This document shows, piece by piece, positions 1 through 64,000 of a DNA stretch of 64,000 nucleotides (position 1 is the stretch's first letter; each line of letters begins with the position of its first letter). Where the stretch lies: the NCBI GenBank assembly GCA_024734495.1, contig JALMQS010000187.1, forward strand, positions 13,039,952 to 13,103,951, written 5' to 3'. Made by a program: the position numbers and the translations under genes. The notes under the pieces are model-generated. The model saw nothing but the letters and a program-made list of their open reading frames with translations, was not told the DNA's origin and ran no database searches. This DNA comes from Forficula auricularia. Its lineage: Eukaryota > Arthropoda > Insecta > Dermaptera > Forficulidae.

Positions 1-659
1 ACCAATCGGAAGCTAGACTGGACCCAATGCAAAAAAAATTTTCAAAATCGGTTGAGAATTGGCGGAGATATGAGGTAACATAGGCGCAAAAAAAAAAAAA
101 AAAATTCAATCGAATATAGAACCTCCTCCTTTTTTGAAGTCGGTTAAAAACTCTACTGTAATCCATTGTTGGGTTTACGGGGAGAAATTTTTGGTTAATT
201 TTTGTCGAGCAGTATTATTTATATATGAAATATTGTTAATCACTGTTAGATTACTTTATACATACATATATGAAATATTGTTAAATTCTAAAATGTGTAT
301 TAATTGAAAATTTAATTTTTATTTAATTATTATTATTTAAAATTGTTAATGAGACTGGATGAATGATGACAAATAAATAAATAAATCAGAATGTATCTTC
401 TCCTTGCTATAAATAAGTATACATATCTTTTAAAAGAAATTTTAGTTTACACTACTATCGTTTATAGCTTTTTATGTTTATTTAGAAGAGATTTTAAAAA
501 TACAAAAGAAGAAAACTGCAGCACAATTATTTCTTAACCAGCTGCGAAGTCCGCATTCGGCGGGCATCTTTGTGGCCAGAAAGCTTCGCATCTGGCCAGG
601 AATATAATAGTAAATGATAATTAATCAAATAATTTATTATCTTGAAAGTTTTTTGTCGA
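1..659. repeat. AT-rich flank with an end of a dispersed repeat
   Basis: Positions 20-150 (TCGGTTGAGAATTGGCGGAG through GAACCTCCTCC and GAAGTCGGTTAAAAA) look like the edge of a dispersed insect repeat. Positions 545-598 contain TGGCCAGAAAGCTTC and a second CTGGCCAGG, a small inverted pair. I see no coding exon. Confidence 0.3.
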
Positions 660-880
660 GAGTAGCAGAATTTTTATATATTGAAGGGGACAATAAAAGA
701 ATGTAGTCTTCTGCTGGAATTATAAATTTTATTTATAAAGAGACTATAGTTTCGAGGGCTTTTCCTCTTCATCAGTCTATTACAATTGATTCACAGGAAT
801 TAATGTATGAATGGATGAAAGCTCTCGAAACTATAGTCCCGTTATAAATAAAATTTATAATTCCAGCAGAAGACTAAACC
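660..880. repeat. Foldback repeat with hammerhead-like motif (ACTATAGT type)
   Basis: Inverted arms AATTATAAATTTTATTTATA (716-737) and its reverse complement near 844-865 flank a loop. The left arm, read on the minus strand (742-777), has CTGATGA, A, GAGG-loop-CCTC, then GAAACTATAGTC. The first bases on either side pair as AGA/TCT. A relative with the same GAATTAATGTATG loop lies at 37,500-37,770. Confidence 0.7.
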
Positions 881-1360
881 ACTAAATTTTTGAGCTCATT
901 AGCATTTAGTCATATCTCTTCTTTTAAATATGAAGAGTTTTCTAGGACAAATAGCTTTCAAGTATTTTTGTTTGGAAAATCAGTGGATACAAAATTGACG
1001 AAACGTCTGACCCATTTAAAAAAAAACTATATGTTTTTAATTTTATCCAATTCCCTACTATTCCTGTTATAAATTTACTAAGGATATGAATGATGTAACA
1101 TTATCTTGAAAATAATTATATCTATAAAAAATCGAGTCAAAATTGTGATTATTTTTTCGGAAATCTTGATATATTTCACATTCAAAATCTAAAATCTGCC
1201 CTTTTATTTTTCGAAAATTTTTGGGGAGATTGTCCAATTTCTTCTTATTTAAAAAAAAAAAAAAAGGTAAAATTGTATCAGATATGTTTTTCCAGTACGA
1301 ATATATAAAAATCTTAATGTTTAAAAAAATTTATAATTTTATGTCGGGCTGCATTCAGTG

Positions 1361-1391
1361 TAGTGCTGGGCCGCGGGTTGGACAGCCCTGC
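1361..1391. mobile_element. Solitary hAT-like terminal end
   Basis: GGCCGCGGGTTGGACAGCCC followed by TG reads as a hAT right terminus (reverse complement CAGGGCTGTCCAACCCGCGG). No partner end was found, so this is a truncated copy. Confidence 0.4.
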
Positions 1392-1834
1392 TCTAAACAA
1401 AGCTTTTTTTTATTAAATGTGCCCATAATTATGAAAATGGACTAAGTCAAAAAATTAAAAAATTAGTTTTTTCATATTTTATGTTCCATCCATTTTAAAA
1501 AGTACAATAATAAGTATAAAATAATAATATTTGTGACAAAAACAACCCTTCAATTTAACAAAAAATTTAAATCAAGTCACTTAAGTTCTGGAAGAATTTT
1601 AATATACAATAATAAGATGTTGGTTTTGAAAAATCGCATAAATTTGAACCGTTAAATGGATTTTTAGTTGTCTCATTATAGAGAATTCGATACTTGTTTA
1701 TTTTAAAAAACTTTAAATATCTTAAAACTAACATTCAATGACTTGGAGCAATTTCATAATTATGAGCAGATGAGCACAAATGTTTTATGAAAAATAGAAT
1801 AATAATGTCAAAATGAAAGTTGAATGAATCTTAC

Positions 1835-1987
1835 CACGGTTGTTAACAATCAGGCTCTTACGTTTATCTTCTGCTGCCTGCTGGGCCGCCTGGGCTGTTT
1901 TAGTAAGGATAGGGGTTACTCCTCGAAGAGAAGCTGCCGTAATGCCACCTTGGTATGTATGATGTTGCCCAGGTCGGATTGGTTTAG
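1835..1987 (-). CDS. Khc: Khc exon 15, IAK tail
   Basis: Residues 944-994. [15 protein letters not shown] completes [10 protein letters not shown], the autoinhibitory tail motif that binds the motor heads. The Ala/Gln-rich stretch [15 protein letters not shown] is species-specific. It ends NNRG at donor GTAAG. Reading past this donor meets a stop after 18 codons, so intron retention would also end the protein. Confidence 0.93.
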
Positions 1988-4900
1988 CTGAAAAAGTATC
2001 CAAATTAATACACGTTGTAGATACATGCCATAAATGTTGAATTATAACATTTTGTAAATAAATAAGTCAACAAAGGCTTTGGACATAGTGTTGTAAACCC
2101 CAGGACAATTTAGTGGACTTATTTAAAACTTTCTAATATGTATGGGGGGCATTTCACGCCTAATCGGACGGTTTGAAAAATTTTAATTTTTGATTTCCTT
2201 CATTTTTTGACTTTTTTTATTAGTATCCATCAAAAAACTCTTCATAGTAAATTTTGAAATTTTTTTGATCACCGGTTTAAAAGATATCGAATTTCGGTTT
2301 TTCGCTCATAACTTCTTCAAAAATGGTCAAAATTCAATTTACATACTTTTTAGAAAAAAATACAAAAAATTATTGTTTATATATGTGTTTTTTTAGTTTC
2401 TTAAAAATAATATCGTTCAAATGTAAATCCTCGCGTTCACAGCACTCATTTAATCGAACAATAAAGTTTCTTATGGCGTCTCGGCAGGTAGACTCCGTGA
2501 TGGCTGCCATTTTGTGACTGATATTTTCTTTCAAATGTGCCAAGGAAGTCGATTTATTGGCGTAAACCTTGAATTTGAGATAACCCCACAGGAAAAAGTC
2601 CATAGGGATTAAATCAGAACTGCATGGAGGCCAATTTATGTCACCTCTCTCCTGGAGATCAAATTGCCAAGGAAAATTTCACGAACTCGGCGTGTGTGAG
2701 GTATATGAGGGGGCGACATAGGCCTTCTGACATGTCATAAAAATTATCTAAGACAACTCGGATTTAGTAGATGACATTTTGTGATTTCTTCAGAAATTTA
2801 AAATCTGCTTGATCGGCAATTTGAGCTTTTATATTCAATAAAAATTGTGGTTGAAAATTTTCTCAGGATATAACTTGGGGGAGGGGATAATAATAATAAT
2901 AATTATTATTTGGATTCATCATCATCATCATCAGCCTGTCGATATCGACAATCCACTGCTGAATATAGGCCTCTTCCATCAAATGGAAGGGGGTTGACAT
3001 TAAGTCACCACCCTTGCCAGACGGATTGGTGACTAGGAATCAGATTATAGGCGGTCAAATATCAATGCAGGGACTCGGACTCGAACCCGGGACTCATGCT
3101 TAGAAGGCTAGTGTCTTAAGCTCTCGGCTAATCCGATTTTCAGAGTTTTTCAAAATCTCTTAAACCAGAAAAGATATCTATATTGTTTTAGCTTAGAAAG
3201 GTAGAGAAGTATTAATAATATATATATATAAAAAAAAAAATCCTTGCGGCAGGCCTTAGGAAGTTTTTGAAGAATAATCCAAATAATATATTTATTATTA
3301 TTATTATTATATTTATTATTATTATTATTATATTATTTGGATTATTCTTCAAAAACTTCCTAAGGCCTGCCGCAAGATTTTTTTTTTTATATATATATTA
3401 TTAATACTTCTCACCTTTCTAAGCTAAAACAATATAGATATCTTTTCTGGTTTAAGAAATCTTGAAAAACTCTGAAAACACATTTTGGGGGCCCTTCGCC
3501 CCTTTAGGGTTCGAATTTCAAAAAAAACCCTCCATCTTAGCGATTATCCTTGTCATTATAGGAATGTACTGTCAAAATTTCAGTCCTTTAGGTCCAGCGG
3601 TTTGGTCTGTGTGGTGTCTGTTACACCTTGTCACGGAACTGTTTTATATATTATATAACGGGTGAGTTTTTTCTCTTGAGGCAGTCTTATAACTCAAAAG
3701 CAGTGCATTCAATGGAGAAAAGTTTCAAATAAAAGTTTATTTATATTAGGGGGGGGGAACTAAACTACGCTATTGTTTGCCAACCTGGAACAAGCTTTCA
3801 AGGGTATTTCGAGGTCAAGTTCTGTTTTTTAAATGGAAACCTATAGGTTTCTGTACATATTCTGAATCTTCAAAAAAAAACTGAACAACTTTTATTAGAA
3901 CTATTTTTTTATACGACATCAAATAATAAAAAATATTAAATCAATTAGATCTCAAAAGAAAATCCTAATAATTATTTTTTTTATTTTATTTATTTATTTT
4001 TCACAAAGTATACAAACCATAGGATCTTAGGTCCCACCTAGTGATTATACATAATTTAGCATAATATTTTTACAATGTTGGCAAAAGATTTCACAGATAC
4101 ACAAATTTTGGAGGGAAGAAGAAAAAAGTAGAGAAAGATTAGAAGACATAAAGGAAATAAGAGTAAGGAGTATCAGTTATTAGATCCATAAAGAACGAAG
4201 ACCTGAGAGCACCAAGAGTCGGGTTTGCATGAAATTTGGATGGAAGTTCATTCCAAAGCCTTTCAACAATCATTCAACTTAATTATGAAATAATAATAAT
4301 CAAATATTTAATTATTAAATAAATAATTTAATAATAATTTTGCGACACTGTTCTGAGACATTCCAGTTCTAATTGCCTTATTTTGGCCTGATCCTGTTTC
4401 TTCGTAGTCTTTACAATTCTTGTTTTTTTTTGTTTTTTTTTTTACAACACGATGAAATGAAGCTTTGGAGGGTGTATTCATATCATGAAAACGCTCTGCA
4501 TCGATTTCAATGGCAGCCCCATTTTTTTCAAGTTCACCGGATAAATTAAGACCATTTCAATTCTGTCTTCAACAAAAAATGCTCCATTTTTATTATTGTA
4601 ATACAATATAGGTAACTATCTATTGGATTAACATGAGAAATAAACTTTTTTACACTCAAGAATTTTAAATAGATCTATTAAGTAGAAAATAATCTCTTAA
4701 ATCTGTGTATAATGAAGTTTTAAGATCATTATAAACACTTTATTTTCATTGTTGTGACTTTTCGATTTAATAATTATTTATTTAATAATTAAGTTGAATA
4801 ATTATTTAAAAATATAATTATTAGAGATTTATTTTTCTTGAGATCTAAATGATTTAATATTTTTTTTATTTGATGTCGTATAAAAAATAGTTCTAATAAA

Positions 4901-7900
4901 AGTTGTTCAGTTTTTTTTTTTTGTAGATTCAGAATATGTACAGAAACATAGGTTTCCATTTAAAAAACAGAACTTGACCTCGAAATACCATTAAAAGCTT
5001 TTTCTAGATCGACAAACAATTGCGTAGTTTAGTTTCCCCTCGATATAAACCAACTTTTATTTGAAACTTTTTTTCATATAATGCACTGTTTTTGAGTTAT
5101 AAGACTGTCTCAAGATAAAAAACTCACCCGATATAGATTATATTATTACAATTTGGGACTTCCTCTACCCATGTCTATATTTACAGCAATGTCTTTTTAT
5201 TATTTCAATCATTTTAAAATTTTTAATTATGGGAAAATTTTGATAAAACCCCACGTCTTAAAAAAAATAAGAGATTTATTTATCAATATAATATGTTTGT
5301 TATAGTCTTTTAATATGTAAAACCCCAAGTGGTTAATGGTATAAAGGGAAAAATTATAAATACCGATTTGTGCGCTAGCTCCTCGTCGAGCCATATTCTT
5401 CTGCCGTACTGCTTCTTTAATTCGATCCACTTCGTATTGATATCGTTTCCTGTCCTTCATTGCACCTTCTTTAGCATCTTTAAGAGCTGATTCTAAAGCT
5501 TTCACTCGTTCCATAGTTGCACGTAATCGTTTCTCTAATTTAGGCAATTCACATCGCAAATCAGCATTATCTCGTACCAATTGCTTATGCACTTTGGTCA
5601 ATTGATCTAAATTGTTCTCTAAAAATGAGATCTTTTGCTTTTGGGCAAGAGAGCCACCATCATCTTCAGACTCTTCAGCGTTGGCTGACTGTAAGAAAAA
5701 AATAAATAAAATTAAAATAAATATTAAAAAATTAATCGTGTTTTAAGAACAGACTCTTTATCATGCACCTACAACTTGTATATAATTTTATTTATTTCTA
5801 TTACACAACAAATAATTTGAGTTCATTTTAAACATATCGTCGCCTTAATGTAAACCTTCTAAATCTATTTTTATCATATGACATATTAATACTATCGTAT
5901 GTTTCCTACATTTGATTCAATCGCAAATCAAATGCAGGTGATTTTTGTTAAATATTAAGTGAAAATAATATCCGAACTTATATATTTCTAACTTGAAATA
6001 ATGAAGTTAATAAATTTATAATTTTCCCATTAATATATCAAAGAAAAATTAACATATTAACGAGAAATTGTTTTGATCACGCTTTTAACAAGATATATAT
6101 CGCGAGACTACTGCTGGTTGAAGCTATTGGAGTCTGCTGAGTCTTAAGTCTGGACCAAGAGAGAATGAAAAAGATATGATCCATTTAGCTACAATCCAAC
6201 GGCATTATTGCGTATAGCCCGCATTGAATCAAATGTAGGAAACATACGATTAATTAATGGCAGGAACCTAATATACGTGCCAATAGATCGGACGCTCTGG
6301 GCTAGGAAGATTGAATATATAACTGAAAAGTTTTTGTTTTGCCGAGAGTAGCAGAGTTGTTGATTCACAAAGAGAAACAAAGAGGTTGTCCTTCGATGTA
6401 AATAAACATATACACATATATATCAAGATGATATATCTGTATATATATTATTTATTTGTTTGAGACTATAGTTTCGAAGACTTGGTCTTCATCATCAGTC
6501 TTTCTTCAATTATAAATGTTTTTCATGGAGTCAATATCATATGGATATTTAAAACTTGGTGTTCTTTCGTCACTGGAAGGCTACATTTATAATTGAAGAA
6601 AGACTGATGATGAAGACCAAGTCTTCGAAACTATAGTCTCAAACAAATAAATAATATATATACAGATATATCATCTTGATATATATGTGTATATGTTTAT
6701 TTGCATCAAGCAGAGGACAACCTCTTTGTTTCTCTTTGTGAATATATAACATCACAGATTTCAAATTCATTTGGTGATCCATCCAAAGTGTCATGTGGGC
6801 TATAAGCAATAATGACGTTGGATTGTAGCTAAATGGATCATATCTTTTTCATTCTCTCTTGGTCCAAACTTAAGACTCAGCAGACTCCAATAGCTTCAAC
6901 CAGCAGCAGTCTCGCGATATATATCTTGTCAAAAGCGCGATCAAAACAATTTCTCGTTAATATGTTAATTCTTCTTTGATATATTAATGGGAAAATTATA
7001 AATATATTAATACCATTCGAAAGAAAAAGAGATGCAGCATCGTACAAGTAAAACTGCTAATTAAAATTACGATCGTAAGTTGTAGAAAAAAAATTTGAAA
7101 AATAGTTTCTTTCCATAACAAAAATATTTGTTTGTTTTTTCTCTGCCCTGTAAAATTTCTTTGTTGTGAGTTAGCAGGTTTACACCATAGAGTAATATAG
7201 AGTGGAAGGCTACCGTATATAGAAAAGGCGCTCTCTAGGGACTCCACTTAGCAAACTCCTAGTTCTTAAGAGCTATCCAAAGATCATGGAACTTTAAAAG
7301 CCTTTGTCATAGATAAAAGATACATACCCTTTATGTTATATATATATAAGCGTATTTTTTACTTTTGATAATGTCACCAAACTTTAGCCCGAAGAGAGCA
7401 GTTTCCGCCATTTTATTACCCAATGGTTTTGCCCTTGTCTCGCCAGAGAGCACTGTAACTCGTATAAATACATTGGCTCCTTTTGGAGCCTTCTACTCTA
7501 TATTACTCTATGGTTTACACTCTAAGACGTCCTTATACAACACTCGGGAACAGCTAAATCGACTCAGCCTATAAGCGCGCATACAAAGTCGTTTTTCTTT
7601 AAAATGGCTAAGCCGATATTTATAATATATATATATATATATCTTAAAGCTTATTTATTTAACTTTACATTGATATCAATATCAAGCAAATCGGTTCATT
7701 ATTTTTTAAATTATGTGATCTGAATGACCGGAAAAGAAACTCTCCCTGTAGCACTAGATATCTCAAAAGCTTTTGACCAAGTTTGGCACAAAAATCTTCT
7801 TGCCAAACTGACAGCCTTTGAATTAACACCAACACTTCACAAATGGATAAGAAAGCTTTCTGACAAACCGTAGAATCAAAGTTCTGGTGGATGGAATGTC

Positions 7901-10900
7901 ATCTGAATCTTACTCCATAAATTCTGGTGTTCCCCAAGGCTCTGTAATCTCCCCCGCACTCTTACTAATATACATAAACGACCTTATCAATCAAACGTCA
8001 AGCCCAACTCATTGTTACGCCGACGATAGCACTCTGCACGGCAAGCCCTCACTCCCGAATAATCGAAACAATTTTTCCTCCTCAATCCCTCTCGACCTAG
8101 ACAAACTGAATAAATGGGGCTCTCAAAATTTATTTAACTTTAATGTAAACAAGACTCAATGTTGTCTAATTTCTAGGAGCGAAAATAAAAATTTTCCTGA
8201 TATCAACTTAGATTCGAATACCCTGAAAATGTGTGACAGCCTATTCATGTTGGGCGTCTCTGTCGCATCTGACCTGTCTGGGAATGAACACATCTCCTCA
8301 GTGGCGAAATCTTCAGCAAGGAAGATTGGCCACTTATTCAGATCCAAGCGATTTTTCACCCCCCTATATCTTCTCACCATCTACAAGGCCCAAATTCGCC
8401 CCTGTCTCGAATACGGCTCTCATCTTTGGAGAGGAGCCTCTAAATATTCTCTTGCTATCCTGAATACAATTCAGAAACGAGCCGTCAGGCTAATTGACGA
8501 TTCTACCCTCACCCACTCCCTCGACTCGCTAGCTCATCGAAGAAATGTCTCTGCCCTTTCCTTTTTCTATAGATACTATCACGGCAGGTGCTCTGATGAG
8601 ATAAAATCAGTAATTCCTCCTCAAAGCATGGTTTGCGCGTAGCACGCGTTTTGCCGACTCCCAACACTCTTTCGCGGTCAAATTAGAAAAGTGCCGGACC
8701 ACTTCATTCGCCAATACATATATCCCCATGACTTCAAGGAACTGGAACTCTCCCAGCATTTATAATCTTCAAACCTTCAAAACCCGAGTGCATAAACACC
8801 TACGTCTACACCCTCTCACTTAATCAACTTTCCCCTCTCTTCGGTAATGCAAGGGTCTTTCGAGATCCATAGGGGCTGCAACTTTACTGGTGCGCCCCTT
8901 CTTGGATTCGATTGCATTAAAAAAAAAATAATAATAAATAAAAATAAAAAAGGATGTTAATTAAGGAAAGTAAAAGTAGGGATGTTAAAAATTAAAATAA
9001 AACAAACATTTTAAACATAACAAAAAAAAATTATTTTCTTAATAATTGGTGTTGCCCTTCCTGGCTTTGATGACAGCCCGCATGCGATCCGGCATCGAAC
9101 TGATGAGTTTTTTTATAAAATTTTGAGGGATGCTTTCCCATTCCTCTAACAAAGCTGTCTTATGCTCATCAATGGTCGAAGGTACCAGGGATTTCTTGCT
9201 CGAACCCTTTGTTTGAGGTGGTCCCACATATGTTTAATGAGCATCATGTCTGGGCTGAGCGCTGGCCACTCCATGCTCTGGATTCCGTCTTCAATCAAGT
9301 ATTGCGTGGAACAACATTATGCAGGAGAATGTCCACAATGTAACGGTCAACTGTTAAGACTCCCTCCCCGGTCTCCACCAGGCACAAAAACAATATCTGT
9401 TTTTTCCCTCCAGGGAAATGCCTCCGCAAATCATGCAGGAACCACCACTATAAGAGACTGTTTGAGAGAAACAGCATTGGGAAACCCGGTCACCCGTACG
9501 CCTGTAGACCAGACTTCTCCTGTCATTGCCATGAATGCACACTCTACAGCTCTACACTCATCTGTGAATAGGACTGCCCGCCATTGGTCGATACTCAAAT
9601 TGAGATGCTCGCGAACAAATTGAAGTCGTGCTTGTTGACGGTGACCTGTTGGTAATTTCAGTCCAGTGGCAGGTCTTCTGCAAGTGAGGTTGCCTTCCTT
9701 CAAGCCTCTTCGGACTCACAGCTACACCTCTCTCAGTTGCTGCTGGACACTGAAGCCAGGGAGGTGGCGGTTTCGGAGAGACGCCGTGACGATCAAACGG
9801 TCATTCCTCTGAGACGTGCACCGGCGGCAGCGGGTATTCGGACTCCCTAGACTCGCTAGCTCATTGAAGAAATGTCTCTGCCCTTTCCTTTTTCTATAGA
9901 TACTATCACGGCAGGTGCTCTGATGAGATAAAATCAGTAATTCCTCCTCAAAGCATGGTTTGCGCGTAGCACGCGTTTTGTCGACTCACAACACTCTTTC
10001 GCGGTCAAATTAGAAAAGTGCCGGACCACTTCATTCGCCAATACATATATCCCTATGACTTCAAGGAACTATCTTTCCCAGCACTTATAATCTTCAAACC
10101 TTTAAAGCCCGAGTGCATAAACACCTACGTCCCCACCCTCTCACTAAATCAAGTTCTCTTTCTCTTCGGTAATACAAGGGTCTTTCGAGATCCATAGGGG
10201 CTGAATCTTTACTGGTGCGCCCCTTCTTGCATTCGATTGCATTAAAAAAAAAATAAAAAAAAAAAGGGAAAAAGGATGTTAAGGAAAGTTAAGTAGGGGT
10301 GTTAAAAATTAAAATAAAACAAACATTTTAAACATAACAAAAAAAAATTTATTTTCTTAATAATTGGTGTTGCCCGCCCGCACTAGCTTTGATGACAGCC
10401 CGCATGCGATCCGGCAATCGGCCTGATGAGTTTTTTTTGTAAAATTTTGAGGGATGCTTTCCCATTCCTCTAACAAAGCTGTCTTATACTCATCAATGGT
10501 CGAAGGTACCAGGGATTTCTTGCTCGAACCCTTTGTTTGAGGTGGTCCCACATATGTTCAATGGGATTCATGTCTGGACTGAGCGCTGGCCACTCCATGC
10601 TCTGGACTCTGACTTCAGTCAAGTATTGCATGGAACAGCATGATGGAGGAGAATGTCCACAATGTAACGGTCAGATGTTAGACTCCCTCCCCGGCCTCCA
10701 CCAGGCACAAAAACAATATCTATTTTTTCCCTCCAGCCTCCCCAAATCATGGAAGAACCATAAGAGACTGTTTGAGAGAAACAGCATTGATAAAATCGGT
10801 CACCCGGACGCCTGTAGACAGACTTCTCCTGTCACTGCCATGAATGCACACTCTACACTCATCTGCGAATAGGATTGCCCGTCATTGGTCGATACTCAAA

Positions 10901-13900
10901 TTGAGATGCTCGCGAACAAATTGAAGTCGAGCTTGTTGAGGGTGACGTGTTGGTAATTTCAGTCCAGTGGCAGGTCTTCTGCAAGTGAGGTTGGCTTCCT
11001 TCAAGCCTCTTCGGACTCACAGCCACACCTCGAACTTCTCTCAGTTGCTGCTGGACACCGACGCCAGGGAGGTGGTGGTTTTGGAGAGATGTCGTGACGA
11101 TGAACGGTCATTAGATGAGACGTGCACCGGCGGCAGAGGGTATTCGGACTCCGAGGGAAGGTACCAGTCTCCTGAAACCTTCTGATAAAGCAGACTCATT
11201 TGACGAGCCATTTCTCTTCGTTTATGTCTCTTGCCATCACAGCAACAACAACAATTTGAGCGAGAAATTCTAGCATTCTATCATACATTTCCTGAAAGCA
11301 ATAGTGTCAAATTATGAAGATGTGTTAAGGTCAACGGGTGAAAAGCAATTAATAAGAAAAAATGGTTACATAGTATTTTATAAGGCAATTGCAACTAAGA
11401 AGTAGCGGCAGCTAAGAACAGCATTTTTTCCAGTTCAGCCATTCAGATCACATAATTTAAAAAGTAATGAACCGATTTGCATGATATTGATATCAATGTA
11501 AAGCTAAAAAAATAAGCTTTAAAAATATATACATTTTATATAGGTATATCGGATTAGCCATTAAAAAAACGACTTTGTATGCGCACTTAGGGGGTGAGTC
11601 GATTTAGCTGTCCCCGAGTGTAGAAAAAAATTTATTTTTTTGCTTATTTTTTTAGATATATCTCAAAAACTGAAAATTATTTTAATAAAAAAATAAATCA
11701 AGCAAAATCATCTTGTTAAGTCCTACAAAAGCCTTCTAGTATAGACATTATAAAAATGATATTTTAAGATATATTCATTATTAAAGAAATATATTAATTA
11801 TTTAGATCATCTGAAACATACGACCTCTCACCAAGATCTAGAGGTCGTATGTTTCAGATGATCGAATCATAGGAGAGATGAGATGGATCAGGCTGTGGAC
11901 CTGAATTACAGGCCGTGGATGACGAGGAGGGATTTCAGATGTAGCTTCTGCAACATAAATGAAAAGGAGGACGTTTTCCACTTCATTGTAAGATGCCCGA
12001 TCCCCGCGATCATACGCCATGGATGCCGGGATCAGGGGACCCTAACGTAAGGCGAATTCAAGGACTTGTTAAATGGAACAAACTGTAACTCTCTTGCAAA
12101 ATATGCAAGGGAGGCATGGAGCTACATATGGACCCTGATTTCAGAATTTAAATATTATTGACAACAAGACCAATAAAGACTAACGATCAAAAAGACTATA
12201 GTCTATATGCTTTATATAAATAAAAATGTATATATGTAAATGGAAAATTGATTATAATAAAAAAGCACTTATTATTTTTATTAATTATTTAGAAAAAATG
12301 TAAAACTCCAAGTATGTGTGTTCAAATTTCAACTAAAATCTAATCAGCTCTAGATTCTCAAAAAAAAAAAAAAAAAAAAAATTAAATTTGAAATTTCGTT
12401 TTTATATTCTTAGTGAAAGAGCGTAAGCTACTCAATCACGAACATTCACATTTTGACAAAATAATGAATATCTCTTAAAATATAAATTTTGTCCATGTTA
12501 ACTATACGTATAAACATTTTTTGTATGTCTAAGAGCCCTGGCTTCTCTTTAAAATTTTTTTATTGAAGTAGTTGATTTTGAAATATTACAGAATCAATAA
12601 TTTTTTCCTACTAAATAAAACAATTAAATAAGAAATTTCGTTTTTAAATTCTTATTGTAAGAGCGTATTCAATATTTGAAAGATTTTCATTCAAAAATAT
12701 TTACATTTTGACAAAATAATTAAGTAATATCTCTGAAAATTTAATTTTTTTAAATGTTAATTATACTATTTTTATTATTCAGTTCCATAATAAGTATTAA
12801 ATATAACAAATTCAGGGAGAAAAGGAATAATGATACTCAGTGTTATATTGTACGATCAATAATGACTTGAGAGTGTACGGTCAGTTTGTGAAGTTATATC
12901 GCTATTCTAAATAAATATTGGTGTTATATGGGCGAAATGTATTCAAATTATTAAATGTATATAACTAAATGGCAAAGCAAAATCAAGTGACAAAGTGTTT
13001 AGAAGAAATTTGATCAAGAGCCTGAAGAAGCTGGAATAAATCAGCGAAACATCGCTATTGATTGTACACAAGGGCGGATCCAGGAATTTTTTTATGGGGG
13101 GGGGGGAGAGAATGTATATAAGGTGCTCGATGTATATAAGATCTACTTTTTATCTCGAAAGTGTGTCGCGATCGAATTGTCCAAGCGGGGGGGGGGGGGG
13201 GGGGGGGCAGAGACGCCCCCACACACACACACACATAGAACTTTATTTTCAATTTTTTTAAAAAATAAATGTTTTTTTTTTAATTTTTTTACAAATTTCA
13301 TATCTCATATTTTAAGTTCATTAAAATAAAAAAAAAATAAAAAAACCGTCACGTGCTAAAATTCAACCTAATTGAATACTACAATTTGTGAACATAATTG
13401 AGTCCAAGGGTTCCGTAGTCTTTACCTGAGGACCCTTTGAAGTCGCGCTTGTCGCTAGACCGATTACAATACTTTCCCCATGCTTCGCATTGGATAAAGT
13501 AAAAAATTGTTATAAATTCCCTGTCGATTTGGCCGCCGTTTTTTGGCCTCTGCGTGCCGCGGACGTGTTGCACTCCCGCCAGGCGGTCGCCCCCCCCCCC
13601 CCCTGGATCCGCCCTTGATTGTACAATATAAATTTGAGTTTCATTGTTCCTTTTTCTCCCGAATTTGTTATAGTTACCTATACCTATAAGCATTTTGTGT
13701 AGGTCTAAGTCCCTTGACTTGGCTTAAATGTTTTATATTAAAGTAGTTAAAGCCATTTTTGAGATATTACGGAATCAATAATTTTTTCTCTTATAATAAC
13801 GCGTTATTTGCATTTGTGGTTGAAAAGGTCTATTGAAAAGAAACAGCTAAACACTATATGGGTCTTGTTAAGAATTTTTGTTTATAGTTTCCCAAAAATT

Positions 13901-16900
13901 TTGAAAATGAAAGGAGGATAAGGGATTTCTTGTCATCTAGTTCAGAAACTGTGGATTGGATAATTTTCAGTTCAAGAAAGGAATCTGCTAATATGAATTG
14001 TATGTGATGGAAATCTAAAGGGGGCCCTAAACTGTCAATCGTTTGATCAAAAGATTAAGTCTATCGATTGACGCGCGCTTCAATCAACTCTTAAATCTTT
14101 TGATCAAAACTCATTCGTAGAGGAGTTTCGGTGTTGGGAGCTAGCGGAGAGTTCTCCATGGTTGCTGCCAAGTGCGTGACTGAGGGAAAGATTTATTAAA
14201 ACCCTTCTTCAATCACTTGCGTAAATCATACTTTCCATCAATCACCGTCAATCATTGGCTCAAGCGTCAAACGGATTCCTAGACGGTCAATCATGCTTGA
14301 CTCAATCAAAATGATTGACGGGGGCCTACTTAATAAACGAATTAAAAATAAAAAAAAATTGTAATTTTTAATTTAAGGTATAAGATGAATAAGTTTTTTT
14401 TCAAGCAGAGCATTCAATTTTTTTTTAATTTTGAATGATTTTCAACCTATCCTATGGGTGTGAAATTTAAGTTTTAAACCATGTTGGCATTAGAAATAAA
14501 TACAGGACATGATTGCAACCTGAACCCGAGTTACGTTTGAATTTAACAAATTAAAATCCAGATATATGGAAGATATTTTCAATGAATGAATGTCCTCTGA
14601 CCATAAAAAATTACACGTATGTTTGGTGCACAACTTTTGAAACAAGAAATATGCACATTTTGGTGCATTCTAAACTTTAAAACCCCTAGTTAGACGACCT
14701 CGAAACAGTATGTAATTAGACGAAATTCTTTAGAACGTAAATATCATCTAAAAAATGCAATGTTTAACTTCTTATATAACTGAAAACGTTTGAGTTTATT
14801 TCAAATCAAGTATTATTTTTTTTTTTCAAAAGATACTCACTTTTTTAATTCTCGCTTGAAGATCTTGGACGAAGAGTTTACGAAGGTTATGAAGAGTTTG
14901 CAACTCCTTGGCGACGGTGTCCTCCAGTCCCTTAAGATCTTTCCTGGCCTGTTCTCGCCTTTCATTTGTAAGAATCAATTCTTGCAATTTAGAGCTCTTA
15001 TCTTGCTCCTCTTGTTTAAGCCGTTCATAGTCTTGTTGAATTTGTTGATGGGCCAATGTGAATTTCTGATTTAAGCTAAAATAAACAAAGCATCAATTAA
15101 AGTCTCATTTTAAATGATAGAATATAACAGTGAACAACAAAGCTAAATAATTTATTATTTATTTATCCTAGTTTTAAAAAAGTAACAACAGAATTAAAAA
15201 AATTCTTTTTTTCCTTAAACATATTGGGAATTATCACAATTATAATAATTTAATTTATTAAACAGATCTTGTAGAAGAGTACCAGCGGTCCATGGATGCT
15301 GTGGATGCGGAGTACCAACTAGAGGTCAATGCATGAAGGCTTCTAGTGGTGCTGCATGCATTGACCTCTAGTTGGTACTAAAAATGGAATTACTTATTAA
15401 AAGAAAAGTATTAATAATTTATCTGATAACATATATACACAAGGGAAAATACAGGTAGGAGAGACTGATTAAAATACAATAAATTTATATGTGAAATCGT
15501 GTTGCCAAAAAAATAAGCTTGGAAACAATTGGAATTGAGGTAACAATGTATTGAATAATAAACCTTGTAATGTATTTTTTATAATGATAATGATGCAAGA
15601 AGAAGTTGCACCAAAAAGGTGCAAACTCTATAGTCCGCAGTGGACTCTTGTATCTTGGAAATAAGACGAGATTTATCATGGATGCGTGTCTTGAAAGATT
15701 GAGATTGAAGGTTATATGTTGCTGGGAAAACGGTCGGGGGCAGAGAGTTTCAAATAAAAGTTTATTTATATCGAAGGGGAAACTAAACTACGCAATTGTT
15801 TGTCGACCTAGAACAAGCTTTCAAGTGTATTTTAAGGTCAAGTTCTGTTTTTTAAATGGAACCCTATATGTTTCTGTATATATTCTGAATCTACAAAAAA
15901 AACTGAACAACTTTTATTAGAACTATTTTTTTATACGACATCAAATAATAAAAAATATTAAATCAATTAGATCTCAAAAAAATCTTAATAATTATTTTTA
16001 ACAATTATTCAACTTAATTATCAAATAATAATGTTAAAATAATTAATTATTAAATAAATATTTATTAAATCGAAAAGTCACAACAATGAAAACAAGTGTT
16101 TATAATGATATTAAAACTTCATTATACACAGAAGATTAAAAGATTATTTTCTACTTAATAGATCTATTTAAAAGTCTTGAGTTTAAAAAAGTTTATTTCT
16201 CGTGTTAATCCGGTAGATAGTATAAAATGTAGTATTTTTTGAAGACAGAATTGAAATGGTCTTAATTTATGAGGTGAATGTGGAAGAAGTGTTATGGGGT
16301 TGCCATTGAAATGAATGGCGAGCGTTTTCCTGATAGGAATACACCCTCACAAGCTTCATTTTATCGTGTTGTAAATTTGTTACAAAAACAAGAAATGTAA
16401 AGGCTATGAAGAAACTTAAAAAGGCCAAAATAACGAAATTGGAACTGGAATTCATCCAGAAGACTTGTGATTAGACTTTGGAATGTCTCAGAACAGTGTC
16501 GAAAAATTATTAAATTCTTAATTATTTATTTAATAATTAAATATTTGATCATTATTATTTGATAATTAAGTTGAATAATTGTTAAAAATAATTATTAAGA
16601 TTTTTTGAGATCTAATTGATTTAATATTTTTTTTTAATTTGATGTCGTATAAAAAATAGTTCTAATAAAAGTTGTTCAGTTTTTTTTGTAGATTCGGAAT
16701 ATGTCCAGAAACATATAGGTTTCTATTTAAAAAACACAAGTTGACCTCGAAATACCCATGAAAGCTTGTTCTAGGTCAACAAACAATATCGTAGTTTAGT
16801 TTCCCCCCTGATATAAATGAACTTTTATTTGAAACTTTTTTCCATATAGTGCACTGTTTTTGAATTATAAGACTGTCTCAAGATAAAAAACTCACCCGAT

Positions 16901-19900
16901 ATATGTTATTTCTGTTTTATATTAATGAAATTGTTAATATAAAAAGAAAAGAAAGAAAAATTGTGTTTTTTGTGAATGTGCCAAATATTTTTTGAAAATT
17001 GTATTCTGATGGCCTTCAATGGTAACGAAGGTAATAAGAAAATTTAGACGAATGTGTGACATGACTATTTGAAGCCCTGAAGAAGTCGGCAAAGTCAACG
17101 AAACGTTGGTGGATAAATAAAAAAGTCACACATAAAAACTTGTCCTTATTTTCCCAATTTAAACTTTCAAATAAACCTTTAAGTTTTCTGTTGAGCCGTG
17201 TAAATGAATGGAAGATTTGAAAAATAGATTAATATTTTGAAACAGAAATGATCTTGACACAAACAAGTGGGGAATACTCAAGGTATTCCAGAAAGAAAAA
17301 GAATAGAAAAACGTACTCTTTAAGTTCGTTGATACTTGATTGTTTTTCTGAAATCTCATCTCGTAAAGTTGCCACTTGTTTATGATGGACATCTCTCAAT
17401 TGATCCATTTGCTCTTCAAGTGCTACACGCATCTTATTGGCCTGTTCTTTTTCTTCAGCCTTTTCTTTGGACGAAACGGCATGTACTTGTTCTAAAATAA
17501 TTCAAATAAATCAATAATATTCATTTAATTCAAATAAAAAATAAATAAATATTGTAATAAAAAAAAATACCAGCTGCTTTTAATTTAGCACATTCTTCTC
17601 TAAGAGCATCGACATCCTCTTCCAAGGTTCGTTTTTTGTTCTCCGCTTCACGCATCGATTCTTGCAAGCTTTTCATACGTGCCTCGTGTTGGGAAATAAG
17701 CAATCGACAATCAGCCAAATCCTTCTCATGCTCAGACATCTATAAGATAAAAAAGTTAATTTAATTTTAATGTTAAGATTAATATTAAATACGATATCAA
17801 AAAGGGTGCTGGAAAGTTGTTTTCTTATTTAATTCATTATCGAATATTTTGGTTTTGAAATATGGAGGTCTTGGGAAACAATTTTATGGTTCTTTGTAAA
17901 AAAATGTAGTATTTTTGAAGAATATCTAAGTATTGTTTGCTCACCTTCTTGTTGCTGTCTGTTTGGTAAGTCTCAAGGCCATTGCATCGCTGAACTAAAT
18001 TCTTGACTTCACTCTTCATTTTAGAAATATAAAGTCTGGCTACCGTAAATTCCTCTTCAAGCTTACCACTGGTATCGGTGTTAATCTATAAATTTCAATT
18101 ATATATCGTTATAATACAATACTATTGAATGAATTATATATATAAAAAAAAAGAGAATTCTTTTAAAATAATCAGAATTAGTTTAATTTAACTTTAAACG
18201 TTTCGGGAAAGTCGTGGCGTTTCTCATTATTTTATTTTTTTTACTAGCTTTTATTAAACTATTTGTTGAATCTTCAAATATTCAAAATCATTTATGGACT
18301 ATATTTTTTTATATCAAACCGATTTTTTTTTTTTTTTGAAAATTTGTTGATATTATATTTATGTCCGATGACATTGAAATATTTTATCAAATTTTGTTTT
18401 TGTAATTTAAATTTTTGACCCACTTCCAATTTTCTTGAAATTTTGCACACAAATGTACTTGTGGTGAGGTTGCAATATTATATGTATTTTTTTTTTTTTA
18501 TAATAAAAAAAAGTTGATTTTATAAGAGAAAATTCAAAACGCTGTCCCCACTTGATACAAATATATATAAAATAGACATACATACATCTATATAATATTA
18601 TCTATTCGAGACTTTAGTTTGTAAAGCTTAGCCTTCATCTTCATCTTTTTTTATAAACATGTTTTGTTTTTTGTTTTTAAGTCTCATTTGAATGTACATC
18701 TGAGATAAATCACTAAAGTAGAAGTAACTCATTTGTTAGATGAATTGTTTACCTCAGATTGAAACTCAAAAGAAAAAATAAAGAAAATATTTATTTAAAA
18801 TAAAAAAAAAAAAAAAAACTCAAGTAACTATAATCTCAAACAAATAAAAATTATATAGATGTATTTTTTAAATGAAATCTTAGGGAATTGGACAAAAATC
18901 AAATTAAAAATAGAGATTTATCATTTAATGTGCCGAATGTTTCGGCCAACTCCCTACGATTTCATTTCAAAAAATTTAATTATGGATACGACTAGTGAAA
19001 CAGTATATAACTTAGATGTATATGTTGTAGGTAGGTATATGTATGTATTTATTTATATATAGGTGTATGTTTGTTTACATGAAGCAGCATAATGGCAAGA
19101 AAAACTTTAACTTTAGAAAAATTTGGAGTTGTAAAAATCCTTCAAAATGATTAAATTTTATCATCAAAATATAAATCATATTTACTAAGCATTTTTTTCA
19201 TTGGTAAAGGAAATATTGTTTCCGTAACGTTTGAAGTTAAATTAATTCTGATAGTTATAAATATAATACGAACCTTCATATCTCCATCTCCACCAATAGC
19301 CACGCCAATTTCACCCAAATCTTTCAATAAGTTCGTTAACATTTCGGTTATTCGTTTGCGTTGGTGGCTTGATAAGTCTTTAAGTTGCTGAAGTTCACTG
19401 ATTGTAGAATTAAGTGACGACTAAAAATAAATATTATATTATAAAAAAAAAATAACATAATACATTGATCTTAATTTGATTAATATTTCTAATTCTTACT
19501 TGTTTTTGCATCAATTCTTCTGTCAGTGATTCGTATTCTTTATTCTTTGTTTCTACCTCTTGACTCTTTTGATCATAATTAACAGCCAATTCTTCGAGAG
19601 CTTGCAATACTTCTTTGACTTCCTCTTTTGCAGATTCGTTTTCCTGTTGAATACGATTCATCTCTTGTTGCAGCAGCTCATAATCACGACGTGTTGAAGC
19701 AATGAGCTAAACAAAATAATATAGAGAATTAAAAATAATGAAAATAAAATAAATGAATTAAGATAATTATATCATATTCTTTAATTCGTTAAAAATTTGA
19801 CATCGATTTAAAACTATTTCCTGGTAAGCTATAGAGCTCAAATTTTAGAGACACTCTTGGTAGATGACAGTGCAATGTGGTGTAATAATATTAAACAAAC

Positions 19901-22900
19901 CAACCAAAATGGTGGTTAAAGGGGTGAAAAAATTAAAATTCTTTATCCGATTTGGACCAAATTTTACAAAGTTATTCTTTAGAGACCTGAGAAACAGTGG
20001 CGTTTGTTCCAGGGATGTGGTGCATCCCTAAAATTTAAAACGTCAAGAGTTTTATCAAAACCTTCCACGAGCGCTTCGGTTAAACGCAGGTGGCCACTCA
20101 ATCAAGATTTTCAAATTTCCGGTTATTTCCCGGTCAAAAAACAAGGATTTTCCCGGTCAGCAGTAGCCAGACCCGTATCTATTAATTCCCAAGATATTTT
20201 TATCAAACCTGATACAAGAGAATTTAAAGTCCACAAAATTTGGTAACGCACAGAATAACAGACTAACTAACACACTAACAGACATTTTGACAAAAAGGTT
20301 ATTATCTCGAAAAATATAATTTTTTCGATGTTCACTTATTAAGAGCTTTTTTGTAGACCGAAATGACATGGTTTCGCCCAATTTTTTTAATCAAAATTGT
20401 TTCAGCCGTTTTTGAGATATTTCGAAAAAAAGAAGCAAAAAAAACACTTTTTTCATGCACGATTACAATACTTGACCATACCCTGTATGGTAAAGTAAAA
20501 AGTAATATTGAAACCTATAAAATTAAGGTGCGTTTTAGAATCGATGGCGTTTTAAAATCGAAGTAATACGATTTTTTATTTTTTTAGTTTTATAAAAAAA
20601 TCAAAGTAACAAATAGAAGTTGACTTTTATTTCAACTTTTTATTTTCCCCTTACTGGCCCCTTAGCCAATTCAATTTAAATAAAAAAATCTGTATAACAA
20701 TGATTTAATAATGTAAACCAATACCTCTTCTTGTTCAAGCATTTGCTCCTTAAGTTTTTCAACATATTGCGAATGCTGATTGATCTCTTCGTCTTTTTCG
20801 TCCAATTGCTGGTAGAGACCTTCCCTTTCTGCTTCCAGTTTCTGTCTCTCATCATTGCTCAAGGATCCAGTCATGAGCATTCCAGCACTGGGAGTGGCTG
20901 GAACTGGACCAATTTCCTTGATGGGCACTTCCAACGGGCTTGCACTGACAGGGGTGGTCGCATCCAGAGGTTCAGTCAGGTTCACTTGCTCATCAACAGT
21001 AACTGTTTCACCGCTTCGCCAACGACTCAATTCCAATTCCAATTTCTCGCACTTGCCCTTGAAACGCGCAACCTTCTCCTTTTCTTTCTCGAAACGACGT
21101 TTCCACTCTTCGGCTGTAAGTTCTTCATTGACACAGACAACATTCTTAATTGTCTTAGCACTGAAAATTATAGAAAAATATAGAATTATTATTAATCTTT
21201 ATAATTTGCAATATATAATTATTAGTCTTATTGGTTTATGAAAAAATGTTCAACAGTGTTGATTTGGAAATAATTAGAAACAAGTATTTAGGGCCGGTTG
21301 TATGTCGCAAAGTAAATGCTTTTACCACTAACCAAGTGGTAGATGGTAAATGGAGTGGCTGGGATGGCCAATCAGATGACAGGAACTTTCAGTGCCTGTT
21401 ATCTCATTGGCCATCCCAGTCCCTCCATTTACCATCTACCCTTGGTTAGTGGTCAAAAGCATTTACTTTGCGACATACAACCGGGCCTTAGTGTTCAAAG
21501 CTTAAAAAGCAGAAACAAATTTGTGTGATCTAGTTCAGTGCCGGATTAAGGGGTAAGCGAAGCAAACAATCGCTTGAGGCGCCGAAGAAAAAAGGCGCCG
21601 GCAAAGTCTTTATCGTTTTTTTTTAACTTGGGCCCCTTCAAAGTAAAAATTGAGACACCCTTCTATAATAAACATAAATTATTGGATAAAAATACTTGGT
21701 AGGTTTCACATTAAGATATAAAAAAATAAAACGAATTTATTTTTAGAGAATCTTTAATCTCGATATATATATTTCGGGTGACTAACCCATCTTCAGGAGA
21801 TACAGGAAGTAACTGACGGGACGGACGGACGTTACTTCCTGTATCTCCTGAAGATGGGTTAGTCACCTGAAATATATATATCGAGATTAAAGATTCTCTA
21901 AAAATAAATTCGTTTTATTTTTTATATCTTAATGTGAAACCTATCAAGTATTTTTATCCAATAATTTTAAAAAATGTTTCACCAAGTACCAACACCAAAT
22001 TCCTTAAAAACTAATAAACATAAATAATGAAAAATAAGATTGATTGGAAAAGAAGAAAATTAAATTAATCTATGATGTCGAATTTTTCATATTTTTACTT
22101 TCAGAGCTCATTGCTGAATTGTGGGGGTGGAGGCGAGGGCGCAATGAACGGATTTGACGCCCTCTCAGTAAAGATAAAAGCGCCTATCGAAATTTTTATA
22201 ACATGCATAAAATCATTTCATGTTTTCATTAGGTAAATCATTGGAGGATTATAATTTTTCGGTGAAATCTAAAACAACTCTTAAATTTACCAAAATTATA
22301 ACAGCTAACAAATTTACTATAAATTTCTTTTTCAAAACAATACAACATTTCATATTGATTTCTATGAAGAAAATAAACATACAAAATTTGAATGTACCAT
22401 ATATTGTATATTATGATTGTTGCTAAATGCGTTGGGGGGGGGGGGGGGGGCAAAATATTTCATGTTTGTAGTAAAATTTTCTCTTAGTCCGGACCTGATC
22501 TAGGTGCAATCTGTCTGATGTCGGACGGTATTGTTTTTCTTCTTTTTAAAAAAATCAATCAATCTATCTAGACTTAGAATTCAAAGAAACAACTTTAAAT
22601 TTGCAATTTAAAATCAAAGAACGAATGGGATGAAATTTGTGTTTATTTTGGCCTCCCAGAAAGATATTTGACTCCAGAAAACAAACCATATTACTAAAAA
22701 AGCTTGTAAAAATTAATAAAATTAAAACCGCTCATATTTTTGAAAATTTTCATATTTGAAACTCCCTAATAATCCAAATAAAAAAAATAAATAAAAGTCT
22801 TGGATGAATAATAATATCTTAACAATATAGCTAAACATTTATTAGTAGACACGTCCGTTGTTTTGTCTATGATTATTGAGAAAAATGTCATGTTGACAAA

Positions 22901-25900
22901 AGATACAATTTTTTTCGTAACATATGACCCTATTTTTTCATTTATTATATTTTTGTAGTTTTTGTTCTACTAGCTTTAATACCAACGGCAACGCCCGAAT
23001 CTACACAGACTGACTTTATTAAAAGATAAATCGTGTTCAGATACAAAATCTGCTAATTTTAATTCAGATATTTTGACTTGCAAATTATTTTTTAAATTAA
23101 TTTTTTTACTAATTTTAATACTTTGAATAAGAATAAGAGAACATTATTTAGAATTAACTTTGTGTAGTGTCATCTATCCGTACTTAAATTTATATTTTGA
23201 AGCTTATATTTTTTTAGGATTGTAATGTACAAGCTTTAAAATATTTTATGGAATGTACTAGAAGCTAAATTATTTTAATGTTAATGTACGATTGTTCTTT
23301 TCAAGCAAAAATGTAAATACATTTGTACTGTAACCGCAGCACTGATTGATAAGTATCTACTAGGGTCTAGGCACAGGCTCACTATCTACTCATTAATCTC
23401 TTGACTAAGCTCTCGCAGTATGACCTTAGTCTAACAAATCGATGATTTCATTAACTATATTTCATAATAGATCCCGATTCGAGTCCGAAAGTGAAAAATA
23501 ATAGCGAATTTTAAATAATTAACTGATCGGGTGGCCTAAAACTTAAATAAACTTTCATGTTCAAGTTTAATATAAATATCCTCCTGAACAAAGTTAGAAT
23601 AAAAAATAATTTTATTTTAATTTGATTGATTTTGTATAATTTATTATCTAACGGTAAAATTCATGGTTGGTTGATTTTCATTTGTAGAGATTAATGCCGT
23701 ATTCATCAGACTTGAACAAATGAGAGAAAAGCCGCATGTAAATAATTTTTCCAGATTGGATTGTCGATTAAAATTTTACATATATTATAATAAATTGTAA
23801 TTAATGAGAATTTTGAATATGATTTAAAAATTTATTAGTAATAAATATAAGTATTAGGAATCATAAAATGGATAAAAAAATCGTGAGTCTGAAACTAGAC
23901 TTGAAATAATAAGAATACATTTTAAAAGAATAATAATACAAATTAACCAATATTCGAGTGTTAATTAATGTTGTTTAAAGTATATCAAGTAAGAAAGTTC
24001 TATTTTACCGTTTGCCAAACTCGAGAGTAGATTTCGTTTCTGCTTCGTTAAAGCTGGCAGGAGAGCAGCAAATAATAATAGTTGTTCGTGCATTGCCACC
24101 AAGGGATTCTTGCAAGATTCTTGTAAGTTTCGAATCACGATAGGGGATATGCGTTTTGTTTCCATCAGCCAGAGCAGAGATCACATTCCCGAGAGCCGAG
24201 AGGGATTTATTGATATTTTTAGCTTCATCAAGCACAGTTCCTTCGGCACCAGTTTTGCTTACCTAGAATAATAAAAAAAAAACAGTCAATTTGCTCATTT
24301 ATTTATTTAAAAATATTCAAATTTTTTTATACAGGAATAGAAAAAAATCCATTGCGAATTGATAAAAACATTTAATTTTACACTTAATGCTTTAATTGCT
24401 CTGATGGAACGGGTTTTTTTTTTGGGTTTTACCAGACATTGTTTAGATAAAAAAAAATTAAAATTGAACTATATATTAAAACACCTCCCAAATAATCACG
24501 TCATCCAAAGTTCAAAAATTATATTTTCATTTCCTTTGGGGCGCATTCACAACGAGGACTCGTCTAAAAGAACACAACTTTTCTGATATTAAATAAAAAT
24601 GATCCCAAATAGACCACAAGATTATCCTAAATCTACTAGGAAGTCAAGAAAATTTTGAGCATTTGTTCGGATTTCTACATCGAATCCAACTTTTTAATTT
24701 AATTTAACTTATATTTTATTTTTGTAGAACCTAACTATGGGCAGACTAACTATTTGTGATATTTGTTTTGTTGATTATTCTATTTATTATATATTTATTA
24801 GGCCTTCTACAGCTTCATTATTGTTATTTTTATCTTATATAGTTTGTCTCTTGTTGAATATACATTTATTTAAAGCTTTTTTTAGCAGTCGGGTTCAATT
24901 CTGATGACACAGAGAACCACCTAAGATGTGAAGTGTTTAGACTCGCAATTTCGGATTTGTTTCGATTCCTGAACAACCCGCCGAGGAATCTTTTTCAAGA
25001 AAGCACTTATAAAGTCACTGATAAGAAGAGAAGAGGAGGAATCCCAGTCACTCTAAAAATGGCTTATTCAGCACTTGAAAACACAAGAGTTGTTGAGATT
25101 ATTCGCTTCTAATCAGTCCCTTTAAGAATGACTTCTCTAGTAGCTAAAAACAACTCTATTGAAACGGTGAGCATGATCCAATAATAATTTTTAATCTAGG
25201 TGGTTTTAGATTAAACTTTTCTACTGATAATTATATAGTCATCCTCAACATTAGTTTTTAACAAAAATGTTTTATTAAATGTCGAAAGATTGGAAAATTT
25301 GAATATATATATGTAAAACTGGCTTCTTTTAAGGATTATAAATGATTGCTATAAAAATATAGATTTTTATTAAAATAAAATATTTACAATATCGGAAGTT
25401 TATCAATTAAATACTTTACCTATAAAAATATAGAATAGAAATTGAATGTAATGGAAGGCAGCCCAGAGGTAGTGAGGAAAGAAAAAATTAACACATGTAA
25501 AATAAGGTGTAATTTATTGGAATCCTTCCTCCTTTCCTTTCAAACCGACGTTTCGGAGGATTTTTCCCTCCTTCTTCAGGGTTTCAAAGGGTCAATGAAT
25601 GAAACCCTGAAGGAGGGAAAAATCCTCCGAAACGTCGGTTTGAAAGGGAGGAAATTCCAATAAATTACACCTTATTTGATATGTGTTAATATTTTCTTTC
25701 CTCACTACCTCTGGGCTGCCTTCCATTACATTCAATTAAAATTTCTACCAGTCCGTCTCTCTCCAGAGAAAATTTCGTTGCAAAAAAATATAGAATAGAA
25801 TTTATAAATTATTCTAATGGTTTTTATCGTAACACAGATAAAATTAACAAAATAGGATATTCTATTAAAATAGAAATGAGAAAAAATGTATTAAGTAATT

Positions 25901-28900
25901 ATAAACAAATAAATAAACAACAATGAAAGATGAATAAACAATAACATAAAAGTCCCTAAACCAAATACATATATTTACAATCTATAGGTATTAAAAAAAA
26001 CTTTAACAAATAAGGAGTTGGACATAATCATTTGTCACATTCAAATAAATTTCCCCAAATTTTTTGACCCATGTAAATTGGAAACACTTTTATTCCTTTT
26101 TATAAGTTAATTTTAATATCTGTTCAGTGGCGTAACAATAGAGTGGCATGTCGGCAAAATGCCATGGTCCCCTGACCTCATTGCAAAATTCGTGTCTCGT
26201 TTGTCAAGGAAATTCTCAGTTTTCTATCCACTTTTAGACACGAAATAGAAAAATCATCTTCTATAAGAGAACTTGGTGATTTATTAATCATAAAGAATCA
26301 TTTTATGATGTCTGCAAGATTTCCTGTAGTGTGCATATTTGAAACCATTCCTGTGACTACGGATAGCTAGTTCCGAGCGATCATTTTCAAAATTAAAATT
26401 GTTAAAAACTTATTTAAGAAACTCTATGAGATAAGAAAGGTTACGCAACTTATCAAACTCTTTAATTGAAAAGTTTTTGTTTTGCCGAGAGTAGCAGAGT
26501 GGTTGATTCACAAAGAGAAACAAAGAGGTTGTCCTCTGCTTGATGCAAATAAACATACACACATATATATCGAGATGATATATCTGTATATATATTATTT
26601 ATTTGTTTGAGACTATAGTTTCGAAGACTTGGTCTTCATCATCAGTCTTTCTTCAATTATAAATGTTTTTCATGGAGTCAATATCATATGGATATTGAAA
26701 ACTTGGTGTTCTTTCGTCACTGCTGGAGGGCTAGGAACTAATAAAGACATTCTATCCGGGCTCACATTCAAATATAACAATATGTTTCTCTTTCTCCTTT
26801 CTCCTTAGAAAGGCTGACAAATAAATAATATATATATACAGATATATCATCTTGATATATATATGTGTGTATGTTTATTTGCATCAAGCAGAGGACAACC
26901 TCTTTGTTTCTCTTTGTGTTATAAAACTCTATCCATCTAACATTCCATGGCCCGAAATTTGAATTTTGTTGTTGTCATTAACACTTTTGCTGAACAGAAA
27001 GCCCGAAAAAAGGAATTTTAATAATTAAAATTTTGACTAAAAATAAAATTGTTATTTCAATCCAATCAAAGTTATAGTTACGCCACTGTATCTGTTGTAT
27101 GCAATCGTTTCAGGGAAATTATTACACCTTGTGTAATTGAAAATTTCATAAAAATAACTTTTTTTATATATAAATGTCATAAATAGAGGCCTTAAGAAAA
27201 ATATATCTATTTAAAAGGAATAATTAAATTTTATCTTCATTTTGATGATATAATATAGTTATCATCAATTTAAATTTAAATATTAATTTTAGTTGTTTGA
27301 ATCAATCAATAATTTTTTTCCCTTTAAATATAATTAATAATATATTCACTTTTTTTTACCAATTATGAAATTAGAAACTTTCCTGATCGCTATTAAAATG
27401 CAATTTAATATCTAGAAGAAAAATAATCTCGACCACCTTGAGATGCATGTCATCAAATTACTTTTTTGATATTTATTATGATGAAGTTACCAGAAAAGAA
27501 TCTTGTTAAAAAAAATAGAAAATTTGATATAGAAGAGAGAAATGATGAAAATTGATAGTAAAAAAAAAAAAAATATTATAAACCTACCTTTTCGCTACCA
27601 GCTAAATCAACAAGATATAACTTTCCCGACAACTTTTTCTGATTTTCTAAGTTTTCTTGTTTAACATTGATGAGGAAAACACTGTGAGATCGAGAACTGT
27701 GTTCATTCATGTCTAGAAAAAAATAAAACATTCAATAATTAAATATTTGAAAAAACAGACTATTTATTTTAAAAAGATCCATAGGATGAATTGATATTAT
27801 TTCGTCGCCTTAGAGTGTAAACCTGCTAACTCCATTTTTTATTCAATATGACATATTAATACTGTTTGAAAGAAAAAGAGATGCAGCATCGTTCAAGTAA
27901 AACTGCTACTTAAAATTACGATCGTAAGTTGTAGAAAAAAAATGTGAAAAATAGTTTCTTTCCATAACAAAAATATTTGTTTGTTTTTTCTCTGCCCTGT
28001 AAAATTTTCTTGTTGTGAGTTAGCAGGTTTACACTCTAAGGCGACGATTTATCATTAATGAAAAAATGCACAGCAGCCTGATTAAAGTTATATGTAATTA
28101 GAACACGTAACGAAACATCAGCAAATTAAAATAAATAATTTAATTAGGCTGGTGTGCATTTTTCAATCCATTAAATGCATCAGTGGTTTTCACTTATTTT
28201 GGTCATATTTGATTCCCGTGAATTAAAACAAGTATATCGAATAAAATACTTAATATACTTGTTATGTTTATTTAGTACACATCGAGCTTTTGTCGGGCCC
28301 TGATTTTCGCTTCGCTCCATTTATAGAAACTGAGAACCGCTGGTGTAATTAAAATAATTTAACTAATCATAGTGTAGCGACAAGAAAAAATATTCATTAA
28401 GAGAAATCATTGAGGTTGTCCTATGCTTCATGCAAATAAATATATACATAAAGAATACAAAAATCTATATATATTATATATACTCCGTCTGTCCCATAAA
28501 AACATTAGCAGTTGACAAATTTAATTTGTTCCATAATAATAGTAGCAAAAGATACTTAGAACGCAACATTTATTATCAAAAAACTAGATTAAATTAAACA
28601 AGAAATTAAAAATATTATTCCTAATTTTTATTATGAGTGTTCAGATACTAAATTAGTACCTGGAGCCACCGAGTGATGCACGGTAACCCCTGACCCCCCT
28701 CCCGAAACCACACACCTCGACCTCACCCCCAACCGCTCCTCCCACCCCCGGATCCCCCACAACTGCACCCCACTTCCTGCACCTCCCACATACACCCCAC
28801 CCCGCACCCAGTTTTTGCATTTCTAGCTTTCTAGTGGTCTACATATTATGTGTATATTTGTTTACTCGTACACCAATTTGCCCACATTGATAACCGAGGT

Positions 28901-31900
28901 ACTATTATTCTAAAGAATTAATTTAGTTATTTTTCTGTATATCCTGAATATATAAAATATACCTATATAAAATAATTGTACTTATTTATATTTTTAAATA
29001 TTACATACAGAACAATAAATGAATAAACTTTAGAATTTAAATAAAATAGTTTTTAAACTAATTGTTTATAAGATTAGACTAAACCAGAATGCCGGATTTA
29101 GGATCTTTGGGATTATAGGCTTCACCTATAGTGCCCCCCCCCTTACGTTTCTAAATATGAGTAATACGATTTTAAAAATAACATATCGTAATTTTACAAA
29201 ACAATATAACAAAACGGATTGTAATGAACAAGCAAAATTTACCAAATCTAAATAAATTGTGGTTTAATCTTTAAGTTTAATTTGTAAAGAAAAAGACCTT
29301 TTTTTAGTTAATCCTTTATCAATATCTTTTTATTGAAATGAATGGATGAGCCAAAAGGCTTAAGGTCTTAAATACGAGTACAATAGAAAAAGATACTGGT
29401 GGCGAGATTTCCAAGGGTATTTTGAAGAAAAGGGATTTTTCAATTTTTTTTTCAGAATTAATTATTTTAAAGAAAAAAAACAAAAACTTGTTGTGGTCCC
29501 TTTGTGCTGCAGCCTATTCAGCCTATGCTTAAATCCGGCCCTGTATGTCAATATGTGGCCCCAAATCTCTTTATGCAGCCTTTATATTTTCTCCTGTAGG
29601 GCAATTATACCTCTGATTGAGAATCCTTGATATATGGACCGTTTATTTTGAAAATGGTGTAACGCCAGCTTTAGTTAGACACGAGGGGTGAACCGCGATT
29701 GGAATTAGGTGTACACTGTCTTTGGAATTATTTGGAATTACTTTGGAATTCATTAGATAATCTATTGTCATCTATTGTTTTCTACTTGGAAATGAAAGTG
29801 GAAGTAGGTGTACACGATTTTAGGTCGCGGTTAACCCCTCGGACATAGATATCTTCTTTTCATATTTATAAAATCACAGTCAATGGAGTACAATATTGTC
29901 ATAAATTCATCAAAAGAAATTTAATATATAAAAATACATATAAATATATGTATTTATATAAATAGAAATATCTTGAAATAATAAAAAATGGACTTCCACC
30001 ACTTTTAAAATAAACGGTCTATATATGTACTTATTTAAATAGAATAAGGAAAAAATGAATAATTTAAACAAGTAATTCCGATTTAATTAAAATAACCAAT
30101 AGAAGAGTAAGTAAGAATTAACATACTTGTTACAGCAATATGTCTGTTTGCTTTTCCTTCTTCGATAACTTCAAATACCTCTTCAGGACTGGAAACGAAT
30201 CTCTCGGTTGCACCTTTTACAAATGGTACTCTGTTTTTATCTTCATGAACTGAGAGATTTACCTTGGAAACTAAAACAAAAATACAATTAATAAATTTTA
30301 AAATAAAAATAAGAAAATGATTTATTATATAAAAATAGCAAAATATTTGTTTATTTAATAACTAAACAAAGTAATTGAAGACAGACACAAGATTTGACAG
30401 ACGGGATTGGGAGAAAAAATTGACTGGACCAGTGGACAGCGACTGGGAGAAAAAATTAGACCAGTGGACAGGGACATTTTTGAGGTGATTGACAGGATGG
30501 ATAGGTAAAAAATAGATAAAAGAGAAGATGAAGATAACGTAGAACAGTGTGGTTCTTAACCTATGGGTCGCGAAACCTATTCTTTGGGTCGGGCAGAGTC
30601 GTTAAAAAATATTTAAATATTTCACAAAATTTATTTTCAATAAGTTTCAAAATATATCTTAATTTTTTCAATACTTTTACTAAGTAAAAATATTAAAAAT
30701 AAGAACTTTTTATTAAATTTTCCTTGAATCGAAAAGTTTTTTTTGTCTTAATTGTTTAAAAAAATTTATACTTGTGCAAAAATAAAGGTCATCATTGTAA
30801 TTTAATTAAAAAAAAGTAATGAAAAAATTTGGCTTTTTTTTGAAACGCGACATGAAAATATTTCTCAAATGTGGGTCGCGGCTTAAAAAGGTTAAGAAAT
30901 ACTGACGTAGAAGATCTCAAGAATTATATGGCTCTTATTAAATTTAATTGTACAGATTATGTAAAATTAACCCAAAATCTGGGTAAGGGTTTGTAAATAA
31001 ATAAAATAAAATAATAAGTAATTGAAGAAATATAAAAGATTGAAAAATATTGGTTCTTGATATTGAAGGAAAATAATATTTAATAGAAATTTAATTGTTT
31101 TGTTTTTTATGCAAATAATGTAAGAAAGGGTACATGGAGAAGATGCAACACTTTTAGGTCCTCTCAGACCCTAGAAGAGTTTGTTAAATCATGCTTAAAA
31201 TTTTGTTGTCAATTTCTATTTTTAGATAAAAAAAAAATAAAATAAATAACTTTACATAAGTAACAATTTAAAGGTCAAATTAAAGATCTTATTAGATACG
31301 TTTAATTTCATGACAGAAGGGATCGCCCCCTTCACCCCGGGATTTGAACTCAAGAGTCAAAAGTTCGATTCCGATCAGAAATCTTTCTGATATGTAAGTA
31401 TTTGCTCTGTTTGAAAATTTAAAATTAGCAAATTAAATTAAGCAATATTTGTATTTTTTATTTAAAGGAAAATGTGTAATTACACTGTTCGACAAAAAAT
31501 TTCTCCCCTTAAACCTAACAATGGATTCCAGTAGAGTTTTCTACGCTGATTATCATACAATTTCCCGACCTTTTACAACACGTCAGAGAGTTTTGAGATA
31601 TTATCGATCACAAAATGACGAAAAGGGCCATTTTGACCTATTTTCGAGTCTCATTAAATATTAAACAGCAATATTTGAAATCAAAATATTTTAGCGTAAT
31701 AGAAAACAGCTTCCTCTTCGATTTTCAAATTACCACTTGTTTGTAGCTCAATTAGAATTCGAGTTATAACTACAAAAACTAAAACTATGTGATTATAAAG
31801 GAAAATGAACATAGATAAAAACATAAGGTCTTAGTTTTTTTACTTATAACTCGAGATCTAATTGAGCTAAAGACAAGTGGTAATTTGAAAATCAAAGAGG

Positions 31901-34900
31901 AAGCTGTTTTCTATTACGTCAATGAAATATTTTGATTTCAAATATTGCTGTTTCATATTTAAAGGGCCTCGAAAATAGGTCAAAATGGCCTTTTTCGTCG
32001 TTTTGACCGATAATATCTCAAAACTCTGACTTGTTGTAAAAAATAGGGAAAATGCATGAAAATCAGCGTATGATAAATACTCTGGTACAATTTTGATGGC
32101 TGTATATGTATATAATTAAGTAATGGAGAGGGATTCAGCCAATGGGTAGCCTCTGCTGAATAAAAAACTCCCAATTATGGAAAACGTTTCGGCTTTAATT
32201 AAATAATGCCATCATCAACTCTTAGGAACTTAGGAGGCTACCCATTGGCTGAAACCCTCTCCATTACTTAGTTATATAAAATTGTATAAAATAATGGATG
32301 AGAATAAAAAAGGATGACTAAATTTTCTTTAAAAATAAAGATTCGGGGAAGAAGGAAAAAAGAAAAAAAATAGATGAATCAACATCTGGAAGATAAGAAG
32401 TTTAAAAATTGGATGAATGACTAAAAGATTTAGAGCATCTGTGAATGAATATATCACAAATAAATATTTCGTTTATTTTTGACTTAAGAATTCATGCTGC
32501 TATTAATATCTATATAAATGACTACTCATAGGGGTTTACACTTACCATCTAACAAATCTCGGATTTTATCCATATAGATTTCAAAATAGGAAACTTTAAT
32601 ATGGAATTCCAAATTTTCTTCCATTGCATAAATATGATTAAAAATGTCGTTGACAATTCGTGGAATAATTCCCTGTTTAGCAGGATCTCCAATGACACCT
32701 TCCATGGTGTGAGTTTTACCGGAGGATGTTTGCCCATAAGCAAAAATGGTTCCATTGAATCCGGAGAGCACATCTGAAAAAAGTCATTTTTTTACATTTA
32801 ATACTTTATGCTTTAATGTTTATATTCTTTCTTTTGGTTATATAGGGTGTTCAATAGCAGCTGGATTTTGAAGTTGCTGGTTATTTAGAAACTCTCAAAT
32901 ACTTTCTAGACAAATGGGCAGCTCTGCACAATTCCAAAACGCATACTAATCGTACAATTATATTAGGAAAATAACCGGAATGTATATTAAGTGCATTTAT
33001 AATATTCGGGTTATTTTTATAATAAAATTGTATGATTTGTATATATTCTAGCAAATGTGTAGCAAGGTAGAATTAATAATATCTCATCTGTCTAGTTGAC
33101 AATTATAAAATATGATCGATATAAGTTGGACAGTTTTGAACTAGCTAGTAATTTAAAATTCCATTTGCTATTGGAACACTTTTTATATAAGTCATTCAGA
33201 AGTCAATGTGATTAAGTCCATTATTCTTAAATTTTAATAAAATAAATTAGCTATATTATTTTTTAATACAAAAGTTTCGGTCTAGCTTTCATTTTTTATC
33301 AGTACTCACTACTTTTTAGTTCTTCTGATTATTTTTTATTATAATTATAAAAGGTTGGGATTAATATAATATCAATTGAATGGATTTTGATGAGGTAGTC
33401 AAGGTTTAAAAAATAGAAAATTATATCTTTTTATTCAAAGTCGAGGTTTCGGGTAGAAACCTCCGAAAAGTCGGCTTCAAATAAAAAGATATAATTTTTC
33501 TCTATTTTTTAAACCTTGGACTACCTCATCAAAATCCATTGAATTCACTTATTAGTCCGTCTCCAAAAACTTCAAACTTTGATGTACGGTTTATGAATTG
33601 TATTTTATGAACTTAATCGCATTCTCTTCTGATCGGTTCATAGAGCGATAATATAGGGTGTCCCAAAATTCACACAAGAAGTAATTTTGTTAGAAAACAC
33701 AGGTTTTTAATTAAAAAGTGTACATTTTTTATTGATTCATAAAGTATACAGTAAGGGTTATGTAAGGAATAGGATATTGGCGAAGAGAATTCGGTGAATT
33801 TATTATGGAACAACAACAAGTTGACGTTGATTTTTCGAACAAAATCATCTTCAGCAGGCTCATTTTTATCTTGTTAATCGATAAAATTGCCAGCAATTTG
33901 GGTTCAGAAAATCCACGAGTGATTGTTGAGAAACAAATGCATCCACAATGTGTCACTGTTTGGTGGGGATTTTAGGCTGGAGCCAGCATCGGACCATTCT
34001 TATTCGAAAATGCTATGAATGGTGTTCGCTATCGCGACATGATAATCCAATTGTTTGTGTCTTAATTGCAAGATATTGTTGTGGACTACATGTGTTTTCA
34101 ACAAGACGGGGCCACATGGCATACTGCTCGAGAAACAATTCATTTACTGCATGAGTCTTTTTCTGGTCGTGTAAAATTTCCCATTTTGTTGATCAGAATT
34201 GGCCGCCCAAATCATGCGATTTAGCCCCTTTGGGGATTCATAAGGCTTGTCCCTACAAGCTCTCGACCACCCACGCCTTGAAGGGAGGAAATTGAGCGGT
34301 GTATCAACAAAATTCACCCACATTTATGCAAAAAGATCATGGAAAATTTCGACAAATGTGTGCGTATAATCCAGCAAAGCCGTGGAGGCCATTTACCCGA
34401 TATCCTATTCCATACATAACCCTATACTGTATACTTTATGAATCAATCAAAAATTTACACTTTTTAATTAAAAACCAGTGTTTTCTATCAAAATTACTTC
34501 TTCCGTGAATTTTGGGTCACTCTATATTATTAATATTAATAATCATTCTTACCTGAGACAATAGATTTAGCAGCTTCATTGTAAACTTTTTCTTGAGTTG
34601 CATTAGGTTTAAAAACTTTATCGAAAAGGAAAAATTTGTTCTAAAAAAAAAAAAAAAAAATTAAATATTATCATTAGCTTAATCATTTAAAATTGTATAT
34701 GTGTATAAAATATACAATATTCAGTTAAAAAAATTTAACAAGAAAATTTAGAACCCAGTTAAATAAAAGAAATAAAAAATTATACTTGTTTTAAAATTTT
34801 AAAATTTTCTCATTTAGTTCATCCAAATAAATGAATAGATTAAATCATTTCTGAGATGTTAAGGTATATTTATTTATTAATTGTTACTATTATGAATATA

Positions 34901-37900
34901 CTGTATTTCAGTTTTTTTATAGTTACTTCTACGCCTTTTGTTCTAATGGAATAAAATCAATAATCCCTCGCAAAGTCCCATTTGAACTAGACGAAAAATA
35001 TTCCCAACCACCTAATAATAAAAATAATAATATATATGTGTGCAAATTACTAAAAATGGTTTCACCCCTTTTCAGTGATATTAGATACAGCCTAATTGTC
35101 AATTAATTTATATCCTATAGTTTTTAGGTGTGGAATTTCCTTCTGCTTCATCTTCCCCGAATCCAAAAATCTTCAAGACCCGGCTCAACAGATGCATTCT
35201 CAAACTCCTTGCATCTTTTTTATTAAAAATAAATAATAAATTGAGCCAATGCATTTGTCAACTCGACTATTCCTAGCATTTCCAAAAAACTGAAAATTAC
35301 CCCGAATCCACAAATACCTACGATTCAATCTCTCGAATATTTTCAAGTTCTTTCCCCTCTCTTTTCTTCTAGAATGCAAATAATTTCAATCTTGAATTAT
35401 ATATTGCACCGTGTTGATTATTAAAAAAAAAATTCATTCAAAATTATCCTGATTAAAAATTTCGTCATATTGTTCTCTAAAAGTAATATTGAATTAAAAT
35501 TAGAATTATATTTTATTCATTTAAAGAAAAAAGTAAAAGTATTTATTCTTCTTCCATGATTTCAGGGAATAATTAATTTAGTAATCTTTAAAGATTTTTT
35601 GTCTCAATATTTTAATAAATTATTAATTGAATTTGGGTTGTTATCGTCCATCTTTGAAAATAATATGGGATATTGGGATCTTGGACTTGAGAAAATAATT
35701 AAAAGTCAAATATCTAAAAGCTGCAACACGTTTCGTCGTATATTTTTCGACTTCTTCAGGCAATCTACAACAATTACATCAATTATAAGTTTGAAAGTTT
35801 ATATTAGGAAAATAAGGACAAGTTTTTATGTGTGACTTTTTTATTTATCCACCAACGTTTCGTCGACTTTGCCCACTTCTTCAGGGCTTCCACAATTATA
35901 AGAACATTCTTGATACAAATTTACAATAGTACAATTAGAATTAAAAACAAACAGGTATTAATAGTTTACCTACCAAATAGTTCAAGAGACAGGCAGATGG
36001 AATCCTAACAAATTTTCAACGTTCGGTAATTAAATTAGAATGTGTGACATGACTATTTGGTAGGTAAACTATTAATACATGTTTGTTTTTGAATTCTAAT
36101 TGTACTATTGTAAATTTGTATCAAGAATGTTCTTATAATTGTAGAAGCCCTGAAGAAGTCGGCAAAGTCGACGAAACGTTGGTGGATAAATAAAAAAGTC
36201 ACACATAAAAAACTTGTCCTTATTTTCCTAATATAAACTTTCAAATTAATACAAATTATGGACGGAAATGATAATAATAATCAATTATAAGAATATGAAG
36301 TTATTATTATTTAGATGATATAAAACAAAATATTGTTTGGAGTTAAAAAAATGTTTTGTTGTTTGATATCATCTAATGACTTCATATTCTCATAATTGAT
36401 GTAATTGTTGTAGATTGCCTGGAGAAGTCGAAAAATATACGACGAAACGTGTTGCAACTTTTAGAAATTTAGCTTTTAATTATTTTCTCAAGTCCATGAT
36501 CCCAATATCCAGCCTAATTATTTTTAATTGATTAATATAAATGTACTATGCTGTTTCGGTCACCACTAACCATCTTCAGTAGATAATTAACGTCATCTAT
36601 ATATTAAATTTATATTGAAAAATGTCAGAAAATCTCATCTTCGTTAAATTTAATATATTTTACAAATCTATAGAATGAACGAAAAAGAAAAATTGAAAAT
36701 AAAAAAAATTGCTGAAAAAATAAATCAAGAGTATGTCCTCTCCTGGATGCAAATAAATAAACATAATATTTTAATAAAAACATAATAAGTAGGTTATAAT
36801 GAAAAGGCAGTCCATAAATTATTTACTTTTATTCAATTTCCGACGTTTCGGGGACTTTTTCTCTCCTTCTTCAGGGTATTGAATAGTTATTGATGGGTGA
36901 GTATAAGTAGGTTCCCATTTGTCTCTCCTTTCAGTGATAGCAACAATATTACAATATTTTCCAACATTATACCATAAGTGTACTTGGTTATCTATGGTAT
37001 AATGTTGAAAAATATTGTAATATTGTTGCTATCACTGAAAGGAGAGACAAATGGGAACCGAGTTATACTCACCCATCAATAACTATTCAATACCCTGAAG
37101 AAGGAGAGAAAAAGTCTCAAAAACGTCGGAAATTGAATAAAATTAAATAATTTATGGACTACCTTTCATTATAACTTATAACCTACTTATTTCGCTTACC
37201 AGTCCGTCTTTCTAAGAAAATAAATAAATTGTTTAAATGAAAATCAAACATTTCGTTAAAAATATACATATATTTTAGATAAAATATTTTTCATTGATAA
37301 ACGGGACATTTTTCTTTCATTCTTATTTGAACAAAGGTCATCAACTATAACTTAAAACTCAAATAAATATCCATGAAAATATTTATATTTGGCTTAAGAT
37401 AAAGATAAGACCCTCGAAACTATAGTCCCAAATAAATAAAATATTTATTTGCATCAAGCAGATAACACATTCATTATTTTAACTAATTCTAACAATTTTT
37501 AAATTGAAAGTTTATTTTTGCCGAGAGTAGCAGAATTTTTAATTTATTTATAACGAGACTATAGTTTCGAGAGATTTGCCTTCTTTATCAGTCTATTACA
37601 ATTGATTCACAGGAATTAATGTATGTGAGCAATGTATGATTTACACGTGGTCTGGGCCAGACCATGTGTAAGATTCATGGGAATTGATGTATGAAAGTCT
37701 CTTTATAAATAAATTAAAAATTTATAATTCCAGCAGAAGACACACTCTCTTTTATTGTCTCCTTCAACTAACAATTTCAAAAAAGGAAGAGATTAATGAC
37801 TACTGAAGATAAACTAAAACTATAGACTTAAAACTCAATTAAATATCTATAAAGATATTTACATTAGACTGAAGATAAAGTTAAACACCTTGAAACTAAA

Positions 37901-40900
37901 TTTAAAATAAATATTTATTTGTATCAAGCAAATAGTACACTCATTAATTTCTTCTTTTCAAGAAAAAGTTTTCAAAATTGAATGATGTTTATGAGTATTA
38001 AAGATGGTCAACCAGAAACCGAAACTGTTTAATTAATTTATAAAAATTCAAACTTTAATCAAATTAATTACAAAAATAAAAGCTTCATTACTAATGGATG
38101 TATATTAATATTGTGATCCATAAAGATTACCAAATAATAATTGATTGTATATATAAATTAAAAAAATACAAATCTTTTATAAAAACAATCCAGAACACGT
38201 TTATTTTAAAACCAAACGTTTCGGGAGAATTTCTCCCTTTGTCAATGGTAATTTTCAAAGAAAAAGAAAAATTTAGAAAGAAACACTAAGATATTAAATA
38301 TTTTTATAAAGACAATTGTACATATAAAAATATTATAAATTTTTTTAATTTTATTAAACCAATTATTTTACATGAATTAATGTATACATTGTATTTGAAC
38401 TTCGACTCCGGAGATTAGTTCTCCAGGCATCGACTGTCCTTGATCATCTTTTTAGTCCTTGTTTTTAATAAGAGGAAAAAACTAATTAAATAAAAAAACC
38501 TCTTTTCCAAAAATTATTCCAATTCCATATTTCCTCCAAAAATATTATAAATATATTATTAAAGTTTGATTTAAATAAAAATTCAAACTTTAATCAAATT
38601 TAATTGAAAAGTTTTTGTTTTGCCAAGAGTAGCAGAGTTGTTGATTCACAAAGAGAAACAAAGAGGTTGTCCTCTGCTTGATGCAAACAAACATACACAC
38701 ATATATAGTATATCGAGATGATATATCTGTATATATTATCCTAAGCTGACCTCCAGTGAAAGAACATCACATTTTCAATATCCATACGATATTGATTCCA
38801 TAAAAAACAACATTCATAATTAAAAAAAGACTGATGATGAAGACCAAGTCTTCGAAACTATAGTCTCAAACAAATAAATAATATATATATATATACAGAT
38901 ATATCATCTCGATATATATGTGTGTATGTTTATTTGCATCAAGCAGAGGACAACCTCTTTGTTTCTCTTTGTTTAATCAAATTAATTACAAAAATACAAG
39001 CTTTAACAGCTTCATTGCTAATATTATTATTATATTATATTTATAAAAATATTTAATATCTTAGTGTTGCTTTCTAAATTTTAGAGGAAGCAACTTTTTT
39101 TTTCTTTTTCATTGAAAATTACTATTGAATGAAAAAGATGGAAATTCCCCGAAATGTTTGGTTTTAAAATAAACGTGTTCTGGATTGTTTTTATAAAAGA
39201 TTTGTATTTTTTTAATTTATATAAACAATCAATAAAAAAAAATTTCTTTTATATATATTTGAAAATGAAAAAAATACAGATCTTTTCTAAAAAACAATCC
39301 AAAACACGTTTATTTAAAAGCAAAACGTTTCGGGAGAATTTCTCCCTTTTTCAATGGTAATTTTTTCAAGAAAAGAAGAAAAAAGTTGCTTCCTCTAAAA
39401 TTTAGAAAGCAACACTAACATATTACATATTTTTATAAAGACAATTGTACATGTAAAAATATTATATATTTTAGGAATTCTTTATAGCTGTAGTTGTATT
39501 AATTTATGAAGGGGTTAAAATAAGAGACGTGCAGCTTTTATTTATTTCTTTTTATTTATGAACTACCGCTAACGTTTCGGCTATTGGTTGTAGCCATCTT
39601 CAGAGGTGAACATGACAAACAATGTTAACAATATTAAATCGGCCTTGTCCGAGTACATCAATCAATTATAATTTTGTTTTTTTACTTACCGGGAATTTGT
39701 CAATATATTTTTATATAAATATTGACAAATTCCCGGTGATATATATTGTTAAGATTGTTTTTTTTTTAGTTAGGGAAAGTGGTGTAGGTTTTAGGTGAAA
39801 CATGATATTAATTAATAAAGTAAAGGGAGTGTAGTTTCACAGAGAATGAAGCGGTATCCGTATGCTGCCAGAAAGATGGGAAAATATAGTGGCAAGCAAT
39901 GGACAATACTTCGATAAAACTTAAGGTTGCGTTCTTTAACAATAAATGCCCAATTTTTTATTAAAAACGGCGAAAACTTATTTGTACACTTTTTACTTTT
40001 TTACTTAGAGAAAGTGGTGAAGGTTTTAGGTGAAACATGATATTAATTAATGAAGTAAAGGGAGTGTAGTTTCACAGTGAATGAAATAAAACTCAAAGAG
40101 ATTTATACAAACTCAATATATTTTGGATTAATAATTTTTAAGGGTTTAGGTGTCGGTTCTTGGTGAAACATTATAAATAACTTATGAGGTGAATTTTCTA
40201 GGTTAAGTTTCACAAAAAGGAAATATTAAAACAAATGTATGTTTATTTTGAGTTTGATTCACTCGATATATATTTCGGGTTATTAGCCCATCTTCAGGAG
40301 TTCAAATAAAAACTTTTTTTATTTGAACTCCTGAAGATGGGCTAATAACCCGAAATATATATCGAGTGAATCAAACTCAAAATAAACATACATTTGTTTT
40401 AATATTTCCTTTTTGATTTTTGTGAAACTTAACCTAGAAAATTCTCCTCATAAGTTATATTTTGGATTATTAGTCCATCATCAAAAAAAAGTTTTTAATC
40501 TGTAAACTCCTGATGATGGCTAATAATCTGAAATATATTGAGTTTGTATAAACCTCCCTGAGTTTTATTTCATTCACTGTGAAACTACACTCCCTTTATT
40601 TTATTAATTGTTAACATTGTTTGTCATTATTCAGCTCTGAAGATGGCTACCAAATAGCCGAAATGTTAGCTCATAAATAAAAAAATAAATAAATAAAAGC
40701 TGCACGTCTCTTTTTTAACCCCTTCATAAATTAAAAATATTATATATTATTTTTATATTATACATATTTATAAAAATATTCAATATCTTAGTTTTGCTTT
40801 CTAAATTTTTCTTTTTCTTTGAAAATTACCATTGAAAAAGGGAGAAATTCTCCCGAAACGTTTGGCTTTAAAATAAACGTGTGTTCTGGATAGTTTTTAT

Positions 40901-41669
40901 AAAAGATTTGTATTTTTTTAATTTATATAAACAATCAATAAAAAAAATTATTTTATATATATATATATATATATAATTAATTTAAATAATCTAAAAATAA
41001 ATAAAAAAATTAATAAATTTTTAAACAAGTAAATAAATAAATAAATTTTTAAAAAAATAATGTTTGAAAAACAAACAAAAAATAAATAAATAAATAAAAT
41101 AAACAAATGGACTTAGTAATGTGGTAAATTTTCTTTTTTTCTTAAATTTTCAAGGTTTTTTTTTGAACTTTTTGTTTATGAGTCACCACCACCCAGTGTA
41201 GTTGACAATTTGTTGGAGGATTTCACAATAAATTTGCTTACGGTCTCTTTTGAGGATAAATAATTGGTTCTTCGGGACTAGAAAAAAAAACAAAGTGATG
41301 GGGAATTTAATTTAATTTCATGGAATATATAAAATAAATAAAATTCGAGAAAAGAAAGAGAATATTAAAAAAAAGTAGCAAAGAGTATTATTATATTTTT
41401 GACGGATGATTTAATCTTCCGGATTGGCTGATTAGAGAGAGTGAGAGATTACGTCTTGTCTAATTATAATGAAATGAAAAAAAAAATAGATAAATTAAAA
41501 AAATTAAACTCACCCCGATGGAGATACAATTATCATCCGAGCCGGATGGAAATTTACATATAAATTTCGAGCCTGCTCGTTCTTCTGAATCGTTTAGAGG
41601 TCGAAATCGACACACCACTCTAATACTATCCTCGGCAGCAATCTCACGTTCTCTTTGATCGGCGGACAT
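1835..41669 (-). CDS. Khc: Kinesin-1 heavy chain gene, span of 15 coding exons
   Basis: Kinesin-1 heavy chain is the plus-end-directed microtubule motor that carries vesicles, organelles and RNPs. Fifteen minus-strand exons join with consistent phases to 994 complete codons, against about 975 residues in the fly protein. In order they give a motor domain (about residues 10-340) with P-loop GQTSSGKT, switch I NEHSSRSH and switch II DLAGSE; neck linker and neck; long coiled-coil stalk (about 430-900); a light-chain-binding stretch; and the tail with [10 protein letters not shown], the IAK autoinhibition motif. All fifteen exons have canonical GT-AG borders and no internal stop. The last seen exon ends at a strong donor (GTAAG, 1834-1830), so a terminal exon is missing: it lies either in the first 1.8 kb or outside the window. 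Introns are long (up to 9.2 kb) and packed with repeats. Confidence 0.97.
2140..2670 (-). pseudogene. Mariner-like transposase C-terminal remnant
   Basis: Minus strand 2,660-2,370 reads [20 protein letters not shown], then [16 protein letters not shown] and [11 protein letters not shown]: the last part of a mariner/Tc1 DDE transposase, including the third catalytic Asp context ([13 protein letters not shown]). Everything upstream is lost. Left of it, GGCATTTCACGCCTAATCGG (2149 onward) may be the element's terminus. Confidence 0.75.
2912..3137 (-). repeat. tRNA-derived SINE with (ATG)n tail
   Basis: Read on the minus strand it starts TCGGATTAGCCGAGAGCTTA (A-box-like TTAGCCGAGAGC), then a B box GGGTTCGAGTCC, then a body ending in GATGATGATGATGATGAATC. 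This head, body and microsatellite tail define a Pol III SINE. A second family member lies at 56,205-56,411 and shares the ATCAGATTATAGSCGGTCAA body block. Confidence 0.8.
3139..3479. repeat. Foldback repeat, 155-bp arms
   Basis: The arm AATCTCTTAAACCAGAAAAG through AGGCCTTAGGAAGTTTTTGA is repeated in reverse complement at 3,320-3,470 around a (TTA)n core. It abuts the SINE directly. No coding content or hammerhead core seen. Confidence 0.75.
3660..5133. repeat. Long palindromic element, family GAGACAGTCTTATAACTC
   Basis: Left arm 3,660-3,970 and right arm 4,740-5,133 are inverted copies (…GCAGTCTTATAACTCAAA…CAGAACTTGACCTCGAAATA). It carries an inserted LINE tail (3,975-4,270). Full relative at 15,747-16,901; single arm at 46,591-46,810. 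The centre contains a decayed sequence around CAATGGCAGCCCC with no intact reading frame. Confidence 0.8.
3975..4270 (-). pseudogene. LINE 3' end inserted in the palindrome
   Basis: Minus strand reads [20 protein letters not shown] then [12 protein letters not shown], the C-terminal end typical of non-LTR reverse transcriptases, followed by an A-rich (AAAT)n tail at 3,977-4,003. The intact relative at about 16,000 lacks this insert. Confidence 0.65.
5364..5688 (-). CDS. Khc: Khc exon 14, distal stalk and tail
   Basis: Residues 836-943. [40 protein letters not shown], then the tail microtubule-binding segment [20 protein letters not shown]. It ends AQI; the split codon gives the Ala of the IAK motif with exon 15. 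Confidence 0.97.
5893..7004. repeat. Foldback insertion of 1.1 kb with 9-bp duplication
   Basis: Flanked by TATTAATAC at 5,884-5,892 and 7,005-7,013; the interior site is single in the intact MITE. Arms 6,015-6,195 and 6,826-7,004 are inverted copies (GGAGTCTGCTGAGTCTTAAG). A second short inverted pair is 5,893-5,925 and 6,216-6,250. Confidence 0.75.
6324..6739. mobile_element. Hammerhead foldback element HF1, copy 1
   Basis: Bounded by the perfect 11-bp direct repeat GAATATATAAC (6,313-6,323 and 6,740-6,750). A leader TGAAAAGTTTTTGTTTTGCC is followed by about 170-bp inverted arms. Each arm holds the hammerhead-like core: minus 6,463-6,500 and plus 6,603-6,640 (CTGATGA, T, GAAGAC-CAA-GTCTTC, GAAACTATAGTC). 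Copies 2 and 3 are at 26,462-26,918 and 38,601-38,971. Confidence 0.85.
7186..7512. mobile_element. hAT-type MITE with 8-bp target duplication
   Basis: Terminal inverted repeats CATAGAGTAATATAGAGT / ACTCTATATTACTCTATG, flanked by GTTTACAC at 7,178-7,185 and 7,513-7,520. It sits in the right end of the CGTCGCC MITE. 327 bp, no coding capacity. Confidence 0.85.
7722..8935 (+). pseudogene. Non-LTR reverse transcriptase, 5'-truncated, with poly(A) tail
   Basis: 7,722-7,870 reads [21 protein letters not shown] one-base shift near 7,855 leads to [28 protein letters not shown] and [11 protein letters not shown], the RT catalytic box. The thumb region runs to about 8,642, then a 3' UTR ends in A10 with AAT repeats at 8,920-8,940. 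Jockey/CR1-like RT; the N-terminal endonuclease is missing. Confidence 0.85.
9035..9845 (-). pseudogene. Tc1-like transposase remnant, copy 1
   Basis: Minus strand gives [18 protein letters not shown] (first DDE Asp region), then in another frame the C-terminus [40 protein letters not shown]. Frameshifts and stops separate the parts. Confidence 0.75.
9846..10260 (+). pseudogene. Duplicate of the LINE 3' end
   Basis: Repeats 8,517-8,935 at high identity (GACTCGCTAGCTCATYGAAG, CTCCTCAAAGCATGGTTTGC) up to the poly(A). It has no upstream RT sequence: it starts abruptly after CGGACTCC, where the Tc1 remnant ends. Confidence 0.85.
10355..11436 (-). pseudogene. Tc1-like transposase remnant, copy 2 (longer)
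   Basis: Repeats 9,035-9,845 at high identity, with small indels. It continues past the copy-1 breakpoint at CGGACTCC into more transposase sequence (GAGGGAAGGTACCAGTCTCC) and an N-terminal region. Minus strand C-terminus reads [20 protein letters not shown]. Not functional. Confidence 0.75.
11886..12180 (+). pseudogene. LINE 3' fragment with RT zinc-binding motif
   Basis: One frame reads [20 protein letters not shown] then [18 protein letters not shown], a CX2C...HX4C zinc knuckle like the zf-RVT domain at the C-terminus of insect LINE proteins. A few codons on, a stop precedes [20 protein letters not shown]. It ends near AATAAAG at 12,170. Confidence 0.6.
12380..13021. repeat. Diverged tandem repeat, about 245-bp spacing
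   Basis: GAAATTTCGTTTTTATATTC at about 12,390 and GAAATTTCGTTTTTAAATTC at about 12,634 begin two related units with ACATTTTGACAAAATAAT inside. A third partial unit (AGCATTTTGTGTAGGTCTAA) is at 13,640-13,790, beyond a hAT insertion. No gene seen. Confidence 0.5.
13022..13055 (+). ncRNA. Hammerhead-like motif, single copy
   Basis: CTGAAGA, A, GCTG-loop-CAGC, GAAACATC. The flanks pair as AGC/GCT (stem I). It lies in a family with GACAAAGTGTTT upstream; a degenerate relative is at 46,450-46,540 (minus). Confidence 0.6.
13069..13617. mobile_element. hAT-type element, CAAGGGCGGATCCAGG ends
   Basis: Terminal inverted repeats CAAGGGCGGATCCAGG / CCTGGATCCGCCCTTG. Perfect 8-bp target duplication ATTGTACA (13,061-13,068 and 13,618-13,625). 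549 bp with homopolymer G and C tracts. A non-autonomous copy; relatives at 50,450-51,259. Confidence 0.9.
14027..14330. repeat. Possible MITE with GGGGGCC ends
   Basis: GGGGGCCCTAAACTGTCAAT on the left and GATTGACGGGGGCCTACTTA on the right, with several GATTGAC/GTCAATC repeats inside. The ends pair imperfectly, so this is a tentative call. Confidence 0.35.
14841..15075 (-). CDS. Khc: Khc exon 13, stalk and light-chain region
   Basis: Residues 757-835, [40 protein letters not shown] and [20 protein letters not shown], among the most conserved kinesin-1 stalk sequences and part of the light-chain-binding region. Acceptor TTATTTTAG, donor GTGAGT. Confidence 0.97.
15280..15380. repeat. Short inverted repeat in intron
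   Basis: GTACCAACTAGAGGTCAATG and its inverse CATTGACCTCTAGTTGGTAC flank a 40-bp loop. No coding content. Confidence 0.6.
15747..16901. repeat. Long palindromic element, family GAGACAGTCTTATAACTC, full copy
   Basis: Arms 15,747-16,130 and 16,500-16,901 are inverted copies of one another and of 3,660-5,133. The centre (16,260-16,460) has a minus-strand reading frame [20 protein letters not shown] with no recognised domain. The outer end GTCTCAAGATAAAAAACTCA is shared. Confidence 0.8.
17050..17175 (+). ncRNA. Hammerhead-like motif repeat, single arm
   Basis: GCCCTGAAGAAGTCGGCAAA, then GTCAACGAAACGTTGG at 17,077-17,109. Same family as the foldback at 35,727-36,250 (AATAAAAAAGTCACACATAA tail). 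Stem I pairs GCC/GGT. Confidence 0.6.
17317..17491 (-). CDS. Khc: Khc exon 12, stalk
   Basis: Residues 699-756, [20 protein letters not shown] and [20 protein letters not shown]. Coiled coil. The donor GTACGT splits a codon (GA|C), giving Asp with exon 13. Confidence 0.95.
17571..17739 (-). CDS. Khc: Khc exon 11, stalk
   Basis: Residues 643-698, [40 protein letters not shown] and [13 protein letters not shown]. Nearly identical to the insect stalk; phase 1 exit. Confidence 0.96.
17945..18085 (-). CDS. Khc: Khc exon 10, stalk
   Basis: Residues 596-642, [20 protein letters not shown] to [10 protein letters not shown]. Conserved kinesin-1 stalk segment, 47 codons, phase 0, donor GTGAGC. Confidence 0.95.
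18100..19270. repeat. Intron with degenerate foldback
   Basis: 18,550-18,860 has inverted pieces (TACATCTATATAAT and ATTATATAGATGTA) and decayed ACTTTAGTTTG / AACTATAATCTC copies of the hammerhead foldback ends. The rest is AT-rich with poly(T) tracts; I see nothing coding. Confidence 0.4.
19274..19420 (-). CDS. Khc: Khc exon 9, stalk
   Basis: Residues 547-595, [36 protein letters not shown] and a Gly-rich AIGGDGD loop. The donor is GTTCGT, a weak GT site, but the phase and the next exon fit. Only 79 nt of intron separate it from exon 8. Confidence 0.93.
19500..19706 (-). CDS. Khc: Khc exon 8, stalk coiled coil
   Basis: Residues 478-546, [20 protein letters not shown] to EELMQKQ, heptad-rich stalk. 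It includes the conserved [20 protein letters not shown] block. Exactly 69 codons, phase 0 at both ends. Confidence 0.96.
20160..20510 (+). repeat. Dispersed repeat (GACATGGTTTCGCCCAATTT)
   Basis: 20,220-20,508 matches 55,768-56,045 in opposite orientation (TGAAAAAAGTGTTTTTTTTG, ACCATACCCTGTATGG). Copies differ by many substitutions, so the family is old. No ORF of note. Confidence 0.65.
20725..21160 (-). CDS. Khc: Khc exon 7, neck linker, neck coiled coil and hinge
   Basis: Residues 332-477, the largest exon. [18 protein letters not shown] is the neck linker and neck start. After the neck helix comes a Pro/Thr/Ser-rich hinge (about residues 400-435, [20 protein letters not shown]), variable between species and unlike the fly sequence, then coiled coil resumes at [20 protein letters not shown]. 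Acceptor TTTTCAG, donor GTATTG. Confidence 0.96.
21291..21487. mobile_element. PIF/Harbinger-type MITE
   Basis: A nearly perfect 197-bp palindrome with ends GGGCCGGTTG/CAACCGGGCC. Flanked by TTA on both sides (21,288-21,290 and 21,488-21,490), the typical Harbinger duplication. Confidence 0.85.
21536..22497. mobile_element. hAT-type element, CAGTGCCGGATTAAG end
   Basis: Ends CAGTGCCGGATTAAG / CTTAGTCCGGACCTG. 8-bp duplication ATCTAGTT/ATCTAGGT with one mismatch (21,528-21,535; 22,498-22,505). A hammerhead foldback (21,678-21,970) is nested inside. No transposase frame remains. Confidence 0.8.
21678..21970. repeat. Hammerhead foldback inside the hAT element
   Basis: Arms of about 135 bp. Minus 21,770-21,797 and plus 21,848-21,883: CTGAAGA, T, GGGTTAGTCACC(C), GAAATATATATATC. 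Stem I pairs ATCTC/GAGAT over five base pairs, unlike any other family here. Confidence 0.8.
22506..24008. other. Intron interior without recognised content
   Basis: AT-rich sequence. CTAGCTTTAATACCAACGGC at about 22,971 resembles a Helitron-type end on the minus strand, without a partner. No exon or intact element seen. Confidence 0.4.
24009..24262 (-). CDS. Khc: Khc exon 6, end of motor core
   Basis: Residues 248-331. [20 protein letters not shown] and [14 protein letters not shown] (alpha-4/L12 microtubule-binding region), then [26 protein letters not shown] and [11 protein letters not shown]. Phase 2 exit, completed as Arg by exon 7. Confidence 0.97.
24886..25111 (+). pseudogene. Unassigned open frame in intron, no ATG
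   Basis: An uninterrupted frame of about 74 codons, opposite to Khc: [36 protein letters not shown], then [20 protein letters not shown] and VVEIIRF, stop at 25,109-25,111. A TTTTTTTAGCAG acceptor-like site precedes it. GC is higher than in its surroundings. I do not recognise a family; it may be a piece of a mobile element or a captured exon. Confidence 0.35.
25441..25783. mobile_element. Hammerhead foldback element HF2 (AGTCCGTCTCT tail)
   Basis: Flanked by a 16-17 bp direct repeat ending ATATAGAATAGAA (25,424-25,440; 25,784-25,800). Arms hold the cleanest motif: AAACC, CTGAAGA, A, GGAGG-loop-CCTCC, GAAACGTC, GGTTT. Minus copy 25,546-25,579, plus copy 25,607-25,638. Tail ACCAGTCCGTCTCTCTCC is shared with copies at 33,370-33,570, 36,790-37,215 and 61,500-61,940. 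Confidence 0.85.
26125..27088 (+). mobile_element. hAT element with transposase remnant
   Basis: Ends CAGTGGCGTAACAATAG / CTATAGTTACGCCACTG (one change between them). Perfect 8-bp duplication TATCTGTT (26,117-26,124; 27,089-27,096). 26,320-26,450 reads [12 protein letters not shown] then [16 protein letters not shown], the hAT C-terminal dimerisation motif with a stop. A hammerhead foldback is nested inside. Confidence 0.88.
26462..26918. mobile_element. Hammerhead foldback element HF1, copy 2
   Basis: Flanked by TTATCAAACTCT (26,450-26,461) and TTATAAAACTCT (26,919-26,930), a 12-bp duplication with one change. Same leader (GAAAAGTTTTTGTTTTGCCG) and arms as copies 1 and 3. The loop is unrelated, and the right arm has lost its hammerhead core; minus core at 26,610-26,647. 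Confidence 0.85.
27588..27712 (-). CDS. Khc: Khc exon 5, switch I and switch II
   Basis: Residues 206-247. [14 protein letters not shown] is switch I (gamma-phosphate sensing) and [10 protein letters not shown] contains switch II. Acceptor TTTTCTAG, donor GTAGGT, ends in phase 0. Confidence 0.97.
27803..28046. mobile_element. MITE, CGTCGCCTTAGAGTG ends, intact copy
   Basis: 30-bp terminal inverted repeats CGTCGCCTTAGAGTGTAAAC... and their inverse ending at 28,046. Interior (GAAAGAAAAAGAGATGCAGC) matches the broken copy at 5,838-7,529. A possible ATTT duplication flanks it. Confidence 0.8.
28181..28342. mobile_element. Candidate hAT MITE
   Basis: Ends CAGTGGTTTTCA / TGAGAACCGCTG are inverted with two changes. 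No 8-bp duplication is visible, so the boundaries are tentative. Confidence 0.4.
28668..28860. repeat. Repeat with CACCGAGYGATGC hairpin and C-rich tract
   Basis: GTACCTGGAGCCACCGAGTG opens a family also at 42,475-42,510 and 63,284-63,318 (CCGAGCGATGCTCGG hairpin followed by TAAC). Here it is followed by a 130-bp C/A-rich tract; a similar tract is at 42,640-42,690 and 56,520-56,640. Confidence 0.55.
29084..29542. mobile_element. Candidate hAT MITE, GCCGGATTTA ends
   Basis: Left TGCCGGATTTAGGATC and right GCTTAAATCCGGCCCTG are inverted. Related to the CAGTGCCGGATTAAG element at 21,536. No clear target duplication. Confidence 0.5.
29682..29841. mobile_element. hAT MITE, CGAGGGGTGAACCGCGA ends, copy 1
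   Basis: 160 bp with inverted ends CGAGGGGTGAACCGCGA / TCGCGGTTAACCCCTCG and an internal inverted TAGGTGTACAC pair. Copy 2 at 52,805-52,966 has a perfect 8-bp duplication. Confidence 0.75.
30127..30270 (-). CDS. Khc: Khc exon 4, motor domain
   Basis: Residues 158-205: [40 protein letters not shown] and ANRHIAVT. Acceptor TTGTTTTAG, donor A|GTATGT. Phase 1 on both sides; the split codon gives Asn before MNEHSSRSH. Confidence 0.96.
30545..30904. mobile_element. hAT MITE with perfect 8-bp duplication
   Basis: Starts CAGTGTGGTTCTTAACC, ends GGTTAAGAAATACTG. Flanked by ACGTAGAA at 30,537-30,544 and 30,905-30,912. Confidence 0.85.
31480..32105. repeat. Foldback repeat, about 270-bp arms
   Basis: Arm with AGAGTTTTGAGATATTATCG, ATTTGAAATCAAAATATTTT and CAGCTTCCTCTTCGATTTTC is repeated inverted at 31,850-32,090. 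Centre near 31,800. No coding content. Confidence 0.75.
32107..32285. repeat. Foldback with degenerate hammerhead motif
   Basis: Arms TAAGTAATGGAGAGGGATTC and GCTACCCATTGGCT are inverted. Minus strand 32,181-32,219 has TTGATGA, T, GGC-loop-GCC, GAAACGTTTT; C3 of the core is T. Its relative at 55,695-55,735 keeps only the GAAACGTTT half. Confidence 0.6.
32546..32773 (-). CDS. Khc: Khc exon 3, motor domain with P-loop
   Basis: Residues 82-157. It carries the nucleotide-binding P-loop [16 protein letters not shown], then [15 protein letters not shown] and [15 protein letters not shown], all diagnostic of kinesin-1. Acceptor TTTTTTCAG, donor GTAAG, phase 1 in and out. Confidence 0.97.
33370..33570. 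repeat. Foldback of the AGTCCGTCT family, decayed
   Basis: Arms CCAAGGTTTAAAAAATAGA / AAATTATATCTTTTTATT are inverted around GGTTTCGGGTAGAAACC. Ends with TTAGTCCGTCTCCAAAA as in HF2. The hammerhead core is lost. Confidence 0.55.
33656..34522 (+). pseudogene. Mariner-like element with broken transposase
   Basis: About 120-bp inverted ends (GGGTGTCCCAAAATTCAC / GTGAATTTTGGGTCACTC) next to TA. Plus strand 33,990-34,390 reads [35 protein letters not shown] (DDE region), then [12 protein letters not shown], with frameshifts. Non-functional. Confidence 0.8.
34553..34640 (-). CDS. Khc: Khc exon 2, motor domain
   Basis: Residues 53-81, [20 protein letters not shown] onward. Acceptor TTTTTTTTAG, donor GTAAG. 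It leaves phase 1, and the split codon makes Asp with exon 3. Too short for a simple ORF scan; found by kinesin similarity and splice phase. Confidence 0.95.
34915..35435 (+). pseudogene. Non-LTR LINE 3' end
   Basis: [20 protein letters not shown] then a decayed C-terminus ([16 protein letters not shown]) and poly(A) at 35,425-35,433. The layout matches the LINE 3' end at 8,560-8,935 (TGAGATAAAATCAGTAATTC). Confidence 0.6.
35700..36500. repeat. Nested hammerhead foldbacks
   Basis: Outer pair: minus 35,727-35,759 and plus 36,418-36,452 (CTGRAGA, A, GTCG-loop-CGAC, GAAACGTGTTGC). Inner pair: minus 35,853-35,884 and plus 36,150-36,182 (CTGAAGAAGT...CGACGAAACGTTGG), with the AAAAAAGTCACACATAAAAA tail. 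Two different families, one inside the other. Confidence 0.75.
36540..36660 (-). repeat. Single hammerhead-like motif, degenerate stem III
   Basis: Minus 36,549-36,579: CTGAAGA, T, GGT-loop-ACC, GAAACAGC. No inverted partner found. Stem I does not pair clearly. Confidence 0.45.
36790..37215. repeat. Hammerhead foldback, AGTCCGTCT family
   Basis: Arms contain AATTTCCGACGTTTCGGGGA (minus core 36,841-36,874) and CTGAAGAAGGAGAGAAAAAG (plus 37,095-37,128). Ends with TTACCAGTCCGTCTTTC. Stem II has changed on one strand of the plus copy, which now reads AAAACGTC instead of GAAACGTC. Confidence 0.75.
37400..37770. repeat. Foldback with ACTATAGT-type hammerhead motif
   Basis: Minus 37,557-37,594 reads CTGATAA, A, GAAGG-loop, CTCTCGAAACTATAGTC. 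Relative of 660-880. Adjacent 37,411-37,460 is a fragment of the HF1 arm (GAAACTATAGTCCCAAATAA, GCATCAAGCAGA). Confidence 0.6.
38601..38971. mobile_element. Hammerhead foldback element HF1, copy 3
   Basis: Perfect 12-bp target duplication TTTAATCAAATT (38,589-38,600 and 38,972-38,983). Leader and arms as in copies 1 and 2. Plus core 38,830-38,867; the left arm has lost its core by deletion. Confidence 0.88.
39475..40735. repeat. Compound foldback with three hammerhead-like motifs
   Basis: Outer arms 39,475-39,660 and 40,600-40,735 hold CTGAAGA, T, GGCTA-loop-TAGCC, GAAACGTTAGC (minus 39,570-39,603; plus 40,637-40,669). The inner palindrome 40,200-40,440 holds CTGAAGA, T, GGGCTAATAACCC, GAAATATATATC with stem I ACTC/GAGT (minus 40,268-40,298; plus 40,331-40,361). 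40,509-40,537 has a third version. Confidence 0.75.
40950..41513. other. AT-rich start of intron 1
   Basis: Low-complexity (AAAT)n and poly(A)/poly(T), 40,960-41,120. No exon or element recognised apart from simple repeats. Confidence 0.5.
41514..41669 (-). CDS. Khc: Khc exon 1, start codon and beginning of motor domain
   Basis: Residues 1-52. It starts [20 protein letters not shown], the usual kinesin-1 N-terminus with the first motor strand and the RFRPLN motif. The ATG at 41669 is the first in frame and matches the start of insect orthologues. The exon ends ISIG followed by donor GTGAGT, phase 0. A TATAAAA string lies directly next to the ATG and is too close to act as a TATA box for this start. 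Confidence 0.97.
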
Positions 41670-41939
41670 TTTTATAGGATCAATTTCTTCTTCAAATATG
41701 AGATTTATTTGTTAATCACATGGAAGTAAAGATTGAAAAAAAAACAATAATGAGAGAAAAAAAATTCACGAACACATCATCATCTGTCTGCTTTTTTAAA
41801 CTAAAGTTCAAAGCAAAATGGCTTTCATTTAGAAAAAATAAAAAAAAACAATGTTTTATAAAATTGGCCGATTGATAATCTCAAAAAATAGTCATAAAGT
41901 TAATGGGTTAGGTTATTTGAAACAATTTGGCTATATTAA

Positions 41940-42225
41940 AATGGAACTTGGGACTGCAATGTGGAGTTCTGCAGCAGCCCCCTTAGACAAACAGCCAGTG
42001 GCGAGACGAATGGCGATGTCAGTGTGTGTGTGTGTGTTAGTGTTAGTCAGGTAGCCAGCCAAGGAGCGTTGCGTTGCGTTAAGCGGAGCGATGACGTCAC
42101 CCTGGCTCTCTGGAGGTGCTGCTGCTGGTTATTGATCGCGCAGAGGCAGGGCGCTGGCTTCCCTATTGCCAACCAAACCAACTTAAACACCAAAATCTCT
42201 AAACATCCACCGGCATTTTGAATAG
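41940..42225 (-). promoter_or_regulatory. Khc: GC-rich block upstream of Khc, probable promoter
   Basis: The only clearly GC-rich, CpG-containing stretch near the Khc start in an otherwise AT-rich window, 270-550 bp upstream of the ATG. It contains a (GT)n run (about 42,020) and a perfect CRE palindrome TGACGTCA at 42,092-42,099. The plus-strand ORFs crossing it have no recognisable domain. Promoter and 5'-UTR assignment is inferred from position and composition. Confidence 0.5.
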
Positions 42226-42394
42226 GTTCAAAGATTTTTCTTGACGAGTTGTTAATTGCAAAAAATAAATTATAACAATTTGAGCCGCGAAAATTAAATA
42301 ATATAATTAATAATTTCTTATGTTAATTCTACATATTTAGAAAATTATTTTATTATTTTTTTGAAAAGGAAAAATGAATTGAGTACGCGACTGG

Positions 42395-42465
42395 ATTCGA
42401 ACCCGTGTCTCTCTCCTTTAGCCGAAGAGCGCCTTTACTATCTAGGCCACGGATCATCGTCTTTT
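42395..42465 (-). repeat. tRNA-like fragment (SINE head)
   Basis: Minus strand: GATCCGTGGCCTAGATAGTA (A-box-like) and GGGTTCGAATCC (B box). The acceptor stem does not close, so it is more likely a SINE head or tRNA pseudogene than a tRNA. Confidence 0.5.
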
Positions 42466-42474
42466 AAACAATAA

Positions 42475-42510
42475 GTACCTGGAGGCACCGAGCGATGCTC
42501 GGTAACTTTT
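42475..42510 (+). repeat. CACCGAGCGATGCTCGGTAAC hairpin repeat
   Basis: TACCTGGAGGCACCGAGCGA followed by TGCTCGGTAAC. Perfect stem CCGAG/CTCGG. Same as 28,668 and 63,284. May be a non-autonomous element end. Confidence 0.5.
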
Positions 42511-43444
42511 TCCTTCAGTTAAAAGCTTTATTTTAATATTATTTTTAATTTAAAATTCTGATAAAAATGTCGATTTTTATTTGAGGGCCGTTTTCAAATT
42601 AAAAAAAAAATAGAAATATATATATATAGTATTCGCCCACCTCCACCCCCGAAACCTCGCCCTACCCCCGGATCTCCCACCTCCTGCACCTGTTTTGATT
42701 CAACCACATGATTCATTTTTATCCATCCAATTGTTAATAAATAAAACCTATCAAAATATGTTATTTTTTCAGAAAATTGAGAGATTGTCCTCTGCTTGAT
42801 GCTATTTAATTTAAATAATAATATATTCTACCCTACATTTACATGACGACTATAATTAACTATAATACCTTCTAAAGCTTCATTCGTGTGAAATATACGA
42901 TCTTCAAACAAAATGAACACCTCTTCGAGCTTAAATTAGATACTAACCTTGTTTGTTTTTATGAATAAAATTCAGATCTTTTTTAAATAAATTTCTTGAT
43001 TCACTATAATGTTATTATATAGACACTGAGATACATGTGATACAATATAACCACAAAAGCGTCATGAGTCATGGCGCCACCTCTCGGCGGGTGGGGCAAA
43101 ACTGATCTGAACAAAATTATTTGAATTAAGCGATTTTTTTCCAGTCCACTTTTAAAAATTTCTTATCTAATTTTACTATAAAAAAATGGCAAGTCCCGCC
43201 TAAAAACTTTTTAATAATATTACATACCAGTATTGTAATCATACAACATATTTTTTTACTAATACGTATCTAATTAATACAAGAAAAAAGTAATAAAAAG
43301 TTACCATTTATTTTTGTATTTTTGCAATGAATTATTGTGATTTTACCAGCCCGCCAAACACGTAAAAAAAATAATTAAAAAAAAAACTAATACCGCAAAA
43401 GCTGGAATTTTGTGAAGTATAAATTAGCTTAATAAGTTAAAAAG

Positions 43445-43590
43445 AAAAAATATCCAGCTTTGTATTTAATAATAGGAAAAGTGCCCAGCTGATGCAGTCA
43501 AAGATGCAGCAGGTTCCAAAGATCTTTGCCCGAATCAGCTGGGCACTTTTCCCTTATTAAATAAAAAGCTGGATATTTTTTTCATTTAAT
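43445..43590. repeat. Palindrome with 50-bp arms
   Basis: AATATCCAGCTTTGTATTTA and AAAGTGCCCAGCTGAT are inverted at 43,525-43,582. No hammerhead core. Confidence 0.65.
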
Positions 43591-43877
43591 ATATTAAAAT
43601 GGGCTATTGTATTACCGAATTTCGGCTATTGCAATATAAAATACCTTATATTTTTATCATTCACAACGCGTCAAACCCACACAGCGCGTCCATTCTGTTA
43701 TTATTGATCATATAAAAGTTTCCTGCTCCAAAAAGTATAAAATAATGAGAAATAAGTTTTACTATTAATTTTATCAAAATATGCAACTTTTATTTAACAA
43801 TTTATTTACAAAAAAACAAAACGTATGTTTATCTATATTTTGTATGTAGTAAAATAATATACAAAAAAGTTATTGTA

Positions 43878-44805
43878 CAGGGTGAGGCAGAATGCAGTCA
43901 CTAGATTCAAAAAATCACTGAAGGGCCCCCAGACCGAATAGACGGGCGTTAGGTTGGGTGAGCAATACCATTCTCAGTAGACACCATGCCGTGGACAGGT
44001 GAGCAACGGGGCTGTGTCGTGGAGACGATTTTTAAAAACGGGGAAAGCGTTGTGGCGACGCACCTGAAAAATCTTATAAACTGCATCAAAGACCTCTTCA
44101 CAGCTCCAAAGTAACAGTTTGGTGCGCTGTGTCCTCTATACCCTAGTAGCACAATGTTTCAAACTATATAGTAACTATATAGGAGCTATATAGATTCTCG
44201 AAATTGTACTACTAGCGTAGGCATTATTGGGCCTTATTTTTTGGAATCCGAAGAATTAACTGTTACCGTGAATTCGGTTCGCTATTCTGACATGTTGGAG
44301 AACTTTTTGCGCCCCAAAATGGAAGAGTATGGAACACGATGCCTTCTGGTTTCAACAAGATAGAGCCACGGCCCATACTGCAAGTCGTTCAAGCAAAATT
44401 TTGCAAGAGCTCTTTCCCGGTCACCAGATCTCTTTCCGGGGGGATGTTCCATGGCTCCATCGCTCGGCCGATTTGACCCCGTGTGACTTTTTCTGTGGGA
44501 TACGTCAAAGCTGAGATATACAAACTTTGACCTCGAGCCCTTTAAGCTCTGAAGGAGGCGATTGAGGGCGTCATCGCTGGAATTTCGCAAGATATACTGG
44601 GAAGAGTGAGCAGAAAACTTCTTTGAAAGGCTCAATATGTTCATTGCTCGCAAAGACCGCCACTTGGACGATATCATTTTCAAAACATCGTTATAACAAA
44701 CGGTATTATATGTACTTTTGAGCAATAAAAACCTTTTTTATGTATCTTGAACCGTTTTCTTACAATTAACCATACAAATCAGGGACTGAATTCTGCCCCA
44801 CCCTG
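43878..44805 (+). pseudogene. Mariner-like element, internally deleted
   Basis: Ends CAGGGTGAGGCAGAATGCAG / GTCCCTGAATTCTGCC-type inverse, flanked by TA (43,876-43,877; 44,806-44,807). Plus strand: MPWTGEQRGCVVETIFKNGE, then after a deletion HDAFWFQQDRATAHTASRSS, RSADLTPCDFF and DRHLDDIIFKTSL. Frames are broken by several shifts. Confidence 0.85.
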
Positions 44806-44811
44806 TATTTC

Positions 44812-44900
44812 TACTTCCGATTCATCGTGCTCGCTGTCATTATCGCTTTCGTGATCGCTGCAATCAATGTCTATCATTGACGCTTCTTCCTCAGCATCTG
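44812..44900 (-). pseudogene. Short acidic reading frame with acceptor
   Basis: Minus strand after TTTACAG: AEEEASMIDIDCSDHESDND then SEHDESEVEIQ. Open throughout, strongly acidic. It stops at the mariner border. Could be an exon piece of a gene or a transposase N-terminus; not identified. Confidence 0.3.
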
Positions 44901-45055
44901 TAAACATATATATAATAATAATATAATAAGAAAGATACAAAATAATTCAAAAAAAAAAAACGTTGTAGGTATAGTTGTAATATGTAACCACGAGAGAGAG
45001 CAAAATTTTAATACAAATTTGAATATTTATTGTAACAGAGTTCTACCAAAGTCCA

Positions 45056-45094
45056 CTGAAGAAGGAATAATGTACAAAATTTCCGAAATATTTG
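45056..45094 (+). ncRNA. Hammerhead-like motif, single copy
   Basis: CTGAAGA, A, GGAA-loop-TTCC, GAAATATT, with stem I GTCCA/TGGAT around it (five pairs including G-T). No inverted partner. Confidence 0.55.
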
Positions 45095-45591
45095 GATAAA
45101 TTACTGAAAAATAAGACTTTCATTTAAAACCTAGGTATAAGAATCGAAATGTTAGGCTTTTTTTATATTTAGTAAAAGTATTGTCATTTATTATCAAACG
45201 AAAATTTATTCATCTTCAAATATGTTAAATATATTTTTTATAAATATTAAGAGTGGGTTATCTTTTTAAAGATCACTTTAAGTAGAATTAAGTAGTAGGT
45301 AACTATTATTTATTTCGATTTTAAATGAAAGTGGGAGAGAGCTCAAAATTTGACGTTTTTAGGTGACTTTAACTGTCAGCTCTCTGACTGTCAGCATTTA
45401 CCAAAGGTTAAGCTAGAAATTATTATGAAAAAATTCCATGAATCGCTCATTCCCGCCTTACTAATGACAAGTAGAACAAATTTGACATTTCAAGTATTTT
45501 ATAAGTTATAAGTTTTAAAGTACGGAACGCTATCTATGGTCCGATTCATTTATTTTTATTTAAAAAGTGGATTATTTAATATTATTTATAA

Positions 45592-46142
45592 AATTTAGGG
45601 AACGCGGTGTTGGTTTATAGTGAAATATTACTAAAATTAAATTAGGTTGGAGTTGGTGGTGTTTCACAAGGAGAAAAATTAAAATACAAAAGATTTTTTT
45701 AGTTTACTCTATATATTTCGAGCTCTTAACTCATCGTCAGGAGAACATTGACTAAAGATAACATGATATTTTGAACAGAATTTATTTTTAATTTAATATG
45801 ATGGACAGTTATTTATGACATAGTGTAAATATGAAAGAATTATCAGAAGGATGGAATGGCTTTAGAAAGCCGAATGACCAGATGTAGGGACAAAGGGCTG
45901 GGACAAAAGAAAAGATATTTCCAAGTATAAATGATAATTCTTTCATATTTACACTATGTCATAAATAACTGTCCATCATATTAAAATAAAAATAAATTCT
46001 GTTCAAAATATCATGTTATCTTTAGTCAATGTTCTCCTGACGATGAGTTAAGAGCTCGAAATACAGAGAGTAAACTAAAAAAATCTTTGTATTTTAATTT
46101 TTTCTCACTTGTGAAACACCACCAACTCCAACCTAATTTAAT
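45592..46142. repeat. Hammerhead foldback, 190-bp arms
   Basis: Arms TTGGTGGTGTTTCACAAG... and the inverse ending CACCACCAACTCC. Minus 45,712-45,740 and plus 46,037-46,064: CTGACGA, T, GAG-loop-CTC, GAAATATATA, stem I CTC/GAG. Confidence 0.75.
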
Positions 46143-46264
46143 TTTAATATTATTTAGGTAGAACCAAAGCCCAGATGCCCACTGTCAAAAAACAACATCT
46201 TTAATCTAGGCACGATCTAGAAGCGAAAATTAGATTATGTTAAAGTCTTTGCTGGTTCGATTTA

Positions 46265-46415
46265 ATATACCTACTTATATTCAGTTCGGCTCGGTTCTTC
46301 AGTTCGTATATCTTAATTTCGGGCTAGTTTTTAGGCGATTAGGTTGGCGTTAACGCTCGAAATAAAGGTATACGAACCGAAGAACCGAGCCAAACTGAAT
46401 ATATCTTAACCAAAC
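46265..46415. repeat. Palindrome with TTCAGTTYGGCTCGGTTCTT arms
   Basis: Inverted arms of about 45 bp flank TTTCGGGCTAGTTTTTAGGC. Contains GCGTTAACGCTCGAAATAAA; no clear hammerhead core. Confidence 0.6.
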
Positions 46416-46590
46416 CTTACAAGGTTTAGATGTGACAAATCAGAGGAAAAAAGTAACAAAATTGAACACCTTGTTAAAACTTGCAATCAATCAATTTGCT
46501 TCATCATCAGGCTCTAGATAAAATTTTCAAAACACTTTGTCATTTAATTCTTTACTTACTAATTAGAATATATATATATATATATATATC

Positions 46591-46860
46591 TTGAGACAGT
46601 CTTATAACTCAAAAACAGTGCATTATATCAAAAAAAGTTTCACATAAAAGTTTATTTATATCAGGGGGGAAACTAAACTACGCTTTGTTTGTCGACCTAG
46701 AACAAGCTTTCATGGGTATTTTAAGGTCAAATTCTGTTTTTTAAATGGAACACCATATTTTTCTTTACATTTCTAAATCTAGAAAAAAAAAAACTGAACA
46801 ACTTTCATAAAAGGAGTCATTCCGTGCCAAATCAACACACTTTAAATAAAAATTTTACCT
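46591..46860 (+). repeat. Single arm of the GAGACAGTCTTATAACTC palindrome family
   Basis: Matches the outer arms of 3,660-5,133 and 15,747-16,901 (CTTGAGACAGTCTTATAACT), preceded by (TA)n. Confidence 0.7.
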
Positions 46861-46869
46861 CACCACTTT

Positions 46870-47275
46870 AGATTTTCTTGAAATTTGGTACACTGATATA
46901 TTGTGCTAATATGAATGAAAATACAAAATTTCAAATTTTTATCTTGAATAGTTTTTTATACGGCCTTGTGAAGTTTTCAAAAAATCGCAAAAAAACCACG
47001 AACAAACAATTTTGAAACTGCTCTAAAAGCTGTCTTAATTGAGTTAGAGAGGTGGGACAGGTGTCATTTTGCAGCTTTTTTAATGCTCTTTTCAGAGACA
47101 TACAACATGACATAAGGTTGTAATAAAATCTTTTTTCAAAATGTAAATCAAATTTTAAATTTTAGGAACGAAGAAAAGATTATTTTTATTATAGACAAAG
47201 GGATCAGCCCGGGGCTCGAACCCGGGATCTTTTTGCATATGTACTGCAATGCTTTGTCATAAGACTTTTAAACTT
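46870..47275. repeat. Unclassified repeat and tRNA-like fragment
   Basis: 46,860-47,160 resembles 18,410-18,480 (TTTTCTTGAAATTTG). 47,195-47,262 on the minus strand has B box GGGTTCGAGCCCC and the TTTGTCTATAAT tail also seen at 51,440-51,480 (plus), probably a SINE family. Confidence 0.4.
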
Positions 47276-47279
47276 TAAA

Positions 47280-49964
47280 AAACTTTATTTACAATATTGT
47301 ACAGTAGGTTTTTACATTAGTAATATTATTCTATAAGGTTACAGATTTTATACATATGTTTTATAATTAGTTTCTATTTGCAGTCTCCTGCCTAGTACAT
47401 TAAGGCTTATACTGCTTTTTTTTTTTTTTTGCTTAGGCTTTAGATATTTAAGGTTTATTTAGAATAATCAGTGTTAAGTGCATTGATTATATAAAGTTGT
47501 TGGTTTTTAAGATGTTTTCGTTAATTTATTTTACAGGAAAAGTTACAAGAACAAAAACCTGTTTTCAGTTTTTCTCTTTTTTTTTTTAGTAGAATAAAAA
47601 TAAAAAGGTTTATATTATATTGTTAGTTTTTAAATTATACCTATTTTCTTGTATATGTTTGTGTACTTTGGGTTTTTCCCTGTTGTGTCTCTTAGTCTTT
47701 TGGGTATATCTCTTGTCAGTTTGTTGTGTTTTAATTGAGTCTCATAGAAAGTTTTCGAGATTCTGATTATAAAATCATCTATTCTTTCTATTTGACTCAT
47801 TTCGTGCAGGTCGGATATTTTTGTATCTCTTCCTCGGTTGTTAATTAGTCGTAGACATTTGTTTTGATATATCTGTAGTGGTTTGATAGTTGTTTTGCTT
47901 ACATGACACCAGGCCGGTGCAGCATATGTCAGTGTAGGTCTTAATATTGTGGTGTAGATTAGTTTTTTATTTTTGTGAGTTAAGAAGGAATCCCTAGATA
48001 GTAGTGGGAATAGTGTTTTCATATTGCCGTACGCTTTTCTGAGGGACTCTTTTATGTGGTTTTTGAATGTTAGCCTTTTATCAAGTTTTATTCCAAGATA
48101 TTTCACATCGTTTTTTGAAGTTATTTTTTGTTGGTGTACTATAAGAGGGGTGAAGATTTTGTTTTGAGTGTATTTTCTGGTAAATAATATATTTTCCGTT
48201 TTGGATGAGTTTAGGTTGATTTTCCATTTCTCGAAATATTTTTCTATTTTTTGCATGTGTATCTGATTTTTTTTGTTTGCTACCTCTGCATTGAATGATT
48301 GAGAAAATATTGCTGTGTCGTCTGCATAGAGTGCTAGGTTTGTGGAGTTGTTTAATTTAGGGATATCATTTATGAATAATGTAAATAGTTTTGGGCCTAG
48401 TACTGAGCCTTGTGGTACTCCTGCTTTAATTGTTTTGATTTCCGAATAAGTATTGTTTAGTTTTACTTTGAATTTTCTATTGGTCAGGTAGGAATTTAAT
48501 AATTTGATGAGATAAAAGGGATTTTGTATTCTATTAGTTTATATAATAGTCCCTGAGTCCATACTCTGTCGAAGGCTTTTTCTAGATCTATTAGAACCAT
48601 TGCCATGTTTTTTCTGTTGGTAAAACATTCCATTATATGGCTTGTGATTCTTACTACTTGTTGTACAGTGTTGTGTTTTTGTCTGAATCCAAATTGTTCA
48701 TTTATTGTGATTTTGTTTTTTCTGTCGTATTGTTCTAATCTGTTGAGTATGATTTTGTCTGTTATTTTTGAGAGTACATTTAATAGACTGATGGGTCTAT
48801 AATTTTGAGGGTGTTTGTGATTTTTATTTGGTTTGGCTATTGGTACTATTGAGGCTATTTTCCATTGGAATGGGTAGTATTGGATTTTTAGAATGGCATT
48901 AATTATGTACATTAGTTGGATTATGGCTTTTTTTGATAGATTTTTAATTAGTATATTATCAATGCTGTCTATTCCCGGTGCTTTGTTATTTCGCAGTTTT
49001 TTTGTTATTTCCTTTATTTCTGTCGGGTTCGTGATTACTTCACTAATTTCTTGATTTGTGAGTTTGAGGTTTTGTTTGAGATATTTGTTTGTTTTCTCTA
49101 TTATGTTGGTTTGTTCTGTCGTGTTGGATGGATTAAGGATATGGACTTGTTCAAAGGTTTGTGCAAGTATGTCTGTTTTTTCTTTATCAGATATGTAGTC
49201 TTTGTTGTTGTCTGTTAGTGTGGGAATTTTTACAAAGCGTTTTTTTAAATTTTTTGTGAATTTCCAAAGTGAGTTATCATGTACCGATAGTTCTCTTAAT
49301 TTTCGGTTCCATTGCTCGTTTTTATAGTTTTTAATTTCTTGTGTTATTTCTTTCGTCATATGATTGATTTGTGTCTTAAGCTGGGAGTCGCGTGTACGTT
49401 GCCATATTTTCCTATTTCTGTTTTTAATTTTGATTTTATTGATAATGTCATTGGGTAGTTGTTCCTGGTTTCTATTGGTTTTGATTTTAGTACTATTACT
49501 CTCCTTAGCTTTTATTATTGCTCTGGAGTATTTGTCTATAGCTTCGTCAATGGATTGTTCTGTTGAGAGATCTGGGGAGATTTTAATAAATGTGTCTAAT
49601 TCCTGTCTGTATTTATCCCAGTTTGTGTTTTTATAGGAGGTTATGATTTTTGGTTCAATTGAGCATGTAATTTTTGTTTTGACTGAGAATTTGATAGGGT
49701 TGTGGTCTGAGGGAAGGTCTGGGTTTGATGTAGGGTTAGTTGTCTTTGTGACATTTTTATTTATTATTATGTCTATTGTGGATGGTGTTCCCCCGTTAGT
49801 TGGGTAGTGAGTTGGCGTATTTGGGTATTGTAAGATACAATTTGTATTGTTTAAAAAGGATACTAAAGTTGTACCGTTAGAATTGTTGCTGTGACAGTTC
49901 CAGAAATGGTGTCTCGCATTGAGATCTCCAACTATTAGTACCTTATTGGCTGTGCGGGTTAGAT
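47280..49964 (-). pseudogene. Jockey-type non-LTR retrotransposon ORF2
   Basis: Minus strand. Endonuclease C-terminus: VGDLNARHHFW, GGTPSTIDIII, SDHNPIKF. Then RT: LRNNKAPGIDSI, NYRPISLLNV, LIDLEKAFDRVW, AGVPQGSVLG, YADDTAIF (48,311-48,334), and a long C-terminus ending NIYKKIGII at 47,630. One frameshift near TTTT 48,510-48,513; otherwise intact over about 2.3 kb, so a young copy. AATAAA near 47,284-47,289 (inverted). The N-terminal part is lost in the assembly gap. Confidence 0.93.
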
Positions 49965-50064
49965 NNNNNNNNNNNNNNNNNNNNNNNNNNNNNNNNNNNN
50001 NNNNNNNNNNNNNNNNNNNNNNNNNNNNNNNNNNNNNNNNNNNNNNNNNNNNNNNNNNNNNNNN
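49965..50064. other. Assembly gap of 100 N
   Basis: Exactly 100 unknown bases, the usual placeholder for a gap of unknown size. It interrupts the LINE endonuclease, so the true distance between flanks is not known. Confidence 0.98.
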
Positions 50065-50449
50065 TAAGGCAGATAATAGAATGACAGGAAAAATTTGGAT
50101 CAGTTTGCTTAATTTTACAGCAGTGGAAATTCAATTTTACTTCAATTTTACTCTTAGATGGCCCATTACTGGAGCGTTTACCTTAAATCCAAATTTTGGT
50201 ACTTATTAACAAAACATTTATTTTCTTGTAGTAATTTTTCATAAAACATATTATAAATTAGTCCAGTTGGATTGTTGAAGTTATTTACAATTGATTGACA
50301 ACAATGATTGATCTGCTGATCAAGTGCATGATAAAGAATATCGGTATTTGATTGATTTTGTTCATTGATAAGGAAAGTTTTAAAAAAACTACTGGGGTTT
50401 GATGAGAATCTTTTTTAGTAGCAATGTTTACTATAATAAGTATTTAAAT

Positions 50450-51259
50450 CATGCGCGCGGATTCTAGGTGGCGATGGGGCGACCGCCCCCCCCCCCCCCT
50501 TACAAAGCATTAGAGATCAACATTTTTTATGTTTATTTAAAAAAAAATTTATAACATTAAATTTTTAAAATTGAAAATAAATAAGTCGTCTCGATTTCCC
50601 CCCCCCCCCGCTTGGACAATTCGATCGCGACACACTTTCGAGATAAAAAGCAGATCTTATATACATCGGCCACCCCGAACTATATAGTTCAATTCAAGGG
50701 CGGATCCAGGGGGGGCGAGCGCACCCCCATACAGGCCCGTGCCTGGCGGGTGCAACACGTGCGTCGCACGCGAGCCAAAAACGGCGGCCAAATCGACAGA
50801 ATTTAAAACAATTTTTTTATTTTAATGAACTTAAAATATGAGATATGAAATTTGATAAAAACATTTATTTTTAAATTTTAAAATGAAAATAAAGTTCTAT
50901 GTGTGTGTGTGTGGGCGTCGTCTCTGACCCCCTTGAACAATTGATCGCGACACACTTTCGGATAAAAGTAGATCTTATATATCGGGCACCTTATATACAT
51001 TCTCCCCCCCCCCTATAAAAATTCCTGGATCCGCCCTTGGTTCAATTGAACTAGTTCCGATATGAACGAACTATAAAAGAACTATTCCCTAAAAAGAACG
51101 ATTTTTCCCATCTCTATTAAAAATGTTGACAAAGGAAATGAATTTAAAAATATAATGGTCTTTTTATTTAGTTTGAGATAGGATCCATTTTTCATTAAGG
51201 GGGGGGTAAAACTCAGTGGTGGCCGCCCCCCCCAAATCAGAGGTCTGGATCCGCGCCTG
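50450..51259. mobile_element. hAT-type element (outer), 8-bp duplication
   Basis: Ends CATGCGCGCGGATTC / GGATCCGCGCCTG. Perfect duplication ATTTAAAT (50,442-50,449; 51,260-51,267). Contains poly-C/poly-G tracts and a nested copy of the CAAGGGCGG element. Confidence 0.8.
50695..51039. mobile_element. hAT MITE, CAAGGGCGGATCCAGG ends (nested)
   Basis: Same ends as 13,069-13,617. Perfect 8-bp duplication GTTCAATT (50,687-50,694; 51,040-51,047). 345 bp. Confidence 0.9.
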
Positions 51260-51279
51260 ATTTAAATAGGCCTCGCTTT

Positions 51280-52433
51280 CACTTATTTATTATTTTTTAG
51301 CGTTGAAATTTTATTTAAATCACACAAATTTAATTATTTATTGAACACGAATAAATAATACAATATAGATTTTAGGTTAACTGTATTTGAATCGAACTGG
51401 GTGTTCATACTTGAAAACGACCTCACAAAAAATATTATACGTGTGTGGGTGTTCCTGGGTTCGATCCTTTTGTCTATAATTTTGTTTCTTTATTCTCTAA
51501 TCTTTAAGATAACGATTGAATTTATTCTTTAGGCTTATTAGCCTCGACATTAAGAAAATTTTCAAGATTCGATTAATTGATATATTTGTGTAGATATGGA
51601 TTTGACAAAAACTGCTATTTTAACCGACAGGTCTGTTTAGATTTAATTTTCACTGAATTTTTAGCAAATCCCAAGCACTCAGTTTTTTTTTACTTTCACA
51701 TTTATTTATTTTATTTTATCCTTATGTTTAACTGACAAAATAACTGAGATTGAATGAACAACTAAACTGACTTTAAATCTTAATATATTTCATTTATCTC
51801 TCATATATTTTTATTTTACTAATTAATTTAGTGATAAATTTTCAATCAATTAATAACATTTTTGAGTTACCATTAGCCAAGAAGTTCGACTCCCGCCTCC
51901 ACAGCCAGCAATTTCCAACATTCCAGGCGTTTCACCAAATACAGAAAAGACAATTCCATTTCCTAACGTTAACATTTGGTAAGTCTGCTCATATAATTTA
52001 AAATATAAAATAATTATACTATAATAATATCCTAGGTGAATGACCTGACGTTTTGCCCGGAAACAGTGTCATAAACAGATCACACAATTTCGATAAATTA
52101 CATTTCCTACATCCTTTTTATATGCAATCAATTAATTAATCCAAAAGTTATGGGGGGTCAAAAATGAAAATTCTAGCCCTTTTCTGACCAAACTATGTAT
52201 ATAAAATTTAGGTTGTTTTTTGCATTTCTAGCCTTCTCGGGCTCCACAGAATATGTATACAAAATTTGGTTGAATTTGGTCGAAAGGGCTAGAATTTTCA
52301 TTTTTGACCCTCCTATACCATTTTGGGTGATTATTTACAAATTTTTTTAAAAAACAATGTCAAAAATTACATCCACTACAATTTTGCTTCTAATGGAATT
52401 TGCCATAGAGTAAACAGATTATGAGTTATTAGT
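51280..52433. other. Intergenic, mostly featureless
   Basis: AT-rich. 51,440-51,480 has a tRNA-like B box (GGGTTCGATCC). 52,150-52,320 contains an inverted pair (GGTCAAAAATGAAAATTCTAG / CTAGAATTTTCATTTTTGACC) also present in part at 53,240 and 56,460. No gene seen. Confidence 0.4.
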
Positions 52434-53649
52434 AGGGCTCGGATTTCACTCTATTTACCTTTTTTTTTTATTTTTGGCTTAAAATTTAGGCCAATATGAT
52501 ATCTATGCGTTTCATGAAATTTCGAATAAAATAAGAGGCATTCGTTAGTGCCTATAATGCCTATTTTGCCCTATTCTGCGTGTTATTGCCTATATTTTTT
52601 TTATAAATGCCTTCTATGTTGCCTATTTTAACTAAAATTGACAATTTCCATTTTTTACGCTCTAGACATTTTTTAAATTTAACAGTTTTTTTGAATTATT
52701 AAGAAAATATTCCGAAAAAAATTATTTATCGAGCCGCTAGGCGGCGGCAGGGTCGACTAGGACATCCAAAAATCGAAAAGTGGACCATATTTGATAGCTT
52801 TTTCCGAGGGGTGGACCGCGATTGGAATTAGGTGTACACCGTCTTTGGAATTATTTAGAATTACTTTGGAATTCATTAGAGAATATCTATTGTCATCTAT
52901 TGTCTTCTACTTGGAAATGAAAGTGGAAGTAGGTGTACACAATTTTAGGTCGCGGTTCACCCCTCGGCTTTTTCCGAACTTGAAGTAACAAATAGTTCAA
53001 CAATTGCTAGAGCAATTCCCGAAGTATTACGTAAGTTTCAATTTCCTTGTCTCTTAAAAATATTATGTATTGTCCTTTTTTTAAGGCGAATTTGCATTAT
53101 ACAGGCTGGAGCATAAAGATCTACCACATTTTCAAGAGGTATAAAAAATGAAAAAATTTAACTAGTAAAAACGGAATTTATTTTTGAAACGAACATAAAA
53201 TAAATTTTTTTTTAAATTTGTTTGAGTTTCGTCGAAAGGGCTAGAATTTTCATTTTTGACCCCCCTTTTTTTTGTCTGATATGATGCTTAAAACACATTA
53301 AAAAAAAATATTTTATGTTCTTTTCAAAATAATAAATTCAGTTTTTTTTCTAGTTAAATTTTTCATTTTTTTTATACCTCTTCAAAATGTGGGAGATCTT
53401 AATGCCCCACACTGTACTTGTACACTGCACTTACAGGTATCCTGTGGCCTGCAGAAAATAATGATGAAAATTTTTTGATACTGACAGACCGCTTAATACT
53501 CAATATTTTACTTTTATTTTCAAGTGCCTCTTTGTTCTTAAAATGCCTATTTTTACTTAAAATGCCTTTAAGTGCCTATTTTAGTTATTTTTAGTGCTTA
53601 GTTGCCTGCCTATTTTAAAGATTTTTAGTGCCTATAAATCCGAGCCCTA
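52434..53649. mobile_element. hAT-type element, TAGGGCTCGGATTT ends
   Basis: Ends TAGGGCTCGGATTT / AAATCCGAGCCCTA. Imperfect duplication GTTATTAG/GTTATAAT. The interior is full of TGCCTATTT and AAGTGCC repeats. A younger hAT MITE (52,805-52,966) is nested inside. Confidence 0.75.
52805..52966. mobile_element. hAT MITE, CGAGGGGTG ends, copy 2
   Basis: 162 bp, inverted ends CGAGGGGTGGACCGCGA / TCGCGGTTCACCCCTCG. Perfect 8-bp duplication GCTTTTTC (52,797-52,804; 52,967-52,974). Confidence 0.88.
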
Positions 53650-54068
53650 GTTATAATCACTGAGGTGATTTTACGGTATTTTTTGACATCTTCAGTGGTC
53701 GATTACCCCAAAAAATGACTCGATTTGGCGAGTAAGAATTTGACTCTCGTGGTGTGTGCTGATCACACTACAGTATGGGATAAGTTATTTGGATTCTAAA
53801 ATCATCTTCTAAAATGGTCAGTAGCTCTCGGTCTATATCATATAACGATAGTTTCTTATATTTATCTAAATAATTCTTTATTTAATTTCCATTTCTTAAT
53901 CAAATATTTAGTCCTAATCCATTCTTATTTATCCTCTTGAGTAAAGTATTTGTGTTTGTCTCATCATTTTAAATGTATTAAAAAATCTCACTTATTTTTC
54001 TTCTTCTGTATTAGAGCGGCAAAGTTTCTGTGAAAAGTACTAGATTTATATATATTTTTTTTAATATA

Positions 54069-55247
54069 CAGGGTGTCCCGTATCACAAAGATAAACCCTG
54101 ACCAGGGATAGGGCAATTTATTACGATCCTGAAATAAAAATGTTTTTAATAAAAGTCTTATAGTTTTCGAGTTATGGGAATTTTTTTGAAAATGGTGAAA
54201 ATCGCTACCCTGCCCTAAATATCAAGATGCTGTGGCTACAAATTTACATATTTTATTATTCTAATTTTTGTTACGCAATCCTGAATAATCCTGCTAATGA
54301 CCAGAATTCAAAATAAAACAATACGTACCATACTTTTGGAGAAAAAAAAATATTTTTGTCCGGACTTATAGTTTTAAAAAATTTTCATCAGCTAACTTTG
54401 AATCATCTTTAATGTAAAAAAGTCTAGTAAACAAGCATGGCAAGTTATTTAAAAAATTGGCCCATTTAGTCAAGATTTCAAAATGGTACAGCACTTTGTA
54501 CTTCCTTCTTTAGAAAAAAAAATATTGATATTTTTTTAGCAAAATTAGCTAATTTAAAAACATATTTTGATAGTGTTTTTTTTATTTAATATGTTAATCA
54601 ATTATGTCGCATCTTAATTGATCTAATCTTTGGCTATTATAGACATTAATACTATAATAGCTAATAATAATGCCATTAATAGCCAAAGATTAGATCAATT
54701 AAGATGCGACATAATTGATTAACATATTAAATAAAAAAACACTATCAAAATATGTTTTTAAATTGGCTAATTTTGCCAAAAAATATCAATATTATTTTTT
54801 CTAAAGAATGAAGTACAAAGTGCTGTGCCATTTTGAAATCTTGACAAAATGGGCCAATTTTTTGAATAACTTGCCATGCTTGTTTACTAGACTTTTTTTT
54901 AACATTAAAGATGATTCAAAGTTAGCTGATGAAAATTTTTCAAAACATAAGTCCGGCAAAAATATTTTTTTCTCCAAAAGTATAGTACTTATGGTTTTAT
55001 TTTGAATTCTGGTCAATAGGAGGATTATTCAGGATTGCGGAACAAAAATTACAATAATAAAATATGTAAATTTGTAGTCACAGCATCTTGATATTTAGGG
55101 TAGGGTAGAGATTTTCACCATTTTCAAAAAAATGCCTATAACTCGAAAACTATGAGACTTTTATTAAAAACAATTTTTATGTTCAGGACCGTCTTAAATT
55201 GCCCTATCCCATGTTCACGGTTTATCCTTGTGATACGGGAGACCCTG
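54069..55247. mobile_element. Giant palindromic MITE, CAGGGTGTCCCGTATC ends
   Basis: About 590-bp arms, each the inverse of the other (CAGGGTGTCCCGTATCACAA; ATGATTCAAAGTTAGCTGAT), centre near 54,655. TA on both sides (54,067-54,068; 55,248-55,249), mariner style. It ends 54 bp before the SLC15A4-type start codon. A second copy at 58,032-59,221. Confidence 0.88.
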
Positions 55248-55301
55248 TATAGGTATATGTTTTTTCTAATTATACTATTTATTTTTATTCCTCAGATTAA
55301 A

Positions 55302-55579
55302 ATGCCAAATGAACGGACTCCACTTCTCTCGTCTCCGCCGCCGCCGCCGCCGCCATGGGATGCTCGAAGATCGTTAATTGCTGGGGTTCTCGTTTTGACG
55401 ACGCTTACTCTAGAACGACTAGCATTTTATTCACTTGCGGCAAATCTTTTTCTTTTATTGAATGTTGGAGGATGGTCGGCACGAGGCTCAATGACCGCTG
55501 TTCTTTGGCTGGTCGGAGTGGCTCACTTTTCTGCATTGGGAGGCGGCTGGTTAGCTGATGGCCTAGTTGGAAGCGTTCG
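55302..55579 (+). CDS. SLC15A4: SLC15A4-type transporter, exon A (start, TM1-TM2)
   Basis: First coding exon of a proton-coupled peptide/histidine transporter of the POT/SLC15 family; SLC15A4 is an endolysosomal protein. It starts MPNERTPLLSS: ERTPLL is an ExxxLL dileucine lysosomal-sorting signal at the place where human SLC15A4 has ERAPLL. A Pro run follows, then TM1 with LERLAFYSLAANLFLLLN and GGGWLADGLVG. In POT proteins the TM1 proton-coupling motif is ExxER; here the first Glu is Leu (LTLER). An acceptor-like CTCAG just before ATTAAAATG suggests a 5'-UTR intron. The exon-A/B border is odd: alignment puts the break inside Arg (CG|A), where the sequence reads CG|TATAAT rather than a GT donor in that phase. 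Confidence 0.8.
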
Positions 55580-57010
55580 TATAATATAATATGCAGAGTT
55601 GATGAAGGAGAGATGGCTGTCCAAAATTTATAAATTAAAAAAAGATAGAAATTCAGCCAGTAAAGGAAGTCTATGTCAAATAAAATACTCCCAATTAAAG
55701 AAAACGTTTCGGCTTTAATTGAAAATGCAATTTCGAAAAAGACACATCTCGCAAATTTTGACAAATACACTTTTTACTTTCCCATACCGGGTATGGTCAA
55801 GTATTGTTATCACTCGTGCATGAAAAAAGTGTTTTTTTTGCTTCTTTTTTTCGAAATATTTCAAAAACAGCTGAAACTATTTTGATTAAAAAAAATGAGC
55901 GAAACCATGGCATTTCGGTCTTCAAAAAAGCCCTAATAAGAGAATATCGAAAACATTATATTTTTCGAGATATAACTGTTTTCTCAAAATGTCTGTTGGT
56001 TAGTACGTTAATTAGTCTGTACACTACCAAATTTTTGTGGACGAGCTAGCTCAAAAACTACTGTGAATATCAAAACCAAATTTCACACGTAGTTTTGGTG
56101 CATTTAGATTAAGAGCTGATTAGATTTTGGTGTATATTTTCAAACTAAAAAAACAAGAAAAATGAAATATACTATAAAATGAACCTTCTTCATCTTCAAT
56201 TGCCATACTCTATTCCGAGCGTCGGCGATTACTGTGGAGAGTATCCTCTCCACTGTAGTTTTCCTGGGAAATTTTTCACAGGGGTGGTTTCCCATTGCCT
56301 TCCCCTGAAGGGATCAGATTATAGCCGGTCAAATATTTGCAGCGAGCCAGGCTTGAACCCGCGCTAGCTTGATTAGAAGGCATGCTCTATAACCACTCGG
56401 CCAACCTGACTCCCTATAATACCGAAAATATTTCTTTTCTGAGCCCAAAATTGGGGGGGGGGGGTCAAAAAAATCTAGGCCCTTTGATTAAATTCAACTA
56501 AATTTTATATACATAATCAGTGAGACCCCGGAAGACTAAAAATGCAAAACCCTCCACCCCCGGACCCCACACCGTTCCCTCCAACCCCGCCCTCCACCCC
56601 CGAACCCCGCCCAGCAAGAATTTTCATTTTTTGATCCCTCCCCCTCCCCATTTTGGGGTAAACTCTAAAGGCTTCCCTGCACCTACTATCCTCGATAAAG
56701 GCACAACTCTGGTATTAATTTTACTCCCTCCAAAATGTAACTCAAAAATAAATTCTATTAATTTTACACTACTTTAGATATAGCTCATCATTGTGCTCGA
56801 TATGGTCTAATGAACTATATATTACTTACGAGAAGGTTAAATTTAAAAATTGCCAGAAGTCGATAAATATACGACGAAACGTTGCAACTATTAAAAATTT
56901 AACTTTCATTTATTTCAAAGTCCAAGTTCCCAATAAACAGTCATATAAGAAAGATTTTTAGCATGGATATTATAACAACACTAATTTAAAATGGTTTTAT
57001 TATTTTTCAG
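55580..57010 (+). other. Intron 1 of the transporter gene
   Basis: Holds a dispersed repeat (55,768-56,045, inverse of 20,220-20,508), a SINE (56,205-56,411), a G9 tract and C-rich stretch (56,452-56,640) and a decayed hammerhead motif (56,850-56,892). No exon seen. Confidence 0.6.
56205..56411 (-). repeat. tRNA-derived SINE, copy 2
   Basis: Minus strand: GTCAGGTTGGCCGAGTGGTT (A box), GCGGGTTCAAGCCTGGC (B box), then the body shared with 2,912-3,137. The A box fits a Leu/Ser-type tRNA ancestor. Confidence 0.8.
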
Positions 57011-57236
57011 ATATTGGGCTCTTGTTGGCGGGCTCTCTCTTTATGTTCTGGGCTTCCTTGCATTAACGCTTCCTGCTGTTGGAGTTCCTATTTGTGGTAG
57101 CGGATCAGGAGATATGGGAGATTCTCATAACCCAATCGGCAACTGCCCTGGTGTATATATCTATGCTTCCCTAGTGATAATTGGAATTGCAGCAGGAACT
57201 GTTCGGGCAAATTTCCCCTCATTTGGAGCTGAACAA
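57011..57236 (+). CDS. SLC15A4: SLC15A4-type transporter, exon B (TM3-TM4)
   Basis: YWALVGGLSLYVLGFLALTL, a Gly/Ser-rich luminal loop with two Cys (PICGSGSGD, NCPGVY), then LVIIGIAAGTVRANFPSFGA, the POT signature (human: VKANITPFGADQ). Acceptor TATTTTTCAG, donor CAA|GTAAAC, 75 codons after one completing base. Confidence 0.88.
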
Positions 57237-57431
57237 GTAAACAATCTTATGCATTTAAAATTATTAAATAAGAATATAATATGGTCAAATCAAAGATCTT
57301 AGTAGATAATTATGTATATTTATATCTTACATGTCTAGAGTCAAAGAGGGTTTCCATCTATTTTTCAAAATAAAACACTCAAATGTTTGTATTAAAAAAA
57401 TATAATGAAGTTAAATTTTAATTCTTTTTAG

Positions 57432-57735
57432 GTAAAATATGGCGGTGCTGATTCACTTAGACAATTTTTCAATTGGTATTATTGGTGTATAAATATCGGG
57501 AGCTTTATCTGGCGTTGGTGCTCTGAGCTACGTGGCGATAAACGTTCCGTCGGGCTTTGCCTGGTCCCTTGGCGCTGCCACTTGCTGTGTAGCAATTGCA
57601 TTGGCAATTTTCGCATCGGGTCGACCTGTTTATATCATTCATCGGCCAGCTGCTGGTTCAGTTTTGACGTAACATCTGCGGAATTGTACGAGAAGGATTT
57701 GTTGGGAGATGCCGTTGGCAGGCTAGTCTACAGAG
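57432..57735 (+). CDS. SLC15A4: SLC15A4-type transporter, exon C with two compensating frameshifts
   Basis: It opens VKYGGADSLRQFFNWYYWCI, the conserved POT FFNWFYWSIN motif. At GGG 57,498-57,500 the frame must lose one base to continue as ALSGVGALSYVAINVPSG and FAWSLGAATCCVAIALAIFA. Near TTTT 57,662-57,665 one base must be gained to return to DVTSAELYEKDLLGDAVG. The roughly 55 codons between are conserved only in the shifted frame. Either the assembly has two homopolymer errors or the locus is damaged. Acceptor TTTTTAG, donor G|GTGAAT. Confidence 0.8.
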
Positions 57736-57754
57736 GTGAATGAATTTTTATCTA

Positions 57755-57935
57755 TTTTACTTATGGAAAGTGGTGTAGGTTTTAGGTGAAACATGATGTT
57801 ATTAGAGTAGGTGTACACAGTGAATTTAAAATAAAATTTAAAGAGGTTTATACAAACTCAATATATTTCTGATGATCCTGATGATGGACTAATAATCCGA
57901 AATATATTGAGTTTGTATAAACCTCTTTGAGACAA
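57755..57935. repeat. Hammerhead foldback in transporter intron
   Basis: AAAGTGGTGTAGGTTTTAGG at 57,769 as at 39,775 and 40,010; then TTATACAAACTCAATATATT inverted at 57,903-57,925. Plus 57,878-57,906: CTGATGA, T, GGA-loop-TCC, GAAATATATT. Confidence 0.65.
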
Positions 57936-58031
57936 TTTACCAAGAAACTATTAGAATTTTCACTTATTAACGAATTTTTTATCTACTATTAACTAATTTG
58001 TTCTATCCACTACCACCTACTTTAATACATA

Positions 58032-59221
58032 CAGGGTGTCCCGTATCAAAACGATGAACCGTGAACAAATGGGATAGGGCAATTTAAGACGGTCCTGAAT
58101 ATAAAAATTGTTTTTAATAAAAAGTCTTATAGTTTTGCCAAAAAGATATCAAAATTTTTTTTTCTAAAGAAGTAATTACAAAGTGCTGTACCATTTTGAA
58201 ATCTGACTAAATGGGCCAATTTTTGAATAACTTGCCATGCTTTCGGCTACTAGACTTTTACATTAAAGATGATTCAAAGTTCATCATCATCATTGAGTAT
58301 ACAGTCCTAAGACTGGTTTGATGCAACAATCCGTCTCCACTGACTCTGTCCCCCCGCCAGCTGTTTAACCTCTCTAAATGTCTGGCATCCCATATCCCCA
58401 ATTATTTGGTTGAAATATTCTAATCTGGTTCTTCCCCTTCCCCTTTTCTTTCCCACCTCCCCTCCAAGATATCCCTAAGCAGTCCCCCATGTCTCAGTGT
58501 GTGCCCCATCATCTGACCTCTTCTCTTCTTCAGACTCTTCCACAAGGTTCTTCTTTCTCCGATTCTTCCAAGAACTTCTTCATTTGTAATTTTATCCATC
58601 CATTTGATATTCATCATTCTTCTGTAGCACCACATTTCGAAAGCCTCTAATCTCTTTCTCTCCTCTTCTCTAATTGTCCAGGTTTCACACCTGTACATGG
58701 CTATGCTCCATACATATGTCTTCAATAGCAACTTCCTGTTTGCTAAGCTGATTGAGGAGGAGCATAGTAGTTTTTGTTTTGTATTAAACCCCATTTTTGC
58801 TTGGGCAATTCTTGATTTAATTTCTGTTTTTGCTCCTCCCATCCCATGTTATTTTACTTCCTAGGTAGCGGAATTCCTTAACAAAGTTCCCTTCAAAGTT
58901 AGCTGATGAAAATTTTTTAAAACATAAGTTCGGCAAAAGTATTTTTTTCTCCAAAAGTATAGTACTTATGGTTTTATTTTGAATTCTGGTCAATAGAAGG
59001 ATTATTTAGGATTGCATAAAAAAAATTAGAATAACAAAATATGTAAATTTGTAGCCACAGAATCCCGATATTTTGGGCAGGGTAGCGATTTTCACCATTT
59101 TCAAAAAATGCCTATAAGTAGAAAACTATAAGACTTTTATATAAAAATCTCATGTTCAGGACTGTCGTAAACGTGCCCTATCCCCTGTTCACAGTTTGTC
59201 GTTGTGATACGGGACACCCTG
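58032..59221. mobile_element. Palindromic MITE, CAGGGTGTCCCG ends, copy 2
   Basis: Ends and TA duplication as at 54,069-55,247 (TA 58,030-58,031; 59,222-59,223). The left half has lost most of its own arm and jumps to right-arm sequence near 58,130. A LINE fragment is inserted. Confidence 0.85.
58282..58891 (-). pseudogene. LINE 3' fragment with 9-bp target duplication
   Basis: Minus strand: KTEIKSRIAQAKMGFNTKQK, LLLKTYVWSIAMYRCETWTI, RRMMNIKWMDKITNEEVLGR, then LRDILEGRWERKGEG and a (ATG)n tail at the left end. Duplication TTCAAAGTT at 58,273-58,281 and 58,892-58,900; single in the other palindrome copy. 5'-truncated. RTE-like or related endonuclease-RT C-terminus. Confidence 0.9.
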
Positions 59222-59307
59222 TATTTTTGATGATTTGATAAGAGTTTTAAAAATAAATTACTACCAACTTCTTTAACAACAACGCAATTGCTATTATTTG
59301 ATTTTAG

Positions 59308-59497
59308 CTCCCCATTGGTTCAAAGAAGGTTAGCTGAAAGACCTCGAACCAGTCCGAATCCTCCAGTTTGGCTCGACTATGCCAAAGTACGTTATGGAGG
59401 AAGTCATCATGATTCTGCAGTTGATGATGTCAAACGGCTGGGTGCAGTTTGTCTACTTTTTGTTTGCCTACTGCCATATTGGCTAGTATATTTCCAG
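59308..59497 (+). CDS. SLC15A4: SLC15A4-type transporter, exon D (start of second TM bundle)
   Basis: WLDYAKVRYGGSHHDSAVDD, VKRLGAVCLLFVCL and LPYWLVYFQ match the SLC15A4 region before TM7 (human EEKVEDVKALVKIVP, IPYWTVYFQ). Phase from exon C reads APHWFKEG then stop; one extra base near 59,328-59,331 (GGTTA) would join it to LAERPRTSP. Acceptor GATTTTAG, donor CAG|GTACAA, phase 0 exit. Later exons are not in the window, so the gene is 3'-truncated here. Confidence 0.78.
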
Positions 59498-59939
59498 GTA
59501 CAATTTATAATTAGACTTCTTTATTAATTCAGAGCGTGAGTGAGGTGAAAAATGAGTAATAAATAAATTAATATTCTTGAAATTTCGAGTGTAACAAATA
59601 TAATAAATTAGTAAATTATTATTATTTGTTTTTTTATTCACACAGTTTGATCATCACCGATAGATCATCCTCAATATGTTACCTACCTATCTATGAGAGA
59701 ACGATTGAAAAAATGAGATATTTATGTTGGAAATCTCAAGAAAATAATACTAGATTTACTACTGAGGATGGCTCTATGTGTGATGGCCAAAAGTGTAAAG
59801 TGAATAAAAAAATAATAATGATTTTAAAATCTATTCACAATTAACTAAAATTTTTATTGAAAAAGCAAGCAAAAGTCTCAAGGTAAGTTACCACAAAATA
59901 AAAACAAATATAAATATCTATATGTGTTTGAGTTTTATA

Positions 59940-61195
59940 AATAAATAAATAAATAAATTTTATTCCTCGACCTGCTAGAGGCACAAGTCCTCGGTGGCTT
60001 AGGTCCTCCAAACATCAATACAATCTAGCTACAATACATTAATAAACATCAATACAAATTAATTACAACAATTAAAAAAATAAGTAAACAAGTAAAATAG
60101 AAATGTATGCTCATTAATAATATAACATGACCATAGATTTCCATCAAAAAACAAAAAGTAATTTAAAATTCCCGCGCAAAACCCGATACCAGGAGCAGCG
60201 ACGCATTAGCCATCCCGGACATTTGCCATAAATGTAGAAACCTGGTCAAAACCATTAACAAGGATGGTACGACCTCTTCTACCTCACCTAATCTCTGCTT
60301 GTGAGAACTCAACAAAAATTTTGCACAACTCTGGTGACGTTAGGACTTGACAAACATTTATACCACGATTTGTCAGTAGAGCGAGACTATAATCCTAGTA
60401 GTAACTGACGAGATTGTTCCGCAAATCAATGCCGAGATCCTACAATTGAATAATGTAAACCGATATTTTTCAAGAATCTCGGCTCACGAATCTTTTTTTC
60501 TATGATCAGCTCTACCTAAATAATTTGGTTCCTGAAATCTATTCGTTATTTCTCCCAACTCCTAAAACCCTCATAGGCTTTGAAAATCATCAATTTAGCC
60601 CATTCCCTTCTCTCCATTGCTAGGACCATCCTAATTCATTAATCATTGAAGTGACACTACTAAAACCTATCAAATTTACCAAAAACAAATCTAGCCGCCC
60701 TCCTTTGTACCATATCAATTTTTCTCTCTAATCGTTGTGGATGTTTGTTCCAAACCACAGAACAATACTCTAAATTAGGTCCTTCACATTAGTTAAATAA
60801 ACTTTTGACTTAACTTCTCTGATGTAGCTCTTCAAAATTCTACCAAACATCCCCAATTTCCTATAAGCCTTATTGACTATATAACTAATATGCATATCCC
60901 ACTTTAAATTTGCCTGAATATGTATGCCTAAATATTTATAAAATTTAGATTCATTTATAATATTTCCACCAATGTAATAATTTTGGAGGGATCAACCAGA
61001 TTTCTTAGTACTAAATTCAACTACCCTGATTTTAGCAAATATTCCATTAATGGATCTACACCATCCTTCAATTTATCCAGGTCATTCTGTAAAGTAAGGC
61101 TATCACAATCATTATTATCACTACTATATATGACACAATCATCCGCGAAAAGCCTAATAGATGATTGCATCAAATATATATCACATTACCATATA
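59940..61195 (-). pseudogene. LINE reverse transcriptase, 5'-truncated
   Basis: Minus strand: SIRLFADDCVIYSSD (catalytic FADD at about 61,140), LQNDLDKLKDGVDP, FYKYLGIHIQANLKWDMHIS and YIVNKAYRKLGMFGRILK, with stops and shifts. (AAAT)n tail at 59,938-59,961. Confidence 0.8.
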
Positions 61196-61499
61196 TTTCG
61201 GGTATTTTATAAAACCTGCATTGAAACTTATTACTTACTTTTTATTAAAGATATTACACCTTGAACCGACAGCTAACACTTTAAAAATTATAAAAATTTT
61301 ATATATAGTATTTTGCCAGAAAATACGATGATTTAAAAACCGAAAAAAATCTTTAAATCAACCTGATCACAAAAATTTCTAGATCAAAACTTTCCACTTT
61401 TAATTTTTATCCTAATAATATTTTATTTATCAAAAACTATTTCATATATTTCTAGTATTAAAATGAATACTTAGAATTCTTTAAAAACAATCATCAATT

Positions 61500-61945
61500 A
61501 AAATATTTACTAGAGAATTGATGAAGAGGCAGTCCATTGATAATGAAAAGTACGATTTCAAAATAAAAATAAATTTTTATAACGTCATTTTTATTCACTT
61601 AAAAACCGACATTTCGGATAATCGATCTTCTGTCATTCAGGGTTTATAAGTGCCAACAAAAGAAGCTTGTAATCACGTCTTCCTTGTTTCCTTTAACAGT
61701 GTTATGTGTTATATTTTCCCTGTTACCGTCATCAGAATTTATGATGAAAAAATTCCAAGCTTCCTTCGTTGACTCCTTTAAACCCTGAAAAAGAGGAAAG
61801 ATCCTCTGAAATGTCGATTTCTAAGAATGAAAATGACCTTTCATTAAATGATTTTATTCGGAATTTCTTTTGTTTTTTCATATCCCTGGGCTGCCTTTCC
61901 ATCAATTCACCATTGAACACCAGTCCGTCTCTAAAATTCTAGATT
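61500..61945. repeat. Foldback of the AGTCCGTCT family, diverged
   Basis: Minus 61,610-61,645 and plus 61,785-61,816: CTGAAAA, A, GAGG-loop-CCTC, TGAAATGTCG. The core is mutated. Ends CACCAGTCCGTCTCTA, as HF2 at 25,750. Confidence 0.65.
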
Positions 61946-61987
61946 CGTTTTTGGTAAATTTGATAGGTTTAATAGTGTCACTTCAAT

Positions 61988-62422
61988 CTATATAAATAAA
62001 AATGTACTTTTACGCTTAAGTGATACGTTGAAGGATCTCCGAAAGTTCTTCACCGATTTCTTTGAAATTTTCACACAACATTCCATTCAAATACTGAGTG
62101 TATTTATATATAGTGTTTTTATAGATATCACACCTGTGGCATGCAAAAATATTTTTTCGAGGGGAAACGCCAGCGCCTCTCTGGGGGTAAAGCAAACAAA
62201 CAAGATGGCCGATAATAGCTTTTTAAATCTTTCAACTGTCGATATTATTTTTTGGTTAAGGAACAATTTTGACAAGTAATATATAATTCATTGGTATGGT
62301 GTGGGTATGCCAAATCTAAGTTTGCGACCTCGAAAGTTATCTATATAAATTTTAACCATAAAACGAAACGCTCCCCGCCAGGGCTAGTTGACGCCAGGCC
62401 GAAGGCCCGGGCGTCAGCTAGT
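61988..62422 (+). mobile_element. Helitron-like non-autonomous element
   Basis: Begins TCTATATAAATAAAAATGTA, a common Helitron-family 5' start, and ends with the GC hairpin GCCGAAGGC / ACGCC..GGCGT followed by CAGCTAGT. Right flank TTATAA. No Rep/helicase frame. Confidence 0.6.
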
Positions 62423-62820
62423 TATAATTATAAATATTAAAGAGCAAATAAATATAAATAATTTCGAATATCTTGACAATGCTATTTCTAATAATTGAAA
62501 CTAGTTTTTGCGTAAATAAATTAGTTTTTTTTTTATACCAATTTCCTTATCTTTAGCAAAAAGTTTTTTTTTTTTTTTTTTTTTTTTAACCGGAAATATT
62601 GATAATCTGTTTGTGAACATATGACACTGGATTATATGCATTATCATAATGAGTCAACTACTCTTTGGATGATTCAACTACCACTTAATCAATTCCTTAT
62701 CAACTTTACGGAAAAATAGATGTATATACATTTATAGATTTTTTTTTTTTTTTTTTAAATTAAAGTCAAGCTTTATTTAATCAAAACACAGTTATAATAA
62801 TTCTCAAAGGATTCATCTAT
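62422..62820. other. AT-rich spacer
   Basis: Poly(T) tracts at 62,563-62,587 and 62,741-62,756. Nothing recognised. Confidence 0.5.
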
Positions 62821-63083
62821 AACAGGGGTCGGGGAACCGGGGTAAATTACCCCAAACGGGGTAAAAATGAAACTATCGGTAAAAAGGAAATTTTTAAAAA
62901 AATTTTATTTTATAAACTATTAGTAGTATTGTTAGTTTGATAGCTTTTCCAGGAATTCAAAATCTTAAAATTAATAAAAAGTTAAAAAAAATATAAAAAC
63001 ATTAATAAAAGTTATGCATTTTTTGTCATGATGAGTGTTGGTGTATTTTTTTCTTTTTAAAAAGCAGTCAGTTAAACCCGGCA

Positions 63084-63194
63084 AGAAATCGGCTGAATGC
63101 CGAGGATTGTATTCAAATTGCGCTCATGTCAAAAAGTCCTAATTTTGAAGTTATTTTAGCGAAAATGAAACAACATCATTTTTCTAAAACGTAA
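63084..63194 (+). pseudogene. hAT transposase C-terminal fragment
   Basis: RNRLNAEDCIQIALMSKSPN then FEVILAKMKQHHFSKT and stop. Matches the C-terminal end of Buster/ZBED-type hAT transposases (NRL..EDCL..ALS...PDI..L...Q). No upstream frame. Confidence 0.7.
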
Positions 63195-63283
63195 AAGCGT
63201 TTGAATTATGTTAATGTTTACAATTTTTATTTACTTACAGAGAGTTTTCATGTAAATTCCAATTAATTCAATAAATAATAAAT

Positions 63284-63318
63284 AAGTGCCTGGAGCACCG
63301 AGCGATGCTCGGTAACTT
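63284..63318 (+). repeat. CACCGAGCGATGCTCGGTAAC hairpin repeat, third copy
   Basis: GTGCCTGGAGCACCGAGCGA followed by TGCTCGGTAACTTTTT. See 28,668 and 42,475. Confidence 0.5.
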
Positions 63319-63452
63319 TTTGCTTCTAAATAGCTTAAGTTTCAAATTTCAAGGCTCTGCGACTTTCCGAAGACGAGATATGAACGATTAAAATATTTAT
63401 TTTCCGACATGACTAATTTACACCCCTTCCCTTATTTTGACCCTTTTAAATC

Positions 63453-63486
63453 ATGAAGAAGGAGGTATGATCCTTCGAATTGTCGG
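63453..63486 (+). ncRNA. Degenerate hammerhead-like motif
   Basis: ATGAAGA, A, GGAGG-loop, TCCTTC, GAATTGTCGG. Several core bases changed. Related to HF2 by its GTCGG end. Confidence 0.4.
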
Positions 63487-64000
63487 ATTTTTTAAGAGAA
63501 TAAAATTGATATTCTATTAAATTATTTTATAGAAAAATACCTTTATTTAATCAAATTGGCAAATTCTAATATATAATAACATTTGTAATGATCTATTAGT
63601 GCAATTTAAAATAAAAAAAACCAATTAATTTTATTAAAAAATAAATTGAAAGAAATGTAATTATAAATTTTTATTCCAGCAACCACCTGTGAATAATTAT
63701 TTCAATTAACAAAAAACCCATCAAAAACAACTTATCCGAAGATGAGAACTTGATAGATCGAATTGTCAACACAAAAACCCACCTAACCCGTGAATTTCAT
63801 CCAAATCGTTAGAGCCCTTTTTCGACAAACCATTTCTAAATATATATACAAGAATTGCTCGTTTAATATAAAAAGATAAGATACATTACCTTGCTTTTTT
63901 TTGCTTTTCATATAGGGGTAATAGCGACCTATGGAAAAATATTTTGGGGTAATAGCTAAAAAAGCTCCCCGACCTCTGACTGTATAATAATAAATTAACA

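Follow-up and report, generated by a model that had tools for sequence, protein, structure and literature searches.

Hammerhead-type motifs at Penelope-like retrotransposon ends and paired cDNA starts in head-to-head insertions of Forficula auricularia

Results

We analysed a stretch of 64,000 nucleotides of the Forficula auricularia genome (contig JALMQS010000187.1, positions 13,039,952 to 13,103,951), hereafter the window. It holds a series of foldback elements whose arms carry motifs resembling hammerhead ribozymes (HHRs), several of them flanked by target-site duplications (TSDs) (Table 1).

Table 1. Elements and hammerhead-like motifs of the window (window positions; strand in brackets)
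Feature	Position	HHR motifs	Tail and TSD	Remarks
Family A, copy A1	6324..6738	6498..6464 (-), 6604..6638 (+)	Tail 6324-6367; TSD TGAATATATAAC, 6312-6323 / 6739-6750	A-type Penelope-like element; two cDNAs, head to head
Family A, copy A2	26462..26918	26645..26611 (-), in long left arm	TSD 26450-26461 / 26919-26930, one mismatch; second-ranked candidate, chosen for agreement with alignment ends	Right arm starts about 4-5 nt 3' of predicted HHR cut
Family A, copy A3	38601..38971	38831..38865 (+)	TSD TTTAATCAAATT	Empty site 38040-38085
Family D (ATAT stem III)	21680..22011	21796..21762 (-), 21848..21882 (+)	Right tail; TSD TAATAAACATAAAT	
Family E (ACGT stem III)	25441..25783	25579..25547 (-), damaged 25597-25649 (+)	Right tail; 17-bp TSD	
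Family B	35790..36279	35884..35854 (-), 36150..36180 (+)	Right tail; TSD ATCAATTATAAG	Nested in element C
Family C foldback	35654..36527	35759 (-), degenerate near 36419 (+)		Host of B
Family G	36790..37178	36874 (-), degenerate 37095 (+)		E-related by eye
Family K, nested copy	40131..40455	40297..40265 (-), 40331..40363 (+)	Left tail; TSD TATATTTTGGATTA	Inserted in left ribozyme motif of older K copy
Older K foldback	40033..40622	40510 (+)		Left HHR motif split by nested copy
Foldback J/I2	39212..40980	HHR-like 39558 (-), 39311 (-), 40627 (+), 40822 (+)		Two motifs per arm
Foldback I1	38140..39233	HHR-like 38202 (-), core TTGANAA; 39119 (+)		Host of A3
Family L	45623..46155	45740 (-), 46037 (+)	TSD sought, none found	
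Family M	57840..57928	57878 (+)		
Family F1	704..876	775 (-)	TSD sought, none found	Near-identical HHR type adjoins other GIY-YIG loci of the genome
Second F1 copy	37534..37722	Degenerate 37548-37601 (-)		
Family N	61515..61908	HHR-like 61595 (-; E 0.55), 61775 (+)		E-related by eye, decayed
Family B, single-arm copy		17077..17107 (+)		
HHR-like motif		13022..13049 (+)		Poor stem III; related to motif at GIY-YIG loci L049, L050, L063, L069, L074
Single HHR		45056..45092 (+)		Long loop II; no foldback partner seen

The pattern CTGANGA-N6-30-GAAA matches the window 35 times (32 distinct core starts), against 3.89 expected, and 100 shuffled windows contained at most 10 matches each. The sequence-only reading had claimed more than 25 occurrences, which these counts bear out, and the equal density in shuffles that would have refuted it did not occur; its coordinates, where we compared them, were correct to within a few bases, and plus 25,607 is a damaged arm. 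A strict type I hammerhead descriptor (stem I of at least 2 bp, stem II of at least 3, stem III of at least 2, H17 not G) retrieved 17 copies. All 17 carry exactly one extra A/T between A9 and G10.1, so that stem II does not directly follow A9. The same descriptor with 0, 2 or 3 extra bases at this place had no match in the window, and the canonical hammerhead, with stem II directly after A9, was rejected on that count. The strict count never exceeded 2 in Markov sequences of two orders, 60 of each. A covariance model built from 19 copies gave 36 window matches at E<=0.1, the training copies included; according to a tally by eye, 29 of them lie in foldback arms, all pointing outward, and seven lie outside clear foldbacks.

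In the alignment of these 19 copies, which were chosen by their core, CUGANGA ... GAA, A15.1-U16.1 and H17 are invariant while N7 varies. Stems I and II covary in the window copies. Stem II pairs at 89.7% as against 60.5% in shuffled alignments, none of 500 shuffles being as high; two of five covariation measures did not rise above the shuffles (both-side changes, 307/500; pair types, 131/500). Stem I pairs at 33 of 42 positions, a count that includes the family I representative at 0, its start coordinate being wrong, whereas 20,000 shuffles had a mean of 18.8 and a maximum of 30. We rely on this test; a second one gave 36/39 with hand-picked short strings and cut sites of our own choice. Rfam reported no hammerhead, either in a search of the window or in a permissive search over 35,000-47,000, and its best sub-threshold matches were miRNA families located on foldbacks. 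When ten copies were folded, z was -2 or lower in three and positive in three, and the minimum free energy structures contained stem II in seven of the ten and stem III in none. A pattern search for E/J-like motifs in viral and prokaryote contigs gave 46 loci. Both stems reached at least 3 bp in only three of them (L007, L011 and L036), which look like one homologous gene, and in none of the other 43, which can therefore stand as a chance control. On sequence evidence, what recurs here is a genuine fold of the hammerhead-ribozyme type, located at the termini of Penelope-like retrotransposons (PLEs). The earlier proposal of a type I fold whose stem III is minimal, as has been described for PLEs, is supported; its conserved core stands as regards CUGANGA, stem II and GAAA, but with one extra A/T that core is not canonical.

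The 1.06-Gb genome contains PLEs with a reverse transcriptase (RT) and GIY-YIG frame, open for 858 codons from stop to stop, whose first ATG is codon 32 (A-type element: RVT_1, 1.6e-16; GIY-YIG, 8e-6). The pLTR of this A-type PLE is window family A, as seen at L051 and other loci; at L051 the units form direct tandems with an HHR spacing of 2,909 bp. On this unit the three window copies map as cDNA pairs: A1 as 5680-5425/5636-5481, A2 as 5685-5334/5638-5541 and A3 as 5684-5554/5636-5432. In 37 of 40 loci, our own pick out of 150 GIY-YIG matches, an HHR lies within 1 kb 3' of GIY-YIG on the same strand, and F1-type ribozymes sit 3' of GIY-YIG matches at other genomic loci. Family D adjoins diverged Penelope ORF fragments that share 30-40% identity with the A protein; such fragments lie just 5' of the D arm on the same strand in 5 of 20 D loci, and at L104 they lie within the TSD-bounded D element. 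Another candidate link, L096, was rejected, as the PLE there proved by tblastn to be of A type and to have inserted into a D foldback. No ORF link has emerged so far for B, C, E/G/N, I, J and 45056, and the one E locus inspected (L119) had no PLE ORF in 1.7 kb. The families had been described as unrelated, and as undescribed non-autonomous elements. Neither description is supported for A, whose sequence is a PLE pLTR, or for F1-type and D, which have PLE ORF neighbours, and inverted pLTRs with a one-sided tail already figure in the available part of the 2013 rotifer paper (PMC3846280); both may still apply to B, C, E/G/N, I, J and 45056. That the repeats share little else holds only in part: by eye, families of the same stem III type have similar tails 3' of their arms.

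The insertions consist of two head-to-head cDNAs; a tail (34-51 bp) is present on one side, and the duplicated target is mostly 12 bp long. Inverted pLTRs, one-sided tail and TSD occur together in 7 of the 17 window HHR foldbacks, strongly in six and weakly in A2. A TSD score of at least 12 was reached by 6 of these 17, as against no score of 10 or more in 16 other foldbacks and one in 272 swapped flanks; with freer geometry, 2 of 150 random pairs reached 12. The score of A2 is 8, also reached by 18 of the 272 swapped flanks. Empty sites are present for three of eight insertions examined (A3, B and nested K).

Among the A and D pairs with a strong duplication, 18 of 19 have one arm that starts at site 1 and a partner whose start lies about 45 nt 3' of it (20 of 21 once two weaker duplications are added). 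Thirteen A-family pairs were considered. The seven with a TSD score of at least 10 start at 5635-5639 and 5679-5685, and A2 and L078 fit these starts through a second-ranked, one-mismatch TSD; L076 (11-bp TSD) deviates, with starts at 5611/5575, and L052, L055 and L064 have no TSD. The ends of L052 suggest two tails. In family D, eleven pairs, the window copy included, have a TSD (search range, 14 nt from the ends of the alignment) and start differences of 41-51; L103 and L115 have none, and L101 had been dropped beforehand. The D loci were found with a tail-containing query, so that the tail itself tells nothing and the information lies in its absence from the partner. In both families the inner ends and the lengths of the cDNAs differ from copy to copy. 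As a check on whether HHR-cut RNA is chosen as template, twelve inner ends inside the pLTR were read off, of which none lies exactly at the cut and six lie within about 30 nt.

Discussion

The foldbacks belong to an established type of element, and their insertion rule is sharp and testable. We consider it very probable that the window copies are PLE insertions, mostly very short ones from the pLTR end, and that the foldbacks arise from two-ended priming. In families A and D, the pLTR end carries a type I hammerhead-like fold in which stem III is minimal and A9 is followed by one extra A/T, and cDNAs start at two fixed places about 76-150 nt 3' of the predicted cut. The RT/GIY-YIG protein of the element would cut both target strands about 12 nt apart, and each target 3' end would act as a primer on the element RNA: reverse transcription from one of them would begin at site 1, and from the other at site 2, which lies about 45 nt 3' of it. 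Both cDNAs would extend back across the ribozyme and the pLTR, in some cases into the ORF, end at different points and be joined head to head. The outcome would be a foldback with outward ribozymes, a tail on one side and about 12 bp of duplicated target. With the starts of reverse transcription 3' of the cut, the template would have to be uncut RNA, since arms made on cut RNA could reach about 100-150 nt at most. The ribozyme may serve the mRNA: by cleaving transcripts of tandem arrays it would set the 5' end of the RNA about 196 nt upstream of the first ATG. A point against this reading is that the ribozyme would be buried in the arm duplex of foldback transcripts.

Outer ends at two different RNA positions fit the two-ended priming shown in vitro by the PAc Penelope enzyme, for which both strands were cut and extended and two adjacent RT starts made up the tail (PMC11167929). 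Self-priming, in which one cDNA or antisense RNA snaps back and copies itself, has been put forward for Penelope elements of rotifers because of palindromes where the inverted copies meet, according to the part of that account available (PMC3846280), and the very short loops of some window copies (nested K, 3 nt; G, 16 nt) would agree with it. It predicts, however, the same outer end on both arms, whereas these ends differ by 36-51 nt in all 21 pairs with an accepted TSD, and in A1, A2 and A3 the inner end of one arm is offset from that of the other by 56, 207 and 122 nt. We regard self-priming as unlikely here, L052, without a TSD, being a possible exception to the differing ends. The same ends weigh against DNA-transposon foldbacks or MITEs with a motif gained by chance, a reading we find scarcely credible: inverted repeats and target duplications are present, but the two outer ends are unlike each other, differ by one tail rather than sharing one terminal inverted repeat, and match two positions in one RNA. 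Moreover, A1-A3 map to an RT-encoding element, which contradicts that reading for family A.

It is also quite improbable that the foldbacks form a separate class of ribozyme-bearing, non-autonomous elements that move by their own means or by borrowed ones. Many of them are indeed short, families D and E number at least 40 copies each (98-100% and 92-100% identity, respectively), and the families lacking an ORF link would suit such a class, but A maps to the PLE unit, F1-type and D adjoin PLE ORFs, and variable inner ends and lengths are those expected of truncated cDNAs. A somewhat larger, still small, chance must be given to the motif being a conserved protein- or RT-binding RNA hairpin rather than a working ribozyme, as the weak folds of several copies, the lack of an Rfam match and the absence of an effect of HHR mutants on PAc insertion in vitro (PMC11167929) would allow. 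Against this, the catalytic core stays invariant while N7 varies, stems I and II match, and the PAc HHR cleaves once protein is added (PMC11167929).

Two-ended priming might follow an even stricter rule, which we put forward tentatively and with some doubt. One target end would always prime at site 1 and the other at site 2, as if an asymmetric protein dimer held both sites of one RNA. The upstream hammerhead would then act as a switch, cut RNA becoming mRNA and uncut RNA template; in every PLE lineage the ribozyme-bearing foldbacks would preserve, as fossils, the traces of two-ended priming, and the extra core nucleotide would be an adaptation, common to the whole lineage, to cleavage with the help of protein.

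An RT and GIY-YIG ORF, tandem units and a pLTR with an HHR are shared with GIY-YIG-containing PLEs of the Penelope/Poseidon type, as are head-to-head inverted pLTRs, a one-sided tail and a short TSD (PMC11167929 and, in its available part, PMC3846280). Most window copies differ in being only a few hundred bp long. The TSD is mostly 12 bp here and 8-10 bp in the rotifer elements as far as that part describes them, and the tail compares with 31 bp in one rotifer element (PMC3846280) and 30-40 bp in the PAc account (PMC11167929). Metazoan retrozymes likewise carry type I hammerheads in non-coding repeats, but the accessible part of their description has small direct tandem repeats (PMC7229834) where we find head-to-head cDNA pairs with tail and TSD; the direct tandems at L051 are 2,909 bp long rather than short repeats each with an HHR. 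The minimal HHRs of PLEs and Terminons are, in the available part of their description, of type I with a minimal helix III (PMC7761336), as here. A possible difference is the extra A/T between A9 and G10.1 that every strict copy here has. An extra core nucleotide was reportedly found by De la Pena and Flores in 2001 in the hammerhead of CChMVd, a viroid and not a retroelement, where it is placed after A9.

How PLEs join their cDNA to the genome is an unsettled question: self-priming was inferred in the 2013 rotifer paper, in the part available (PMC3846280), and the 2024 in vitro paper left later integration steps open (PMC11167929). With its many young TSD-flanked insertions, whose arms start at two fixed RNA positions, the Forficula auricularia genome makes this question testable by counting. 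It also offers a set of naturally occurring ribozyme motifs that have one nucleotide more in the core and that Rfam does not report.

A variant hammerhead core

A sequence-only reading had claimed a recurrent hammerhead-like core in the window, and this core is real: CTGANGA-N6-30-GAAA gave 35 matches (32 distinct core starts) against 3.9 expected. When three stems and the cleavage-site rule were also required, we found 17 copies with one extra base between A9 and stem II, and simulated sequences fell far short of this, with a maximum of 2. Under the same strict descriptor the window held no copy that lacked the extra base or had two or three of them at this position. An extra core nucleotide has reportedly been described in a viroid ribozyme, where it is said to follow A9. 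G10.1 is likewise invariant in an alignment of 19 copies selected by their core. In that alignment, 89.7% of stem II cells are paired versus 60.5% after shuffling, and stem II covariation lies above all 500 shuffles by three of five measures and not by the other two. Stem I arms fitted their own partner in 33 of 42 cases (swapped partners: mean 18.8, maximum 30 in 20,000 shuffles). A model built from the alignment copies found 36 matches in the window at E<=0.1, including the 19 training copies themselves. The Rfam search that the sequence-only reading had proposed was run on the window DNA and reported no hammerhead. Folding of ten copies placed stem II in seven minimum free energy folds and stem III in none, with z <= -2 in three. 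We therefore consider the motif a variant hammerhead core with weak helices. Its ribozyme activity is inferred. In family I the core reads TTGANAA in place of CTGANGA: both members of C3-G8 are altered together, to U3-A8. This may be a compensatory change of natural origin within the catalytic core, common to one lineage.

Foldbacks and their insertion sites

Of the 36 model matches, 29 fall within arms of foldbacks, every one of them facing outward (tallied by eye). A target duplication (TSD) of 12-17 bp, together with an extra tail at a single end, was found in 7 of 17 foldbacks carrying the hammerhead-type ribozyme motif (HHR): A1, A2, A3, B, D, E and the nested K copy; in A2 the duplication contains a single mismatch and, taken alone, is weak. 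The tail/TSD geometry score reached at least 12 in 6 of the 17 and in 1 of 272 swapped-flank controls, and none of 16 other foldbacks scored 10 or more; under a freer TSD geometry, a score of 12 was seen in 2 of 150 random pairs. Empty sites were seen for three of eight insertions tested (A3, B, nested K). Families of the same stem III type have tails that look alike by eye. Two other sets of foldbacks in the window showed no hammerhead match at E<=0.1. Because the flanking exons match kinesin-1 heavy chain, the elements between them sit in its introns. Together with the relatives of the Penelope-like protein described below, these exons suggest an arthropod host.

Coordinates of features in the window
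Feature	Position	Remarks
Large, repeated foldback family	3646-5143; 15746-16909; 46587-46808	no hammerhead match
Kinesin-1 heavy chain exons	5,227-5,742; 20,671-21,198	minus strand
RVT_1 of other elements	7851-8642; 47630-48538	
Family I cores	38202; 39311; 40822; 39119	39119 decayed
Older K foldback	40033-40622	
Nested K	40131-40455	in ribozyme motif of older K; 14-bp TSD
Frame beside second RVT_1 frame	48496-50130	spans 100-N gap at 49965-50064
Long foldback	54065-55251 / 58021-59227	92%; related pieces 3 kb away; no hammerhead match

Linkage to Penelope-like elements

GIY-YIG matches are abundant in the 1.06 Gb genome (150 scored of 3,423 candidates). Locus L051 contains units of an A-type Penelope-like element (PLE) that have an 858-codon open frame with RVT_1 and GIY-YIG, its first ATG at codon 32, and the family A ribozyme at 2,909-bp spacing. 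Parnassius, Diabrotica and Bemisia are among the arthropods with relatives of the frame protein, and such relatives are also present in other animals. The model matched at E<=0.1 in 10 of the first 12 GIY-YIG loci. A same-strand match within 1 kb 3' of GIY-YIG was present in 37 of 40 further, hand-picked loci (all except L059, L060 and L084), which are not independent because most belong to family A and its relatives, and where a window-like density alone would yield some matches by chance. F1-type ribozymes, matched by eye to window F1, lie 3' of GIY-YIG in L066, L068, L075, L083 and L094.

Family D comprises at least 40 copies (98-100% identity). At 5 of 20 loci (L104, L108, L111, L113, L117) it is located 3' of ORF fragments that share 30-40% identity with the A protein, and in L104 the fragment falls within the TSD-bounded element; we take D as a putative second PLE lineage. 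Locus L115 (C469) has two oppositely oriented D-type ends, each adjoining an N-terminal part of a PLE ORF, an arrangement unlike the foldbacks. Family E has at least 40 copies at 92-100% identity, with no ORF within 1.7 kb at the single locus examined; for B, C, I, J and motif 45056 an ORF link is absent so far.

Paired cDNA start sites

A1, A2 and A3 each consist of two cDNAs with unequal inner ends. In L051 unit coordinates these start at 5636-5638 and 5680-5685, between the predicted cut after 5536 and the first ATG at 5733. Thirteen A-family pairs were examined. In the seven with a TSD score of at least 10, the start is at 5635-5639 in one arm and at 5679-5685 in its partner. With a weaker TSD that ranks second, A2 and L078 follow the same pattern; L076 stands apart (5611/5575), and L052, L055 and L064 had no TSD. 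Eleven TSD-bearing D pairs, window copy included and L101 left out beforehand, show this pattern with start differences of 41-51, only the partner's missing tail being informative because the query contained the tail; L103 and L115 had no TSD. With free choice of start at each end, roughly half of the pairs should be mixed.

Cervera and De la Pena (2014) are reportedly among the prior reports of HHRs in PLEs, inverted pLTRs and tails, and a separate paper, PMC8490949, is said to concern hammerhead-bearing Schistosoma W-elements. These three features are in print (PMC7761336, PMC3846280 and PMC7229834). In the open-access literature, surveyed mostly by listing, we found no account of the rule of one start of each kind per pair, nor any of hammerhead foldbacks. 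Self-priming, proposed as the origin of foldbacks in PMC3846280, leaves the two unequal ends unexplained. In vitro, the anole PLE enzyme cut each of the two strands and extended them, and reverse transcription began at two adjacent RNA sites matching the 'tail' (PMC11167929). In that element the cut is 26 bp into the ORF and reverse transcription starts at 111-118 bp, a distance of 85-92 nt. Here the distance from the cut to start site 1 is ~100 nt in A and ~76-86 nt in D. We propose a two-ended priming in which the enzyme would likewise cut and extend both target strands, each end priming a cDNA, and the ribozyme might act as a switch between mRNA and template. A single process of this kind explains the foldback with its outward ribozymes as well as the tail and TSD.
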